A DNA stretch of 60,335 bases from Gammaproteobacteria bacterium (GTDB lineage: Bacteria > Pseudomonadota > Gammaproteobacteria > Pseudomonadales > Pseudohongiellaceae), in contig JAURCS010000017.1 in NCBI GenBank assembly GCA_030828385.1, positions 1-60,335 of the forward strand, given 5' to 3'. The notes below the pieces were generated by a model. That model made no database searches. It had not been told where the DNA came from and worked only from the letters and a program-made list of their open reading frames with translations. Shown in pieces: positions 1-60,335 of the stretch. The position numbers were made by a program, and so were the translations under genes. The first letter of the stretch is position 1; the number at the start of each line of letters is the position of its first letter.

Positions 1-2
1 TG

Positions 3-272
3 AAACTGGAATTCAGCAAGGTAAACGTAGCGGAATTTGAACTGAAACGAAGACAGTTTCATCGCAGCCTGCAGTCTGACTACTTCAAAAACTGGCGCAT
101 AAAACAAACTGAACAACATAGTATTCGCAGAGGTGATTTCCTGGTTAATCTGGCCAGAAAACGTTCTGTACCAATGTGGTTATTCCGGCAATATAATCCT
201 GAAGTGGAAGCGGCAAGAATCCAGATTGGTCAGGTGGTGGTTTTCCCGGTAGTAGAAAGAGTCGATATCTAG
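3..272 (+). CDS. LysM-domain protein, C-terminal fragment
   Basis: The window opens inside a reading frame that stays open for 89 codons and stops at 270-272. The last 50 residues read like a LysM peptidoglycan-binding module: a basic RRGDFLVNLARK start, then VPMWLFRQYNP and an ARIQIGQVVVFPVV end, matching the usual G-D-x-L-x-x-I-A / Y-N-P / L-x-x-G-Q-x-L-x-I-P pattern. LysM modules bind N-acetylglucosamine-containing glycans of the cell wall, so an envelope location is likely. The start and any catalytic domain lie outside the window, so the full role cannot be stated. Confidence 0.6.
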   Translation, partial: KLEFSKVNVAEFELKRRQFHRSLQSDYFKNWRIKQTEQHSIRRGDFLVNLARKRSVPMWLFRQYNPEVEAARIQIGQVVVFPVVERVDI

Positions 273-292
273 TTTATTGTACAGTCCCTCAT

Positions 293-640
293 TTGAGGCT
301 TTGGCAGAAACCGGCAAGCCTCACTCCAGACGCCATAATAATATTGCCGTATTTGCGCCCATTTATGCCCAGCGTTTCCTCTGAACCAAGAACGCCCTGG
401 CATATTATTATCGAATGTACCCAGTTGCTCCAGTTGGATAATCAGGATGACGCCCAAAGAAAGTATTTACTCGGGCTGGTTCGACAGGCTGGCAAACATT
501 TGTTGACACTCATTGAGCAGATACTGGCGTTTTCAAAGATCGAGGCGGGAAAAATATAACTCGAAATTTCTTTGGTAAATCTTGAAGCACTGGAAGCGGT
601 CAACGAGCTGGTCCCCGATATCCTAACTCAGAATGTATAG
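293..640 (+). pseudogene. Decayed sensor histidine kinase (dimerisation domain remnant)
   Basis: The frame contains a recognisable HisKA dimerisation helix pair: a region like the H-box (SSEPRTPW, normally SHELRTPL), then TQLLQLD, a KYLLGLVRQAGKHLLTLI stretch and the typical end FSKIEAGKI. The phospho-accepting His of the H-box is replaced by Ser, there is no ATG start, and a TAA at 557-559 interrupts the frame; homology-like sequence (LEISLVNLEALEAVNELV) continues to a second stop at 638-640. The ATPase domain that should follow is missing, and an HPt domain begins 9 bases later. This is best read as the degraded relic of a hybrid kinase that lost its ATPase and receiver domains. Confidence 0.6.
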
Positions 641-648
641 GGCTGAAG

Positions 649-999
649 ATGATGGATGGGCAAAACAATATGGTAGATGAAAAAGTGTCGCAACAATTGG
701 CCAAGGATATTGGTCTGGATAATACCCGCAAATTCATGGATTCCCTTGAGAGCGAGTACCAGAAAAGGATTAACAGTATCAGGGTGGGTATTGAAATAAA
801 GTCATTGACGGCTCTGACAGCACAGGCCCACGCTTTAAAAAGTACTGCGCATGTTTCAGGTGCCTACCAGCTCGCAGAGCAGTTAATAAAACTGGAGACC
901 GCTTGCAATGAACAAAATGTAGAGGCAATTTCGATAGCTCGAGAGACACTCACACTTGCTGAACTGACCAGTGTTGCCTATCGAGAAATCAAATTCTGA
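649..999 (+). CDS. HPt (histidine phosphotransfer) domain protein
   Basis: A 116-residue, all-helical protein with an HPt signature: AQAHALKSTAHVSGA around residues 58-72, where His61 would carry the phosphoryl group and Lys64 matches the usual H-x-x-K pattern; the Gly after Lys is Ser here. HPt domains relay phosphate between receiver domains in phosphorelays. It directly follows the remains of a histidine kinase, and the original gene was probably one hybrid kinase with this as its last domain. The start is uncertain: ATG at 649, 652 or 670 are possible, with only a weak GAAG before the first. It may be a surviving free HPt or a passive remnant. Confidence 0.6.
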   Translation: MMDGQNNMVDEKVSQQLAKDIGLDNTRKFMDSLESEYQKRINSIRVGIEIKSLTALTAQAHALKSTAHVSGAYQLAEQLIKLETACNEQNVEAISIARETLTLAELTSVAYREIKF

Positions 1000-1140
1000 T
1001 TAAACGCTCACCTTTAGACACACCGGTAGCTACATAACACTTATCAATATTAGAAAAGCAAAGGGCTCTGAATAAAGACCCTGAAGGCGCTTCTGTTTCA
1101 TCCGGCTTTAAATCCTTGTTGCCATATCCCTTGTAGCTGA

Positions 1141-2226
1141 TCAAGCAGCGACTTCTTTCCAGACAAATAGTTTTATGGCCAATACCATGGCAATGATTGC
1201 CCAGATGATCATGCCAAGAATATCCGGCAGCAGGTCCGCCAGCGTGGCGCCATTGATTGCAATTTCTCGCAAACCATTTGAGATGAAGCTCAGTGGCAGA
1301 AAATTGGCAACAGGTTGCACCAGTTCTGGCAGGGATTCTATCGGGAAAAATATTCCGGACAGTATCATTTGCGGGAATGTCACCAGGTTTCCTATAGCCA
1401 TGATTGCCTGCTGGGATTTGGCAAGACTGCCAAGACAAAAACCGATACTTAGAAAGATAACGGTACCAAAGACTATAAACACATACAGTGAAGCAATATT
1501 GCCAACAAAAATAACCTTAAAAAGGAAAATGGCCGCCAGTATCAGGCCGCTTATCTGAACCAGGCAAATAGTCAGGCGAGCCAGCACCAGGCCACTAATG
1601 AAATCACGGGGTTCAATAGGCGTAACAAAAAGCCGTTTCAGAATTCCCTTGCGCCGGTATTCCACGATGTTGAAACCGCTACCGGCAACACCAATATTCA
1701 TAATGCTAAAAGCAAGCAGTCCCGGGACGACAAAGTCGAGATAGCTTTGGGTGCGAGACTGAACATCTTCAATATTCAGAGAAAACAGGGGGGCGATATT
1801 GCGCATATTTCTCTCCACCGTGACCAGCGCCTGTTCAAGCACGGGCAACACCACGGCGACCTGTCGGACCTGGGCAGCATCAATGAGGGCTGTAAGGTCA
1901 ACGGGAGTTCCGTTATCCCGGAAATCATCAGGGAGTATCAGTACTACAGATTTTTCACCCGCAGCAAGTTCATCACGAAGTACAGACTCATCAGCCAGGG
2001 TGACGATAAATAATTGTGAGCCTTCCAGTGCTGCAATAAATTCGGTTGCCAATGCATTGTTGGCATTATTAACAATGCCGAGTTCGATCGGGTCAGGGTC
2101 ATTGCCGCTGGCGAAACTGATCACAAACATAAAGACCAGAGGAAAAAATACCGAGAAAAATATTGCCTGGCGATCGCGTGAATGGATCTTCAGCATCACT
2201 TTGGCAAAATAAATAATTTTTTGCAT
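1141..2226 (-). CDS. ABC-2 type exporter permease (NatB/YhgE-like)
   Basis: A 361-residue integral membrane protein. A first membrane segment near residues 21-41 is followed by a periplasmic domain of about 130 residues and then five or six hydrophobic segments from about residue 175 to the end, the layout of ABC2_membrane_3 permeases. The core has the typical VPGLLAFSIMN and RRKGILKRL segments and a SGIFFPIESLP loop. It lies 29 bases downstream of its ATPase, in the same direction, so the two form an operon. The pair should export a hydrophobic or peptide-like substrate or a drug; the substrate cannot be deduced. Confidence 0.85.
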   Translation of the reverse strand: MQKIIYFAKVMLKIHSRDRQAIFFSVFFPLVFMFVISFASGNDPDPIELGIVNNANNALATEFIAALEGSQLFIVTLADESVLRDELAAGEKSVVLILPDDFRDNGTPVDLTALIDAAQVRQVAVVLPVLEQALVTVERNMRNIAPLFSLNIEDVQSRTQSYLDFVVPGLLAFSIMNIGVAGSGFNIVEYRRKGILKRLFVTPIEPRDFISGLVLARLTICLVQISGLILAAIFLFKVIFVGNIASLYVFIVFGTVIFLSIGFCLGSLAKSQQAIMAIGNLVTFPQMILSGIFFPIESLPELVQPVANFLPLSFISNGLREIAINGATLADLLPDILGMIIWAIIAMVLAIKLFVWKEVAA

Positions 2227-2255
2227 GGGAATCCTGTCTAGTACTACAAATCCTG

Positions 2256-3020
2256 CTATTCGCGCAGGTCATGGCCGGTCAAGCTGAGAAAAACGTCTTC
2301 CAGATTGCCATGCATCGGTGCTACTGGCGGTTCAGGCGCATGTTTAAGAATCAGTTCCTGAGGATCTCCTTCAGCGATGATTTTGCCGTGGTCCATAATG
2401 GCGAGGCGATCGCATAAAAATTCAGCTTCTTCCATATTGTGCGTAGTGAGAACAATCGTCATACCGTTGACATTGAGCTGACGCACCAGATCCCAGAGAT
2501 TTCGTTTGGCCTGAGGGTCCAGGCCGGTGGTAGGTTCATCGAGAAAAAGCACCTTGGGGTCATTTACCAGGGCGCAGGCAATGGAGAACCGCTGTTTCTG
2601 CCCGCCGGAAAGATTGGCCGGTTTGGCATTGGCTTTTTCCTTCAGATTGACCTTGCCCAGGAGTTCTTCCGGGTCATCATTTCTGTCATATAAATGACTG
2701 AAAAGTGCCAGTAGTTCGCGAAGGGAAAGATGATCGAAATATTCATTAGCCTGAAGCTGAACACCAATGATCTTTTTTACCTGGTAGGGTTGGGTGGCGA
2801 CATCTAGATTGTCCACCAGAGCCTGCCCGCCATCAATATCAGTGAGGCCTTCAATCATTTCCAGAGTGGTAGTCTTGCCGGCACCATTGGGACCCAGGAT
2901 GCCATAAATCTGGCCGTTATTAATGGTCAGGGAAATACCATCAACTGCGTAAAAGAATTCATTCTTTTTATCCGGTCGGGGATATTTTTTTGAAAGGTTA
3001 CTGACTTCAACGATTGGCAT
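2256..3020 (-). CDS. ABC transporter ATP-binding protein
   Basis: A 254-residue ABC ATPase, first gene of a two-gene operon with the permease that follows. Walker A GPNGAGKT is at residues 43-50, the LSGGQ signature at 137-141, and Walker B with catalytic Glu (VLFLDEP) at 157-163, followed by the D-loop and a TTHNMEEAE switch-His region. The C-terminal NLEDVFLSLTG is characteristic of the exporter-type CcmA/NatA/DrrA group. It energises export from the cytoplasmic face. The region 3021-3114 upstream should hold the operon promoter, but no clear box was assigned. Confidence 0.9.
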   Translation of the reverse strand: MPIVEVSNLSKKYPRPDKKNEFFYAVDGISLTINNGQIYGILGPNGAGKTTTLEMIEGLTDIDGGQALVDNLDVATQPYQVKKIIGVQLQANEYFDHLSLRELLALFSHLYDRNDDPEELLGKVNLKEKANAKPANLSGGQKQRFSIACALVNDPKVLFLDEPTTGLDPQAKRNLWDLVRQLNVNGMTIVLTTHNMEEAEFLCDRLAIMDHGKIIAEGDPQELILKHAPEPPVAPMHGNLEDVFLSLTGHDLRE

Positions 3021-3114
3021 GATGCCTTCCTGAAAGGTTGTTCGGGACTATGATAACGGAAACAGTTATCAGGTAAAGCGCTGAATATACCGGGTATAAA
3101 AAGGGGGTAGGGGA

Positions 3115-4737
3115 CTACTGTATAGCGCCGGGATTATTGAAATCCACAGGATCGCTTATGGTACAGTTGTCTTCCTTCATGCACTCATTCTGGAGCAATT
3201 TAGCCGTTTCCAGCAGAGGCTCCGGCGGCGGTTGCAGGAAGCCAGCGGAATAACGTCCCATGGCAAGATCAAAAGGCGTGCGACCGGCACTATCCCTTAC
3301 TTCCTGAGCGATACCATTATCGATAAGGTATTGAGTGATCTTGTTCCAGCCCATTTTGGCAGAAGCATGCAGTGCGGTTTGTCCATCGGCAAAAACACTG
3401 CCGCGTCCATAGCGGTCCATATCTGCAGCACTATCAGGGATTACATTCTTGTCGGGACGAACTGAGGGGTCACCGGTAAGAGCATTAATATCGGCACCTG
3501 CATGAAGTAATACACGAATCGTTTCGATGCTGTCTTCTTCCGTTTTAAAGCGCCCGCGAGTTGGTGCAGCAGCCCACTGGATACCGGATACAGCATGTAA
3601 GGGGGTGTGCCCACTGGCGTTTGGCAGATCTACCAGAGCGCCATGTTCAAGAAGCAGTTTAACCGAGGCAGTATCGGCAGAACGCGCTGCTCTGAGCAGT
3701 GGTGTTGCACCATTGCTCAGTGGATTGTCAGCGCCACGGTCAAACACGGCATTTCGGTACGGAGGCCGCAACTTCAACTGCATATTCGGGTTGGCGCCTT
3801 TTTCCAGTAACAGTTTTGCTACATCGTAACCGGTGGTGACATCATTGGAGGGGATGTCCGGTCTGCCTCCCGTGGGCATGGTGTGTAAATCAACAGCATT
3901 GAAAAGAGGTGCGCGGCCAAAAATATCCCATTGATTGATATCTGCGCCCGCCTCGATCAATGCAACAGCAGTTTCAAAGTGCATGTTAATCAGGGCTAGA
4001 TTAAGAGGAGATACACGATCCGGGTCGATAGTGTTCAGATCTGCCCCGCCTTTGGCCAGTACTTTAATGCATTCAGTACAGCCTTCGCGGGCAGCATAGT
4101 GGAGTGGCGAGAAGCCACCATTGTTCATGTCTTTTGGGCGGGGCTCATTCATCATGGTATGGTCCCAGAGACGAGCAAAGCCCTTCATATCAATATCAGC
4201 GCCATGGGCAATCAGGGTTTCCAGCATGGCAGGATGGTGTTGGGAGGCCGCCCACATAGCTGCGCTCTGACCGCCCCATTGTTCCCTGGCATTAATGTCG
4301 GCACCATATTCCAGCAGTAATTCAGCAGCCGGGACATTGCCGGTTCTGGCAACTACCATCAGGGGAGTCTCACCTTCCAGATTCGCCAGATTGGCATCTG
4401 CGCCATTAGCCAGCAGTACCCTGAGCATTTCGGTATTACCTGACATGGCAGCCTCACCCATGGTGTTGGCACCATATTCATTTCGCTGATTAACATCGGC
4501 CCCGGCATTCACCAGTGCTGTTACCAGTTCGAGGTCGTCCTGGTAAATAGCATAGAGCAGGGCAGAGGTGCCATCAGATTGCAGGGCGTTAACATCGGCC
4601 CCCTGATCAATCATCAAAAGGGCCTGGTCACGATTACCCGCGGCAACCAGGTCGGCCAGATTGCTTTGGGCAAAGAGGGAAGAGCTGCCGACCAGCCAGG
4701 TAAGGATAATCAGAACTGACTGGAAACGCAGTTTCAT
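3115..4737 (-). CDS. Exported ankyrin-repeat protein
   Basis: A 540-residue protein with a signal peptide (about residues 1-23, ending LFAQ) followed by roughly ten ankyrin repeats. Repeat hallmarks such as GADVNALQSDGTSALLYA, GETPLMVVARTGN, GFSPLHYAAREG and GQTALHASAKMGW recur about every 33 residues. Ankyrin repeats bind proteins; here it should act in the periplasm. It starts 59 bases after the DUF1552 gene on the same strand, with a GAAGAAGGA ribosome-binding site, so the two are probably co-transcribed. DUF1552 proteins are often found near DUF1592/DUF1588 cytochrome-like proteins and ankyrin proteins; only the ankyrin partner is present here. Confidence 0.85.
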   Translation of the reverse strand: MKLRFQSVLIILTWLVGSSSLFAQSNLADLVAAGNRDQALLMIDQGADVNALQSDGTSALLYAIYQDDLELVTALVNAGADVNQRNEYGANTMGEAAMSGNTEMLRVLLANGADANLANLEGETPLMVVARTGNVPAAELLLEYGADINAREQWGGQSAAMWAASQHHPAMLETLIAHGADIDMKGFARLWDHTMMNEPRPKDMNNGGFSPLHYAAREGCTECIKVLAKGGADLNTIDPDRVSPLNLALINMHFETAVALIEAGADINQWDIFGRAPLFNAVDLHTMPTGGRPDIPSNDVTTGYDVAKLLLEKGANPNMQLKLRPPYRNAVFDRGADNPLSNGATPLLRAARSADTASVKLLLEHGALVDLPNASGHTPLHAVSGIQWAAAPTRGRFKTEEDSIETIRVLLHAGADINALTGDPSVRPDKNVIPDSAADMDRYGRGSVFADGQTALHASAKMGWNKITQYLIDNGIAQEVRDSAGRTPFDLAMGRYSAGFLQPPPEPLLETAKLLQNECMKEDNCTISDPVDFNNPGAIQ

Positions 4738-4796
4738 ATATCGGGTAATCCTTCTTCTGCTCTTACTTTGACTTGAGTAGTTTCAGTATTGCTGGA

Positions 4797-6107
4797 TTAT
4801 ACTTCCGATAAATCACCGGTAGCATCACCAAAGCTGTCCTGCTTGACGCCAGCTCTGTTGAGCAGGGTAAGCAGCAGGTTCGCATGGGGGGTATCCTGGG
4901 CATACTGCAAGTGCTGACCCCCCTTGATAGTGCCACCGCCATGGCCAAATACAGCGTTGGGCAGGGGATCCTGATTATGTTTGTCACTGTTGCTCATGTT
5001 TGAGCCGAACAGAATAATGGAGTTATCCAGTACTGTGCCATTGCCTTCCTTCATGCCATCCAGCTTGTCGAGGAAACCATTGAAGACCTGGGTGTGGAAT
5101 GCCTGGACACGAACCAGTCTGTCTTTCTTGCTGGGATCATCACCATGATGGGATAGCGGATGAAATGCTTCGGTGACGCCGAGGTTGGCATAGGTTCTCA
5201 TGCTGACCTCTTTTTCCATCATGAAGGTAGCCACATTGGTCAGGTTAATCTGATATGCCAGGGCGATCAGGTCAAACATGATGGTCAGGTGTGCTTCAAA
5301 ATCACTGGGAATACCCACCGGTGCAGGCGGGATATCGACATCGCTCAAGTCCTGGCTTTTCATCATCTCAACACGGCGTTCAATTTCGCGCACAGATTCA
5401 AGATAGGTATCAACCCGGGCAATATCCTCGGACCCAAGCTTTTTCTGTAAGGCAGTGGCATCGCCCATAATGGAATCGAGTATGCTGCCGGTTTCATTTA
5501 CGATGGCTGCACGTTCAGCCGAATTGTCACCCTGGCCAAATAACTGGAAGAACAGTTTGCGTGGATTGTTTTCTATTGGCAGAGCCAGTTCCGGTGTCTG
5601 GAATGACAGGGAGCTGCCAAATGAACAGGAAAACCCGGGTGCACATGGCCCGCCTGAGGGCGTGCCAACCTCAATAGAAGGGAATGTTGTTCCCTGACCC
5701 ATTTTCTGGGCTGCAATCTGATCTGCTGTTATTCCCTTGCTAGGATCACTGACATCATTCGGGGCAACACAACGCAGCCATGTGCCTGCAACTATGCCAT
5801 GAGGATCGTTGCTTTCTGCGGGTTTGTTACGCAGGCCGGAAACAATAGTCATCTTGCTTTTGTGATTGGCAACGGGTGCAAGAATTTCCGGGACGATAAA
5901 GTCTGAACCGGTGCTGGCAGGGGTCCAGCGTTCCATCACAGCGCCATGGGGAAAAAAGATAAACCCCATACGAGGCTGCACATTGGCTGCAGTTTGAGCC
6001 AGGGCGGTCGCTGCCGGAACCATAGCATCCAGAAGGGGCAGAGCAACACTGGTGCCCAGTCCTCTTAATACGGTACGTCTGGATAGATGCTTTTTACTGA
6101 TAAACAT
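4797..6107 (-). CDS. Tat-exported DUF1552 protein
   Basis: A 436-residue member of the DUF1552 family. I place the start at 6107 rather than the longer frame to 6167, because AGGAGGT lies eight bases before this ATG. The N-terminus carries a twin-arginine motif (SRRTVLRG, residues 8-15) followed by a hydrophobic stretch and an ALA-type cleavage region, so it is probably folded with a cofactor before export. Family features include FIFFPHGAVMERWTP, CAPGFSCSFGSSLSF and SNMSNSDKHNQDPLP with FGHGGG. The fold resembles alkaline-phosphatase-like DUF1501 proteins, but no activity is proven. It is the promoter-proximal gene of an operon with the ankyrin protein. Confidence 0.85.
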   Translation of the reverse strand: MFISKKHLSRRTVLRGLGTSVALPLLDAMVPAATALAQTAANVQPRMGFIFFPHGAVMERWTPASTGSDFIVPEILAPVANHKSKMTIVSGLRNKPAESNDPHGIVAGTWLRCVAPNDVSDPSKGITADQIAAQKMGQGTTFPSIEVGTPSGGPCAPGFSCSFGSSLSFQTPELALPIENNPRKLFFQLFGQGDNSAERAAIVNETGSILDSIMGDATALQKKLGSEDIARVDTYLESVREIERRVEMMKSQDLSDVDIPPAPVGIPSDFEAHLTIMFDLIALAYQINLTNVATFMMEKEVSMRTYANLGVTEAFHPLSHHGDDPSKKDRLVRVQAFHTQVFNGFLDKLDGMKEGNGTVLDNSIILFGSNMSNSDKHNQDPLPNAVFGHGGGTIKGGQHLQYAQDTPHANLLLTLLNRAGVKQDSFGDATGDLSEV

Positions 6108-6361
6108 TGGATTAACCTCCTGGGTTGATTCCGGGTGGTGTTTCGATAACACCAAAATTCTGGGCAAAGATTCTACTGAAAAATGCTTTGTTTTTCATCC
6201 TTATTCGAACCAGCGGACAGCTTTCATTGGCACTTCGGGATAAAATATCGAAAATTGAAAAAACCCATATTTTCCAGTAGGTTAACTGTCTAGTTAGGCA
6301 GAATTATTCAAATTCTATGCAAGCCGCTCTGGCCATCCAGCTATTCGGTAAACAGCTGTTC

Positions 6362-7318
6362 TCAGGCATCAGGGGTGTAATGAGGGATCAGGCTTTCATG
6401 GGCCCTGCGAACAAACTGCTCCGGATCCCCCCAACGCGCGTTGAACTCTGCTGTAGGCATTTCTGAAAGCGTTACTTCAATGCTGTTTGCAGCTCTAAAA
6501 CCGCTGCTGATGCGCTGAAAAATGGTGTCATACATATCACGCATGGCCTGCAGATCAGCCTTGTTCATTAACGGGCCGTTAGCCGGGACAATTACTGTGT
6601 CGTCATTGGCAACCTCCAAAAGGACCTCCAATGCGTCCACCAGCCCGCCAATCCAGCCACCGGTCCACCAATCCATCAACGGCCAACCGTCATTAGACAA
6701 CACGCCACCACCATGAAGTACGTTCTCATTGGGGAAATAGATGTATAAATCTCCATCAGTATGTGCCTGCCGCAGATATCCATACTGCACATCGGTGCCA
6801 CCATGATCGAGATTTCCGTAGTGAAAGAAAGTTTCAGTTGGCTGGGCTGAGACCGGTAATGGCGCGAATTTTGTGCTTTCCCATGGTCTGCTAATCGCTG
6901 TAGTCAGCCATTGACGGGTATTTTCATGGGCAAAGATAGTTGTCCCCTGGCTGCCAAGGATTTTATTCAGGCCGGTTTGTTGCTGATGCCAGTGTGTGTT
7001 CACAAGCATCGTGATTGGAGCATCCCCCGTTACCTCAGAGATTGTTGCAAGGGTTTGCTGCGCGGTCTCTGCCAGGCCGCCATCGACCACCAGCACATCG
7101 CCATTGGCGGATTTCTTGACCAGAATATTACTGCCCGCTCCGCTAATCACAGTGAGCGAATTACCCAGGTCTTGCGTGCTTAATTGCTGGGCGCTGGTAG
7201 ATCCGATTGACAGCAGAAACAACGCCAGTAACAGGCTACAGGAAGAGCAAAGTGCTTTGGCTTTCCGTTTGCTGGTGGTGGCGTGGACTCTTATAAAGGA
7301 GATATTAAATTCACTCAT
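6362..7318 (-). CDS. Exported metallo-beta-lactamase-fold protein with lost metal ligands
   Basis: The frame is open from 7408, but the ATG at 7318 gives a sensible start before a hydrophobic signal segment (LLLALFLLSIGS, ending SAQQ); ATGs at 7336 and 7345 are alternatives and none has a strong ribosome-binding site. The fold is clear: VLVVDGG, MLVNTHWH, a QAHTDGDLYIYFP block and a VPANGP end. It resembles the quinoprotein-relay-type hydrolases. The Zn motif H-x-H-x-D-H reads H-W-H-Q-Q-Q, so the Asp and third His are gone, and the late VPGHG His is Asn. It keeps the first two His and the HTDGD His. It may bind one metal or none; hydrolase activity is doubtful. Confidence 0.75.
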   Translation of the reverse strand: MSEFNISFIRVHATTSKRKAKALCSSCSLLLALFLLSIGSTSAQQLSTQDLGNSLTVISGAGSNILVKKSANGDVLVVDGGLAETAQQTLATISEVTGDAPITMLVNTHWHQQQTGLNKILGSQGTTIFAHENTRQWLTTAISRPWESTKFAPLPVSAQPTETFFHYGNLDHGGTDVQYGYLRQAHTDGDLYIYFPNENVLHGGGVLSNDGWPLMDWWTGGWIGGLVDALEVLLEVANDDTVIVPANGPLMNKADLQAMRDMYDTIFQRISSGFRAANSIEVTLSEMPTAEFNARWGDPEQFVRRAHESLIPHYTPDA

Positions 7319-7609
7319 AGGGCTCAACACTTTCATAATAATCATTGAATATTGGTTTGCTGAAAAAGCATGTCGGAAAAATGATGAAAGAGTATAGATT
7401 AGCGCCAATTAACAATCCACAATCCTTCATCCCGTCATCCTCTTGCCCTGCGCTTCACACGTAGTCCAAGCTGTCCTTGTCATGTGCACACTGGTGGATT
7501 ATGCTTCACCGGCAAATGATAATTATACTAATAAAAAAATAAGCCATTTGCTCAACAATTACTTACACTGTGAAAAAGCTTTAATTCTTATAAGGGGACA
7601 ATAGCTACC

Positions 7610-8983
7610 ATGAATAATGCTACCGATCCACGCAACATTATCGACCAATCAGGAATGACTCGCGCAATGATGATTGTGGTGGGAATTACTGTTTTTCTCA
7701 ATGCCATGGATGGATTTGATGTCCTGGCCATAAGCTTTTCAGCCCCCGGCATCTCCGCGGAATGGGGTATCAGCCAGACCGCACTGGGCTTTGTTCTGGC
7801 CGCTGAATTGGTAGGCATGGCTTTTGGTTCTATTATTCTTGGAGGGGTGGCCGATAAATACGGACGCCGAACCACCTTGTTGGGATGCCTGATCGTTATG
7901 TCAGCAGGCATGTTCATGGCTACCACCTCGACGTCTGCAAATATTCTTATGATATGGCGAGTGCTTACCGGCCTGGGTATCGGTGGCATGCTCTCCTGTA
8001 CCAATGCCACCGTAGCCGAATTTTCCAATAACCGCTGGCGCAGTATGTGTATATCACTGATGGTTATTGGCTATCCCCTGGGTGGTGTAATCGGTGGTGA
8101 AATAGCACAAAAATACCTGCTGGTGAATTTTGAGTGGCGCTCGGTATTTTATTTTGGCTCTCTTGTCACTGGCTGCCTGATTCCAGTAGTTTATTTCCTG
8201 GTGCCGGAATCTGTGCACTGGCTGACACGTAAACAGCCTGAAAACGCATTGGAAAAAATCAACTATTCCCTGACAAAACTTGGCCATGGTGTCATTACTG
8301 CATTGCCTGAGGTGAATGAAGAAGAGAAGAAGAAATCAGTGGGTGATATTTTCTCCAAGAGTCTGGCAATGATAACCATCCTGGTTACTGCCGCTTACTT
8401 CCTGCATATCACCACTTTCTATTTCATCCTGAAATGGACACCAAAAATCGTTGCAGACATGGGCTTTGAGGCCGCAGCTGCAGGTGGTGTTCTAAAATGG
8501 GCCAATATCGGCGGCGTGCTTGGAGGGGTTACCTTTGGCGTCCTTACCGCTCGCTTTGGTTTGAAGCCACTTACCATCGGTATTTTATTCCTGACAACCC
8601 TTGGTGTTGCCTTGTTCGGTCGTACACCCGCAGAACTCGGCACCATGGAATTACTGGCCGCCTTTGCAGGATTCTTTGGTAATGCCGGTGTCTCCGGGCT
8701 TTATTCCATTGTTGCCTATTCGTTCCCGACTCATGTTCGCGCAACCGGTACCGGATTCGTGATTGGGGTTGGCCGGGCAGGGGCTGTACTGTCACCAATT
8801 CTTGCAGGAGTCATGTTTGATGCTGGTGCCACTTTGCCAACGGTTGGCCTGGTGATGGGGTCCGGTTCAGCTATAGCCGCAATTGTGCTCGTCTTCCTGA
8901 AGTTGCAAACCAATGATCCGACGCCATTGACGGTAGCAGAAAGCGAACCTAATGCTGAAGGTATGGGCGTTTCAGCGGCTTGA
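7610..8983 (+). CDS. MFS transporter, aromatic acid:H+ symporter type
   Basis: A 457-residue, twelve-segment major facilitator. Near the N-terminus it has the DGFDVLAISFSAPGI signature of the aromatic acid:H+ symporter family (PcaK, BenK, MhpT), and the loop 2-3 motif GGVADKYGRRTTLLG. The start has AAGGGG eleven bases upstream. It should import an aromatic or related carboxylic acid with protons. It is monocistronic: the previous gene diverges (291-base gap) and a strong terminator follows. A LigI-like hydrolase and dehydrogenase 5 kb away are possible pathway partners, but that link is inference. Confidence 0.85.
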   Translation: MNNATDPRNIIDQSGMTRAMMIVVGITVFLNAMDGFDVLAISFSAPGISAEWGISQTALGFVLAAELVGMAFGSIILGGVADKYGRRTTLLGCLIVMSAGMFMATTSTSANILMIWRVLTGLGIGGMLSCTNATVAEFSNNRWRSMCISLMVIGYPLGGVIGGEIAQKYLLVNFEWRSVFYFGSLVTGCLIPVVYFLVPESVHWLTRKQPENALEKINYSLTKLGHGVITALPEVNEEEKKKSVGDIFSKSLAMITILVTAAYFLHITTFYFILKWTPKIVADMGFEAAAAGGVLKWANIGGVLGGVTFGVLTARFGLKPLTIGILFLTTLGVALFGRTPAELGTMELLAAFAGFFGNAGVSGLYSIVAYSFPTHVRATGTGFVIGVGRAGAVLSPILAGVMFDAGATLPTVGLVMGSGSAIAAIVLVFLKLQTNDPTPLTVAESEPNAEGMGVSAA

Positions 8984-9002
8984 TGCTCAAGTCAATTTGA
9001 TT

Positions 9003-9031
9003 AAAAGGCAGGCCTGGCGCCTGCCTTTTTT
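9003..9031 (+). terminator. Rho-independent terminator of the MFS gene
   Basis: GGCAGG (9007-9012) pairs with CCTGCC (9020-9025) around a seven-base loop, extended by AAAA/TTTT pairs and followed by a T run. It lies 20 bases after the transporter stop codon. Confidence 0.85.
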
Positions 9032-9124
9032 CATGCCGGGACAAAATTCCTGATCAATATTGGCTTAGACACCTCAGGCGTAGTCTTTTACAATTGAGGG
9101 GATATTGTAAAACCCATTTAAATC

Positions 9125-9484
9125 ATGCTTAAACCGATGACCAGAACTGCTTGTATTTTCCTGTTGTTTGCAGGCTCCTTCGCTATGGCCCAGGAAGGTC
9201 AGCCCGTGCCAGGCACCCTGGTCAATGTGAAGGCAAAAGTCGTCGTGGCTGACAAAGAGAGTGAAACGCCGGACAAAGTTGCTGTGCACAGTGACAACCA
9301 GCAGATGCTTGCAGGAGTGATGTCAGCGGTGGAGTCATCTACAAGTGCAATGGGTACCTCTACTGAACTGGTTGAGCAAGCGGGCAATACTGTAATTGCT
9401 GCCGGCAGTTGTACAGTTGTGGATCTGTTTGTCAGGCAGTATTGTGCGTCAAACCCAGGCGATATTAGCTGCCAGTTCCAGTAG
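9125..9484 (+). CDS. Small exported protein of unknown function
   Basis: A 119-residue protein that begins with a signal peptide (hydrophobic CIFLLFAGSFAMA, cleavage likely after MAQ). The mature part of about 95 residues is rich in Val, Ser and Thr and ends in a Cys-containing segment (SCTVVDLFVRQYC, then DISCQF), so one or two disulfides are plausible in the periplasm. I do not recognise a family. It is flanked by two terminators and so is its own transcription unit. Its short length and simple composition lower certainty, but signal peptide, end-terminator and codon use look like a real gene. ATG at 9137 is an alternative start. Confidence 0.6.
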   Translation: MLKPMTRTACIFLLFAGSFAMAQEGQPVPGTLVNVKAKVVVADKESETPDKVAVHSDNQQMLAGVMSAVESSTSAMGTSTELVEQAGNTVIAAGSCTVVDLFVRQYCASNPGDISCQFQ

Positions 9485-9510
9485 TCTCTTAAATTTAATG
9501 CCTTACTGTG

Positions 9511-9537
9511 ATGCCCGAATAAGTTCGGGCATTTTAT
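9511..9537 (+). terminator. Rho-independent terminator
   Basis: A nine-base stem, ATGCCCGAA (9511-9519) with TTCGGGCAT (9524-9532), four-base loop and T-rich tail. It ends the small exported gene and insulates the YadGH-like operon that follows. Confidence 0.85.
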
Positions 9538-9564
9538 TGTTATCACTTATTATTTTTGGCTGAT

Positions 9565-10485
9565 ATGAACTCTGTAATATCCATCGCAAACCTTTCTAAA
9601 ACCTATGAGTCCGGCTTCCAGGCGCTTAAAAATGTCAGTCTGGAAATCGAAAATGGCGAGATCATCGCACTGCTCGGTCCCAATGGTGCCGGCAAAACTA
9701 CCCTGATCAGTATCGTCTGCGGCATTGTAAATGCCAGTGCCGGCATGGTGACGGTTAATGGCCATGATATCGTCAGGGACTATCGTCAGGCCCGTGCCAG
9801 TATTGGCCTCGTACCACAGGAACTTCACACTGAAACTTTCGAGACGGTCTGGAATACACTGGCATTCTCCCGTGGATTGTTTGGTAAGGCGCCTGATCCT
9901 AAACATCTGGAAAAGGTCCTTCGATCGTTGTCATTGTGGGATAAAAAAGATAACAAGATCATGACCCTTTCGGGCGGTATGAAACGCAGGGTGATGATAG
10001 GCAAGGCATTGGCACATGAGCCTGATATTCTGTTTCTGGATGAACCTACTGCCGGAGTTGATGTAGAGCTGCGTAAGGACATGTGGCAAGTCGTGCGTGA
10101 ATTAAGAGAGTCAGGCGTCACTATAATTTTGACAACTCACTATATTGAAGAAGCAGAAGAGATGGCTGATCGTATTGGCATCATTAACAAGGGTGAAATT
10201 ATTCTTGTTGAGGAAAAGCAGGCACTGATGCAAAAGCTCGGTGAAAAACGCCTGATTCTGCATCTTGGTCAGCCGCTGGAAGCTATTCCTGAAGCATTGG
10301 AGCCATTTAAGCTGTCTCTCAAGGATGGTGGTTTTAATCTGGTTTATACCTATGACGTCCAGCAAGACAGTTCTGATATTACTTCCCTGCTCGATGCCAT
10401 CGACAAGGCCGGCATACAATTCAGGGACCTGGAGACAATGCAAAACTCTCTGGAATCTATATTTGTGAATCTGGTAAAGAAATAA
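9565..10485 (+). CDS. yadG: ABC transporter ATP-binding protein, YadG-like
   Basis: A 306-residue ABC ATPase. Walker A GPNGAGKT is at residues 38-45, the signature LSGGMK at 135-140, Walker B LFLDEP at 156-161, and a [14 protein letters not shown] switch region follows. The LSGGMKRR variant and the C-terminal extension of about 80 residues are features of the YadG group. I chose the ATG at 9565; an in-frame TTG lies at 9556. Together with the permease gene 21 bases downstream it forms a two-component exporter at the inner membrane. YadGH substrates are not known with certainty. Confidence 0.88.
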
Positions 10486-10506
10486 ATCCTCGCAATATTC
10501 GGGTCA

Positions 10507-11277
10507 ATGACAAAAATGAATTTTTACGCAATTAAGGCAATTTACAAATTTGAGATGGCGCGGACCTGGCGCACCATTGCCCAGAGTATAGTGTCACCCG
10601 TAGTTTCCACGTCGCTTTACTTCGTCGTGTTTGGTAGCGCTATTGGCTCGCGAATGAGTGATATCGGTGGTGTCAGTTACGGCGCTTTTCTGGTGCCAGG
10701 TCTGATCATGATGTCGCTCTTGACCCAAAGTATCTCCAATGCTTCTTTCGGCATTTATTTTCCCCGTTTTACGGGAACCATTTATGAAGTGCTTTCGGCT
10801 CCGGTATCGCCCACTGAAATAGTGCTTGGCTACGTAGGTGCGGCAGCAACAAAAGCGATAATGGTGGGATCCATCATTCTGCTAACGGCAACTCTTTTCG
10901 TTGATATGCATATCATGCATCCGCTTTCCATGCTCGTATTCCTTGTCATGACAGCCATGACTTTCAGTATGTTTGGTTTCATTATCGGCATCTGGGCGGA
11001 TAATTTCGAAAAACTGAATATCATTCCCTTATTGATAGTGATGCCACTTACTTTTCTTGGAGGCAGTTTTTACTCCATCAGTATGTTGCCGGAATTCTGG
11101 CAGAAAGTTTCCCTGTTTAATCCGGTTGTTTACCTGGTCAGCGGTTTCCGCTGGAGCTTTTACGAAATCTCCGATGTGAAAGTCAGTGTCAGTTTTTTGA
11201 TGACGCTGTTTTTTCTAAGCGTGTGCATCGTAGTATTGCACTGGATTTTTAAAACAGGTTATCGTCTTAAAAACTAG
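10507..11277 (+). CDS. yadH: ABC-2 type permease, YadH-like
   Basis: A 256-residue membrane protein with six predicted segments, of the ABC2_membrane family. It starts with a cytoplasmic helix ([15 protein letters not shown]) and has the family loop [18 protein letters not shown] near residues 178-195, followed by [13 protein letters not shown]. These match YadH and related O-antigen/drug-type export permeases. It follows its ATPase in an operon. ATG at 10516 is an alternative start; neither has a clear ribosome-binding site, so translational coupling to the ATPase is likely. Confidence 0.88.
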
Positions 11278-11451
11278 ACGGGACCAATGCCTCAAGTATC
11301 GTCTCTTTCCGATTCAATGTGGTGTTTTAGGGTTTGTAAACATATACTTCTTCGACTGTAGCCGGGGATTACAATGCCTGTAACAACTAGATTACGGGTA
11401 ATAATAAATATTATTTAAGTATCCAATATATTATTGAAACAGGGGTTTATC

Positions 11452-12834
11452 ATGCGGGCTGTATCCAAATGCCAACTATCTATTGCCGCGTTAACCATGA
11501 CGCTTGCCACAGCAGCTTTGCCACAACAAACAGCTCAGATAGATTTTGAGAGTGTTGGTCGAGGCAGGCCGCTTATAGCAGATGCCAACGAATATGATGT
11601 GACAGGTGCCACCTATAGGGGTGGTTTTTTTCAACCAGGAGTGGCCCGTACATTTTTTGGGGGGGCGTTGGGAGGAGAGGTCCCTGAGGGTGTTGAACCT
11701 TTGGAGCGAGACCTGTTTACTTCAGATGATTTTTATAAAGACCGCGATTTGTGGATGGACCCGCGTTACTACCGCTGTAACAGCTCTGCAGCCATCGAGG
11801 ATTTGTGGGGAGCCAATGCTACCGGGTCCCAGATCATGGGCGATAACCCGCCGGCTACTGCCCCATGGGGAATCTGTGAAAATGATTACCCGAGGGAATC
11901 TATTGTTAGCCCTTATCCTTTTGCTTCAGCACAGGAACATTACGAGGCGTTACTGGAGGAAACCACTCAACGAGGTGGCCCAACTGAGCATACCTATGCA
12001 ACAGTACCGGGGGAGTGGAGCGGGATTTACCAGCATCCGGTAAGAACGCCCAATAATCAGTACTGGTACAAGATGCGTTATAACCAGGTACCAACGATTT
12101 TGTCTTTACTGACCGATCAATACCAGGAGTATTTTGTTCAGGAAACATTCCATCACGGTAATACCAATGCAGCTCAATGGCAGTCCCAGTATTGCTGGCC
12201 TGAAGGGTTTACGCGCAGATTTCATGAGTTTGCTGTATGGGAGCACTACATCATGGTGACGCCGAACATGGTACAGATTCTTGCCGGGGTCGCGAGAAAC
12301 TTTATCACCAATATTCATGTTGGCAGGGAGTTCAAACTGGATGGTGTCGTGCCTAGACTGGGTGAGGATGTGCCACGTTGGTATGGTGAAACCATTGGCT
12401 TCTGGGATGAAGATGTTTTAATTACCTGGACCTCGAATATTCAGGCGTGGAAGAATCATTCTGCCCCGGAACATTCAAACATGATGCAGACGGTGGAGAT
12501 ATATACACCTAATCGAGATGAAGAAGGAAATTTTATTGGCCTGAATCACGAAGCAATTTTCTATGATCCCGAAGTATGGGTCGAGCCAGTAAGAGTGGTC
12601 AGGAATTATGTGAAACAGAATGAATTCGATGATCCCGATGCAACCCCTTATGTGTTTGTGGAATGTATCCAGACAATCTTCCCGATTGATGGTTATGCCA
12701 CACCTGTTTCTCATGGGGACGTGATAGAATACGAAATTCCCGACATGTACGGTCGGCCCTGGGCAGAGATCTGGGATAAGAATTTTGAACAGGATATGGA
12801 AAAGCCCGAAGAAGAGGATATATTCAGCTTCTAG
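11452..12834 (+). CDS. Large exported partner protein of DUF6152 (unknown family)
   Basis: A 460-residue exported protein. ATG at 11452 is preceded by AGGGG at a good distance. A signal peptide ends near residue 29. The middle and C-terminal part repeats, in order, motifs of four other proteins in this window: WSGIY (about 189-193), a central Cys in YCWPEGFTRR (Cys248), GFWDEDVLITW (about 316-326), FYDPEVWVEPVRVV (about 371-384), and a late Cys (Cys405, VFVECIQ). It lacks other recognisable domains and has an extra N-terminal region of about 150 residues. It starts an operon with a DUF6152 gene 53 bases downstream. Function unknown; a periplasmic binding or processing role with DUF6152 is inferred. 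Confidence 0.65.
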   Translation: MRAVSKCQLSIAALTMTLATAALPQQTAQIDFESVGRGRPLIADANEYDVTGATYRGGFFQPGVARTFFGGALGGEVPEGVEPLERDLFTSDDFYKDRDLWMDPRYYRCNSSAAIEDLWGANATGSQIMGDNPPATAPWGICENDYPRESIVSPYPFASAQEHYEALLEETTQRGGPTEHTYATVPGEWSGIYQHPVRTPNNQYWYKMRYNQVPTILSLLTDQYQEYFVQETFHHGNTNAAQWQSQYCWPEGFTRRFHEFAVWEHYIMVTPNMVQILAGVARNFITNIHVGREFKLDGVVPRLGEDVPRWYGETIGFWDEDVLITWTSNIQAWKNHSAPEHSNMMQTVEIYTPNRDEEGNFIGLNHEAIFYDPEVWVEPVRVVRNYVKQNEFDDPDATPYVFVECIQTIFPIDGYATPVSHGDVIEYEIPDMYGRPWAEIWDKNFEQDMEKPEEEDIFSF

Positions 12835-12887
12835 TAAGTTCGGATAAGTAATACTGAGAATTACCAGTGGGGGATAAGGAGTAAAAT

Positions 12888-13376
12888 ATGAAGTTTATCA
12901 ATAAGTTAGTAAATATTGCGTTGCCGCTGTCAGTGTTGGCTGGTTTGCTGGCCATGCCAGTGCAGGCGCATCATTCATTTGCCATGTATGACATGAGAAA
13001 TGTAAAGCTTTTCACTGGTGTGGTTACCCGTGTAGACCCCGCTGCAAATCATCTGGCAATTTTCTTTGCGCCTATGAATGAAGAGCGAACCAATGTTCTG
13101 CGTGATGAAAACGGTGAGCCGATCATCTGGTCAGTTGAGATGCAGGGATCTGCTGCCATGGCGCGTCAGGGCGTATCTGTTAACGCCTTTCCTCAGGGAA
13201 CCGTGTTTAGTGTAGGCCTTCATCCATTACGTAATGGCGAGAATGCTGGCTCCAGACAGGGTGGATTATTCAAGTGTCCGGAACGAACTCCGCCTGAGCC
13301 AGGCATGCATTGTGATTCCGTTGAAGGCTCTGTGCAGATTGGTGATGATCCACTTGCAGAAGCTACTTTAGATTAA
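12888..13376 (+). CDS. DUF6152 family exported protein
   Basis: A 162-residue protein with a signal peptide of 27 residues ending PVQA. The mature protein would begin His-His-Ser-Phe (residues 28-31), the hallmark of DUF6152, with a further conserved His at 55 in AANHL. The rest is predicted beta-rich, with the family WSVEMQG segment. AAGGAG precedes the ATG. It carries a Cys pair (KCPERTP and MHCDS) near the C-terminus that the other copies lack. It is the second gene of an operon with the 460-residue partner and is followed by a strong terminator. Family function is unknown; the N-terminal His pair suggests metal binding. Confidence 0.8.
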   Translation: MKFINKLVNIALPLSVLAGLLAMPVQAHHSFAMYDMRNVKLFTGVVTRVDPAANHLAIFFAPMNEERTNVLRDENGEPIIWSVEMQGSAAMARQGVSVNAFPQGTVFSVGLHPLRNGENAGSRQGGLFKCPERTPPEPGMHCDSVEGSVQIGDDPLAEATLD

Positions 13377-13432
13377 ATTTCAGAAGACTAAATATCAGAT
13401 TTACTATCTGTGACAAAAGATCTTAAAAGTAA

Positions 13433-13468
13433 TAAAAAACGGCGTTCAATTGAACGCCGTTTTTTTTT
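13433..13468. terminator. Bidirectional Rho-independent terminator
   Basis: A perfect palindrome ACGGCGTTCAA/TTGAACGCCGT at 13439-13460, preceded by an A run and followed by nine Ts. It can terminate the DUF6152 operon from the left and the SnoaL-SDR-hydrolase operon from the right. Confidence 0.9.
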
Positions 13469-13547
13469 GATTGGTTTTCTGGCAGGACCAGACGTCTATT
13501 GCTTGTCCTCTCGTTGCTGATAAAAAGAGCGATAAGCGCAGAAGGGA

Positions 13548-14156
13548 CTATTTATAAACCCACCAATTGGGACCTTTCTCCGCTTCCAGTCGTGCAAGCT
13601 GTTCCCGATGTATTTCAGCAACCCGCTGCGGCGTGATCAGCTCACTTGCGTCAACCTCGGTGATTTCCACACTGGTCTTGTCTTCGTAGAGATTCTCACC
13701 CTTTAGCAGGGCCTTGTCGTTGTAAGGCCAGATGAACGCCTGACGACTGCGAAGATGATAATAAGCATCCGGAGATTCAGCCGCATACCCCAGATTTTGC
13801 AGGTCACTGCCTTTAATAAGCTGGTTGAAGGTCAATTCATCTGCAATACCCCAGTCGTTCACGGCAATGAGGTCGTCGGAATTCCATAGCACGGCCTCGG
13901 TAACACTGCTGTAAAACCCAATGACGCCTTCCTTGCCTTCAATTAGCGCCGGATGGTCGCCCCAGGAAACCCGGTAAACGGGATTATCCACGGTCATGTC
14001 CGGTGCGGTGATCTTGTCAAATTGACCCGAGCCTTCCAGATGCACATGGCGTCTAAAGTTTTCCAGTATCGCCCTGTGTAAAGGATTTTCAGTGCGCTGC
14101 AGTAATTCCTCTACAGGATTCATACAGTCGTATACGGCTTGTTCAAATCGGTTCAT
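13548..14156 (-). CDS. SnoaL/NTF2-like protein
   Basis: A 202-residue soluble protein. The start at 14156 is set by GGAGGGGG five bases upstream; the frame runs to 14171. It begins with a helical FEQAVYDCMNPVEELL segment and contains VHLEGSGQFDKI, NPVYRVSWGDHPALIEGKEG and an FYSSVTEAVLW helix, consistent with the cone-shaped NTF2-like fold used by SnoaL cyclases and dehydratases. No catalytic residues can be assigned. It is the last gene of a probable operon (LigI-like hydrolase, dehydrogenase, this protein), 23 bases after the dehydrogenase, and may act on the same small molecule. Confidence 0.6.
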   Translation of the reverse strand: MNRFEQAVYDCMNPVEELLQRTENPLHRAILENFRRHVHLEGSGQFDKITAPDMTVDNPVYRVSWGDHPALIEGKEGVIGFYSSVTEAVLWNSDDLIAVNDWGIADELTFNQLIKGSDLQNLGYAAESPDAYYHLRSRQAFIWPYNDKALLKGENLYEDKTSVEITEVDASELITPQRVAEIHREQLARLEAEKGPNWWVYK

Positions 14157-14179
14157 GTTTTCCCCCTCCAATAATTTGT

Positions 14180-15004
14180 TCAGTTAACCTGGGCTATCAA
14201 CTTTTCGCTTAATTCACGTAATTGCTTTAGTGCCTGTGGATCTGAAGCCTGCGCATCAGGTTCGGCATTCTCCATGCAGTCAAAGTAGTGCCCGCTAATA
14301 GATGCCATCTCTTCGTTCAGAATCAGTCTTTCCACCGCATTGGCGCCATCATCAATTGTTGTTCTGCTGTTAGGCAGGGCAGTGGAGTCCAGTACCATTT
14401 TGGTATTCATGAGGGTCGCCGGGTGTAATGAATTAGCGGTGACACCGGAACCTTCCAGTTGCTGTGCCAGATCCATGGTATGGAGAATTTGTGCCAGCTT
14501 GCTTTGGCTATAGGCCAGACCATCGCTGTAATATTTTTCCAGCATGGGATCGTTGAAATTGACCGGGGCCTGCGCGATGGAAGCCACGTTGATTATTCTG
14601 GCAGGTGCTGAAGATTTTAATAACGGTAACAATTCTCTGGCTAACAAATAACCGGCCAGGTAATTGACTGCAAAAAATATTTCATAGCCGTCTTTGCTTA
14701 ATGATCTGGCTGACTCCGGCGTTCTGGGGCCAATTCCGGCATTGTTGACCAGCACTTCAAGTTGTTGTTGGGAGCTCAGTATGTCTACAGCAAGTTTCTT
14801 TACTTCAGCAAGGGAAGACAGGTCGGCATTGAAGTATTCAAGGGTGTTATTGCCGGTAGCTGATACCAGTTCAGAAAGGACTGCCTGACCTTTCTCCGGG
14901 CTTCTCCCATGTAGCAGTACTTTATTCCCCTCGCTGGCCAGTCGACGGGCGACTTCCTTGCCCAGGCCATCCGTTGCCCCGGTAATGAGAATGGTTTTTG
15001 TCAT
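14180..15004 (-). CDS. Short-chain dehydrogenase/reductase (SDR)
   Basis: A 274-residue classical SDR. The nucleotide-binding TGATDGLG is at residues 8-15, NNAG at 87-90, catalytic Ser142 (NVASIAQ) and Y165-S-Q-S-K169. HGRS after the second strand suggests NADPH use. The wide Ser-Tyr spacing resembles the retinol-dehydrogenase-like branch. It should oxidise or reduce a hydroxyl/keto group in the cytoplasm. It lies between the LigI-like hydrolase and the SnoaL-like gene, so it probably works in the same catabolic pathway; the substrate is unknown. Confidence 0.85.
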   Translation of the reverse strand: MTKTILITGATDGLGKEVARRLASEGNKVLLHGRSPEKGQAVLSELVSATGNNTLEYFNADLSSLAEVKKLAVDILSSQQQLEVLVNNAGIGPRTPESARSLSKDGYEIFFAVNYLAGYLLARELLPLLKSSAPARIINVASIAQAPVNFNDPMLEKYYSDGLAYSQSKLAQILHTMDLAQQLEGSGVTANSLHPATLMNTKMVLDSTALPNSRTTIDDGANAVERLILNEEMASISGHYFDCMENAEPDAQASDPQALKQLRELSEKLIAQVN

Positions 15005-15023
15005 AATTGAATTTCCGCCTCTG

Positions 15024-15045
15024 CAGGCGAAGAGGGCTTCGCCTG
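15024..15045 (-). repeat. Strong hairpin between hydrolase and SDR genes
   Basis: CAGGCGAAG (15024-15032) and CTTCGCCTG (15037-15045) form a perfect nine-base stem with a four-base loop. It sits in the 93-base gap between co-directional genes. No T run follows, so it is more likely an mRNA stability or processing element, or a REP-type unit, than a terminator. Confidence 0.6.
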
Positions 15046-15097
15046 TCTCTGTAAAATTCAGCTAGCCAATAGCTTGCCTGACTATTGCTGCCGCTCG

Positions 15098-15970
15098 TTA
15101 GTTGGAAAATCCATATAGACGATGGGGATTATCAACAAGCAATTTTTGCTGAATTTGGGCATCCGGAGCCATCAGGGGAATGAGATCTACCAGGTCACCG
15201 TCATTTGGCATGTGGAGTTTGATATTTGGATGTGGCCAGTCAGTTCCCCATAAAACCCGATCGGGGGCTACTTCAATAATGGCCTTGGCAAATGGCATGG
15301 CGTCTGTGAATGGAGGTCCTGCGGAAGAAATTCTTTCTGCTCCGCAAACCTTGATCCAGCAGTTATCTCTTTTGGCAAACTCCATCAGGATTTTAAACGG
15401 TTCCTGATCAAGTCCGTCCCTGGTTGGTACCCGGCCCATATGATCAATGATGTAGGGGATCGGCAAGTTATCCAGCAGGTCCTGAAAATCCACCAGGTCA
15501 ATAGCGTCAAAATGGAGTACGACATGCCAGCCAAAGCCCTTGATTTTATTAATAATACTGTGAAATTCGTCCATATCAGGAATGCCACCAAGATGGCGCA
15601 CAAAATTAAAGCGACAGCCACGGCAGCCACCTTCATTAAGTTTTTCGATATCCGCCTCGGTAAAAGTATCATCAATATTGGCAACCCCGCGATAGGCACC
15701 GCCACTCTGGGCAATGGCATCAAGAATGGGGTCGTTATTGGTGCCGTGACAACTGGCATTCACAAGAACGGCGCGGCTTAGCCCCAAAATACTCTGCAGT
15801 TTCTTGAAATCATCCAGACCGGCATCCGGTGGGGTATAGCTACGGGTTGGAGAGTAAGGATATTTGTCACCAGGACCGAAAATATGACAATGAGCATCAG
15901 TGGCATTGGCTGGTAATTTGAACTTGGGCGTTTTGGTATCTGGATCTGGCGCCATACAGGATTTGGTCAT
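15098..15970 (-). CDS. LigI-like amidohydrolase (2-pyrone-4,6-dicarboxylate hydrolase family)
   Basis: A 290-residue metal-dependent hydrolase of the amidohydrolase_2 group. It has TDAHCHIFGP near residues 24-33, VVLHFDAID and YIIDHMGR in the middle, and VLWGTDWPHPN near the C-terminus, the set seen in LigI-type lactonases that open 2-pyrone-4,6-dicarboxylate in lignin-aromatic degradation. The ATG at 15970 is preferred to the TTG at 16006. It is the first gene of an operon with the SDR and SnoaL-like genes. The exact substrate may differ, since many relatives are only annotated as amidohydrolases. It diverges from the gene at 16165 across a 194-base promoter region. Confidence 0.75.
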   Translation of the reverse strand: MTKSCMAPDPDTKTPKFKLPANATDAHCHIFGPGDKYPYSPTRSYTPPDAGLDDFKKLQSILGLSRAVLVNASCHGTNNDPILDAIAQSGGAYRGVANIDDTFTEADIEKLNEGGCRGCRFNFVRHLGGIPDMDEFHSIINKIKGFGWHVVLHFDAIDLVDFQDLLDNLPIPYIIDHMGRVPTRDGLDQEPFKILMEFAKRDNCWIKVCGAERISSAGPPFTDAMPFAKAIIEVAPDRVLWGTDWPHPNIKLHMPNDGDLVDLIPLMAPDAQIQQKLLVDNPHRLYGFSN

Positions 15971-16164
15971 AAATTCATTTTCCGTGCTAAGACAAAGTGA
16001 TTTCAAAGCGAGCTAATTTATCACAAAACCATAGTATCAGAGAAAAAAATATTGCCTGGCAGGGATCTATAGTTGCTCTGGTTTTTCCCTATCTGTCTTT
16101 TTTTCAGGAAATCAAGTAGGCTGGGATTAGCGCTTTAGCTTTAAAAATCCGGAGAATTTTTTGC

Positions 16165-17202
16165 ATGAGTGGAATTCGTCGAATAATAAAAACAAGCATA
16201 TTCACCAGCCTGTTGCTGATTTTAATACCCTTTTCAATTCAGGCGCAGGAGTGTGAAAGGTCGTGTCTGGAAGGCTTCGTGGATCAATACCTGGATGCAC
16301 TTATTGACAATAATCCCGCCTCAGTCTCTTTGGCTGCTGATGTGCGCTTTACTGAAAACGGACAACGCCTGAATCTTCGTGATGGTCTCTGGCAGACCAT
16401 GCAGGCCAAGGGTGATTATCGTATTTTTGTTACCGATGTTCCGGCGCAACAAGTAGCGTTTCTGGGCACAATTTTTGAAGAGCACAGGGATCCTGCGCAG
16501 ATGACGCCGGCGCTGCTATCTCTTCGTTTGCGCATTGAAAATAATCAAATTAGTGAAATAGAGCACTTTGTTGTGCGCAGTACCAGTGCCGCAGAAAGAC
16601 TGATTGAGTCAATGCCTCGTCCTGAATTTACTACGGCACTAACCGACAGCCAGCGCATGCCGCGAAATGAAATGCTTGAAGTTGCCAATATGTATTTTAC
16701 CGGTATGCAAAAAAATGATGGTCTGATGGACTACCCGTTTGCCGATGACTGCGATCGCATTGAAAACGGCATGCAATCTACCAACAGGCCGACGCCAGAG
16801 GGAGAAACGCGTCCGGATCCATCCGATGCCAGTAGTTATTCAGCGCAATGGAGTTGTCTGGAGCAGTTTCAATCAGGCCTGATCTTTTTTGTAAACCGTA
16901 TCAGGGATCGTCGTTTCGTGGCGGTGGACGAAGAAAGGGGATTGGTCTTTGCCTTTGTCTTTTTTGATCACTCTGGAGGTGAGTTCAGGCATGGTGTCAC
17001 TCCCAATGGTCGCAACGTAGTAGCCGGCCCGGTTCAGCCCTGGACCTGGGGTATAGCAGAAATATTCAAGGTCTATGATGGCACCATTCATCAAATTGAA
17101 GCAATTCTGGAAAGGGTTCCCTACGGCATGAATTCTGGCTGGTCCACCTGGGAACAAGGCATGTCTGATGAGCTGCAGGATGTGACTTTTTCAGAAGATT
17201 AA
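16165..17202 (+). CDS. Exported protein of unknown function, NTF2-like features
   Basis: A 345-residue exported protein: signal peptide to about residue 27 (ending IQAQ), then a Cys pair (ECERSC) and FVDQYLDALIDNNPASV-type helix, followed by VRFTENGQRLNLRDGLWQT. That opening resembles SnoaL/NTF2-like exported proteins, and the second half (NMYFTGMQKNDG through FADDCDRIENGMQSTN) repeats the same kind of pattern, so two related domains are possible. Further Cys (Cys near 198 and 231) may form disulfides. GGAG lies nine bases before the ATG. The gene stands alone. I cannot assign an activity. Confidence 0.6.
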   Translation: MSGIRRIIKTSIFTSLLLILIPFSIQAQECERSCLEGFVDQYLDALIDNNPASVSLAADVRFTENGQRLNLRDGLWQTMQAKGDYRIFVTDVPAQQVAFLGTIFEEHRDPAQMTPALLSLRLRIENNQISEIEHFVVRSTSAAERLIESMPRPEFTTALTDSQRMPRNEMLEVANMYFTGMQKNDGLMDYPFADDCDRIENGMQSTNRPTPEGETRPDPSDASSYSAQWSCLEQFQSGLIFFVNRIRDRRFVAVDEERGLVFAFVFFDHSGGEFRHGVTPNGRNVVAGPVQPWTWGIAEIFKVYDGTIHQIEAILERVPYGMNSGWSTWEQGMSDELQDVTFSED

Positions 17203-17205
17203 AAT

Positions 17206-17233
17206 AGTCGCAAGTTGCAAGTCTCAAGTCTCA
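17206..17233. repeat. Heptamer tandem repeat (AGTYKCA type)
   Basis: Four consecutive seven-base units, AGTCGCA, AGTTGCA, AGTCTCA, AGTCTCA, begin three bases after the stop codon of the preceding gene. The same kind of array occurs at 22381-22429, also just after a stop codon. Not CRISPR: there are no spacers. Confidence 0.7.
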
Positions 17234-17263
17234 TGAGAGAAGAGATAAGAGACAGGCAAGCTT

Positions 17264-17335
17264 TCTCTCGGGCTTCAATGGTTTTCTGTAGGTCGGATAA
17301 GGACCGCAGGGACGCATCCGACGGGGCGACCTTTG
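17264..17335. repeat. REP-like element, copy 1
   Basis: A 72-base unit nearly identical to the one at 17464-17535 (exactly 200 bases away). Its core is an imperfect palindrome with GTCGGAT and ATCCGAC arms around a central GACCGCAGGGACGC, the layout of repetitive extragenic palindromes. Such units can form mRNA 3' hairpins. Confidence 0.7.
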
Positions 17336-17463
17336 TATTGGATGCAAGATACAGGATACAAGAGGACGCAAGCAGGATAAAAGATAAAGGAAAAAGGATA
17401 AAGGTGGGCGGTGCAGGCAGTGGCAGGAAAATAAGAGACAAGAGGCAAGAGACAAGCAATCCC

Positions 17464-17535
17464 TCTCTCGGGCTTCAATGGTTTTCTGTAGGTCGGATAA
17501 GGGCCGCAGGGACGCATTCGACGGGGCGACCTTTG
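17464..17535. repeat. REP-like element, copy 2
   Basis: Second copy of the 72-base unit; I see only two differences, GGACC to GGGCC and ATCCGAC to ATTCGAC. The second change breaks one arm of the GTCGGAT/ATCCGAC palindrome. Confidence 0.7.
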
Positions 17536-17628
17536 GTCGCCTCTTGAGACTTAAGACTAGTTTCCCCATGACTCCAGCAAGGCTTTCCCCTACAATTCAG
17601 GCTTCCGAGAAAGAAGTAGTATTCACCA

Positions 17629-18015
17629 ATGTTCCTCACTATCAAAACCATTCACATGTGTTGCGCGCTGATCAGCTTTACCGGCTTTTTATTTCGTTCC
17701 TACCTGATGTTTATTGAATCAAAGTGGCTCAATCATAAATTAATACTGGTGACCCCTCATATCATTGATACCGTATTTTTATTCAGCGGCTTCAGTATGG
17801 CTTTTTTGCTAAACATAGGTTTGTTTGCACAGGGCTGGCTCACCATGAAAATTTTCCTACTGATGTTTTATTTGCTGTTTGTGGGAATTGCCTTAAGCAG
17901 GGGGGGCACAAAATATGTGAGGGTAACCGCTTTTTTCCTGGCGATTTTTACCTTTGTCTACATCGTCGGCATTGCAGTTAACAAGACAGCAATTAGCTGG
18001 TTTGCCTTGATTTGA
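17629..18015 (+). CDS. SirB2-family membrane protein
   Basis: A 128-residue protein with four hydrophobic segments. The pattern of an N-terminal KTIHMCCALISFTGFLFRSYLM helix and PHIIDTVFLFSG after the first loop matches the SirB2 family (invasion regulator SirB2 of enterobacteria, conserved widely with no settled function). No clear ribosome-binding site precedes the ATG. It follows the repeat region and converges with the amidohydrolase gene 58 bases downstream. Confidence 0.8.
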   Translation: MFLTIKTIHMCCALISFTGFLFRSYLMFIESKWLNHKLILVTPHIIDTVFLFSGFSMAFLLNIGLFAQGWLTMKIFLLMFYLLFVGIALSRGGTKYVRVTAFFLAIFTFVYIVGIAVNKTAISWFALI

Positions 18016-18073
18016 AGCCCATCAATAAAATATAGCACCTGAACTAATTATCACGGGCTTATTTCCTTACTCT

Positions 18074-19426
18074 TTATCTTACTCTGACCCCATTCTTGAA
18101 AACCATTGCCGGTTCCCGCAGGGTACTGAAATGCCGTAAAGGGCTGCCAGTCACGGTGATGATGTCAGCCAGCTTTCCCGGAGTGATGGTGCCGACTTCA
18201 TCACCTACGCCCATATATTCAGCAGCATCCGAGGTTGCCCATTTGATCGCTACCAGGGGTGACATACCAAGTTCAAATACCCAGGTTTCCAGTTCACGCC
18301 AGGTGGATTCACTGGCAGGGTGACCGAAGCTGCCTTCGTCACTACCAAAGACCATGATGACACCGCGCTCACTCAGACTCTGCAATTTACGCTTGATGGT
18401 GTCGGATGCAGTACGGGGTTGCACATTGAAATTCGCCCTGGCAATGGCCTGGCGAATATCCAGTTCCATGTCTGGCGGTAAATCGAGAAAGTTTTTTGGA
18501 TCATCCAGCCATTCGGGATCGGCCGCCAGTTCATCGGTATTTAAAATCATGCCGACAGTTGGATTCCAGTAAAGGGGAATGCCGCTGGCGATTCGTTGCT
18601 CAATAAGATCAAGGATGTCTTCTGGAAAGGTCGGCGTATCAACACCAATATGCTGAATTTCATCTACGCCAGCGATCAGGGCAATACGAATTTCATCGTC
18701 ATTGCGGCCATGTGCCGTCACTCGAATACCCGCTGCATGGGCCGTTCTTACAATAGCATTCACTATGTTCTGTGATTCCGGAACCGCGCCAAGAATCTTT
18801 ATAAAGTCCATGCCATCAGCAATCAGACGCCTGGTTTCATTAACGGCTTTCCTGTCATTATCTATGGGAATTATATGAGGCATGGTTTGCGGCACATCGA
18901 TGGGCATTAATGCGGCCCCAGCAGCATAGATAGTGGGACCGGGTAACTCGCCTTCTTCAATGCGTTGCCTCACCCTGGCAATATCCCGGGTGTTAACGGC
19001 CAGATCGCGCACACTGGTAACCCCGGCCATTAGAATCTGGTGTGCTGAAGCCGGAATGGTGACGTTGGCAAACTGATCTGAGTAGGTGGCAAACCAGTGA
19101 GCAAAATCAGGGTGACCACTGTAGAGCAGGTGAACATGGGGGTCCCATAAACCCGGCATCAGCGTCATTCCTTCCGTAGATACCAGTTGATAATCTTCAG
19201 GTACCGCAAGCCTGCCAATAGTCCCAACAGCTTCAATCCTGTTGCCATTGATCAGCACAATACTATTGCGCACTGGTTCTGCACCGCTGCCATCAATGAG
19301 CAAGCCACCAACCAGCGCGTATTTTGTGGTATCCAGCTGGGCCAAGGCCTGGTTTGACATGAGATTCAGACTGACTGCAAAAAACACCAGACAAAGCCTG
19401 AGTAATCGAAATTCGAAATATTTCAT
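18074..19426 (-). CDS. Exported amidohydrolase (imidazolonepropionase-like)
   Basis: A 450-residue metal-dependent hydrolase. The frame extends to 19648, but the ATG at 19426 begins a good signal peptide (ending QALAQ) and avoids overlap with the upstream gene. Core motifs of the HutI-like amidohydrolase group are present: GMTLMPGLWDPHVHL with the H-x-H pair, a Lys in FIKILGA, TAHGRND, GVDEIQHIG and FGSDEGSFGHPA with the metal-binding Asp, then the closing GTITPGKLADIITV. Exported members hydrolyse cyclic amides or peptides (several are prolidase-like). It is 28 bases downstream of another exported protein gene, probably one operon. Confidence 0.85.
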   Translation of the reverse strand: MKYFEFRLLRLCLVFFAVSLNLMSNQALAQLDTTKYALVGGLLIDGSGAEPVRNSIVLINGNRIEAVGTIGRLAVPEDYQLVSTEGMTLMPGLWDPHVHLLYSGHPDFAHWFATYSDQFANVTIPASAHQILMAGVTSVRDLAVNTRDIARVRQRIEEGELPGPTIYAAGAALMPIDVPQTMPHIIPIDNDRKAVNETRRLIADGMDFIKILGAVPESQNIVNAIVRTAHAAGIRVTAHGRNDDEIRIALIAGVDEIQHIGVDTPTFPEDILDLIEQRIASGIPLYWNPTVGMILNTDELAADPEWLDDPKNFLDLPPDMELDIRQAIARANFNVQPRTASDTIKRKLQSLSERGVIMVFGSDEGSFGHPASESTWRELETWVFELGMSPLVAIKWATSDAAEYMGVGDEVGTITPGKLADIITVTGSPLRHFSTLREPAMVFKNGVRVR

Positions 19427-19454
19427 GGGATCCAATATATGGTTTTTCTGGGTA

Positions 19455-20063
19455 TTAATCTGTGGAATTGTTGGCAACTCTGTCATAAACACGAACCAGC
19501 TCGATAGCCTCGGTGAAGCCTTCAGGATGGATATACATCTCGACCCTGAGGCGTTTTCCGGCATCCAGAATAGTGTAGGTTTCATTGGCAAAACCGCCAT
19601 CTCTGGGCCTTGCCTCAACCAATAATGTCTTGCCTTCCCAGTGTGCAAAAGAAAAGTCCTTTACCGTATCAAGACCGGTAAGGCTCACACTCTGGCTGCG
19701 TCCATCTGTATAGACCGGTCGCTGGTAATTGTCATCATAGGCGAATAAATACTGTCCCTCGCCGAATTGTGTTGTCAGGGTCTTATCATAAGAGATACGG
19801 TCATAGAGTTCCTGCTCAGCAGGTCCCCCTCTGAATCGATCTTCTTCGCATCCGAGCCAGCAACGACTGACTTTTTCGCCCATTGCCCGCAGTGCGCTTC
19901 CTACCTTTTTATCAGTGTTGTCACTAAGCTCAGTATTGATGACCCAGCGTCCGAAGTGTTCAGGGGAAGGATTTTCCTGTGCCTGGACAGAGTAAAAACC
20001 CAGGCACAATAAAAGTGCCAGTAAATGGCGGCATTGAGCGTTGATATGACTTTTCTGCGGCAT
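19455..20063 (-). CDS. Exported protein, distant relative of the DUF6152 partner domain
   Basis: A 202-residue exported protein with a signal peptide (ending VQAQE). The second half reads HWEGKTLLVEARP ... RLRVEMYIHPEGF, which parallels the HWEGDTLVVET ... MVSEYTFTDPE core of the DUF6152-associated domains elsewhere in the window, and the first half has an FGRWVINTELSD opening like D-x-S-G-x-W. The paired cysteines typical of that group are not conserved here (a CWLGC sits elsewhere). It is the first gene of an operon with the exported amidohydrolase and diverges from the NTF2-like genes. Function unknown. Confidence 0.6.
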   Translation of the reverse strand: MPQKSHINAQCRHLLALLLCLGFYSVQAQENPSPEHFGRWVINTELSDNTDKKVGSALRAMGEKVSRCWLGCEEDRFRGGPAEQELYDRISYDKTLTTQFGEGQYLFAYDDNYQRPVYTDGRSQSVSLTGLDTVKDFSFAHWEGKTLLVEARPRDGGFANETYTILDAGKRLRVEMYIHPEGFTEAIELVRVYDRVANNSTD

Positions 20064-20267
20064 GATTGAGCTACCCCCTCAAGAAAAAAGTGTAGACTTT
20101 ATGCGGATAAAAAGCCAGAAAGGGTACCTGCTGCATAATCTCTCCTTTATACTCGGCTGAGTATCAAGGGCAAGAACATTCATGTTTTAAATCCGGATGA
20201 AGCTAAAATATGATAAAAATCTCTTAGCGGACCCCTTACCCGAATTAATAAAAAACTGGAAATAAGT

Positions 20268-21038
20268 ATGTACACACCAAAAATCTTTGCAGGATTAATG
20301 TCACTGCTGTTGTTGATCTCGGCCTGCAGTGAAGAGGTTTCTTCGACTGTTTCAAGCGCCGGGGAAATGGATGCTGACGGCAGTGACCTGGTGTTATTGC
20401 AGGAGCGCCTGAATGACCTGCAGGAAAGAGCCCAAAGACTCAGGGACACAAAAGAGATTAAACGTCTCCAGCGCGCCTATGGTTACTATCTTGATGAGGC
20501 CATGTGGGATGATCTGACGGAACTGTTTACTGATAATGCCACAGTAGAATATGCAAGGGATGGTCTCTATCGCGGTAAAGAGCGTATTCGTGAATATCTT
20601 TATCGCTTGGGCGACAACCGGTCAGGACTGGCAACGGGACAGCTGAATGAGCATTTTCAGCTAATGCCGGTTATCACCTTGTCTGACGATGGTATGTCCG
20701 CGCAGGGTCGCTGGCGTGCATTAATTCTCACCGGGCAGTATCAGGAGTCTGCCTTGTGGGGTGAAGGGCCTTATGAAAATGAATATGTAAAGCAGGATGG
20801 TGTTTGGAAAATCAGTAAATTGCGCTGGTACCAGACCATCTTGGTGCCTTATAACGGCGCTTGGGGGCTGAATGAAGACGTCAATCAGGGGATTTATGTC
20901 TCTCCGGACTTCCCGCCCGATGAACCACAGACCGATAATTTTGGCTCCTGGCCGGAAACTTTCCTACCTCCCTTCCATTTCGATAATCCGGTAGGTCGCT
21001 ATATGCCGTCCGAATCAACCACTGAAGGAGAGGGCTAA
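20268..21038 (+). CDS. Lipoprotein with one NTF2/SnoaL-like domain
   Basis: A 256-residue predicted lipoprotein: the signal ends with LLISAC, a plausible lipobox. A short coiled-coil-like segment (residues 43-62) precedes an NTF2-like domain: IKRLQRAYGYYLDEAMWDDLTELFTDNATV is the classic entry, with GLYRGKERIREYL, a His in LNEHFQLMPVI and a final VWKISKLRWYQ strand. The C-terminal FPPDEPQ and FLPPFHFDNPV tail is shared with both domains of the next gene. Its stop codon overlaps the next ATG (TAATG), so the two are translationally coupled. Enzymes of this fold include scytalone dehydratase and ketosteroid isomerase; the substrate is unknown. Confidence 0.75.
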   Translation: MYTPKIFAGLMSLLLLISACSEEVSSTVSSAGEMDADGSDLVLLQERLNDLQERAQRLRDTKEIKRLQRAYGYYLDEAMWDDLTELFTDNATVEYARDGLYRGKERIREYLYRLGDNRSGLATGQLNEHFQLMPVITLSDDGMSAQGRWRALILTGQYQESALWGEGPYENEYVKQDGVWKISKLRWYQTILVPYNGAWGLNEDVNQGIYVSPDFPPDEPQTDNFGSWPETFLPPFHFDNPVGRYMPSESTTEGEG

Positions 21039-22369
21039 TGAACTACCCCAAACCATTACTCCTGATATGTTTATTGCTGACGTCGCTGAATGCCGGTGCA
21101 CAGGATGGCGTATTACTATCATTGGCAAAAGATATTGCCCAGGCTGAAATGGAAATTCAGCTACTGGAAGATGAAAATGAAGTGGAAAACCTGCAACGTA
21201 TTTTTGGATTTTATATCGACAAGCATCAATGGACCCAGGCAGCGGATCTGTTTACTGATGATGCAACGCTCGAAATTGGCGGCTCTGGAGTCTACGTGGG
21301 AAAAGCCAGGATCCTGGAATATTTCAAGCGCATGGGGGCAGAGGGGCCTCAGGAAGGAATTCTGAATGACCATATGCAATTACAGCCGGTTGTCCATGTC
21401 AGTCCTGACGGAACAGCAAAGGGGCGCTGGCATCATTTTTCCCAGCAGGCAGAATTACGCGTCAGTCATTTCTGGGGCACGGGCATCTATGAAAATGAAT
21501 ATCTCAGGGAAGACGGAGTCTGGAAAATCAGCAAGCTGCATCTTTACTCCACCATGCGAACTCCAGTTGATGATGGTTGGCATGTAACCGCATTACCCAG
21601 GTCGCAGCCGATTGAAGAATTTCCCCCAGATCGACCTGCGTCCGTTGATTATGAAAATTATCCGTCGGTTTATGTTGTGCCATTTCATTATGAGCACCCG
21701 GTGACATCGCCCTTTGTTCCCAACATTGCAGTGGAGGTGTTATCAGTTCCCACAGCAGAAACTCTTGCAGTCCAACTGGAAGAGCTGGATCACAGGCTGA
21801 GTCGACTGGAAGACGCGAATGATATTGAGCGCCTGCAAACTATTTACGGTTATTACCTTGCCCGCAACCAGTGGGATGAGCTCACCGGCATTTTTGCATC
21901 AGATGGCACCATTGAGATCGCCATGCGTGGCGTCTATCGAGGAGCCGCCAGTATTCGTCGAAATCTGAATCTCTATGGAGTGCAGGATGAGTTGCCCGGT
22001 GAATTACATAACCATATGCAATACCAGCCGGTTATCCATGTGGCAGATGATGGATTAAGCGCTAATTTACGTTCACGGGCTTTTAGTATGATGGGCAGTT
22101 TCGGTAATCAGGGACGTTTCATGGGCGGGACTTACGAGAATATTTTTGTGAAGCGAAATGGTCAATGGATGATGTTCAAGGATCAGCAAATCAACACCTA
22201 TTTTGCCGGTACTGATGATGGCTGGATCAATCTCACGCGTTCAAGCCCCCCGGGTATTACACAAAGTAATCCGCCGGACGAGCCGCCAACAATGGAGTTT
22301 GAAATGTACCCGAAAGCCTTTTTGCCTCCTTATCACTATGCCAATCCGGTGACGGAAGAACCGAAGTGA
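21038..22369 (+). CDS. Exported protein with two NTF2/SnoaL-like domains
   Basis: A 443-residue exported protein (signal peptide ending AGAQ) that contains two copies of the unit seen once in the preceding gene. Copy A (about 45-220) has VENLQRIFGFYID, LNDHMQLQPVV, VWKISKLHLY, FPPDRPA and VVPFHYEHPVTS; copy B (about 255-440) has IERLQTIYGYYLA, LHNHMQYQPVI, QWMMFKDQQI, NPPDEPP and LPPYHYANPVTE. Conserved His in the N-H-M-Q motif could be catalytic. The fold is that of small-molecule dehydratases and isomerases, but no reaction can be assigned. Confidence 0.75.
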   Translation: MNYPKPLLLICLLLTSLNAGAQDGVLLSLAKDIAQAEMEIQLLEDENEVENLQRIFGFYIDKHQWTQAADLFTDDATLEIGGSGVYVGKARILEYFKRMGAEGPQEGILNDHMQLQPVVHVSPDGTAKGRWHHFSQQAELRVSHFWGTGIYENEYLREDGVWKISKLHLYSTMRTPVDDGWHVTALPRSQPIEEFPPDRPASVDYENYPSVYVVPFHYEHPVTSPFVPNIAVEVLSVPTAETLAVQLEELDHRLSRLEDANDIERLQTIYGYYLARNQWDELTGIFASDGTIEIAMRGVYRGAASIRRNLNLYGVQDELPGELHNHMQYQPVIHVADDGLSANLRSRAFSMMGSFGNQGRFMGGTYENIFVKRNGQWMMFKDQQINTYFAGTDDGWINLTRSSPPGITQSNPPDEPPTMEFEMYPKAFLPPYHYANPVTEEPK

Positions 22370-22380
22370 TTCAATAGAAA

Positions 22381-22429
22381 AGTCGCAAGTTACAAGTCGC
22401 AAGTCACAAGTTACAAGTCACAAGTTACG
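22381..22429. repeat. Heptamer tandem repeat, seven units (AGTYRCA)
   Basis: Seven consecutive seven-base units of the form AGTCGCA, AGTTACA or AGTCACA (last AGTTACG), 11 bases after a stop codon. It is the longer sister of the array at 17206-17233. Confidence 0.8.
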
Positions 22430-22505
22430 AGGCGTTCAGGTGGGTTGTTAGGTAGGGGGGCGGGTTTAACAGCGATAGAGGCTTTAATCTCCAATGGCAT
22501 AATAC

Positions 22506-22531
22506 AAAAGGGGGCATTTAGCCCCCTTTTT
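22506..22531. terminator. Bidirectional Rho-independent terminator
   Basis: AAAAGGGGGC (22506-22515) and GCCCCCTTTT (22521-22530) around an ATTTA loop, with A and T flanks on both sides. It separates the NTF2-like operon from the convergent sugar dehydrogenase gene. Confidence 0.9.
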
Positions 22532-22553
22532 CTTTCATCTTTTTTCCGTTTTT

Positions 22554-23801
22554 CTAATCTGCCGGTTCTATTTTAAGGATGGCGCCGTCACGTTGTTCTG
22601 TGGCCAGGTATATAAATTCATCCGGGCCCATTTCAATATCCCGCACGCGCTGGCGCAGGTCAGTGATCAGGGATTCTCGACGTACTTCCTGATAATCACG
22701 ATTAAGCATGATGCGCTCCAGATGGCCGGTGCCGGGGATTTCTCCGGTACGCAAAGCACCGACAAGGATGTCATTTTTCCAGGCTGGCAGGGCATCGCCA
22801 GTGTAGAAAAGCATGCCGGAGACAGCTATTGCCGGCGTCCAGTAGACGATAGGTGGTTCGAAAATAGCATGGGTAGGGCGGTCATTGGTTTGCCATGGGC
22901 CAGGGTAGGTCCGTCCCAGGCTCACCAGAGGCCAGCCATAGTTATAGCCGGGTTTGATCCAGTTCAGTTCATCGCCACCATTGGGACCATTTTCATTCTG
23001 GAAGACTTCGCCGGTTTCAGGATGAATGGCGAGACCCAGAGCGCCACGATGGCCATAGGAAAATATTTCCGGGCGCGCCTCACTGTTGCCAACAAAAGGA
23101 TTGTCAAGCGGCGCGCTGCCATCATCATTAAGGCGCAGGACTTTGCCACTGAGAGTTTGCAGTGACTGAGGATCGGTACCGTTGGTGGTGACATAAAGTT
23201 TGCCATCATGGCCAAAGGCAAGTCGAGCCACACCATAAATGCCGGGGCCCGGATCAAAAATATCCGTAAAATTTTCCAGTGAGCTGCCGTTCCAGCGCGC
23301 ACGGCCGATGGCAATATTGTTGGTGCCTTCAGGTTTTGGCTTGGTGTAGCTAAGGTAGAGTAGCTGGTTGTTTTCAAAGTCCGGGTGTTTTACCAGATCG
23401 ATATAACCGTGGGAGGTGCCACCGGCACCGGATTCTCCAGCAAACACTGAAGGTGGTCCGCCCATGATCGGATCACTTAGCATTTCACCGTCTTCAATCA
23501 GGTAGATTTCGCCACGTCGTGTGATGACCAGCAATTTACCATCCGGAAGAAATTCCAGCGCCATCGGATACTCCAGTTTTGCCACAACAGAGACCTTGAT
23601 ATCCATGCCTTCTGCTGTTGGATAAATCCAGGGACCTTCTCCCATAGGAATATTTTCAAGCCCTGTGGGTGCGGTTGGGAACGGGCCGCTAAACGGGATG
23701 TCGCGCTGGGCATTAGCTGTCGCCAGCGGCAACAGGCATAAGGCGCCGACTAAAACAGGTTGTCTGAAAATGACTTTCAATAAAACAATGATAGAGTTCA
23801 T
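22554..23801 (-). CDS. PQQ-dependent sugar dehydrogenase (GSDH family)
   Basis: A 415-residue exported six-bladed propeller protein. After a signal peptide (ending ANAQ) come family motifs: LEYPMALEFLPDGKLLV, GRARWNG, LAFGHDGKLYVTTNGTD, EIFSYGHRGALGLAIHPETG, GPNGGDELNWIKPG-NYGWP and VYWTPAIAVSGMLFYTG. These match the soluble-glucose-dehydrogenase/YliI (Asd) group, which oxidises aldose sugars with PQQ and Ca in the periplasm and passes electrons to cytochrome c or quinone. No PQQ synthesis genes are in this window; two c-type cytochromes are (31.7 and 39.4 kb). Confidence 0.85.
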   Translation of the reverse strand: MNSIIVLLKVIFRQPVLVGALCLLPLATANAQRDIPFSGPFPTAPTGLENIPMGEGPWIYPTAEGMDIKVSVVAKLEYPMALEFLPDGKLLVITRRGEIYLIEDGEMLSDPIMGGPPSVFAGESGAGGTSHGYIDLVKHPDFENNQLLYLSYTKPKPEGTNNIAIGRARWNGSSLENFTDIFDPGPGIYGVARLAFGHDGKLYVTTNGTDPQSLQTLSGKVLRLNDDGSAPLDNPFVGNSEARPEIFSYGHRGALGLAIHPETGEVFQNENGPNGGDELNWIKPGYNYGWPLVSLGRTYPGPWQTNDRPTHAIFEPPIVYWTPAIAVSGMLFYTGDALPAWKNDILVGALRTGEIPGTGHLERIMLNRDYQEVRRESLITDLRQRVRDIEMGPDEFIYLATEQRDGAILKIEPAD

Positions 23802-23877
23802 AAGTAATTATTTCCCGTAAGTTTTATAATTATGGGGTGTTTATACCAGTTATACCGCGCTAAGTTAATGTTGTGAA

Positions 23878-24348
23878 TTAAAGAAATTTCCTGCTCAGGA
23901 AATCAATAATTTTTCTATTATAGGCTTTTGCAAGAGCAAGGGCTTTTTCTTCGCTGATATCACCTCGTTTTGCCATGCTTTTTGCTACATGCTCTGGCTT
24001 GCGAAACAGCGCGACAATGACTGGATCATCCAGATGATCATAATACTTTTCAATGGTCATTGTAGTGCGGGGATCTTTCCAGCCCCAAAGCGGCTTGTTG
24101 TCCTTACGCCTTATCAGGCTCTCGGTATCGCTCGGAATTAATGGTCTGTCTACATCATCCCAGATATTTCCCCCAAGGATTTCGACGTTTTTCTTGAGAA
24201 AATCCATGTCTTCAAAATGGCCCTCGGGATTGTCGGGCAGTCCGGAAAGTAAATCGTCTCCCATATGTACTCCTGCTTCATGCAGAGCCTTGGCAACCAG
24301 ACTGGAAGCACTGCGGTGGCAGCCCAGGATTACAAAAGTCTTGTTCAT
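23878..24348 (-). CDS. Sulfotransferase-like P-loop protein
   Basis: A 156-residue protein starting with VILGCHRSASSLVAKAL, the 5'-phosphosulfate-binding loop of sulfotransferases, followed by NPEGHFEDMDF and LWGWKDPRTTM, where the WKDPR segment matches the 3'-phosphate-binding strand. It is short for the family (usually 200-300 residues) and could be a minimal or specialised member. It follows a glycosyltransferase gene by 109 bases on the same strand, so it may sulfate a glycan. Confidence 0.7.
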   Translation of the reverse strand: MNKTFVILGCHRSASSLVAKALHEAGVHMGDDLLSGLPDNPEGHFEDMDFLKKNVEILGGNIWDDVDRPLIPSDTESLIRRKDNKPLWGWKDPRTTMTIEKYYDHLDDPVIVALFRKPEHVAKSMAKRGDISEEKALALAKAYNRKIIDFLSRKFL

Positions 24349-24457
24349 TACTCGGACTTCTCCTTTAGTGTGACTCTTTCACGAATTGCCAGAATTGCAG
24401 GAACTGACCATTCTCATTCACTGCGCGTAGAAAATAGTGGCCATCCCTGAGGCGATT

Positions 24458-25423
24458 CTAAATGGTGTTACTGAAAGAGAATGAGTCGGCTTTAGGCGTG
24501 GCTCTGGCAAACACAATAAAATCTTCCTGCACACCAATATCAATGTAACAAGCTTCTTCCGGCAATGACAAAACCGGGGCGATGTTCAGCTTTCCCAGAT
24601 CCAACAAGTCAGTCAGACTTTCTGATTGTGGTAATGGTGGTGGTCCGCCGGGATAATATTTCCGCAGGAATATTTTTTCACTCTGGCTCATCAGGGCGGC
24701 TTTACTCTCAGGGGGCTCCGCTGACTGGTTCCAGTAGTGCACTGCTTTTGCCTGGGCGACACACACGGGTATAACCCCTTTTCGCATCAGGCGACCACAT
24801 AAATCCGTGTCCTCGTAGTAAAGAAAAAAGTCTTCGTCAAAAATTGGCATGTTTTGCTGCATAAACCAATGATTGTCTGCCAGCAGGCAGGCGCCGGACA
24901 AAACCGGCTCACTAAATGGCACTTTTTCTTTCCAGAAGCGAACATGGCGTGCCTGGGCAAGCTGGCTCAGGTCAGGGTTTTCGGATAGTCCCTGGTTGGG
25001 AATATGTCGGTCTGAAAGTAACCACAGGGGATGACCCAGCGCCGGAGGGAGTTGCAGTGTGCAGGCATCATCCCAGTAAAAACGCGGCCCACATAGCGGC
25101 GCGTGAAGTTGTTTTGAGGCATCAAGCAGGTGTTTCAGACAATTTCTTTGCAGGCGCACATCGGGGTTAAGAATTAAAAGCCAGCGGGTTTTCAGGCTTT
25201 TGGCGGCCAGGTTGATTGCCGCGCCAAAACCGATATTGTGAGCAGGAGTGATAACTCTGGTGCTCTGAAACTCAGGCTGATCCTGATCAATATCATTACT
25301 GTTATCAATAATGATAGTGTCAGATACCTGATCTTTCAGGCGCGAAACAAGGGCGGCGGTGTCCTTGCTGTTACCATAATTGACAATGGCGGCAGTTACT
25401 TCTTGCTGGGCTGATAAGTCCAT
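24458..25423 (-). CDS. Glycosyltransferase family 2 protein
   Basis: A 321-residue GT2 enzyme related to rhamnosyltransferases (WbbL/RfbF type). It has AAIVNYGNSKD at the N-terminus, IIIDNSND, NIGFGAAINLAAKS and the metal-site equivalent LLILNPDVRL, then a SGACLLADNHWF and DEDFFLYYEDTDLCGRL acceptor-site block. It transfers a sugar from a nucleotide sugar to a growing glycan at the cytoplasmic membrane. ATG at 25423 is 11 bases after the stop of the RNase Z-like gene, so the two may be co-transcribed; the sulfotransferase-like gene follows. Confidence 0.85.
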   Translation of the reverse strand: MDLSAQQEVTAAIVNYGNSKDTAALVSRLKDQVSDTIIIDNSNDIDQDQPEFQSTRVITPAHNIGFGAAINLAAKSLKTRWLLILNPDVRLQRNCLKHLLDASKQLHAPLCGPRFYWDDACTLQLPPALGHPLWLLSDRHIPNQGLSENPDLSQLAQARHVRFWKEKVPFSEPVLSGACLLADNHWFMQQNMPIFDEDFFLYYEDTDLCGRLMRKGVIPVCVAQAKAVHYWNQSAEPPESKAALMSQSEKIFLRKYYPGGPPPLPQSESLTDLLDLGKLNIAPVLSLPEEACYIDIGVQEDFIVFARATPKADSFSFSNTI

Positions 25424-25434
25424 CAATAATGCAG

Positions 25435-26373
25435 TTAAAACTTATCCAGATCGTTGGCCAGAACCACCGCGCCGGAGTAGCTTCGTTTTACTTCAGCAAC
25501 AATGTCTTCTGCGCTCGCATTAAAAAACAGGATATGGGTCAACACTACCAGCCCGGGTTGGGCAATGTTGGCTATTTCCGCTACCTGGGTTGCACTGGTA
25601 TGGGAGTGGCCATGGTAATCCTGCCAGAATTCAGATTGCTGGCTTAGTCTGTCGCCACTGTAGACTTCATGAATGAGGAGGTCTGCCCCCCTGGCTTTTT
25701 CAGCCAGCGTCTCGCTGTAGGTAGTGTCTCCCGAGATCACAATAACTTTATCTGCGGTGGTGACTTTATAACCAAATGCCGGCCTGATCTCTCCATGGGG
25801 TACAGTAAAGGCCTCTACGGTGATATCGGCATTGGAAAAGACAATGCCGTCCTCGATTTCCGTAGCGCCGGCCAGATAACCCTGTCTGTCAGTGATAAGT
25901 TGCGGTGGGGTGCCGATGGTTCGAATATTGGCTTCAATCGCCAGCATTGAGTTCATGTTATCCACATACCCAGACAAGCCTTTTGGTCCAAACACGGAAA
26001 GCCTCTGCTGTCTTCCCCACCAGCGGTGGCCGGAAAGTTCCGCGATATCATGTATATGGTCACTATGCAGGTGAGTAATAAACAGATATTTGATGTCCTG
26101 AGGATACAATTCAGGAATATCATGGATTTCATTTGCCTGTGTAGCCCGTTTTACCATGCCGCCACCAGCATCAAAGACATAGGCCTCGCCGTTGGTGATA
26201 ATAGCAACACCGGGGCCGGTGCGTTGGGCGTCTGGAACGGGCGTGCCGGTGCCAAGAATGATAACCCGGGTTGGCTCAGTATTATCAGCAGCAAAGCTCC
26301 CTGAGGGTAGAGCCGAGGTTATAAATAACAGTAAAAATGAGCGGCTGAGTAAAGTAAATATTGCGTTTGGCAT
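25435..26373 (-). CDS. Exported metallo-hydrolase, RNase Z/arylsulfatase-like
   Basis: A 312-residue metallo-beta-lactamase-fold protein with an intact metal set: THLHSDHI (H-x-H-x-D-H), VISGDTTYSETL with the bridging Asp, VPHGEIRP, HGHSHTSATQVAEIA and LTHIL. The overall order (ILGTGTPVPDAQRTGP start) is that of the RNase Z/ElaC-arylsulfatase branch. The ATG at 26373 gives a clean signal peptide (ending GSFAAD), so it acts outside the cytoplasm and is not tRNase Z; longer starts at 26409 and 26418 are possible. Exported relatives act on phosphodiesters or sulfate esters. Confidence 0.8.
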   Translation of the reverse strand: MPNAIFTLLSRSFLLLFITSALPSGSFAADNTEPTRVIILGTGTPVPDAQRTGPGVAIITNGEAYVFDAGGGMVKRATQANEIHDIPELYPQDIKYLFITHLHSDHIHDIAELSGHRWWGRQQRLSVFGPKGLSGYVDNMNSMLAIEANIRTIGTPPQLITDRQGYLAGATEIEDGIVFSNADITVEAFTVPHGEIRPAFGYKVTTADKVIVISGDTTYSETLAEKARGADLLIHEVYSGDRLSQQSEFWQDYHGHSHTSATQVAEIANIAQPGLVVLTHILFFNASAEDIVAEVKRSYSGAVVLANDLDKF

Positions 26374-26466
26374 GAAGAATATTATTGTTGTTGAAGGCGA
26401 AAGAAGCATAAAGAACATCTGCTACAATGGCAAGAATCACCAGCAGTCAGAGTTAATAACCTACCC

Positions 26467-27369
26467 ATGAACCCGGCATTAAAACCTCATGTACAATCCT
26501 TTATCGAGCAAGAACAGCTACCTGCTGAATATTTCAACACTGTAGAAAAATGGTTTCTACCCATGGTCGATGAAATTCTTCATGAAATTTCAACGCATCA
26601 GGGAACCTATGTTATCGGTATCAGTGGTTGTCAGGGCAGTGGTAAATCGACACTGGCGTCACTGCTGGTAATGATGCTGAACAAGATGCTTGGCCTGCGC
26701 TGTATTAATCTCTCCATTGATGATTTTTACCTTACCCATGAGGAAAGACAGGCCCTCGGCAAATCCACACATCCTCTGCTGGCCACCAGAGGCGTGCCAG
26801 GCACTCATGATGTGGATCTGGCCATTAAAACGATTTCTTCCCTGCAAAATTCCGCTGAGACAGCTGTACCGCGATTTGACAAGGCGCTTGATGACCGCAT
26901 GCCAGCGGATCAGTGGCCTAAAATCAGGGGGCCAGTAGATGTTATCGTGCTGGAAGGCTGGTGTGTTTCAGTTACAGCTCAGCCGAATGAATTACTTGAG
27001 GAACCGACCAATGAGCTTGAGACACTGGAAGATGCTGATGGCACCTGGCGTCATTATGTCAATGATGCGATGTCAGGGAAATATCAGGAACTTTATGCGC
27101 TGCTGGATTATCTGGTATTTCTAAAGGCCCCGGATTTCGCAAAGGTGTTTGAATGGCGTCAAAATCAGGAGAATCGATTACAGGAAAAATATGCGAGTGA
27201 AAATTCCAGTAATGAAATTGATAACCGCATCATGTCACCGATCCAGCTTCGACGGTTCATACAGCATTATGAACGCGTTACCCGTCATGGTCTTGAAACT
27301 CTTGGTGACAAGGCCGATGTGGTTTTTCAACTTACAGATAAACAGACCATAGACCAAAGACTTAAATAA
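26467..27369 (+). CDS. D-glycerate 3-kinase-like P-loop kinase
   Basis: A 300-residue cytoplasmic kinase of the GLYK/Tda10 family. The P-loop ISGCQGSGKSTLA is at residues 51-63, followed by INLSIDDFYLTHEER and the conserved RGVPGTHDVDLA, which set the family apart from uridine kinases. The plant and cyanobacterial enzymes phosphorylate glycerate to 3-phosphoglycerate in photorespiration; bacterial members are often linked to glycolate or glycerate use. The neighbouring flavin-linked hydroxyacid dehydrogenase, 15 bases downstream, fits that pathway. No clear ribosome-binding site lies before the ATG. Confidence 0.75.
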   Translation: MNPALKPHVQSFIEQEQLPAEYFNTVEKWFLPMVDEILHEISTHQGTYVIGISGCQGSGKSTLASLLVMMLNKMLGLRCINLSIDDFYLTHEERQALGKSTHPLLATRGVPGTHDVDLAIKTISSLQNSAETAVPRFDKALDDRMPADQWPKIRGPVDVIVLEGWCVSVTAQPNELLEEPTNELETLEDADGTWRHYVNDAMSGKYQELYALLDYLVFLKAPDFAKVFEWRQNQENRLQEKYASENSSNEIDNRIMSPIQLRRFIQHYERVTRHGLETLGDKADVVFQLTDKQTIDQRLK

Positions 27370-27384
27370 ATTAGCGGGAAGAGC

Positions 27385-28764
27385 ATGCAGGTATTAATAG
27401 CAGAACTACAAAAGTTGCAGGACACCGATGTGCTGCTTGGCGACAGCATTTCCGAAAAATATCAGCATGACTGGTCTGCAGATGCTCCGGGCATTCCGGG
27501 TGCAGTAGTACGACCATCTACAACCCGCGCGCTCTCCGAAGTCCTGGCATTGTGTCATGGTCTTGATCAGTCAGTAGTTGTTCAGGGCGGCCTTACCGGA
27601 CTGACTGGTGGCGGTATTCCAAAATCCGGTGAAATTGCCATCAATCTGGAGCGCATGACCGGTATTGAAGAGCTGGATCGTGATGCGATGACAATGACCG
27701 TCAAAGCAGGGACGCCATTACAGGTTATTCAGGAAGCTGCTGATGAGGCCGGCTTTATTTTTCCCCTCGATCTGGGTGCCAGAGGGACCTGCAATATCGG
27801 CGGTAATATCTCCACCAATGCCGGTGGTAACCAGGTTTTACGTTTTGGTATGACACGGAACCTGGTAATGGGGCTGGAAGCGGTGATGGCCGACGGTACC
27901 GTAATTTCATCCATGAACAAGATGCTTAAGAACAATGCCGGGTATGATTTAAAGCATCTGTTTATTGGCACTGAGGGCACTCTGGGGATCGTTGCCAGGG
28001 CAGTTCTGAGACTGTTCCCAAAAGCTGGAAGTCGCTGTACGGCCTTACTGGCGCTGGAAAAATTTGATGATGTCGTCAGTCTTATGCATAAACTGACAGC
28101 GGAATTTAGTGGCAACTTGAGTGCATTTGAAGTGATGTGGGAAAGCTATTTTCATTTCATCACCGACAATGTGGATACTATCGACTCGCCGCTGGAGCAG
28201 CGCTATCCCCTCTATGTACTGACAGAACTGGAAGGCAGTAACGCGGAAAAAGACCAGGAGCTTTTTGAAAACACCCTGGCCGACGCCATGGAAGAGGGAC
28301 TGGTGGTTGATGCCTTAATTGCCAATTCTGAAAAAGACCGGGAAGGCTTCTGGAAAATACGTGACGGGGTGGGTGAAATATCTGCCTTTATCAGGGATTC
28401 AGCGAATTTTGATATTAGTGTACCCATTTCATCCATGTCCGCCTTTCTTGAGCAGGTAGAAAAGGAAGTGGTAGAGGCTGTGCCAAAAGCCAAGATTATG
28501 GTGTTTGGACATATTGCCGACAGCAATTTACATTTTCTTTGTCATAGCGGCAGCCACGATGACGTTAAAGCGATGTATGACATCGTTTATAAAGTGGTGG
28601 GAGATTTTAATGGCTCAGTCTCTGCAGAACATGGCATTGGGGTACAGAAAATTAAATATCTGCACCATTCAAGAAACCCGGAGGAAATTGCCCTGATGAA
28701 AACGCTCAAGCAGGCGCTGGATCCCAAGGGTATTTTAAATCATGGTCGCGTGTTGCCGGATTAA
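27385..28764 (+). CDS. FAD-binding 2-hydroxyacid dehydrogenase (GlcD/D2HGDH-like)
   Basis: A 459-residue flavoenzyme. The FAD_binding_4 domain covers about residues 35-215, with AVVRPSTTRALSEVLALC, VVVQGGLTGLTGGGIP and GGNISTNAGGNQVLRFGMTRN; the FAD_oxidase_C part ends with VSAEHGIGVQKIKYL and LKQALDPKGILNHGRVLP. These are typical of D-2-hydroxyglutarate, D-lactate and glycolate dehydrogenases that oxidise a D-2-hydroxyacid and pass electrons to a quinone or cytochrome. GGAAGAG precedes the ATG. It forms an operon with the glycerate kinase. Confidence 0.85.
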   Translation: MQVLIAELQKLQDTDVLLGDSISEKYQHDWSADAPGIPGAVVRPSTTRALSEVLALCHGLDQSVVVQGGLTGLTGGGIPKSGEIAINLERMTGIEELDRDAMTMTVKAGTPLQVIQEAADEAGFIFPLDLGARGTCNIGGNISTNAGGNQVLRFGMTRNLVMGLEAVMADGTVISSMNKMLKNNAGYDLKHLFIGTEGTLGIVARAVLRLFPKAGSRCTALLALEKFDDVVSLMHKLTAEFSGNLSAFEVMWESYFHFITDNVDTIDSPLEQRYPLYVLTELEGSNAEKDQELFENTLADAMEEGLVVDALIANSEKDREGFWKIRDGVGEISAFIRDSANFDISVPISSMSAFLEQVEKEVVEAVPKAKIMVFGHIADSNLHFLCHSGSHDDVKAMYDIVYKVVGDFNGSVSAEHGIGVQKIKYLHHSRNPEEIALMKTLKQALDPKGILNHGRVLPD

Positions 28765-28825
28765 AATATATCGTCGGGAAAGCATTAAATAATTTTTTGC
28801 GATAGCTTTTTATTTTTGGCTCTGC

Positions 28826-29242
28826 TTATTCATTCTGGTTGTCGCGACTGGAAGCCGTCAGCATACGTTTGCCGGTTGCATCAAGAATAATTGAGGTGGC
28901 ATTCACGAGATTGCTGCCATCTCTGGCAAGGGCGCCATCGACAGTAATCACATCATCGGTTTTTAACGAATTTCGTTTCCAACCTGCCCTTAGTAGTGCG
29001 TTTGGGCCACCCAGTTCCAGCGCCCATTTCTCCGTGGCGCCGGATGTTTCGTCCGCCACATCGATATAGATAAAAATATGGGGATTGGTCCATTCCACCC
29101 TGGTGACCTTGCCGTTCAATGTGACGGTTTTTGATGCGTCATACTGTGCGGGAAAAGAATGATGGCCGCTTACTGGTAAAGAATAAACAAAGAGGCCGGC
29201 GAGTAATAAAAAGAAAGGTGTTGCTCTATTGGTGTATTTCAT
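28826..29242 (-). CDS. DUF6152 family exported protein
   Basis: A 138-residue exported protein. The signal peptide ends LPVSG, so the mature protein would start His27-His28-Ser-Phe. A third conserved His (His55) is in EWTNPHIFIYIDV. The rest (KWALELGGPNALLRAGWKRNSL, DVITVDG) follows the family pattern. It is the second gene of an operon, 46 bases after the partner gene at 29289-30131. The N-terminal His pair and NPH motif could form a copper- or zinc-type site; this is inference. A mirror-image pair lies on the other strand at 30347-31663. Confidence 0.8.
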   Translation of the reverse strand: MKYTNRATPFFLLLAGLFVYSLPVSGHHSFPAQYDASKTVTLNGKVTRVEWTNPHIFIYIDVADETSGATEKWALELGGPNALLRAGWKRNSLKTDDVITVDGALARDGSNLVNATSIILDATGKRMLTASSRDNQNE

Positions 29243-29288
29243 AATCTGTCCCTCGCATTCGAAAAATTTTAAGGCGCGTATTATTGAA

Positions 29289-30131
29289 TTAATTTTGAAG
29301 ATTCATGCGTTCAACAAACTGCTCATTTTCGAGGCAGATTTCATCAATTAATTCAGCATCGACCACGATGCGTTCGGTAAGGGTTACCGTCCAGGGGGCG
29401 GTATAGGCTTCCGGATCATCTACGGTAACTTTTATTTCCATATGTCCATAGTCAAGGCGTCTGATTTCTTCGCGTACTTTGCCTTGTTCAGTCAGAACAC
29501 TGCCATTCCAGTCGATCCAGGTATCGTCACGCACACCGATAGTATCAATTACCAGAGTATCGCCTTGCCACGTTGCCGTTGAATAGCCTTGCCATGAAGG
29601 GGAAGGGTCATCCGGTAAGGGCCGGGCATCGGTAAAAACCTGGCGATATCCAGCATTCATTTCATTAAGCACGACCAGCAAATCATCGGTATGAACAAAT
29701 TTAAGCAGATGGGGCAGGCCATAGGCGCGAAGAAAGTTGTCCGGTAGGCAGCGAATATGAGGATCGTCTAATGCCAGGTTAGCGGTACGTTCGGCGACGA
29801 TGGGTACTAACCAGTCCTGATAGGGCAGGCCTCCAGGTATATCAATGCCAAGATTGGCCATCTGTCGCGATGACTGGATATTGTCCACGCTGCTGGGAGT
29901 TTCCTCGCCTTCAGGAGTGCGATCTGAAATCCAGATGCCAGATAAATCCGGTTTGCCATTGGCCATGCGAGGAACGGGTGCCGTCATATTCACAATACCA
30001 TCTGCATTTCGCGGCACATCCTTGGTTGGATAGCCTATCCATTGAGCATTGGCGTTGCTGCAGGCTAAACTAGCTCCAAGAAGAATCGAAAGTACAAAAG
30101 TAATCCCCTTGCCAGTGTCTTGAGTCCCCAT
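29289..30131 (-). CDS. Exported DUF6152-partner protein
   Basis: A 280-residue exported protein with a signal peptide (to about residue 29, ending NANAQ) and AGAGGA before the ATG. It carries the whole set of partner-domain marks: PDLSGIW (61-67), central Cys128 in RCLPDNFLR, TATWQGDTLVIDT (186-197), VDDPEAYTAPWTV (237-249) and Cys266 in EICLENE. No known catalytic motif is visible. The two cysteines may form a disulfide. It is first in an operon with a DUF6152 gene and is transcribed away from the related gene at 30347. Confidence 0.7.
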   Translation of the reverse strand: MGTQDTGKGITFVLSILLGASLACSNANAQWIGYPTKDVPRNADGIVNMTAPVPRMANGKPDLSGIWISDRTPEGEETPSSVDNIQSSRQMANLGIDIPGGLPYQDWLVPIVAERTANLALDDPHIRCLPDNFLRAYGLPHLLKFVHTDDLLVVLNEMNAGYRQVFTDARPLPDDPSPSWQGYSTATWQGDTLVIDTIGVRDDTWIDWNGSVLTEQGKVREEIRRLDYGHMEIKVTVDDPEAYTAPWTVTLTERIVVDAELIDEICLENEQFVERMNLQN

Positions 30132-30346
30132 AAATGTTCCTCTGGTGCTTTATTTTATTTATCGACCTTGATGATCTGCGCATAGCATAGAAATACTTGA
30201 TCAGATCCGTTTTACCATTAAAGATGCTTTGTTGTGAAATTGAATTTCTTTAATTGGGTGGCAAGATTGATGTAGGATGTTGATTGTTAATAAATTGAAA
30301 ATAAAAATAATAGACCTTGTATTGAGTTTTACCCCGGGGGGTTGGC

Positions 30347-31210
30347 ATGAAAAGTATTTTAACTATAACCGCGAAATCTGTTTCCAGGGTATTCCTTGGG
30401 CTTACTTTTCTCATCAATGCCGGGGTTACCCATGGTGCGGAGTTACCTGAGTTTTCAGCTCTGCCGGATTGGAGTGGTACCTGGTCGAGACGCGGTGGAA
30501 CCGTTTTTGACAGTGGCTCCTGGACCCTGAATGGTGTTCTAACCGATCCCAGTCAACCCGGTGCCGGTGTCAGTGCGCCTGGAACAAGAGCACACCCTCC
30601 CTATAATGCCGAGTGGGAAGCTGTTTATCAGGAGCATCTGGCACTGCGTGATGCAGGGCTTTTCCCGGATCCATTAACCCGCTGTATTTCGCATGGCTTT
30701 CCGCGAATTTTTAATGCGCTGGCTCCGGTTGAATTTGTTGTGCGGCCGGAACAGACCTGGATACTGGCGGAACATACTCGCGCTACCATGCGTATTTATA
30801 CTGATGGAACCGAACATCCACCGGCGGAAGCACGCTGGCATAATTTCTATGGCCATTCGGTAGGGCACTGGGAAGATGATACGCTGGTCTTCACTACAGT
30901 GGCGCTTAAAGGTTGGCGGGATAGAGACAGTGTGCTCGATCGCAGTGGCCTTGTGCTAAGTGATCAGGCTCATGCGACAACGCGCATTCGTCGTACCGAG
31001 GAAAACGGTGAAGACTTGTTACTGGTGGAAATCACTCTGGAAGATCCACTGGCCTTAACTGCGCCCTGGGTAGTTGAAAAACGTTTTTATAAAGATGCGG
31101 CAGGGACACGTATTTTTGATTATGAGTGCAATGAATATAACCGGGCTATTGTTGATGAGCAGGGTCGGAGTATGATTCTTGATGAAGATGGCAAGGTACT
31201 CAACTATTAA
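30347..31210 (+). CDS. Exported DUF6152-partner protein
   Basis: A 287-residue exported protein with a signal peptide (to about residue 31). GGGGG lies before the ATG. It shows the same order of marks as its divergent neighbour: PDWSGTW (40-46), Cys113 in RCISHGFPR, VGHWEDDTLVFTT (172-184), LEDPLALTAPWVV (231-243) and Cys261 in DYECNEYN. Sequence between the motifs is clearly diverged from the 29289 gene, so the pair is not a recent duplication. It forms an operon with the DUF6152 gene 78 bases downstream. Function unknown. Confidence 0.7.
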   Translation: MKSILTITAKSVSRVFLGLTFLINAGVTHGAELPEFSALPDWSGTWSRRGGTVFDSGSWTLNGVLTDPSQPGAGVSAPGTRAHPPYNAEWEAVYQEHLALRDAGLFPDPLTRCISHGFPRIFNALAPVEFVVRPEQTWILAEHTRATMRIYTDGTEHPPAEARWHNFYGHSVGHWEDDTLVFTTVALKGWRDRDSVLDRSGLVLSDQAHATTRIRRTEENGEDLLLVEITLEDPLALTAPWVVEKRFYKDAAGTRIFDYECNEYNRAIVDEQGRSMILDEDGKVLNY

Positions 31211-31288
31211 TTTGTGCGTAACCGGCAAATAATTTGCGATAATAATTCTACATAGAAAATCGAGAAAACAGGGGGCAGGGGAGTGTTA

Positions 31289-31663
31289 ATGAAGAGCGGG
31301 TTTAAGGGTATTATCACTGCAATTTTACTATTGGGATGCCAGTTAGCTGCTGCTCATCATTCAACAGTTGGCCAGATAGAAGAAGCATCCATTGAGATCA
31401 GTGGCGTGGTTAAGGAGTTTCAGTTCAAGAATCCTCATTCCTGGATCCAGGTAATGGTGAAGGATGATAGTGGAGAGGAAGTTGAATGGAGCGTGGAATG
31501 GCTGATACCGAATATTCTGATGCGCCAGGGCTATAATCCGGCCACCTTCAGACCCGGTGATGAAGTGCGTGTTCGTCTGCGCCAGCATGTGAGCGGATCT
31601 CCAATGGGGGAATTTGATGGTGCCATCAAGGCTGATGGTTCTATTGTTGGGCGTTGGGACTAA
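31289..31663 (+). CDS. DUF6152 family exported protein
   Basis: A 124-residue exported protein. ATG at 31289 has GGGGAG eight bases upstream (a GTG at 31283 is less likely). The signal peptide ends LAAA and the mature protein would start His23-His24-Ser-Thr; the third His is His50 in QFKNPHSWIQVMV. The segment VEWSVEWLIPNILMRQGY and GDEVRVRLR follow the family. It is the shortest copy in the window and so close to the minimal domain. Second gene of the operon with 30347-31210. Confidence 0.8.
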   Translation: MKSGFKGIITAILLLGCQLAAAHHSTVGQIEEASIEISGVVKEFQFKNPHSWIQVMVKDDSGEEVEWSVEWLIPNILMRQGYNPATFRPGDEVRVRLRQHVSGSPMGEFDGAIKADGSIVGRWD

Positions 31664-31741
31664 ACTTTACGCACCACAATGCTCCGAATCAGCAATGGTA
31701 TTCTAGAACCAAACGAAACGCTGCTGTGATACAAGGCTGAT

Positions 31742-32233
31742 TTATTGCCAGGGCAATGGTATCTGGTTCAGGGCATCCATGTTGGCTTCAAGCGCCGTAT
31801 CACCGGGCTCGATTTTGTTCCTGGAAAGAATAAACGTGATCACTTCCGCATATTGCTGCATGCTCATTGACATAACATTGTCAGGGGGCATTTTCTCATA
31901 GGTATTTTGTACCAGTTCACCAAGGCTTTTGCCTTTCCAGTTGTTGGAAAAAAAACTTCCTCGCAGTGGTGTCCCGAATTGGCCGTTACTTAAGCGATTG
32001 CCGTGACAGATCTGGCATGTCTCCTTGTAAATGGCTTCACCATTGGCGACCTGTTCAGCGGTAAATTGAATCGTTTCCTGAGCATGGACCGGTGCTGATG
32101 TGATGCTGGTGAGTGTCAGCAATAATAGAGATAGCAGGAATGGCAGGGACTTTGAAATAGTGCCCGACAAACCATCATGAAGAAAATTAGCAGTTACTCT
32201 GACCGGTACTTTTTTAATGATTACTGAATGCAT
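31742..32233 (-). CDS. Exported c-type cytochrome
   Basis: A 163-residue protein: signal segment about residues 28-50 (ending VHAQ), haem-binding CQICH at 73-77, and a Met-rich MPPDNVMSMSM near 113 that supplies the axial Met, the class I cytochrome c layout. It should carry electrons in the periplasm for dehydrogenases such as the PQQ- or flavin-linked ones in this window. The N-terminal 25 residues before the hydrophobic part are long for a signal peptide; the true start could be internal. The next gene on this strand upstream is PepSY, 115 bases away. Confidence 0.8.
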   Translation of the reverse strand: MHSVIIKKVPVRVTANFLHDGLSGTISKSLPFLLSLLLLTLTSITSAPVHAQETIQFTAEQVANGEAIYKETCQICHGNRLSNGQFGTPLRGSFFSNNWKGKSLGELVQNTYEKMPPDNVMSMSMQQYAEVITFILSRNKIEPGDTALEANMDALNQIPLPWQ

Positions 32234-32348
32234 TGCGGTAATTGCCTGATTTATTCACTGTGACAGTTTTTCGTAAAACAGCAATGTTAATCAAGCGCAG
32301 GCGAAAAGACCACCAATGTAGTTTAGCAAGCAGGATAATTACAGGGTC

Positions 32349-33518
32349 TTACATGCCGAATTCTTTTCTGAGCAGGGGAGTGATCAGTCTTCTCCAGGCC
32401 AGAGCCAATCCGGTCCACACCATGAATACACTGGCCAGTGAAACCAGCCCGGCAATTGTCTGTCCCCAAATACCCAGTACTTCGCCCGTATGGAGGAAGC
32501 GCACGATGGAGCGAGTCTGGCGCCCCGGTGACTGGCTGCTGAATGGTTGCCATTGCACTACCTCACCGCTAACTCTGTTGATGATCATATTGTGTCGTCG
32601 CTGAGGTTGCCCTCCATTGCCCTGATCAATGGCGACAGCAACGGTAGTGCTGTTCTCTTCTGGCAACGACAGGCTTATCTGGCGCCAGTTCTCGCCCGCT
32701 GACTCCAGGTAAGCGACGCTACTATGAAATACCTCATCAAGGCTCAGGTAGATAACTTCACTGGCAGGAAGACTGCCAATGGATTCTGTAAGCGCATTGC
32801 TGGTTGGAGTAGCAGGTGCACCGCGGCGGGGGACTTCTTCACCATATATTCGATAGACCAGGCTATTGGCCCAAGGGTAATAAAACACACTGGCCGTGGC
32901 CACCACAATAGCCAGCGGAATGGCTGACCAGATTCCCATGACGTGATGCCAGTTGAAATCCCTGGCTCGGGTATTTCCGGCCGTATTGCGAAACAGCAGG
33001 CGAATTCTGATGGCACTCCAACTCCAGATTTTTGGCAACCACAGATAAGTTCCGCTTAGCACCAGAAAGAGAAAGGCCAGATTGCTGGCGCCGGTAATAG
33101 CGCGGGCAGTGTCGCGACTTTCACCGCTCAGATTAAACCAGCGATGAATGCCGGTAATGGTACTGAAAAATGCTTCCAGGGTTTCATTAGCCACTGGCAT
33201 TTCTTTACCGGTTACCGGGTTCAGGCTGAATCCACCCCGTCTGCCAGCGCTGAAAGTGATTGGCGCACCAGGATTATTTAGCACGACGATCGCGGTCGGG
33301 GAGATTTCGTTATGCTCGGTTCTGGCAATGAAGTGAAGCTGTTCCAGTGACTTTTTTTGAGTGATCTGATCAGCGGGCAGGTAATGACTTTTTTCTGTCC
33401 AGGCAAGAATCTGGCGCTCATAGGTCAGAAGTACGCCGGTTACAGACATCATCAGGATAACCAGTCCTGCCGAGACTCCGCTGAAGAGATGCGACCAGAA
33501 AATTATTTTTCTAAACAT
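32349..33518 (-). CDS. PepSY-associated membrane protein (iron reductase-like)
   Basis: A 389-residue membrane protein with four main transmembrane segments: one at the N-terminus (IIFWSHLFSGVSAGLVILMM, with a conserved His), two in the middle (around the NWHHVMGIWSAIPL region) and one near the C-terminus, with periplasmic PepSY-type domains between. Family members (PiuB/FoxB type) reduce iron in imported ferric siderophores. ATG at 33518 is chosen; a TTG lies at 33548. A Fur-box-like palindrome sits 48 bases upstream, which supports an iron role. Confidence 0.8.
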   Translation of the reverse strand: MFRKIIFWSHLFSGVSAGLVILMMSVTGVLLTYERQILAWTEKSHYLPADQITQKKSLEQLHFIARTEHNEISPTAIVVLNNPGAPITFSAGRRGGFSLNPVTGKEMPVANETLEAFFSTITGIHRWFNLSGESRDTARAITGASNLAFLFLVLSGTYLWLPKIWSWSAIRIRLLFRNTAGNTRARDFNWHHVMGIWSAIPLAIVVATASVFYYPWANSLVYRIYGEEVPRRGAPATPTSNALTESIGSLPASEVIYLSLDEVFHSSVAYLESAGENWRQISLSLPEENSTTVAVAIDQGNGGQPQRRHNMIINRVSGEVVQWQPFSSQSPGRQTRSIVRFLHTGEVLGIWGQTIAGLVSLASVFMVWTGLALAWRRLITPLLRKEFGM

Positions 33519-33565
33519 GATTGATGAAGGCTGTGGAAAACAATGCAAAAAAGAATAATATTCTA

Positions 33566-33578
33566 AATGATACTCATT
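33566..33578 (-). promoter_or_regulatory. Candidate Fur-type operator
   Basis: AATGA-TAC-TCATT is a perfect 5-3-5 inverted repeat in AT-rich DNA upstream of the PepSY gene, close to the core of the Fur-box consensus (AATGATAATCATT). The regulated gene is a putative iron reductase, which fits. Not tested against background. Confidence 0.5.
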
Positions 33579-33620
33579 AACAAATAGAAAATAACATATT
33601 GAAATATATGAATATATTAA

Positions 33621-35015
33621 TCAGGAGGGAGCGTTGGAAGCTTGTGCTTCCAAAGACAGGGTATAGCGATGTATCCACCAGGTGATGACCAGCGCTGAGA
33701 GTAAATTACCCAGTGCCGCCCCTATGAACATGCCGCTGATGCCAGCCATCTTTTCACCCAGCAGTGCCAGGGGCACATAGAAGATAAAAAAGCGTAACAA
33801 GCTGGTGAGCAGCGCGTTGCGTGGGGCATGCAAGGCATTAAAGCTTGAGGCACTGAGTATCACCATGCCCTGAAAAGCATAACTGGCCGGCAAAATGCGC
33901 AGCACGGTAACAATAATATCGATAACGCCCTGTTCCTGGGAAAAAATGCGGGCAATCCAGGGTGCAGTCAGTGCGACTAAAACATAGAGGCCTAATTGCA
34001 GGCCCAGAACAAACTGCAATGAAAGTTTTAGGCCCTGTCTGACCCTTGTAAAAGCATTAGCGCCAAAGTTTTGACTGATGAATGGCGGCAGGCTCATTGA
34101 CATACCCAGCACTACAATCATGATCAGGGCTTCCATACGCATAATGACACCAAAACCAGCTACTGCCTGGGCGCCATAGCTGGCCAGGGTTGCAGTCAGG
34201 ACGGCCGTGGCCAGTGGTGTAATCATATTGGCCAGGGCAGCCGGCAGGGCAATATTCAGCAGGCGTTTCCAGTCCTTGATGATTTTCGCAACACCGGGCC
34301 AGATAAATTTAAAAATCTGCTCCCTGACGGCAAGGAAATACCAGATAAACACGTTGGAAAAGATCCAGGTGATAACTGTCGCAATGGCAGCACCCTGAAT
34401 ACCGAAAGCGGGTAATGGCCCGGGACCAAAGATAAGAATAGGATCCAGGATTGCATTCAAAGCCGCGCCAAGCATCATCAGGCGTCCCTGCAGGCTGGAG
34501 TTACCACTGGCGCGCATCACCGCTGTTCCGGCAAATTGAATGAGCAAAAAGGGAATGCCCAGATACCACACAGACATAAACTGCCTGATCAGGACCAGGG
34601 TTTCCTCACTGGCACCCAGCAGCGAGAAAACAGACTCTTCGCTCAAAAGGGCAGGAATGATCAGCAATAATCCGATTATCAAACCGAAAGTAACTGCCGC
34701 AAAAGTCATCTCCGTGGCATTCTCATGATTGTTTGCCCCAATTGCCCGGGCAACCATCGCGGACGTGCCTATTCCCAATCCGACGCCCAGATACATAATC
34801 ATAATGGTTGGAGGAAAGGTAAAGCCCAATGCGGCAAGTTCCCGTGTCCCCAGCAAACTGACAAACCAGGTATCCGCGAGATAATAAAGAATGGTTGCAA
34901 TGGCCCCGATAACAGTAGGGACTGAGGTTTTATAAAGTGTACGTCCCACAGGATCATGCAGCAGGTCAGGTTTTTTTGACGGGATTGTTTGGCCTGATGT
35001 AGCTCGGCTGGACAA
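33621..35015 (-). CDS. MATE family efflux transporter
   Basis: A 464-residue protein with about twelve transmembrane segments. It begins with HDPVGRTLYKTSVPTVIGAIATILYYLADTWFVSLLG, the conserved MATE opening, and has two matched halves. MATE proteins export drugs or metabolites with Na+ or H+. No ATG exists before the first helix; I use the TTG at 35015 (AGGCG just upstream), and the frame is open to a TTG at 35078. The unusual start deserves caution. Confidence 0.8.
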   Translation of the reverse strand: MSSRATSGQTIPSKKPDLLHDPVGRTLYKTSVPTVIGAIATILYYLADTWFVSLLGTRELAALGFTFPPTIMIMYLGVGLGIGTSAMVARAIGANNHENATEMTFAAVTFGLIIGLLLIIPALLSEESVFSLLGASEETLVLIRQFMSVWYLGIPFLLIQFAGTAVMRASGNSSLQGRLMMLGAALNAILDPILIFGPGPLPAFGIQGAAIATVITWIFSNVFIWYFLAVREQIFKFIWPGVAKIIKDWKRLLNIALPAALANMITPLATAVLTATLASYGAQAVAGFGVIMRMEALIMIVVLGMSMSLPPFISQNFGANAFTRVRQGLKLSLQFVLGLQLGLYVLVALTAPWIARIFSQEQGVIDIIVTVLRILPASYAFQGMVILSASSFNALHAPRNALLTSLLRFFIFYVPLALLGEKMAGISGMFIGAALGNLLSALVITWWIHRYTLSLEAQASNAPS

Positions 35016-35211
35016 AGAAGGCGCCTGTATGATGAAAGAAAGTTTGCAAAATTCTAGCAGAGTATTATTTCTGCACAATAGCAGAAATCAGGCATGAGTG
35101 AGGATTAATTACTTCTGCTTATCAAGTCCTGCAAGCCATTACCGGTTGTACGGCCAATCCTGATAATCAAGTTGGCCTTAATGTTGGAAAAACCATAAAA
35201 GCCAGTAATCG

Positions 35212-36120
35212 CTAGGCAGGAATTTCGCCATCTACAATGGTACGAATCATTTCCCTGCGGTAACCGTCATAATCGTTAAAGGCTTTATGCAGACACAGAC
35301 GATTGTCCCATATTACCAGCATGTTTGGTTCCCAACGCAGACGGCAATTGAACTCTTCCCGGGTTACATGCCAGCCAAGAAAATCGAGCAGAGGTTTGGA
35401 TTCTTCCTGGGTCATTCCTTCAATACCCATACTGTAGGAGCAGTCGCAATACAGACTTTTCTTGCCAGTAACAGGATGAGTACGCACCAGGGGATGGAAA
35501 TTACCCTTCACCATTTTTTGCTGGTCCATGGTTAATTCAATTTCGCCAACGCTGAGGTCATTCATTACAGGTTTGGCTTTAGTGACATTTTGCAGAACCC
35601 AGGCAGCAGACATATGAACTTTCAGGCCACTGATCACTTCTTTCATTTTGTCACTCAGCAGGTCATAGGCAAGTTCGGCATTAGTCCACCAGGTATCACC
35701 ACCGTAGGGAGGGATATCAAGTGATTGCAGTAAACTGACTGCCGGCGGCTTTTCCAGGAAAGGGGAGTCGGTATGCCAGCCATCACCAAAAATCCAGTCC
35801 ACCACGGTACTGGCCTCTTTAATCAGGCGCTGCACATTCGGATGCCCCTCAATACCATTAGTATAGGCGTCCGTGCCAAAGTCACCAAACTTGAGGGTTA
35901 AAGCTTCCTGGTCCTCAATAGTCATATTGGTCTGACCACGGAAATAGATCATCTTGTAACGAAACAGGGCATCCTTGACCTGTTGGAACTGCTCATCGGA
36001 AATATTGGCAATATCTACATCCAGAATTTCTGCCCCCATGGCGCTGGCCAGTGGTAAGGTCCTGATGGCGGTATAGCCATTTATCTTGTCGTCAAAATAT
36101 TCCGGGGGGTAGAATCGCAT
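35212..36120 (-). CDS. TauD/TfdA-family Fe(II)/2-oxoglutarate dioxygenase
   Basis: A 302-residue oxygenase. The iron-binding facial triad is visible: His116 and Asp118 in GWHTDSP and His278 in LCLHKAFND, with an Arg for 2-oxoglutarate (GYRREMIRT, Arg289 or Arg293). Such enzymes hydroxylate taurine, 2,4-D, alkyl sulfates or similar compounds in the cytoplasm, releasing succinate. AAGGACAG precedes the ATG. No transporter gene is adjacent, so the substrate is open. It diverges from the gene at 36388. Confidence 0.85.
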   Translation of the reverse strand: MRFYPPEYFDDKINGYTAIRTLPLASAMGAEILDVDIANISDEQFQQVKDALFRYKMIYFRGQTNMTIEDQEALTLKFGDFGTDAYTNGIEGHPNVQRLIKEASTVVDWIFGDGWHTDSPFLEKPPAVSLLQSLDIPPYGGDTWWTNAELAYDLLSDKMKEVISGLKVHMSAAWVLQNVTKAKPVMNDLSVGEIELTMDQQKMVKGNFHPLVRTHPVTGKKSLYCDCSYSMGIEGMTQEESKPLLDFLGWHVTREEFNCRLRWEPNMLVIWDNRLCLHKAFNDYDGYRREMIRTIVDGEIPA

Positions 36121-36387
36121 GAGCTGTCCTTATTTCCTTATTACTGATTTTTTTAAGTATGTCATAAATCATACACAAGAGAGTGTGGAATTTGTATTAT
36201 TGTCGCTGTTGATGTTTTGTTTTCAATCAAGCTAAATACATCAAAAGGGTTCTCCCTGAAGCAGCCTGGGTTGAGTAGGCTGTATTGATTCAGGCGGGCA
36301 ATTACCAGATAAAATCCAAGGCCATAAAATATAGCGAGTTTTTTTGCGAACTGAGGTTCAAACACCATAAAAAAAGTACTGATAGGT

Positions 36388-37134
36388 TTGGTAATAGTTT
36401 TAATCCTGATTGGAGGCGGAGTGTTTCTGCTTTTTAGTAACCTGAACAAAATAGTAGAAACAGGCATTGAAACTGCTGGCAGCAGTGCCCTTGGTTCCCG
36501 CGTAGAGGTGGGTAGTGTCGCTATAGATCTCACCTCAGGTGCTGCCTCCATTTATAATTTCAGTGTTGCCAATCCGACTGGTTACAGCAATGCCGAGATG
36601 ATCAGTTTTGATGAGCTTAGCGTGGCTATCGATTTGCAAAATACGAATAGCCAGAATGTTCATGTGACCAGTATCGTGGCACGCTCGCCACATGTGTTAT
36701 ATGAAACCAGTGGCGGTGTTGCCAATCTGGACAAGGTCAGCGAGCGCTTTGATGATGGTAGCTCGGCAGCGGAACCCCAGGGCGCTGACTCTGCGAATAT
36801 CAATATCGTGATTGACAGTGTGCTGATAGAAAATATTCAGGGCACCTTGATGTCTGACCGTTTACCTTCTGCGGTAGAGGTAAGTCTAGGTGATGTGCGC
36901 TTAAATAATCTCGAAGGTGACCCGGAAGAGCTGGCACAGCAAATAATGGCCCCGGTGATCAGTCAGATTGGTACTGCCGCAGCCCAGGCTCTTGCCCAAT
37001 CCATTACAGAACTGCTGGAAAATGCTGAAGCTATCAATGAGCAGGTTCAGGACGCCAGAGATCAAATTGATGATGTCACCAATCAGGCCAGTGAGGCACT
37101 TGAGAGTGTGGGGAATTTGTTTAAAAGAGACTGA
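36388..37134 (+). CDS. AsmA-like membrane-anchored protein
   Basis: A 248-residue protein: one N-terminal membrane anchor, then LNKIVETGIETAGSSALGSRVEVGSVAIDLTSGAASIYNFSV, the usual beginning of AsmA/DUF748-type bridge-like proteins, and a helical C-terminus (from ELLENAEAINEQ) that looks like a coiled coil. AsmA-like proteins work in lipid transport or outer-membrane assembly. The start is odd: the sequence KKVLIGLVIVLI upstream is preceded by ATA at 36367, not ATG, and GAGG lies ten bases before it. TTG at 36388 is the first standard codon. See findings. Confidence 0.65.
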   Translation: MVIVLILIGGGVFLLFSNLNKIVETGIETAGSSALGSRVEVGSVAIDLTSGAASIYNFSVANPTGYSNAEMISFDELSVAIDLQNTNSQNVHVTSIVARSPHVLYETSGGVANLDKVSERFDDGSSAAEPQGADSANINIVIDSVLIENIQGTLMSDRLPSAVEVSLGDVRLNNLEGDPEELAQQIMAPVISQIGTAAAQALAQSITELLENAEAINEQVQDARDQIDDVTNQASEALESVGNLFKRD

Positions 37135-37160
37135 TTAATACACTCAGTACTTTTTTGAAA

Positions 37161-37190
37161 ACAGTAACGACCCGGTGTGGTCGTTACTGT
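37161..37190. terminator. Terminator hairpin between convergent genes
   Basis: ACAGTAACGAC (37161-37171) pairs with GTCGTTACTGT (37180-37190) around an eight-base loop. T-rich DNA flanks it on both strands, so it can serve both the AsmA-like gene and the acetoacetyl-CoA synthetase gene. Confidence 0.7.
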
Positions 37191-37217
37191 TTGATTACTG
37201 CAAGTGCCCGACTTTCC

Positions 37218-39284
37218 CTAGCCCAGTTTATCCTTGTGCTGTTCCCGGAATTGAATAAAGTAATCCAGTGATCCCGGATTACTCATGGCATCGCGGTTGG
37301 CGGCTTTGGCTGCATCTTTACCCATCAGAATTTTTCTCACAGGCACTTCCATTTTCTTGCCGGTAAGGGTGTAGGGAATTTCCTCTACCTGGTAAATCTC
37401 GTCAGGAATATGCCGCGGCGAATAGTCGTTGCGTAGTTTCTGACAAATTGTTTGTTTTAGCTCGTCGCTGAGGATTTTCCCTTCGGGTAATTTGACGAAC
37501 AGTGGCATGAAGAACTGTTCACCAGGGAGATCCAGGTTGACGATGATTGAGTCTTCCACGTCGTCCAGGCCATCTACAGCGCGGTAAATTTCTGCAGTGC
37601 CGATACGAATGCCGTAACGATTCAGGGTGGCATCGGAGCGTCCTAAAACAAAGCAGCCATCTTCTTCATTAATCATGAAGTAATCGCCCTGGCGCCAGAT
37701 GCCGGGATACTCCTCAAAATAGGTTTCCTGATATCGTACATTGCCTTCGTCATTCCAGAAATAAAGCGGCATGGAGGGCATCGGTTGGGTTACCACGAAT
37801 TCGCCAACCTCATTTATCAGGGAATTGCCGTTTTCATCAAAGGCCTGAAGATCCACCCCCAGATGAGGCATCTGAATAACGCCTGCTTTGACTGGCAGAC
37901 CTGGCATTGGCCCACAGAAACCATTACATATATCAGTACCACCGCTGCCCGGAGCGACATATAAATCACTTTTTACATTGTCGTAAAACCACTTCGTACA
38001 TTCTGCCGAAACCACAGAGCCGGCCAGCATGATTGATTCAAGCTTTTCAAAGGCAAACTTGTCCTTGGGGACCAGTCCCATATTCTGTTGCATCTGCTGC
38101 AAGGTAGGGCTGGCACCAAACAGGACAGCGCCGGCATCATCACACATTTTCCACAGCGCATCGGGTTCCGGATAAGTGGGATTGCCGTCATAAAGAATCG
38201 GACAGGCATCGTAAAGCAGTGAACTGATCACAAAGTTCCACATCATCCAGCCAGTGGTAGTAAAGAAGAACAGTCGATCCTGAGGCTTGAGGTTGTAATG
38301 CAAGACGCCGAGTACATAATGTTGCAGGATAATACCGCCATGGCCGTGGACTATGGCTTTTGGCAAGCCTGTAGTACCGGAAGAAAAAAGAATCCACAAA
38401 GGATGGTCGAAAGGCACCTGTTCAAATTCAAAATCAACTGCCGCCACAGGTTCCTTATCCAGTAAGTCCTGCCAGAGAATGGCATTATGTACCGGTAATT
38501 CAGTATCGCTCTCGTCCAGATAGGGTAGATAGATAACCTTTTCAATGCTGGGCAAGGTTTCAATAATATTTTTGACTTCAGCCTTACGGTTAAATGCTTT
38601 TCCCTTGTATTCATAACCGTCCACGCAGAAAAGAACCTTCGGTTCTATCTGTGAAAGACGATCAAGTACACTGTGGGTGCCGAAATCCGGTGAGCAGGAT
38701 GACCAGATTGCACCAATACTGCTGCAGGCAAGAAGCGCAATGGCCGCTTCCGGTATATTGGTCATATAGGAAGCAACCCTGTCGCCGGGTTTGATGCCCA
38801 TTTTTCTCAATTCTGTGGCGAGAATACGAACACTGTTGCCAAGTACCGACCAATCCAGTTCATTCAGGGTCTGATCTTCGTTAGCAAAAAGCAGGGCGGT
38901 GGTGCCCGGTTTTTCGTTACGTAGAATATGCTGGGCGTAATTTAGAGTTGAGCCGGGAAACCATTGTGCTCCCGGCATAGTGCGTTTGCCGAGTACTGCA
39001 GTTGGAGGTGATGATGCGTCTATGTCAAAATAGTCCCAGGCAGCTTGCCAGAAATCGTCGAGATGATCCAATGACCAGCGTCTCATCTGGTGCAAATCAT
39101 CAAACTCAACATTTCGGTTCTCTTTCAGCCACTGCCGAAAGGCATTGAGATTGGTTTGTTCAACCCACTCCGGGGAAGGTTCCCAGAGAATTTCGCCTAC
39201 AGTCACCATAGTTAAATCAGTCCTGTCCGTAATTGTCGATTTTTTAAAGGCGGCAATATTATCATCCCCACTGGTCAGGGTCAT
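37218..39284 (-). CDS. aacS: Acetoacetyl-CoA synthetase
   Basis: A 688-residue AMP-forming ligase. It has WFPGSTLNYAQHIL near the N-terminus, the ATP-binding ILFSSGTTGLPKAIVHGHGG, and the C-terminal LTGKKMEVPVRKIL with the catalytic Lys, plus the family GSGGTDICNGFCGPMPGLPV, which fits acetoacetate rather than acetate. It activates acetoacetate with CoA for ketone-body or polyester metabolism. The start at 39284 has AGGGA six bases upstream; a shorter ATG at 39209 is possible. It is monocistronic and diverges from the cytochrome at 39395. Confidence 0.88.
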   Translation of the reverse strand: MTLTSGDDNIAAFKKSTITDRTDLTMVTVGEILWEPSPEWVEQTNLNAFRQWLKENRNVEFDDLHQMRRWSLDHLDDFWQAAWDYFDIDASSPPTAVLGKRTMPGAQWFPGSTLNYAQHILRNEKPGTTALLFANEDQTLNELDWSVLGNSVRILATELRKMGIKPGDRVASYMTNIPEAAIALLACSSIGAIWSSCSPDFGTHSVLDRLSQIEPKVLFCVDGYEYKGKAFNRKAEVKNIIETLPSIEKVIYLPYLDESDTELPVHNAILWQDLLDKEPVAAVDFEFEQVPFDHPLWILFSSGTTGLPKAIVHGHGGIILQHYVLGVLHYNLKPQDRLFFFTTTGWMMWNFVISSLLYDACPILYDGNPTYPEPDALWKMCDDAGAVLFGASPTLQQMQQNMGLVPKDKFAFEKLESIMLAGSVVSAECTKWFYDNVKSDLYVAPGSGGTDICNGFCGPMPGLPVKAGVIQMPHLGVDLQAFDENGNSLINEVGEFVVTQPMPSMPLYFWNDEGNVRYQETYFEEYPGIWRQGDYFMINEEDGCFVLGRSDATLNRYGIRIGTAEIYRAVDGLDDVEDSIIVNLDLPGEQFFMPLFVKLPEGKILSDELKQTICQKLRNDYSPRHIPDEIYQVEEIPYTLTGKKMEVPVRKILMGKDAAKAANRDAMSNPGSLDYFIQFREQHKDKLG

Positions 39285-39394
39285 TATGATTCCCTGTGTA
39301 AATTCATACAGGTATAAATTGTTAAGTTAACTGAGGCAATTTTCTGGCAACCTGTATAATCAGATTTGCAGTTTGGCAGTCGGATATTCGAATA

Positions 39395-39808
39395 ATGAAA
39401 AATAAAATGCACGTTCTGGTCGGTACTATATTAATCAGCATGCTCGTCGTGGGTTTAACCTGGATAATTATCACGGTAAACAGTGATATGCAGATACCGG
39501 ATCTGGATAACGCGCTTGCTGAAAGAGGGCTGGAACTGGCGCAGAGCAATGGCTGTATCGCCTGCCACAGCCTCGATGGCGGAATTGGTATTGGGCCGAC
39601 ATGGCTTGGTATGTATGGCAAAACAGAAACTCTCACGGATGGTTCAACGGTTGTAGTGGATGAGGAGTACATTATTGAATCCATAGTTCGCCCTGACGCC
39701 AGACAAGTTCAGGGTTTTGAAAACCTGATGGTGCGCTATTTCCTTTCACCGGAAGATTTGCAGGCCCTGGTGGAATTTACCCGCCAGCTGTCGCTGCAGG
39801 AACCTTGA
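39395..39808 (+). CDS. Membrane-anchored c-type cytochrome, CoxB-like domain
   Basis: A 137-residue protein with an N-terminal membrane anchor (about residues 7-28) and one haem c site, CIACH at 54-58. The part after it (GPTWLGMYGKTETLTDGS, DEEYIIESIVRPDA, GFENLM, LSPEDLQALVEFT) follows the cytochrome c domain at the C-terminus of cytochrome c oxidase subunit II. It stands alone, without other oxidase genes, so it is an electron carrier of that lineage rather than an oxidase subunit. Confidence 0.8.
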   Translation: MKNKMHVLVGTILISMLVVGLTWIIITVNSDMQIPDLDNALAERGLELAQSNGCIACHSLDGGIGIGPTWLGMYGKTETLTDGSTVVVDEEYIIESIVRPDARQVQGFENLMVRYFLSPEDLQALVEFTRQLSLQEP

Positions 39809-39846
39809 GACACAGGTGCCAGTCAGGTTTTTGAGGGAAAATATTT

Positions 39847-40158
39847 CTAGTGAAGCAGTTCTACCGGGGCATTGGTGACCAGTCCGGCGCCATCGATGGT
39901 GTCAAAAACACTGACAGTCACATTGTCTCTTACATTTTTTAGATGCTTCACCAATTCACCGGCGGCATAGTCTTCCGCCTGGTCTCTGGTGCTAAACAGG
40001 TATATCCCCCCAGCTGTTTTGGTGGCTTCATCCACCAGCCAGATTTTCCATACCAGGCCATCTACGCCGGTAAATCTGCCTGCGGCTTCTTCCGAATGAT
40101 TTTCTATGTCCGCCTGGGATTCGGTATAGGGAAAGTTGATCTGAACTATAGAAGACAT
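39847..40158 (-). CDS. YdhR-family monooxygenase-like protein
   Basis: A 103-residue protein of the ferredoxin-like dimeric alpha-beta barrel type. IVQINFPY, EEAAGRFTGVDGLVWKIWLVDE and TAGGIYLFSTRDQAEDYAAG match the putative monooxygenase YdhR family. Members are small dimers; activity is unproven. GGAT precedes the ATG. It is convergent with the cytochrome gene and lies in front of the peroxiredoxin terminator. Confidence 0.75.
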   Translation of the reverse strand: MSSIVQINFPYTESQADIENHSEEAAGRFTGVDGLVWKIWLVDEATKTAGGIYLFSTRDQAEDYAAGELVKHLKNVRDNVTVSVFDTIDGAGLVTNAPVELLH

Positions 40159-40263
40159 GGTGCTTATCCTTTATTTTTTCTGGGGATACACTTTAAATAA
40201 GCTCGTGTACCTCAGCAAGCCCAAACAGGCAATTTTTGAGCTTATCCAGAGCAGGAATTTCAG

Positions 40264-40297
40264 GAAAAAAAAGGGCCAGTCTCAAGGTGCTGGCCCA
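40264..40297 (-). terminator. Rho-independent terminator of the peroxiredoxin gene
   Basis: On the minus strand a GGGCCAG stem (40290-40296 paired with 40273-40279) with a ten-base loop is followed by eight Ts. It lies 32 bases after the peroxiredoxin stop codon. Confidence 0.9.
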
Positions 40298-40328
40298 AAG
40301 GGGGTATTAAGGGGATTTGGAACACCGC

Positions 40329-40859
40329 TTAGCTGGCTTCGTTTTTCAAATAATCCAGCATGGTTTCGACGTCAGAACAGGTGAAAGGATCATCCGGGCA
40401 GTTATCAACCTTGCCTGGTTCGCTAAACATTTTTTCAACAACACCATCGTTAACAACGATGGAATAACGCCATGAACGATCACCAAAGCCGAGATTTTCC
40501 TTTTTTACCAGCATGTCCATGCCGCGAGTAAAATCACCATTACCATCAGGTAATAATTTCACGTTTTTAGCACCTAGCTGTTTGCCCCATTGGTACATGG
40601 AAAAGGCATCATTCACGCTCAGACAATGTACTTCGTCAATGCCCTGGGCTTTCAGGTCTTCATAATGCTTTTCATAGCCAGGCAGATGGGTGCTGCTGCA
40701 GGTCGGTGTAAAGGCACCGGGTAAGGCAAAAAGGACAACACGCTTGCCTTTGAATATTTCATCACTGGTTACATCCTGCCAGCGGAAAGGGTTATCACCA
40801 CCGATGCTTTCATCGCGCACACGGGTTTTAAATGTTACTTCAGGTACAGTAGTTGTCAT
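40329..40859 (-). CDS. Peroxiredoxin (Prx5/AhpE-like)
   Basis: A 176-residue thiol peroxidase. The active site PGAFTPTC is at residues 47-54 with peroxidatic Cys54; the family Arg is present in DRSWRYSIVV. Extra cysteines in DNCPDDPFTCSD near the C-terminus could resolve the disulfide. It reduces hydrogen peroxide and organic peroxides in the cytoplasm. AGGAG lies ahead of the ATG. A near-perfect OxyR-type site abuts the -35 box of its predicted promoter, so induction by peroxide is likely. Confidence 0.88.
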   Translation of the reverse strand: MTTTVPEVTFKTRVRDESIGGDNPFRWQDVTSDEIFKGKRVVLFALPGAFTPTCSSTHLPGYEKHYEDLKAQGIDEVHCLSVNDAFSMYQWGKQLGAKNVKLLPDGNGDFTRGMDMLVKKENLGFGDRSWRYSIVVNDGVVEKMFSEPGKVDNCPDDPFTCSDVETMLDYLKNEAS

Positions 40860-40903
40860 AATTTTCTCCTGTAGAGAGCTGCTTGTTTTTGAATAATGGC
40901 GAT

Positions 40904-40932
40904 ACTATAGGGAGTGCTGGTGGATAGGTAAA
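40904..40932 (-). promoter_or_regulatory. Predicted promoter of the peroxiredoxin gene
   Basis: On the minus strand, TTTACC (40927-40932) and TATAGT (40904-40909) are separated by exactly 17 bases and lie 45 bases before the start codon. The weak -35 and adjacent operator suit an activator-dependent promoter. Confidence 0.45.
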
Positions 40933-40969
40933 ATATATTAACCCTATCGTCATGATAGATATATTCTAT
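40933..40969 (-). promoter_or_regulatory. Candidate OxyR operator
   Basis: ATAT-N7-CTAT-N7-ATAG-N7-CTAT matches the OxyR tetranucleotide pattern ATAG-N7-CTAT-N7-ATAG-N7-CTAT at 15 of 16 positions with exact spacing. The site touches the -35 box of the peroxiredoxin promoter, the position used by OxyR to activate transcription. Confidence 0.65.
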
Positions 40970-40988
40970 GAGTGAACGGTGGAAAGGG

Positions 40989-41870
40989 TCAGGCGCCGAA
41001 AGTCATATTATTTTTACCGAGGATTGCCGCTTCAAAACCCAGTATGATTTTTTTACGTTCAGCTCCCCAGCGGTACTGACCACTTTCCCCTGTTTTCTTG
41101 ATTACACGGTGGCAAGGGATTAGCCATGCAATGGAATTGCGTGCAATGGCGGAAGCGCAGGCCCTGGTGGCGGCAGGCTTCCCGGTCATTTCTGCCAGTG
41201 TTTCATAGCTGCAAAGTTGCCCATAGGGAATTCTTAACAGGGCTTGCCAGACCTGGATCTGGAAATTGGTACCTTTCAGCAAAAGGGAGATTTGCCCGGT
41301 TTTTTCAGACATATTGCCAAACAAACGCCGGTGTACAGATTCTGTCTTGGCTTCATCTCTAATGGGGTCCGAAAAGGGCCATTGTTCCCGTAGTTCGGAT
41401 AAGCTTTGCTGTCTACTGGTAGTGGTGAATTCCAGGTGACAAATTCCCTTGTCAGTTACTGCCAGCAGATAATCGCCAAAAGGGGATTCATGAAACCCAT
41501 AATGGATGCGCAGTCCCTGACCTTTGGCCCTGTATTGGGCCGGGGAGACGGCTTCAGTTTGAATAAACAGGTCATGCAAGCGAGCGGGCCCTGAAAGTCC
41601 GGCTTGATAACTGGCATCCAGAGGCTTGATACCTTCATCCAGCAGAGTTTTTATATACTCCTTGCTCAGATACTGGCTGAAGCGTTTTGGACTAATCCCC
41701 ACCCAGCGTTTAAACATTTTTTGAAAATGAAATTCGCTTAATCCACAGTCATTGGCAAGTTGTGCCAGGGATGGCGGGCTATGCTGGTTTTGTGCAAGGA
41801 TGTACAGAGCGCTCTGGATTTTGTCATAAGTCGCATTTTTGCCGGGAATTTTTTCGGGTTCAGTTGCCAT
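40989..41870 (-). CDS. Ada-like regulator/methylated-DNA-cysteine methyltransferase
   Basis: A 293-residue two-domain protein: an AraC-type DNA-binding domain (about residues 15-115, with FQKMFKRWVGISPKRFSQYL) and a C-terminal O6-alkylguanine methyltransferase with the active site IPCHRVI followed by GQYRWGAERKK. The N-terminal phosphotriester (zinc) domain of enterobacterial Ada is missing. It removes alkyl groups from guanine and may activate repair genes. It lies on the same strand upstream of the peroxiredoxin, but the operator between them suggests separate transcription. GTG at 41876 is an alternative start. Confidence 0.85.
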   Translation of the reverse strand: MATEPEKIPGKNATYDKIQSALYILAQNQHSPPSLAQLANDCGLSEFHFQKMFKRWVGISPKRFSQYLSKEYIKTLLDEGIKPLDASYQAGLSGPARLHDLFIQTEAVSPAQYRAKGQGLRIHYGFHESPFGDYLLAVTDKGICHLEFTTTSRQQSLSELREQWPFSDPIRDEAKTESVHRRLFGNMSEKTGQISLLLKGTNFQIQVWQALLRIPYGQLCSYETLAEMTGKPAATRACASAIARNSIAWLIPCHRVIKKTGESGQYRWGAERKKIILGFEAAILGKNNMTFGA

Positions 41871-42001
41871 AAACACTAACGTAGTCGGTTTAGGCTAAAA
41901 AGAAAATCCGTTTCTTGCGGTTTTTTTCGCGTTTTGCGCCATATGCTTTCAGGAATTAGACAATAGCCTTTTCGTGCTGAGAAGTAATAGAATCAACGCC
42001 C

Positions 42002-43456
42002 ATGCTTAACTCTTTTTCAATTCGGCAGTTAACGGGGCTTATCGCAGGTCCCTTGCTGTTCTCTCTCGTGCTGTTTTTGCCCCTGCCGGAGGGTATGACG
42101 CCTCAAGCCTCCCGGGTTGCGGCAGTCGCCCTGCTAATGGCCTGTTTCTGGATGGCAGAGACTGTACCCATCCCGGCCACGGCCATGCTGCCAATATTTA
42201 TGTTTCCTGTCCTGGGCATTATGCCAACTTCTGAGGTCACTCAGGCCTATGGCAACCAGATACTTTTTCTTTTTATGGGAGGATTTCTTATTGCAGTGGC
42301 CATGCAGAAATGGAAACTGCATCGCCGCATAGCACTAAATGTAATACTCAAGGTCGGTAGTAGCCCTAATCGCCTGGTCCTTGGCTTTATGTTGGCGACA
42401 GCATTGTTGTCTATGTGGATCAGTAATACAGCCACCGCCATGATGATGACCCCCGTTGCCATTGCCGTGATTGAGCAGTCTCGACTCGATCGGGCAAATG
42501 AGGCGCAAACAGATGATTTCAGTTTTGGTACGGCATTAATGCTGGGAATTGCCTATTCAGCCTCCATCGGTGGTGTTGCTACGCTAGTGGGAACACCACC
42601 CAATGCGATTCTGATCGGTATTATCGATACTGTTTATGGCTATGAAATTGCTTTCTTCGACTGGATGAAACTCGGCGTACCAGTGTCAGTTACCATGCTG
42701 GCGCTTACCTGGATTTTCCTGACTAAAATCATGTTCAAAATGACAGGCGCCAATACCCAAAGTGATAGTGCTGATAGTCATATCAGAAATGAACTGGCAG
42801 CATTGGGAGTAATGACCAGCGAAGAAAAGAAAGTCGCCCTGGTATTTTTTCTGGTGGCCGTATGCTGGATTTTCAACGGACTGTTTTCTCCGGACGTATT
42901 AAGTTTCGTAACTGACCCTGCCATTGCCATGAGTGGAGCCTTCATGCTTTTCATTCTTCCTGCGAGCAGGGAGCAGGGCGGCTTTTTGCTGGACTGGAAA
43001 ACGGCCGCAACGATTCCCTGGGATATTATTATTCTAATGGGCGGAGGGTTCGCACTGGCCTCGGGCTTTAGTGAATCAGGATTAACCCAGTGGTTGGCGA
43101 GTCAATTAACCATACTTCAGGGCGTGCATTTCTTTGTGCTGATTATTGTGGTGGTTTTATTTGTCACATTCCTGACTGAAATGACATCCAATGCAGCCAC
43201 AGCCACCCTCTTCATTCCAGTCATGGGTGCACTGGCCATCACCATGGATATGCATCCTTTCACCTTGATGGTACCAGCTGCATTGGCTGCATCGATGGCA
43301 TTTATGCTACCGGTGGCAACACCGCCAAATGCCATTGTGTTTGCCAGCAGACAAATTACTATCGGCCAGATGGCCAAAACCGGCTTTGTACTGAATATCG
43401 TCGGGGCGTTAATAGTCAGCTCCATGAGTTATTTATTGCTGGGTCAATTGCAGTAG
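42002..43456 (+). CDS. SLC13/DASS family anion transporter
   Basis: A 484-residue membrane protein. The two paired motifs of the divalent anion:sodium symporter family are present: WISNTATAMMM with GTPPNAI in the first half and EMTSNAATATLF with ATPPNAIVF in the second, where the SNT/TPP residues bind sodium and substrate. Relatives transport succinate, citrate or sulfate. There is no clear ribosome-binding site before the ATG. The downstream AI-2E-like gene follows 12 bases later, so the two are probably co-transcribed. Confidence 0.85.
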   Translation: MLNSFSIRQLTGLIAGPLLFSLVLFLPLPEGMTPQASRVAAVALLMACFWMAETVPIPATAMLPIFMFPVLGIMPTSEVTQAYGNQILFLFMGGFLIAVAMQKWKLHRRIALNVILKVGSSPNRLVLGFMLATALLSMWISNTATAMMMTPVAIAVIEQSRLDRANEAQTDDFSFGTALMLGIAYSASIGGVATLVGTPPNAILIGIIDTVYGYEIAFFDWMKLGVPVSVTMLALTWIFLTKIMFKMTGANTQSDSADSHIRNELAALGVMTSEEKKVALVFFLVAVCWIFNGLFSPDVLSFVTDPAIAMSGAFMLFILPASREQGGFLLDWKTAATIPWDIIILMGGGFALASGFSESGLTQWLASQLTILQGVHFFVLIIVVVLFVTFLTEMTSNAATATLFIPVMGALAITMDMHPFTLMVPAALAASMAFMLPVATPPNAIVFASRQITIGQMAKTGFVLNIVGALIVSSMSYLLLGQLQ

Positions 43457-43468
43457 GACCTTCACAGG

Positions 43469-44575
43469 TTGAGCATTTTGCTTGATGAAAGCCGCAAAAC
43501 AGGAAATGGATCATTGGAAAATAATAAACTGAAACTACAAAATTTTGTGCTCTCTGCAATTTTAGTTGTGATCATATTTTATTTACTGGTGGTAGGTCAG
43601 ACTATTTTGCTACCCCTGGTGATAGCCATAGTCTTCTGGTATCTGATTACACTGTTATCTGAAGGTTTTGGGAAAATTAAACTTGGCGAGAAAGCTCTCA
43701 ATAAGCTGAGTCGCTATGTTCTTTCCTTTCTGGCTTTTTTTACCATCATCTGGGGCCTGGTTGAGCTAATTGCTATTAATATCGGCGGTGTCGTAAGAGT
43801 GGCTCCAGTCTATCAGGCAAATCTTGAAGCGCGCTGGGAAAGTATTCTTGAACTTCTCCATATTGAACAGGAGCCGACGTTGGCGCAGTTGACCGAGGTT
43901 GTAGACCTGGGGCAGTTCATAACCGGGCTGGCTGCATCACTAACCAATGTGGCAGCCAATATGGGTATTATTCTTATTTATGTGATTTTTCTTTTACTGG
44001 AACAGGGCAATTTCGGGGACAAGGTTGCTGCGCTGGCAAATAGTAAAGAAAAGGAAAGAAGTGTCAGGCTGCTGATCAGGAAAATCAACAAGGACGTGAA
44101 AAAATATATCAGCATCAAAATGCTGACCAGTACTTCAACAGGGGTGCTCAGTTATATTTTTATGAAAGTGGTTGGGGTGGATTTTGCCGAGTTCTGGGCA
44201 GTTCTTATTTTCCTGTTGAATTTTATTCCCACCATCGGCTCAATCGTAGCAACAATATTTCCATCACTCATTACCCTGGTTCAATTTGAAAGCTATACCC
44301 CGTTTTTTGTCGTTCTTGGTGGCGTCACGGCAATCCAGGTTTGTGTTGGTAATATTCTTGAGCCCAGATTAATGGGTAATTCACTTAACCTGAGTCCATT
44401 GGTCATTTTGCTGAACTTGTCATTGTGGGGGCTTATTTGGGGAATACCGGGGATGTTTCTCTGTGTTCCGTTTCTGGTTATTTCCGCGATTGTTTTTTCC
44501 CATGTGCCACAGACCCGCTCTATTGCCATTCTGTTATCCAGAGATGGTCAGATTAAGGATCTGATGGAGGAGTAG
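43469..44575 (+). CDS. AI-2E family transporter-like membrane protein
   Basis: A 368-residue membrane protein with the AI-2E/PerM layout: hydrophobic pairs at each end, a central soluble segment, and the family core FAEFWAVLIFLLNFIPTIGSIVATIFP followed by NILEPRLMGNSLNLSPLVILL. Members are called autoinducer-2 exporters but several act as Na+/H+ antiporters. The frame has no ATG at its start; TTG at 43469 or TTG at 43514 (with GGA nine bases upstream) is used. It is probably in an operon with the SLC13 gene. Confidence 0.8.
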   Translation: MSILLDESRKTGNGSLENNKLKLQNFVLSAILVVIIFYLLVVGQTILLPLVIAIVFWYLITLLSEGFGKIKLGEKALNKLSRYVLSFLAFFTIIWGLVELIAINIGGVVRVAPVYQANLEARWESILELLHIEQEPTLAQLTEVVDLGQFITGLAASLTNVAANMGIILIYVIFLLLEQGNFGDKVAALANSKEKERSVRLLIRKINKDVKKYISIKMLTSTSTGVLSYIFMKVVGVDFAEFWAVLIFLLNFIPTIGSIVATIFPSLITLVQFESYTPFFVVLGGVTAIQVCVGNILEPRLMGNSLNLSPLVILLNLSLWGLIWGIPGMFLCVPFLVISAIVFSHVPQTRSIAILLSRDGQIKDLMEE

Positions 44576-44745
44576 TCGGTGCTTTATAAAATCACAAGCT
44601 TGCCCTTAGCCGGTAAATTCCTCGTTAAATGCAATTCAATCCAATCAGTATTAGAATAGCGTAAGAAAGGGTGGCGTTTGTCGAGTTTTGTTCAGGCGGC
44701 AATTGCCAAGAGCATTAAAATGAAGTCAGACAAGTAAGGTCAGGC

Positions 44746-44820
44746 AGCAGGGATAGCAGGGATAGCAGGGATAGCAGGGATAGCAGGGATAGATAGGGAT
44801 AGATAGGGATAGATAGTGAT
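44746..44820. repeat. Tandem array switching from 9-base to 10-base units
   Basis: Five exact copies of AGCAGGGAT (44746-44790) run straight into three copies of AGATAGGGAT, the last as AGATAGTGAT (44791-44820). The switch suggests slipped-strand expansion of two related units. It lies about 130 bases before the TonB receptor start, where copy number could affect expression. Confidence 0.9.
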
Positions 44821-44890
44821 AAAGAGACGTAAAATTATACAGGTTCCCTGGAGTAGGGGCTTATTGGAACTTAAAAAATTTTGTTTTTTA

Positions 44891-44905
44891 CAGTTTTATA
44901 AACTG
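44891..44905. promoter_or_regulatory. Operator-like inverted repeat
   Basis: CAGTTT-TAT-AAACTG is a perfect six-base inverted repeat with a three-base spacer, 47 bases before the ATG of the TonB receptor gene. It could be a repressor site; no known regulator is recognised. Confidence 0.35.
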
Positions 44906-44952
44906 AAAAGATCAAAATTAAAAAAAGTAGGATTAACAATTTGGGGGCGTTC

Positions 44953-47547
44953 ATGAATACCAATCCATTTCGGCTGAAAAGCAGAAAAATACTTACAGCC
45001 TTGCTGGCAACCGCTACATTTTTTTTGAGTCAGGTCGGATACAGTCAGGCACTCGAAGAAATCGTTGTTACCGCGCAGTTGCGCGAAGAAAATATCCAGG
45101 ATGTACCGATAGCTGTTTCTGCTCTCAGCGGAGCCTATCTAGAGGATAATTCCATCAAGGATGTGCAGGAACTGATGTGGAGTGTTCCCAGTCTGACGGT
45201 TGGTACCAATCAAAGTTCCGGTACAGGGAATTTCTCTATCCGAGGGGTTGGTACCGGTGCACAGAATTTCGGTCTGGAATCCTCCGTTGGGCTTTATATA
45301 GATGGTGTCTACCGGGCCAGACAGTCCTCACTGTTTAATCAATTGGTCGATCTGGAAGCGGTGGAAATATTGCGCGGGCCGCAGGGTACCCTGTTTGGTA
45401 AAAACTCTGCCTCGGGCGCCTTATTGCTCAGAACGGTTGCTCCCTCCCATGATCAAAATGCATTTGCCGAAATAACCGCCGGCAATTATTCCATGGTTAA
45501 TTTTAATGGTGCTTTTAATCTCAGCCTCAACGATACGCTGGCATCAAGAACCACATTATTTTCCAGTGAACGTGATGGCTATGTCGAAGTAGACAATCTT
45601 GCTGGCGCCGTGAACGACAGATCCAGACGTGGCTTCAGGCAACAGTTTTTATACGAGCCCTCTGATGATCTGTCAGCCCGGGTTATTATAGATTACTCGG
45701 AAATAGATGAAGTGTGTTGTGCTGCACTTACCCTGAAGGATAGTCTGGTTGCCTCCGGGCGCACGGATAACGGGGCGCCGGTTTTTGGCAGCGATGCCAT
45801 CTTGTCAGCACTTGGTGGCAGGGTCTACCCCACAGGAAGTTTTGACGATGGCCGGATGTCTCTGAATGCACTGCCTACCTCGGAAAATGAAGACAGTGGG
45901 GTGTCTCTTGAGATAAACCGTCGTTTTGACAATTTCGATTTTGTCTCTATTACCGCCTATCGAAGTTTTGATATCCGAGATGCCATCGATACAGATTTTT
46001 CCAATGTGGATCTTGCCAACAGACTTCAGGATGCCGAGCAGAGCATGTGGTCGCAAGAGTTCAGAATTTCCAGTGATCAGGAGGATCGACTGCGTTATAT
46101 GACCGGGGTCTACTTTTATAAGCAGGAGCTGGAAAGCAGTGATTTTCTATTTCTGGGTGACGCATTACCCAGCTATGCCGTAGCAGCCTCGCCTGATGTG
46201 CTGGGTGCATTGATGGGAACGCCTCCGCAACTGCTGGGCTTTATCAATCTGGCTTACGGGCAAAATTTTGGAACGTCCTTTGCCTCTCCGATCGTGGCAA
46301 GGAATGCCATTCAGGACTACAGTGAACAGGATCATCGTGCCAATGCCATTTTTGGGCGCATTGACTACGACATCACCGATAATCTTGAATTCAATGTGGG
46401 CCTGCGCTATACCGATGAAAAGAAGGATATGACAAGCCGTTTCTCGGAATCTGTGCCCACACCGGGTCCAGGTGATGTCAATGTTGATGCTATTTCGGCA
46501 GCACTTGGCATTACTGGTGAACAGGCCAAGGCGGCGGCAGGGGCTCCTCCGGGTGATGGTACCGGTGGCACCTTCAACTCGGCATTGGCGGCACTGAATC
46601 CAACACCTTTTTTACCGGCACTTAACGTACTTTTTACACCAGGTTGGGCCAACTGCAGTGTGACAGAACGTTTTTGTCCGCGTCCGGATATCAATGCTGA
46701 ACTGGATGATAGTCGGGTTACCGGAAATCTCGGGCTGTCCTGGCGTCCAGATGACACCAGCTTGATCTATGCATCCTATGGTACCGGCTACAAATCTGGT
46801 GGCACCAATACTGACAGGATAGGGCTGGGTTTTGATACCGTATTTGGTTCCGAAGATACTGAAAATTTTGAGATAGGAATCAAAAAGGACTTTATTGACC
46901 AAAACCTGCGCATCAATCTGGCTTTGTATGACATGCAAGTTGAAGATTTGCAGACCAATACCTTTACCGGAACAGCATTTAATTTGCAAAATGCCGGCCG
47001 CGTCGATGTGCAAGGGGTAGAGGCGGAAGTCTGGTGGAATCCCACAGAGTCGATTAGTTTATTCCTGACCTATGCCTATACCGATGCCAATTTTGAAGAT
47101 TTTGAAAAAGGTAACTGTCAGATTTCAAATATTTTTCATACCGGTGATCCACAGGAAGCCTCTCAATTACTTACTCAAGGATTTTGTGATCGCAGCGGAG
47201 ACCGGGTTGGCGGGGTAGCAGATAATTATTTCACCCTCAATGCCAGCAAGACCTTTCAGTTTGGCGACGGTAATGAATTGTTGCTTGGCGCAGAATATGT
47301 CAGCTATACGGATATGTTGATGAATAACAATAACGATCCTTTTTCAGAGCAGGGGGACAGGGATTTTCTGAATCTACGCGTCGTATTTCGCATGGCTTCA
47401 GGCTTTGAAGCCATGCTTTGGGGCAGAAATATTAATGACGAACCCTGGTTCGGCACGGTGTTTGATACCCCACTGCAGGATGGAAAGTTAAGCGCTTATC
47501 CACGTGAACCAAGCACTTATGGTTTAACCTTAAGAAAAATCTTTTAG
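44953..47547 (+). CDS. TonB-dependent outer-membrane receptor
   Basis: An 864-residue receptor. The start at 44953 has GGGGGCG upstream; an in-frame TTG lies at 44941. A signal peptide of about 33 residues is followed by the plug domain (EEIVVTAQLREENIQDVPIAVSALSG), VEILRGPQGTLFGKN and the barrel with AYTDANF-type and GTGYKSGGTN strands, ending with LTLRKIF, a proper C-terminal aromatic. It imports an unknown ligand with TonB energy. Its close relatives in marine bacteria take up glycans, steroids or phenolics. A terminator follows. Confidence 0.9.
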   Translation: MNTNPFRLKSRKILTALLATATFFLSQVGYSQALEEIVVTAQLREENIQDVPIAVSALSGAYLEDNSIKDVQELMWSVPSLTVGTNQSSGTGNFSIRGVGTGAQNFGLESSVGLYIDGVYRARQSSLFNQLVDLEAVEILRGPQGTLFGKNSASGALLLRTVAPSHDQNAFAEITAGNYSMVNFNGAFNLSLNDTLASRTTLFSSERDGYVEVDNLAGAVNDRSRRGFRQQFLYEPSDDLSARVIIDYSEIDEVCCAALTLKDSLVASGRTDNGAPVFGSDAILSALGGRVYPTGSFDDGRMSLNALPTSENEDSGVSLEINRRFDNFDFVSITAYRSFDIRDAIDTDFSNVDLANRLQDAEQSMWSQEFRISSDQEDRLRYMTGVYFYKQELESSDFLFLGDALPSYAVAASPDVLGALMGTPPQLLGFINLAYGQNFGTSFASPIVARNAIQDYSEQDHRANAIFGRIDYDITDNLEFNVGLRYTDEKKDMTSRFSESVPTPGPGDVNVDAISAALGITGEQAKAAAGAPPGDGTGGTFNSALAALNPTPFLPALNVLFTPGWANCSVTERFCPRPDINAELDDSRVTGNLGLSWRPDDTSLIYASYGTGYKSGGTNTDRIGLGFDTVFGSEDTENFEIGIKKDFIDQNLRINLALYDMQVEDLQTNTFTGTAFNLQNAGRVDVQGVEAEVWWNPTESISLFLTYAYTDANFEDFEKGNCQISNIFHTGDPQEASQLLTQGFCDRSGDRVGGVADNYFTLNASKTFQFGDGNELLLGAEYVSYTDMLMNNNNDPFSEQGDRDFLNLRVVFRMASGFEAMLWGRNINDEPWFGTVFDTPLQDGKLSAYPREPSTYGLTLRKIF

Positions 47548-47570
47548 CCATAATCTGGCAGATGAAATAT

Positions 47571-47602
47571 AAAAGCCCTGCATTGATTGCGGGGCTTTTT
47601 TT
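47571..47602 (+). terminator. Rho-independent terminator
   Basis: AAGCCC and GGGCTT arms separated by a TGCATTGATTGCG loop, with a run of seven Ts after it. It lies just after the TonB receptor gene and before the convergent hydrolase gene. Confidence 0.75.
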
Positions 47603-47639
47603 ATTATTTTTCTGGATTTTCCTGTTTTCCAAGGCAGCG

Positions 47640-48548
47640 CTAGTCGTCAAAAAAATACTGATTAAAAAAACCAACGACTCTTTTTTCGTATTCTTCCGGC
47701 ATGGCAACATCAAAATCCGCATGCCCGACTCCTGATTCAAGCCACAACTGCTTTGGCTCACGGGCCGCATTGAAAAGAAGCTCGCCACTTACCCCGGAGA
47801 TCACTTCATCATCGAGGCTGTGAATCAGTAATACCGGCCTGGGACTGATGTTTGGAATCCATTTCTTGGCATCAATCGTGTCAATACTGATTCCCAGATC
47901 AAGTTCGGCCCAGAACTTAATCAGTGGTGCGAATGGGAATGGAGGCAGGCCCGTATAATGCGTGACACTGGTTTCAATGGTGTCCTGCATGGAGGAAAAG
48001 GCACTATGGGCAACTATGGCACTGATGGTTTCATGATCTTGTGCATACTGAATGACCATGGAGGCCCCCAGTGAATCTCCCAACATACCGATTTTTTCCG
48101 GATCAATGCCCGGTAATGCCCGGGCATAGTTGGTCCAGGCATCAAGATCCCTCATCTCATCAACACCAAAGGTGATTTTTTCCCCGGGATTAATGTCATG
48201 TGAACGTACTGAGGTAATTAACACCCCGTAGCCGGCATTGACAAACATCCGTGCCTCTTCCAGATGGCCAATGCGGTTCCACTTATAACCATGCTGCATG
48301 ATGATCAGGGCAGAATTTTGCCCTGCCATATACCAGCCATTAAGCACCAGATTGTCACTGGTGGTGACCTGGACATTTTCATAAGTCAGGCCAAAATCTT
48401 CAGGAGTTTTGTCCATTACAGAGCGCTCCTGCAGGGGATTGTTGACCAGGCTGCGAGCCTGGAGGAAGGCTACGACGTTGACTATTACAAATACAAAGAC
48501 GCCGATCAGGATAATGAGTCGCAAGGGTTTTTTTAAGGTCATGGTCAT
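47640..48548 (-). CDS. Membrane-anchored alpha/beta hydrolase
   Basis: A 302-residue serine hydrolase with an N-terminal membrane anchor (residues 10-30). The oxyanion region IIMQHGYKWNR, the nucleophile elbow GMLGDSLGAS, the acid (SLDDEVI) and the final His (GVGHADFD) form a full catalytic set. It resembles the YqkD/YfhR group of exported or membrane-facing hydrolases of unknown ester substrate. It is transcribed away from alaS and converges with the TonB receptor. A second ATG two codons in is possible. Confidence 0.85.
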   Translation of the reverse strand: MTMTLKKPLRLIILIGVFVFVIVNVVAFLQARSLVNNPLQERSVMDKTPEDFGLTYENVQVTTSDNLVLNGWYMAGQNSALIIMQHGYKWNRIGHLEEARMFVNAGYGVLITSVRSHDINPGEKITFGVDEMRDLDAWTNYARALPGIDPEKIGMLGDSLGASMVIQYAQDHETISAIVAHSAFSSMQDTIETSVTHYTGLPPFPFAPLIKFWAELDLGISIDTIDAKKWIPNISPRPVLLIHSLDDEVISGVSGELLFNAAREPKQLWLESGVGHADFDVAMPEEYEKRVVGFFNQYFFDD

Positions 48549-48728
48549 CCCGCTTCTAGCCTGTCTTTGTTAGGGGTCAATGAAAGTTTCTTGGCGCAGG
48601 CTATCATACCAGTCAGGAATATCCTTTCGAGATTTTCCCGTGCCAGGGAAATTCTTCTAGATGATTGAAATAGCAGGATAAATAATAGCATTTTCCCATG
48701 GAGAGTATATAATCAGCGCCTTTTTGTT

Positions 48729-48752
48729 GCCCTCCAATGGGGCGTTTTTTTT
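48729..48752 (+). terminator. Terminator-like hairpin in the alaS leader
   Basis: GCCC (48729-48732) pairs with GGGC (48740-48743) plus a T-G pair, and eight Ts follow directly. It points in the direction of alaS and lies 72 bases before its start, after a TATAAT box at 48708-48713. A leader attenuator is possible; the stem is short. Confidence 0.35.
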
Positions 48753-48824
48753 CTCCCCGGGTAACTGTTTTTTAACGAAAATTGTTACAGAAACTTGTAC
48801 AGAGATTAGTGGAACAACACGGTT

Positions 48825-51440
48825 ATGAAAAGCGCTAAGATCCGCCAGGCATTTCTTAATTATTTTGCAGAGCAGGGACACGATATTGTCGCCAGCAGCT
48901 CTCTCGTGCCTGGCAATGATCCAACTCTGCTGTTTACCAATGCCGGGATGGTGCAGTTCAAGGATGTATTTCTGGGGCAGGAAAAAAGAGCCAATAATCG
49001 CGCAACTTCTTCCCAGCGCTGCGTTCGGGCTGGTGGTAAACACAACGATCTTGAAAATGTTGGTTATACAGCCCGTCACCATACCTTCTTTGAAATGTTG
49101 GGTAATTTCAGTTTTGGCGATTATTTCAAACGTGAAGCTATTCGATTTGCCTGGGATTTCCTCACAAAGGAATTAGGCTTGCCTGAGGAAAAGCTCTGGG
49201 TGACAGTGTTTGAAGATGATGACGAAGCGGCTGATATCTGGCTGAAGGAAATGGGGGTATCAGCAGAACGTTTTTCTCGCATGGGCGAAAAAGATAATTT
49301 CTGGGCTATGGGTGATACCGGTCCCTGCGGCCCCTGCAGTGAAATCTTCTATGATCACGGTGAATCTGTTCCCGGTGGACCGCCTGGAAGTCCTGATGAG
49401 GATGGTGACCGTTATATCGAAATCTGGAATCTGGTCTTCATGCAGTTCAACCGTTCCGCTGACGGAACAATGAAACCGCTGCCAAAACCGTCGGTAGACA
49501 CTGGTATGGGGCTGGAGCGTATAGCGGCAGTAATGCAAAATGTTCACAGTAACTACGAGATTGATCTGTTTCAGCACATCATTCGAGAAGTAGCACGTAT
49601 CAGCGGAACCGAAGACCTGAAGAACAGCTCACTGAATGTTATTGCCGATCACATCCGCTCCTGCGCATTTCTGGTGGTTGATGGGGTTATTCCGGCTAAT
49701 GAAGGCCGTGGTTATGTGTTGCGCCGCATTATTCGACGGGCTATTCGTCACGGACATAAACTGGGCATCAATGAGCCTTTCTTCCATAAACTGGTGGCCC
49801 CGCTAAGCGAAGAAATGGGTGAGGCCTATCCTGAGCTGGTTAGCAACAAAAGCCGTGTTGAAGAAACCCTGCTGGCTGAAGAAAGGCAGTTTTCACGCAC
49901 GCTGGATAATGGCATGTCAATTCTGGAGAAAGCCATAAGCGAACTTCAGGACAAGGTTATTCCCGGTGAAACCGTGTTTCGCCTCTACGATACCTATGGT
50001 TTTCCGGTTGATCTGACTGGAGATATTGCGCGGGAACGTGGTCTATCTCTCGACATGGATGGCTTTGAAGCGGAAATGGCGCAGCAGAAAGCCCAGGCCC
50101 GCTCTGCCAGTCAATTTGAAACCACCGAGGCGCTCGATATCCAGCTCGAAAAGGGCACCAATTTTGTCGGTTACAACGCCCTGGAAGCTGATGCCACTGT
50201 TCTTGCGTTGTTTCATGAAAACCAGCCCGTGGAAAAGCTCATCGAAGGTCAAACAGGTATTGTGATCCTTGATACGACGCCTCTTTACGCAGAATCCGGT
50301 GGTCAGGTAGGGGATTGCGGAACGCTTAAAAACGCGAAGCTGAATTTTACCGTCAAGGACACCCGCAAGCAGGGCGAGTATTTCCTGCATATGGGAATAC
50401 TTGAAGAGGGTGAGCTGGTTGTTGGCGAGGCCCTGGGCTGCAGCGTGGATAACAGCTTGCGTCAGCCTATCGCGTTGAATCACTCAGCCACCCATCTTAT
50501 GCATGCAGCCTTAAGGAATATCCTTGGTACCCATGTGCAGCAGAAAGGCTCTCTGGTCAGCCCCAGATATCTGCGTTTTGACTTCTCCCATAATCAACCG
50601 CTTAGCGAAAGCGAATTGCGCCAGATAGAAACCATGGTCAATCAGCAAATTCTGGCCAATGCGGAAGTCGGAAAACAGGTGATGTCCATGGATGATGCCA
50701 AGGAGAAAGGGGCAATGGCCCTGTTTGGCGAGAAATATGGTGATGAGGTCAGGGTCGTCAGCATGGGAGCCAGGACAGCCGAAGGCACAGAGTTTTCCAT
50801 AGAATTATGCGGCGGTACCCATGTGAATCGTACCGGTGATATTGGCTTGTTCAAGATACTCCAGGAATCTGGTATTGCCGCCGGAGTCCGCCGTATTGAG
50901 GCGGTGACAGGCAGTGCTGCAGTGGCCTTGATTCAGGATAATGAAGACAGATTGAAACAGATTGCCGGCGTCTTGAAGTCAGGAACAGATGTCGTCGTGG
51001 AGCGTGTAGAACAGCTCAGCGCGGCTAATCGGCAGCTGGAAAAAGAACTGGACCAGTTAAAGGCAAAACTTGCCAGTTCACAGGGTTCAGATCTTGCTTC
51101 ACAGGCTGAAGAAATCAAGGGCGTTATGGTACTGGCTGCCATCGTTGAGGGCCTGGATAGCAAAGCGCTGCGCGAAACGACAGATCAGTTGAAGAATAAA
51201 CTCGGTAGTGCCGTAGTAGTGCTGGCTGCAGTCAGTGGCGATAAGGTGAGCCTTGTCGCCGGGGTGACCAGCGATGTAACCGATCGGGTAAAAGCCGGGG
51301 ACCTGGTAAACGAAGTTGCCCGGAAAGTCGGTGGAAAAGGCGGTGGCAGGCCAGATATGGCGATGGCCGGGGGAAACTCTCCGGATCAGCTGCCAGAAGC
51401 AATTTCACAAGTAAAACAATATGTTACCTCTCTTTTATGA
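48825..51440 (+). CDS. alaS: Alanyl-tRNA synthetase
   Basis: An 871-residue class II synthetase of normal length. It opens with [37 protein letters not shown], includes the [10 protein letters not shown] segment, the editing-site [11 protein letters not shown] (H-x-x-x-H) and [11 protein letters not shown] (Cys/His zinc set), and ends with the DHHA1 domain [15 protein letters not shown]. It charges tRNA-Ala with alanine and edits Ser and Gly. It heads the conserved alaS-lysC-csrA-tRNA-Ser block. Usually recA and recX lie upstream in this group; here a divergent hydrolase does. Confidence 0.97.
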
Positions 51441-51530
51441 CGTTTCATTTTCGCAATAGCTATTGCAAAAATAAAATTACAGTTAAAAAGTAACTCTATT
51501 TGCAAACACACAAAGGTTAGTGTCAATATC

Positions 51531-52754
51531 ATGTTGATAGTTCAAAAATATGGTGGAACTTCAGTGGGTTCCGTCGAGAGAATAAGGGCGGTGGCTGAAA
51601 AAGCTGCGGCCTGCAAGGATCAGGGTAACCAGGTGATTGTTGTGGTTTCCGCCATGAGCGGCGTCACCAATAACCTGACTGCCATGGCCTATGAACTGCA
51701 AAAGCAGCCATCTCCACGTGAGATGGACATGTTGCTCTCCACCGGTGAGCAAACAACGATTGCCCTGTTGAGCATGGCTCTTCAAGCAATAGGTTGTCCG
51801 GCTCGCTCTTATACCGGAGGGCAGGTAAGAATACTCACTGACAACGCACACACAAAGGCAAGGATCCGGGAAATTGACAGCGATAAAATCCGTCATGATC
51901 TGGATCAGGGCAAAGTGGTCGTTGTTGCTGGATTTCAGGGAGTTGATGAAGAGGGAAATATAACTACTCTGGGAAGAGGTGGTTCGGATACCACGGCAGT
52001 AGCGCTTGCAGGAGCTCTAAAAGCTGATGAATGTCAGATCTACACCGATGTTGATGGTGTCTACACAACCGATCCCCGCGTAGTTGAAAATGCCAGACGA
52101 CTGGACAAAATCACATTTGAAGAAATGTTGGAAATGGCCAGTCTCGGCGCAAAAGTACTACAGATTCGTTCTGTGGAATTTGCCGGAAAATACAATGTGC
52201 CGTTACGGGTTTTATCTTCTTTTGAGGATGGTCCGGGTACATTAATAGTCTCAGAGGAAGATTTAATGATGGAAATGCCTTTAATTTCTGGCATTGCGTT
52301 CACCAGGGACGAGGCCAAGCTAAGTGTTGTAGGGATACCGGATGTTCCAGGTATGGCCTTTAAAGTGTTTGGTCCGATCAGCGATGCAAATATAGAAGTG
52401 GATGTTATTGTCCAGAATATTGGTGCCGATTTAACGAATGACATTACTTTCACAGTGCAGAAGAAGGATGCTGAAGCAGCAACCCGAATTCTGGAGAAAA
52501 CTGCGACAGAGATGGGTGCCAGGGGTGTTAAAGTTGATGATAAGGTGGCAAAAGTATCACTGGTAGGCGTTGGAATGCGCTCTCATGCCGGTATTGCCAG
52601 TCGTATGTTTGAAGCATTGTCAAAGGAAGCGATCAATATTCAGCTAATCACTACATCGGAAATCAAGATTTCCGTGGTCATTGAGGAGAAATATCTGGAG
52701 ACGGCAGTAAGGGCTTTGCATAATGCATTTGGTCTGGAAACAGCGCCAGCGTAG
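51531..52754 (+). CDS. lysC: Aspartokinase (monofunctional, two ACT domains)
   Basis: A 407-residue enzyme that phosphorylates aspartate, the first step to lysine, threonine, methionine and diaminopimelate. It opens with VQKYGGTSVGS, has the conserved TLGRGGSDTTAVALAGAL and DVDGVYTTDPRVV, and two ACT domains from about residue 265 (FTRDEAKLSVVGIPDVPG and VSLVGVGMRSHAGIA), where lysine/threonine feedback acts. An internal ATG at 52266 in the same frame has AGAGGA eight bases upstream and may produce the 162-residue regulatory beta subunit known from some lysC genes. Downstream of alaS. Confidence 0.95.
   Translation: MLIVQKYGGTSVGSVERIRAVAEKAAACKDQGNQVIVVVSAMSGVTNNLTAMAYELQKQPSPREMDMLLSTGEQTTIALLSMALQAIGCPARSYTGGQVRILTDNAHTKARIREIDSDKIRHDLDQGKVVVVAGFQGVDEEGNITTLGRGGSDTTAVALAGALKADECQIYTDVDGVYTTDPRVVENARRLDKITFEEMLEMASLGAKVLQIRSVEFAGKYNVPLRVLSSFEDGPGTLIVSEEDLMMEMPLISGIAFTRDEAKLSVVGIPDVPGMAFKVFGPISDANIEVDVIVQNIGADLTNDITFTVQKKDAEAATRILEKTATEMGARGVKVDDKVAKVSLVGVGMRSHAGIASRMFEALSKEAINIQLITTSEIKISVVIEEKYLETAVRALHNAFGLETAPA
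52266..52754 (+). other. Possible internal start for aspartokinase beta subunit
   Basis: ATGATG at 52266-52271 in the lysC frame is preceded by AGAGGA (52253-52258) with a seven-base gap to the ATG. Translation from it would yield the two ACT domains only (162 residues), as in alpha2beta2 aspartokinases. It could instead be a coincidence in a Glu-rich segment. Confidence 0.4.
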
Positions 52755-52921
52755 TCTGTAAAAGCAATAATCGCCAAGCCATGAATGAGGTTGAATAAGT
52801 ATACGTAGTCCATTTTTAGTTGGTCAGCGTAAAAAGACTTCAGTAGATTAGCTTGCAAGACACCATGTATCGCCAGCTTTTATAAAGTATGAGCGGACTA
52901 GGAAACTTAGAGGAACTAGTA

Positions 52922-53140
52922 ATGTTGATTTTAACCCGCCGCGTAGGCGAGACACTTATGGTTGGTGACGAAGTCACAGTAACTGTCCTGGGTGTGAAGG
53001 GAAATCAGGTACGTATAGGTGTGAATGCACCTAAGGACGTTGCGGTTCACAGGGAAGAGATCTACGACAGAATCAAGAAAGAAGGGGATAGCGGAGCGAC
53101 TGACGCTGAAAGCGACGATGACAGTATCGGTAACAGCTGA
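52922..53140 (+). CDS. csrA: Carbon storage regulator CsrA/RsmA
   Basis: A 72-residue RNA-binding regulator starting with the invariant [12 protein letters not shown], then [17 protein letters not shown] and [16 protein letters not shown]. It binds GGA motifs in mRNA leaders and controls carbon flow, motility and biofilm. The ATG at 52922 is chosen because the MLILTR start is universal and AGAGGA lies upstream. The C-terminal tail is acidic and longer than in the 61-residue enterobacterial protein. Between lysC and tRNA-Ser as in other gammaproteobacteria. Confidence 0.97.
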
Positions 53141-53356
53141 ATTTAATCAGTTAGCAGTAAAGCTTTCGAATTAAACGCTCAAATCTTTATTTTCTTAAAA
53201 GAAGACAGGTATTTTAAAGGCAACAATTTCCTAAAATTTACCTGTTTCAGGCTCCACCAATCCCATATGCTTATGATATGATTGCGCGCTTGCTGACGGG
53301 GTGATGCCAGAGCTGTTTCCAGCAGGCATGCGCTTTTGAAGCGAATACAAATATTT

Positions 53357-53446
53357 GGAGAGGTGGCCGAGTGGCTGAAGGCGCGCCCCTGCTAAGGGCG
53401 TATGGGTTAACACTCATCGAGGGTTCGAATCCCTCCCTCTCCGCCA
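53357..53446 (+). tRNA. tRNA-Ser (GCU anticodon)
   Basis: Ninety bases form a full class II cloverleaf with an acceptor stem GGAGAGG/CCTCTCC, a long variable arm, the T-loop GTTCGAATCC and an encoded CCA end. The anticodon GCT is at 53391-53393, in the loop CTGCTAA, so it reads AGC/AGU codons. Confidence 0.97.
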
Positions 53447-53452
53447 GAAAAC

Positions 53453-53481
53453 AAAAAGCCCGGTCATAGACCGGGCTTTTT
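53453..53481 (+). terminator. Rho-independent terminator of the tRNA
   Basis: AAAAAGCCCGGTC pairs with GACCGGGCTTTTT around an ATA loop, a strong 13-base stem with a T tail. It ends the tRNA-Ser transcript. Confidence 0.92.
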
Positions 53482-54080
53482 GCATTCTGGAAGAGGGGGG
53501 CTTGATGAGGACTCTTTTTCATAAGCTGCGACAGCAGCGCAGACGCATGTTTTATAGCACGCCTCGCAGGGATATCTCTTTGAACAAATTACTTTGGTAA
53601 TTTAGATGGCTAATAATTTATCTCGCCTAAAGGTATTTAAGTTTTAAGTTTGGATCAGCCAAATTGCCAATGCATTCCTCCAGTCGAGACTTTGTAATAT
53701 TCGAAAGAAGAATAATAAGTCATAGACCGGACTTTATGCTTTCTCGCTAGGCGGGAGGAGGTCTTGATTCAATCCCTTGGTTCAAAAGCACCTTAGCGCA
53801 AAAGTTGATGAACAATTCCTTTCAGTGAGAATCTAGCGGAGACCGATCAGGTTTTCTTTTGATAAAAACGTAGGCGGTATCGAATTTCATCGCAAATTTT
53901 AAACAAAATAATACCAAACATCACATCCAAAGAACCTCAATCAACAGAAGCGGGCGGGGCAACCACCAATGATGATCCTACCCTTGAATTTGTGTTTGAA
54001 GTAATTGCGGGCCTGTAATGCAAGGCAGGGTGCTATCCAGTAGGGCTGGCTAGCAACTGGTTCGATCTCATGCAATGAGT
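53482..54080. other. Degenerate intergenic DNA after tRNA-Ser
   Basis: No gene is supported. At 53719-53744 is a degenerate copy (23 of 26 positions) of the tRNA terminator's second half and following bases (53463-53488). The DNA from about 53900 onward is interrupted by stops in all frames on the plus strand and merges into the pseudogene that follows. Confidence 0.55.
53719..53744. repeat. Degenerate copy of the tRNA-Ser terminator end
   Basis: Twenty-six bases match 53463-53488 at 23 positions (GTCATAGACCGG identical, then CTTT-TGC-TTCT with changes), 256 bases away. The duplicate may be left over from a lost tRNA copy or from an integrated element's junction. Confidence 0.5.
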
Positions 54081-54678
54081 GATGTTCACGCTCGCTATAC
54101 CTTGAAGGCGGTTGGGGGAATACAGCATTGAATTGTTGCATCCACTAGGAATGAAAAATAAAAGGTGGAGACCCGATAGCTTTAAACCTGGTGATTTTAT
54201 TACCTGAGAAGGGCCGGTCGACAAAAATCTGAATCGAAATTATTAAGAACTAAATTGGGCCGAAAAGAGTGACGCGCCGAGACTGACCATGAATGGCAAC
54301 AATGATGCTCCTGTAGAGCTATCCTCGGATTTGACAGATTAATGGGTCAGAGATACATCCAAGTTGGGATATACCTATAGGCCAAGAGCGGACTATTCTT
54401 ATACTGAGTACTCGCAGACTCAAGTGGATAATTTTATTGCTGACCGCTTGGATAGTTATACCGGAGTTGACTCCAGTGATCCAAAAAATACGCTGGAAGA
54501 AATATCTCTTTTCAAAAATTGCATGGGATTGCTGGTCGAGATGACCGTGACTAACCGTGCAATGTTTATTGCGCCGGTCACCATTGTGTATTATAAGAAG
54601 AAACTTACCGATCGTGATCTGGTGAGAGTAGACTGTACTGTCGAAAATTCACGTTTGCACATTGATGCAGATCTCTAA
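54081..54678 (+). pseudogene. Broken fused DUF6152-partner gene
   Basis: In a single frame from 54118 the DNA matches the gene at 56690-57706: EYSIE, then WRPDSFKPGDFIT, EGPVDKNLNRNY, DYSYTEYSQTQVDNF, FIADR and YTGVDSS, and finally LTDRDLVRVDCTVENSRLHID, all parallel to segments of that protein. The frame is interrupted by at least three stops, at about 54205, 54244 and 54340, and a frameshift near 54110 breaks the part before it. A segment that includes the central Cys and W-x-G-D core is deleted (between VDNF and IADR). It is a dead relative of the live copy 2 kb downstream. Confidence 0.75.
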
Positions 54679-54720
54679 ATCTTTATGATTAAGAATTCTA
54701 TCTAGAACAGGTGGGGAGAA

Positions 54721-55947
54721 ATGAAACCATTTATTAAAAAAATATTGTTTTACACTTTGATGCTATTGCATTTTAAAGTCGGCGCACATCATTCAACTGT
54801 TGTGTTTGATGAGGCTAAAACTGAACTGATTACTGGTGAGGTTACCCGTTTTGTATTACGTAATCCGCATATGATTCTGAGCGTTGATGTGCCAAATGCA
54901 AATGGTGAAGCTGTATTGTGGAAGCTGGAGGGCCAGGGCATAGGTGCCATGCAGGCAATGGGCTTTGATCGGAATTCCATTACAGCAGGTGACATCATTA
55001 CAGTAAAAATCAGCCCGCTTAAAAATGGTGCATCCGGTGGTCTGGTACTAGGGTTAATTGGTGCAGATGGTCGTGCCTATAATATGGAAGTTGAAGAGGA
55101 AGAAGAGCAAAGACAGATTTATCCGGCCCTGATGACCTATGTACCACCTCCTGCCGGAGAAACATGGCAAATGCGTGAAGAAAAAACCCGCCCTCCACAA
55201 TTACCTATTATTTCCAAAGGCATTACTCCGGGAGAAAACCCTGTTGATGGCAAAACCATGGGAGCACTGGACCCGGATAATCTGGCAATAGCGCGTCCAC
55301 CGGCTCCTTTCGACCTAACCGGTCTATGGCAATTTCGTGGCGAAGATGAATGGCGTGCCAATTACGGATCTTTCGAATTCAAACCTACCCCTGTGTTAAC
55401 AGCAAAGGGCAATTCATATCATGAAGCCTACCTTGAAGCCTCAGAAAAAGGTGAGCGCTTTGGCGATCCTACAGCCCTGTGTTACCCCCCCGGAATGCCG
55501 CGTTTCATGACCCGTTATGGGGCTTTGATGATGTTGCAATATCCCACAGCTATCTTTATGGTTTCAAGATTAAACAATGATTACCGCGTAATTTTTCTGG
55601 ATGGCCGAGAGAGACTCACAGGTGCCGATGTGGATCGTAACTGGCAGGGTGAGTCATTGGGCCATTGGGAAGGGGACACTTTGGTTGTTGAGACCTCTGG
55701 CTTTATTGGCGATAACCATCTGATGCAAGCAGGTATATTAGCCGGTGAACAATTAAAAATCGTTGAACGCATCAGTTTGATCAACGACGGCAACACCATG
55801 GTCAGCGAATATACCTTCACCGATCCCGAGCATTGGGTCGGTGAATGGAAACATACGAAATTTCGTGATCGGGTACTGCGTTCGGATGTAAGGGAGGCAA
55901 ATTGCATTTACGAAGATAATTTTGCCCTGCCGGGAATGTCCAGATAG
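54721..55947 (+). CDS. Exported DUF6152-partner fusion protein
   Basis: A 408-residue exported protein with GGGGAGA before the ATG. The signal peptide ends KVGA, so the mature protein starts His23-His24-Ser; His50 lies in VLRNPHMIL. The N-terminal part (to about 115) is a DUF6152 domain. After an acidic linker (EVEEEEEQ, 123-130) the partner domain begins: FDLTGLW (197-203), Cys254 in LCYPPGMPRF, LGHWEGDTLVVET (313-325), FTDPEHWVGEW (366-376) and Cys395. In other loci these two domains are separate neighbouring genes. Function unknown; likely a periplasmic protein. Confidence 0.78.
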   Translation: MKPFIKKILFYTLMLLHFKVGAHHSTVVFDEAKTELITGEVTRFVLRNPHMILSVDVPNANGEAVLWKLEGQGIGAMQAMGFDRNSITAGDIITVKISPLKNGASGGLVLGLIGADGRAYNMEVEEEEEQRQIYPALMTYVPPPAGETWQMREEKTRPPQLPIISKGITPGENPVDGKTMGALDPDNLAIARPPAPFDLTGLWQFRGEDEWRANYGSFEFKPTPVLTAKGNSYHEAYLEASEKGERFGDPTALCYPPGMPRFMTRYGALMMLQYPTAIFMVSRLNNDYRVIFLDGRERLTGADVDRNWQGESLGHWEGDTLVVETSGFIGDNHLMQAGILAGEQLKIVERISLINDGNTMVSEYTFTDPEHWVGEWKHTKFRDRVLRSDVREANCIYEDNFALPGMSR

Positions 55948-56689
55948 CATCTCTTTTTAATTATTGGCTAGTTAATCAATATCGTAGTGCTTCAAGATTG
56001 TAATCATTGCCATGGCATTTTTTAATCATCGTAATGATTACGCCTATCAAAGTTACTTTTCTATTTATGCTTTTTTAAGATATTTGCAATCCATATACAC
56101 GCCCTGAATTTAATTTAGGGATGCTTAAGTCGTTGACATTTAAATGCAAATTAACAATAAGAATTACATATAAAAATCTATTTTATCCCTGCGCAAAGCA
56201 ACTAGTCGTCACTTTCAAATTACATTTAATCATTTTTTAGGTCTATGCCCGGCCTAAAATTATTCACATTTTTAATATGATCTAGACTGCCAGTAAAAGA
56301 ATTTCTGCAGTTGCACTAACAATAAATATCGGGATTAATTGAGGCATTGGCATTGATGGGATGTTTTTATAAATATAAAAGAATCACCATGATAAATCAG
56401 GGCAAAACCTTATTTTCGAGTCAATTATACTGTTACGGATCACTGGGGAGATGAATATAACCAGGTTCCATTTCTTGAAAAAATACTTTCTAAGGTCAAT
56501 ATTAAGAAGTTAATTGTCTTTTAAAAATAACATGCAGCTTGCAGGCATGAGGCTCTACGAGCCATATAAAATCTATCTTGAAGAAATATCAGTAATTGAT
56601 AATATTGACTAAATAGTCTAGCTTCCTTTATAGTGATTTTGTAGATCAACATTTTTTTCTATACTTAAACCATTTCAAAGGTCAAGGTC
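55948..56689. other. AT-rich intergenic region
   Basis: A 742-base AT-rich stretch without a supported gene. One short open frame around 56400-56524 (YFRVNYTVTDHWGDEYNQVPFLEK) looks protein-like, but it has no start, no ribosome-binding site and no family I recognise. The AT content and lack of genes suggest recently acquired or decaying DNA. Confidence 0.5.
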
Positions 56690-57706
56690 ATGAAAAAAGA
56701 ACGATTTATACCGGTTATTCTAATTTTATCTTTTTTGTTATATCCGGACATATTACTGGCGCACCATTCCCACGCCACTATAGATAACAATGATGTCCGA
56801 GTGCTGACTGGTGTTGTTGTAAAATACGGTTGGGCAATGCCCCATGTCTATCTAAAGGTTCGGGCCCCGAATCTTGATGGTGAACTGGTGGAATACAGCA
56901 TTGAAATGGGTAATCCTCCGAGTCTCGTGCGACAGGGCTGGAGCAAGGAAAGCCTGAAAAGCGGCGATGTCATTACCTGGCAGGGTGCCCATGATAAAAA
57001 TAAATCCCGGAATTACTCCACCGCAGAGTGGGTAGAAAAAGATGGAATTCGTCTGGGCGCTACCGGCAATCAGGTTGATCAACTTGAAATCATGCCGTCT
57101 ACCGATTTCAGTGGCCTTTGGACTCGGGACGATCCCGGTGGTTTCAACCCTCATTACCTGCCACCCAAGGACTGGCCTTACACCGAGTTTGGGCAAGCTA
57201 TGGTCGACTCATTCACTGAATCAAGTAACCCGATGCTGGAATGCATAGACCCAGGCCCTCCCAAATCGATGATTCTGCCTTATCCACATCGAATTGTCAG
57301 GCAAGATGAAAGTACCATATTGATTGAGCGAGACATGATGCCAGTTGCACGAGTAGTCCATCTTGATCGGGATTACCCCATGGACGAGCCATCTGTTTTG
57401 GGTCACTCGACGGGTTGGTTTGAAGGGGATCAGTTGGTAGTGGAAACAAGCAATTTTGTTGCGGACAGGTGGGGTATGCAAACCGGTGTCGACTCAAGTG
57501 AACAAAAGCACCTGGTGGAACGCTTCAGTTTGATTAATGGGGGCATGGGTCTGATGGCAGAAATAACTATCACTGATCCTGTTTATCTCAAAGAGCCTAA
57601 GACAATCAATCATTACTGGCGAAAATTACCCGATCGTGAACTGGTACAGGCACCCTGTACCCTTGAATCCTCCCGGCTATGGATTGAAGGTGGGTTTGTC
57701 CAGTAA
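56690..57706 (+). CDS. Exported DUF6152-partner fusion protein
   Basis: A 338-residue exported protein. The signal peptide ends ILLA and the mature protein would start His25-His26-Ser-His; the third His is His52 in WAMPHVYLKV. The DUF6152 part spans to about residue 130; the partner domain follows with TDFSGLWTR (138-146), Cys185 in ECIDPGPPK, TGWFEGDQLVVET (241-253), ITDPVYLKEPK (294-304) and Cys323 in APCTLES. AAGG is near the ATG. It lies 197 bases upstream of a TonB-dependent receptor in the same direction, so co-regulation is likely. Function unknown. Confidence 0.78.
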   Translation: MKKERFIPVILILSFLLYPDILLAHHSHATIDNNDVRVLTGVVVKYGWAMPHVYLKVRAPNLDGELVEYSIEMGNPPSLVRQGWSKESLKSGDVITWQGAHDKNKSRNYSTAEWVEKDGIRLGATGNQVDQLEIMPSTDFSGLWTRDDPGGFNPHYLPPKDWPYTEFGQAMVDSFTESSNPMLECIDPGPPKSMILPYPHRIVRQDESTILIERDMMPVARVVHLDRDYPMDEPSVLGHSTGWFEGDQLVVETSNFVADRWGMQTGVDSSEQKHLVERFSLINGGMGLMAEITITDPVYLKEPKTINHYWRKLPDRELVQAPCTLESSRLWIEGGFVQ

Positions 57707-57903
57707 GCATCTCATCCTCATAGAATGTTAATTACTTTACTTTAAAGTTATCATTTCAGAGGGTATTTGTTTTTCAAGGGCTTATGCATGGTCTAATAAG
57801 CAGCATTCCAATGGTACAAAAGTTTGTCTCAATAAGTTTTGCTGCATTCTGCCAATAAAAATAAAACAAAACTGTTACTAAAATGTTACGAAAGGGGAAA
57901 ATC

Positions 57904-60335
57904 ATGAAAAAACGACTACTAACAGTCGCTATTGCCGCGTCAATAGCGGGTCCTGTAATGTTGCCTCAGCAATTATTCGCGCAGGCCACGCTGGAAGAAA
58001 TAACGGTTACAGCCCAACGCAGAGCTGAAGACCTGCAGTCAGTACCAGTCGCTGTAACCAGCTTCAATCCTGAAGAACTTGATCGTCTTGGCGTGACAGA
58101 CCCTCAGCAAATGGCAGATTTTATACCGAATGTCAGTATTGGTGACGGTACCGGACGCGCTAATGTGGGTGCACAGTTTTCCATTCGTGGTGTCAACGAG
58201 GCGCGAATATCGCCGGTTCTTGACCCGGCAGTTGGGATTTATATTGATGAGGTCTACTACGGCCGACCTATAACCAATTTCCTGCGTTTGCTTGATGTAC
58301 AAAGTGTAGAAGTACTGCGAGGACCCCAGGGTACCTTGTTTGGTAAAAACTCTACCGGTGGAGCCATTGTTTATAACACCATCAAACCAGATGTTGGCGG
58401 CGAAATGAATGGCTATGTAAAAGCCGGTTTCGGTGAGTTCTCCCGTGCTAATTTAAATACAGCCATTAATATTCCTCTCTCCGATACGCTGGCTGCCCGT
58501 GTTGCTTATGCGCATATGGAGCGTGATGGCTGGGTAGAGCGTATTTCTGATGGCGTTGGTCTGGGCGCGGATGACACTGATTTTTTCTCGGCAAAGCTGC
58601 GATATCAGCCTAATGAGAAACTGACTGTCGATGTTGGCATTGATTACACAGAGTCCTCCTCCAATGGCGGAGCCAGTAAACTGATTGATTACTTCGGTAA
58701 TAATGGCGGCTTCGATGATCCCGCCACTCCAGGCATTGAGGGCGACACCACCCCACCGATTTTTACCCCCGGTATTTCAAATATCGCAGCCTATAACATT
58801 TTGTTCCCTGCCGGAACGCCAGAGCATTATGCACCGACAATTCCGTTCGACCTTTATAAACTTACAGGTGCAGGTCCCATAGGTGGTACTGATTCCGAAA
58901 GCACCGGTTTTAACATGTCAATTAGTTACGATATTTCAGAGACACTGACATTCAGATCGATTACTGGCTATCGCGATATGGAAACCTTTGAAAACCGTGA
59001 GTCAGATGAAAGTCTACTTGCACAATCCTATTTTGACAGCAAAACACTGGATAACAGTGATTTCTGGTCTCAGGAATTTCAGCTTACTGGCACGGCTTTT
59101 AATGATCGTTTGAATTATGTGGTAGGCGCCTATATTTCTGAGGAAGAGCCAACACTCAGGCAGCTCAGCAACAAGGACTACCGTGCAACAGATCTATTTG
59201 GCACGTTGGAACTTCGCGGTACCAGGGCGCAGGTTACCGAGAGCAGTGGTATTTTTGCGCAGGGAGATTGGATGTTAAGTGACAATCTAACACTCACCCT
59301 GGGCGTTCGCTCGGTCAAGGATAAGAAAAGTTTTAGTACCTTCAACCAGGGCGTTTTTGATGCCGCACTTGATCAGCGTTTATTCGAAATATGGGCTATT
59401 GATCCGAACGGACCTGACGATAACAGCAATTATCCTGACCTCGATCCACGCGGTGGCCCCAATATCATTTACCCCAATGGCGACGGGGCTACTTACGGGG
59501 GCTGTACAGAAACAAGCCCATGCTATCTGCTGGGAACCAGTATTGTTGGCTCGGAAGCACAAGCAACCTTTGCCGGAAGCGATACTTTTACAACGATTAC
59601 GCCACGAATAGCACTGGAATGGCAGGCCCGAGACAACATGATGTTTTATGCTTCGGCCACAAAAGGTTTCAAATCCGGTGGCACCAATGACACTGTAGCT
59701 GATATCAATACCCCTTTTGAGCCAGAAGAGCTCTGGAACTATGAGCTGGGTGCGCGCTTGCAGTCGGAGAATGGGCGGATAAGGGCTAACATTACCCTTT
59801 TCGAAATGGATTATTCAGATAAACAGTTGACGGTGACTGCTGATGATCGATGTAACCGTCGCTGCACAATCAATGTTGGAGACGCCACTATTTCAGGGAT
59901 TGAAATAGAAGCGATTGCCTTGTTGACTGATAATCTCAGGTTCAACATGGGCTATGGTGGCCTTGATGCAGAATGGGATACCTATACCCAATTTGCTGGT
60001 GTAGAAGGAGACTCGCCCTTTAGCCGTGCTCCCGAGAACTCATTTACTGCAGGGCTTCGTCATAACTGGGACCTTGCCATGGGCGGTAGCCTGGTGAGTT
60101 CAGTGAACTACTCCTATAAAGATGATCAGCAAAGCAGTGGTCAGGATTCTACGACGTTAACGATTCCATCCTATGATCTGATTACTGCCCGTATTGCTTA
60201 CGTTTCACCGGAAGGAAACTGGGAAGCATCGCTGTTTTGCAATAACTGCACCGATGAAGAATATATTACCGGTGGTGCAGCATGGGCCGGCTCAACAGCT
60301 GGCAGTGGATTCAATTACAAGCCCGTTGATCATCC
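57904..60335 (+). CDS. TonB-dependent outer-membrane receptor, 3' truncated by window
   Basis: Open from the ATG at 57904 (AAGGGG upstream) to the window end, 810 codons. A signal peptide of about 27 residues is followed by the plug start LEEITVTAQRRAEDLQSVPVAVTSF, FSIRGVNEARISPVLDPAVGIYIDEVYYGR, VEVLRGPQGTLFGKNSTGGAIVYNTI, and a barrel that includes the GFKSGGTNDT strand. It is about as long as the first receptor in the window and probably lacks only its last few strands here. It contains C-x2-C or similar pairs in loops (DDRCNRRC, CNNC). Ligand unknown. Confidence 0.9.
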   Translation, partial: MKKRLLTVAIAASIAGPVMLPQQLFAQATLEEITVTAQRRAEDLQSVPVAVTSFNPEELDRLGVTDPQQMADFIPNVSIGDGTGRANVGAQFSIRGVNEARISPVLDPAVGIYIDEVYYGRPITNFLRLLDVQSVEVLRGPQGTLFGKNSTGGAIVYNTIKPDVGGEMNGYVKAGFGEFSRANLNTAINIPLSDTLAARVAYAHMERDGWVERISDGVGLGADDTDFFSAKLRYQPNEKLTVDVGIDYTESSSNGGASKLIDYFGNNGGFDDPATPGIEGDTTPPIFTPGISNIAAYNILFPAGTPEHYAPTIPFDLYKLTGAGPIGGTDSESTGFNMSISYDISETLTFRSITGYRDMETFENRESDESLLAQSYFDSKTLDNSDFWSQEFQLTGTAFNDRLNYVVGAYISEEEPTLRQLSNKDYRATDLFGTLELRGTRAQVTESSGIFAQGDWMLSDNLTLTLGVRSVKDKKSFSTFNQGVFDAALDQRLFEIWAIDPNGPDDNSNYPDLDPRGGPNIIYPNGDGATYGGCTETSPCYLLGTSIVGSEAQATFAGSDTFTTITPRIALEWQARDNMMFYASATKGFKSGGTNDTVADINTPFEPEELWNYELGARLQSENGRIRANITLFEMDYSDKQLTVTADDRCNRRCTINVGDATISGIEIEAIALLTDNLRFNMGYGGLDAEWDTYTQFAGVEGDSPFSRAPENSFTAGLRHNWDLAMGGSLVSSVNYSYKDDQQSSGQDSTTLTIPSYDLITARIAYVSPEGNWEASLFCNNCTDEEYITGGAAWAGSTAGSGFNYKPVDH

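Follow-up and report, generated by a model that had tools for sequence, protein, structure and literature searches.

The DUF6152 family probably consists (at a probability of about 0.6) of exported OB-fold, CopC-like metal carriers or metal heads with a His-His chelate, which work together with partner proteins. Five intact copies lie in the window, the whole stretch of 60,335 nucleotides analysed here (contig JAURCS010000017.1), and the family was followed through the 2.6 Mb source genome and through a panel of 398 genomes of the phylum, in 42 of which (the source genome and 41 others) DUF6152 was found. Few families of metalloproteins with an N-terminal histidine have been characterised, and those described are mostly beta-sandwiches (PMC12537917, PMC10952591). 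If true, the predicted OB fold that carries this His-His start would be a new scaffold for extracytoplasmic metal biology. Also new here are the pairing of DUF6152 with a calycin-like family outside Pfam and its co-occurrence with DUF6644. The proposal would also assign a function that can be tested to two DUFs and an unnamed family, which account for about 120 domain matches in 2.6 Mb (52, 67, and 2). Tests would be quick, since three histidines and two partners are involved and the protein is small.

The His-His Start and the Third Histidine

All 52 DUF6152 matches of the source genome, including the five window proteins, scored above the Pfam cut-off of profile PF19649 (table 1). Such a copy number is odd for a plain metal carrier. 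In each of the 52 copies, a His-His pair directly follows a signal-cleavage motif, the preceding residue being Ala (42), Ser (6), or Gly (4). The pair continues as HHS in 43, HHG in 6, HHA in 2, and HHP in 1; because the next residue varies while HH is present in 52/52, HH and not HHS is the invariant element. The 60 panel matches listed outside the source genome (41 genomes), which were read by coordinates, all have Ala or Ser before HH. A further histidine lies 24–30 residues after the pair in all 52 source-genome copies and 60 panel matches read: in the former, its aligned position is +27 in 25, +28 in 24, and +26, +29, and +30 in one each, and the latter all contain a PH at +24 (one match), +26, +27, or +28. 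When the 52 copies were aligned, H1, H2, and H29 were the only invariant columns, at a mean column identity of 26%; N27 and E50 are also conserved. In the alignment of 92 rows, the three histidine columns are not independent for the phylum rows, because these members were picked by the HH...PH pattern. In 18 of the 40 context loci, DUF6152 was missed by the greedy ORF caller, and these loci were re-read by motif.

The position of the cleavage site was examined with a shift control, using a rule that requires position -1 to be A, G, or S and position -3 to be small or aliphatic. The rule fits the HH boundary in 52/52 source-genome copies; at no other offset between -8 and +4 does the fit exceed 28/52. 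Among the 43 phylum frames, which were selected by pattern and one of which failed the rule, it is satisfied in 42/43 at the boundary and in 35/43 at offset -2; the control is weaker there because the signal peptides are Ala-rich. From this invariant motif, we infer that signal peptidase I cleaves just before His-His.

These counts bear on a preliminary description of the five intact window copies. Its placement of the cleavage motif right before HHS was confirmed in all five (MPVQA, LPVSG, QLAAA, FKVGA, and DILLA), the third histidine was indeed found at +27 or +28 (+27, +28, +27, +27, and +27), and its context was read as proposed, four times N/M-P-H and once ANH (ANH, NPH, NPH, NPH, and MPH). 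The suggestion that the histidine site is the core of the family agrees with the invariance of His-His and the third histidine in every member examined (52 and 60). As to conservation across the family, HH and the third histidine held in 52/52 and 60/60, but HHS did not (43/52), and the supposedly constant spacing gives way to a range of +24 to +30.

Table 1. DUF6152 copies and neighbouring features of the window
Feature	Position	Strand	Length (aa)	Remarks
466-aa protein	11434..12834	+	466	12103-12630 matches the calycin-like profile more weakly (E 1.5e-12); copy 1 follows after 53 bp
DUF6152 copy 1, short form	12888..13376	+	162	HHSF start 12969; ANH His codon 13050-13052
DUF6152 copy 2, short form	28826..29242	-	138	HHSF start 29164; NPH His codon 29078-29080
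Calycin-like partner	29289..30131	-	280	46 bp upstream of copy 2, same strand
Calycin-like partner	30347..31210	+	287	72 bp upstream of copy 3, same strand
DUF6152 copy 3, short form	31283..31663	+	126	HHST start 31355; NPH His codon 31436-31438
c-type cytochrome gene	31742-32233			Adjoins copy 3
Calycin-like domain fragment	54364..54678	+		Precedes copy 4; matches in part at 54433-54654 (E 2.4e-5); probably left over from a further copy
DUF6152 copy 4, long form	54721..55947	+	408	HHST start 54787; NPH His codon 54868-54870
Calycin-like C-terminal domain of copy 4	55276..55947	+		
DUF6152 copy 5, long form	56690..57706	+	338	HHSH start 56762; MPH His codon 56843-56845
Calycin-like C-terminal domain of copy 5	57077..57706	+		

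Predicted Fold and Geometry of the Histidine Site

The AlphaFold2 model of mature copy 2 (28829-29164) is a predicted OB fold (pLDDT 91.8, pTM 0.84). In a fold search, it did not correspond to the Ig-like beta-sandwich of CopC and LPMOs, so that the likeness to these proteins put forward earlier finds no support in the fold, the predicted DUF6152 model being an OB barrel. CusF was absent from the best 50 rows of this search, an absence that carries no weight. Sequence searches gave no homologue of DUF6152 among solved structures at E 1, no CopC family match listed for the five window copies at E 1e-3 or for a Paracoccus member at E 1, and no NCBIfam match at E 1 for the three window proteins submitted.

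Because H29 falls in the loop between strands 1 and 2 and the N-terminus precedes strand 1, H1 and H29 would sit at opposite ends of this strand. In an idealised OB barrel, a geometric estimate independent of the model coordinates puts these ends about 25–31 Å apart, which makes an H1/H29 brace within one chain doubtful. The alignments in the best 50 rows of the fold search start at model residues 4–13 and give no sign of a folded-back N-terminus, which is a weak argument. A chelate formed by the N-terminal His-His itself is the better reading.

The Calycin-Like Partner

DUF6152 genes are paired with a second exported family. A calycin-like domain is fused to, or lies within 1.5 kb of, 50 of the 52 source-genome copies (48 of these 50 on the same strand), when about 5/52 would be expected by chance under random placement; the calycin-like profile has 67 matches in the 2.6 Mb genome and finds the family in 12 of the 398 panel genomes, all 12 of which contain DUF6152, all these counts being biased toward DUF6152 neighbours because the profile was built from regions around DUF6152. 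The locus survey left out at least two of the 52 copies. The alignment (32 rows, from 33 frames found by motif, of which two were dropped, and one window domain added by hand) contains two invariant cysteines. None of its 32 members gave a Pfam match at E 0.1, and the family has no sequence homologue among solved structures at E 1. In NCBIfam, at E 1, two proteins from calycin-type loci (L100 and L102) and two neighbours (L087) gave no match, and two other proteins gave only weak ones (E 0.1 and 0.5). By its predicted fold, this exported family may form barrels like those in which small hydrophobic ligands are bound.

Membrane Partners

Using an E-value of 1e-3, we found DUF6644 in 29 of the 398 panel genomes, and in 21 of these the match exceeded the Pfam cut-off; each of the 29 is one of the 42 with DUF6152. 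In the 28 genomes besides the source, the two domains lie within 600 bp of each other in 19 and within 5 kb in 26. The remaining 13 of the 42 DUF6152 genomes gave no DUF6644 match at this threshold, and a DUF6644-like frame was recognised by motif in four of these 13. The source genome has only 2 DUF6644 genes against 52 DUF6152 copies.

DUF6644 resembles CopD at the profile level. Its profile (31 of 34 sequences picked by motif) scored 91.7–92.0% in hhalign against 16 PF05425 (CopD) members, and five higher-scoring CopD sequences gave 87.6–92.1% against the same 16; the controls (DoxX, cytochrome-b561-like, HupE, and reversed) scored 0.1–0.3% against DUF6644. Against the five best CopD sequences alone, DUF6644 scored 15.4%. 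The comparison used 21 of 25 CopD loci, four being too short. These profiles point to a membrane family related to CopD only remotely. The TM1 histidine of DUF6644 is no evidence, because the sequences were motif-picked. One DUF6644 protein (L151) had no NCBIfam match at E 1. Compared with the cytochrome-b561-like control, the CopD-like set gave 37.9%, and it includes L208, which looks like HemJ, a haem protein; on these two grounds, the membrane partner could bind haem.

In the window's own family, 10 of 12 low-copy loci have a HupE/UreJ_2-like gene, of a metal-permease family, no more than about 1.3 kb away, one assignment being Pfam-verified and the rest made by motif or reading; its product carries its own histidine after the signal peptide. 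Neither a copper regulator nor another copper gene was shown next to DUF6152.

Proposed Mechanism and Alternative Readings

An extracytoplasmic metal site on DUF6152 is the best reading because the family is coupled to a CopD-related membrane family. After export, signal peptidase I would cut just before His-His, and the freed amino group could join both imidazoles (His 1 and His 2) in chelating a transition metal, with Cu(II) the likeliest, where strand 1 of the small predicted OB barrel begins. H29 (of NPH), with N27 and E50, may define another conserved site at the strand 1–2 loop: it could supply one more ligand, if the N-terminus folds back or a neighbouring one reaches it, or be where the partner makes contact. 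DUF6152 would not work alone, being accompanied by the fused or nearby calycin-like barrel in the source genome and also by the small DUF6644 protein elsewhere. DUF6152 may then exchange metal with the membrane partner, in either direction, or may act on the cargo of the calycin-like partner.

The same three invariant histidines could instead build a copper brace within one chain, its ligands being the amino group and imidazole of the first residue and the NPH histidine, with His 2 or E50 as an extra one, making DUF6152 a secreted copper oxygenase family whose oxygen chemistry acts on a hydrophobic ligand in the calycin-like partner. Long forms, in which the candidate metal head and a ligand barrel are fused, would suit such an enzyme, and the number of matches in 2.6 Mb (52 for DUF6152, 67 for the calycin-like profile) suggests versions specialised by substrate; but the ideal OB geometry, which parts the two ends of strand 1, and, weakly, the lack of a fold-back sign in the fold alignments make it unlikely, and the nearest characterised N-terminal-His families bind metal and have only weak redox activity (PMC12537917). 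We give still less credence to the boldest form of the idea, in which the proteins would be a new enzyme class, secreted copper redox enzymes with an OB metal head (His-His start and third histidine) and a paired or fused calycin-like barrel for hydrophobic substrates, present in each genome as some 50 versions that differ in substrate and receive their metal via the CopD-related membrane protein. A site between chains, at which His-His meets either H29 of another subunit or a surface on the calycin-like partner, would explain why three invariant histidines occupy opposite ends of one strand and is consistent with the tight genetic pairing with that partner, and we regard it as rather improbable.

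His-His might also be no metal site but a docking or secretion signal, with H29, N27, and E50 as catalytic or contact residues on the OB face: conservation alone is no proof of metal, and OB folds usually bind their ligands at loops like those that hold these three residues. Two points argue against this reading, which we hold to be quite unlikely: an invariant His-His whose free amine sits exactly at the mature start makes a natural chelator, and the family is associated with CopD-related and HupE-type membrane proteins. Finally, DUF6644 might be a HemJ-like haem membrane protein in an electron-transfer module, with DUF6152 as its exported partner. The HemJ-looking L208, the 37.9% score of the CopD-like set, and the cytochrome gene that adjoins copy 3 speak for it, whereas DUF6644 itself scored 0.1% against the cytochrome-b561-like control and no haem motif was noticed in DUF6152; we consider it very unlikely.

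Comparison with Known Systems

The exported His-brace protein CopC pairs with a membrane partner, CopD (PF05425). DUF6152 is likewise small and exported, with an N-terminal and an internal histidine, and its partner DUF6644 is CopD-related by profile and adjacent in many genomes; it differs in its predicted OB fold, where CopC is an Ig-like sandwich, in the second invariant histidine at position 2, and in its calycin-like partner. CusF is an exported OB-fold Cu(I)/Ag(I) chaperone whose ligands are His and Met residues of the barrel face. DUF6152 resembles it as a small exported protein, with an OB fold that is predicted and metal handling that is proposed here; CusF, however, lacks an N-terminal His ligand. 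Compared with the calycins FABP, CRABP, and CRBP, the calycin-like partner is an exported bacterial protein with two invariant cysteines and no Pfam match (E 0.1).

In the open-licence text of PMC, we found no mention of DUF6152, PF19649, or IPR046150, none of DUF6644, and nothing on CopD together with HemJ; "6152" is absent from the main text of the closest paper, on signal-strapping metalloproteins (PMC12537917). These N-terminal-His proteins comprise DUF4198 (Ni), DUF6702, and the anglerases Ang-1 and Ang-2, and in them, as presumably in DUF6152, the histidine is exposed by signal cleavage (PMC12537917). Their HupE/UreJ-2 permease domains are fused, whereas the permease gene is nearby in some DUF6152 loci; the structures of DUF4198 and Ang-1 are beta-sandwiches, unlike the predicted OB fold; and their N-terminal histidine is conserved in 79% (DUF4198) and 65% (DUF6702; PMC12537917), against 112/112 of the DUF6152 matches read. 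The brace of LPMOs and of the CuB site of pMMO (site B) differs from DUF6152, in which copper coordination is putative and the OB fold predicted, by its fold, but it also combines an N-terminal with a further histidine, and the additional coordinating histidine of CuB may parallel the extra histidine of DUF6152 (PMC10952591).

The N-Terminal His-His Motif in the Window and Its Genome

When translated, the window's five intact DUF6152 genes bore out the preliminary description, which had reported a His-His-Ser start and a third His in each of them, and all five proteins exceed the Pfam cut-off by profile score. A profile search of the window's own genome (2,620,145 bases) identified 52 DUF6152 matches and, in the frames extracted, the two His of the predicted mature N-terminus (H1 and H2) directly follow a signal-peptide-like stretch in every copy. 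They are preceded by A (42 copies), S (6), or G (4), and followed by S (43), G (6), A (2), or P (1). Because this third residue varies, His-His is the constant part; of the HHS core proposed initially, HH stands in 52/52 copies, whereas Ser is found in only 43/52. The third His (H29 in alignment numbering, the NPH His) lies, counted from HH, at +27 in 25 copies, at +28 in 24, and at +26, +29, and +30 once each. In an alignment of the 52 copies, whose mean column identity is 26%, H1, H2, and H29 are the sole invariant columns.

The position of HH was also compared with a cleavage rule (A/G/S at −1; A/V/S/G/T/L/I at −3) at offsets from −8 to +4. The residues conform to this rule at the HH boundary in 52/52 copies, and in at most 28/52 at every other offset. 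Among 43 phylum frames, which were picked by pattern, 42 conform at the HH boundary, yet 35 also do so at offset −2.

Conservation and Expansion of the Family

DUF6152 was present in 42 of the 398 phylum genomes searched, the window's own genome included. Among the matches listed outside this genome, read by coordinates, HH is preceded by A or S in 60/60 and PH occurs at +24 to +28 in 60/60. In an alignment of 92 rows, the phylum rows of which were picked by their HH...PH pattern, H1, H2, and H29 are each found in 92/92, the next columns being G70 (91), P28 (89), G61 (89), G18 (87), W47 (80), N27 (76), and E50 (76). The motif formed by HH and the third His is genuine: it extends across the family, standing in all 112 matches read, and its conservation is very strong. 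Outside the window's genome, the DUF6152 proteins read are of HHS, HHA, HHP, and HHG types, some genomes having several copies; the HHGW type is mostly present as a single copy per genome.

Copy number is 45–70 in six other genomes of the window's genus, 37–57 in one sister genus (g8), 18–25 in another (g2), and 1–3 in the remaining genera of the family. Outside the family but within the same order, DUF6152 was found in 1 of the 21 genomes compared, as one copy.

Other features observed around DUF6152 and its partners are collected in the table; there, the long form is DUF6152 fused to a calycin-like domain, that is, an exported predicted barrel without Pfam match. By eye, the large exported proteins listed near several DUF6152 copies look like a TonB receptor and cytochrome c or quinoprotein dehydrogenases, which may point to catabolic surroundings.

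Features observed in the window, in its genome, and at loci (L) examined around DUF6152 or its partners
Feature	Location	Strand	Observation
Calycin-like domain fragment	window 54364-54678	+	immediately precedes the tandem pair of long-form copies; probably what is left of a further, decayed copy
Calycin-like match with in-frame TAA	window's genome, contig C83:80025-80585	+	profile search; probably the end of a long-form copy in decay
HHGW-type DUF6152 of the window's genome	L044:188-487	+	contig edge; next gene resembles a TonB receptor; DUF6644 gene on this contig at a distance of ~11 kb
Large exported protein near several DUF6152 copies	L018:5859-7673	-	
Large exported protein near several DUF6152 copies	L022:5460-7304	-	
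Large exported protein near several DUF6152 copies	L024:9246-10901	-	
Large exported protein near several DUF6152 copies	L023:4570-7008	-	
Apparent operon	L100:9136-13010	+	DUF6152 / calycin-like / further gene / DUF6644; tandem DUF6644 domains reported in this genome
Apparent operon	L102:7506-10458	-	same order, further gene a second calycin-like; tandem DUF6644 domains reported in this genome
HupE/UreJ_2-like protein	L087:7178-7885	+	single His after signal peptide

Association with DUF6644, a CopD-Related Membrane Family

A protein matching DUF6644 (PF20349) comes immediately after DUF6152 in one record each of Paracoccus, Sinorhizobium, and Comamonas, the Sinorhizobium protein being annotated as DUF2214. 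At an E-value of 1e-3, PF20349 was detected in 29/398 genomes (21 over its cut-off), all of which are among the 42 with DUF6152 (p = 2.6e-34 if genomes are taken as independent, phylogeny being ignored). The distance between the two domains, in the 28 genomes besides the window's own, is at most 600 bp in 19 and at most 5 kb in 26. PF20349 was not found at this threshold in 13 of the 42 DUF6152 genomes, 4 of which (those of L111, L117, L121, and L124) contain a DUF6644-like frame by motif. The window's genome encodes only two DUF6644 and one CopD.

By profile comparison, DUF6644 (31 sequences) matched 16 members of the CopD family PF05425 at 91.7–92.0%, and the five best CopD alone at 15.4%; these five matched the 16 members at 87.6–92.1%. 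Control profiles (DoxX, cytochrome-b561-like, HupE, and reversed) gave 0.1–0.3% with DUF6644, and the 16 PF05425 members gave 37.9% with the cytochrome-b561-like profile. One of the 16 appears to resemble HemJ, and because of this HemJ-like member the link between DUF6644 and CopD does not prove copper.

Proposed Function and Comparison with Known Systems

Our best reading is that DUF6152 forms a putative extracytoplasmic metal chelate, most likely for copper, at an N-terminal His-His carried by a predicted OB fold. It would work with the calycin-like ligand barrel, joined in many genomes by the CopD-related membrane protein. The preliminary description had evoked a histidine brace, defined as copper bound by the amino group and imidazole of an N-terminal His plus a further His (PMC10952591); such a brace, made within one chain by the N-terminal His and the NPH His, is unproven and geometrically doubtful.

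We found no paper naming DUF6152 or DUF6644 in the open-licence PMC text. A signal-strapping study characterizes DUF4198, DUF6702, and two anglerases on HupE/UreJ-2 permeases, and the string "6152" is absent from the body of that paper (PMC12537917). A HupE/UreJ_2-like gene lies within ~1.3 kb of DUF6152 in 10/12 low-copy loci (L085–L096, from genomes with 1–2 copies), which are close relatives of one another and amount to few independent events; nine calls were made by motif and that of L090 by reading, and Pfam was verified for L087. The proteins encoded by these genes (L085–L088 and L090–L095) have their own single His after the signal peptide, in AHN, AHT, AHD, or AHS. The HupE/UreJ_2-like proteins near low-copy DUF6152 are in this respect like the published anglerases, which also start with a His after the signal peptide.
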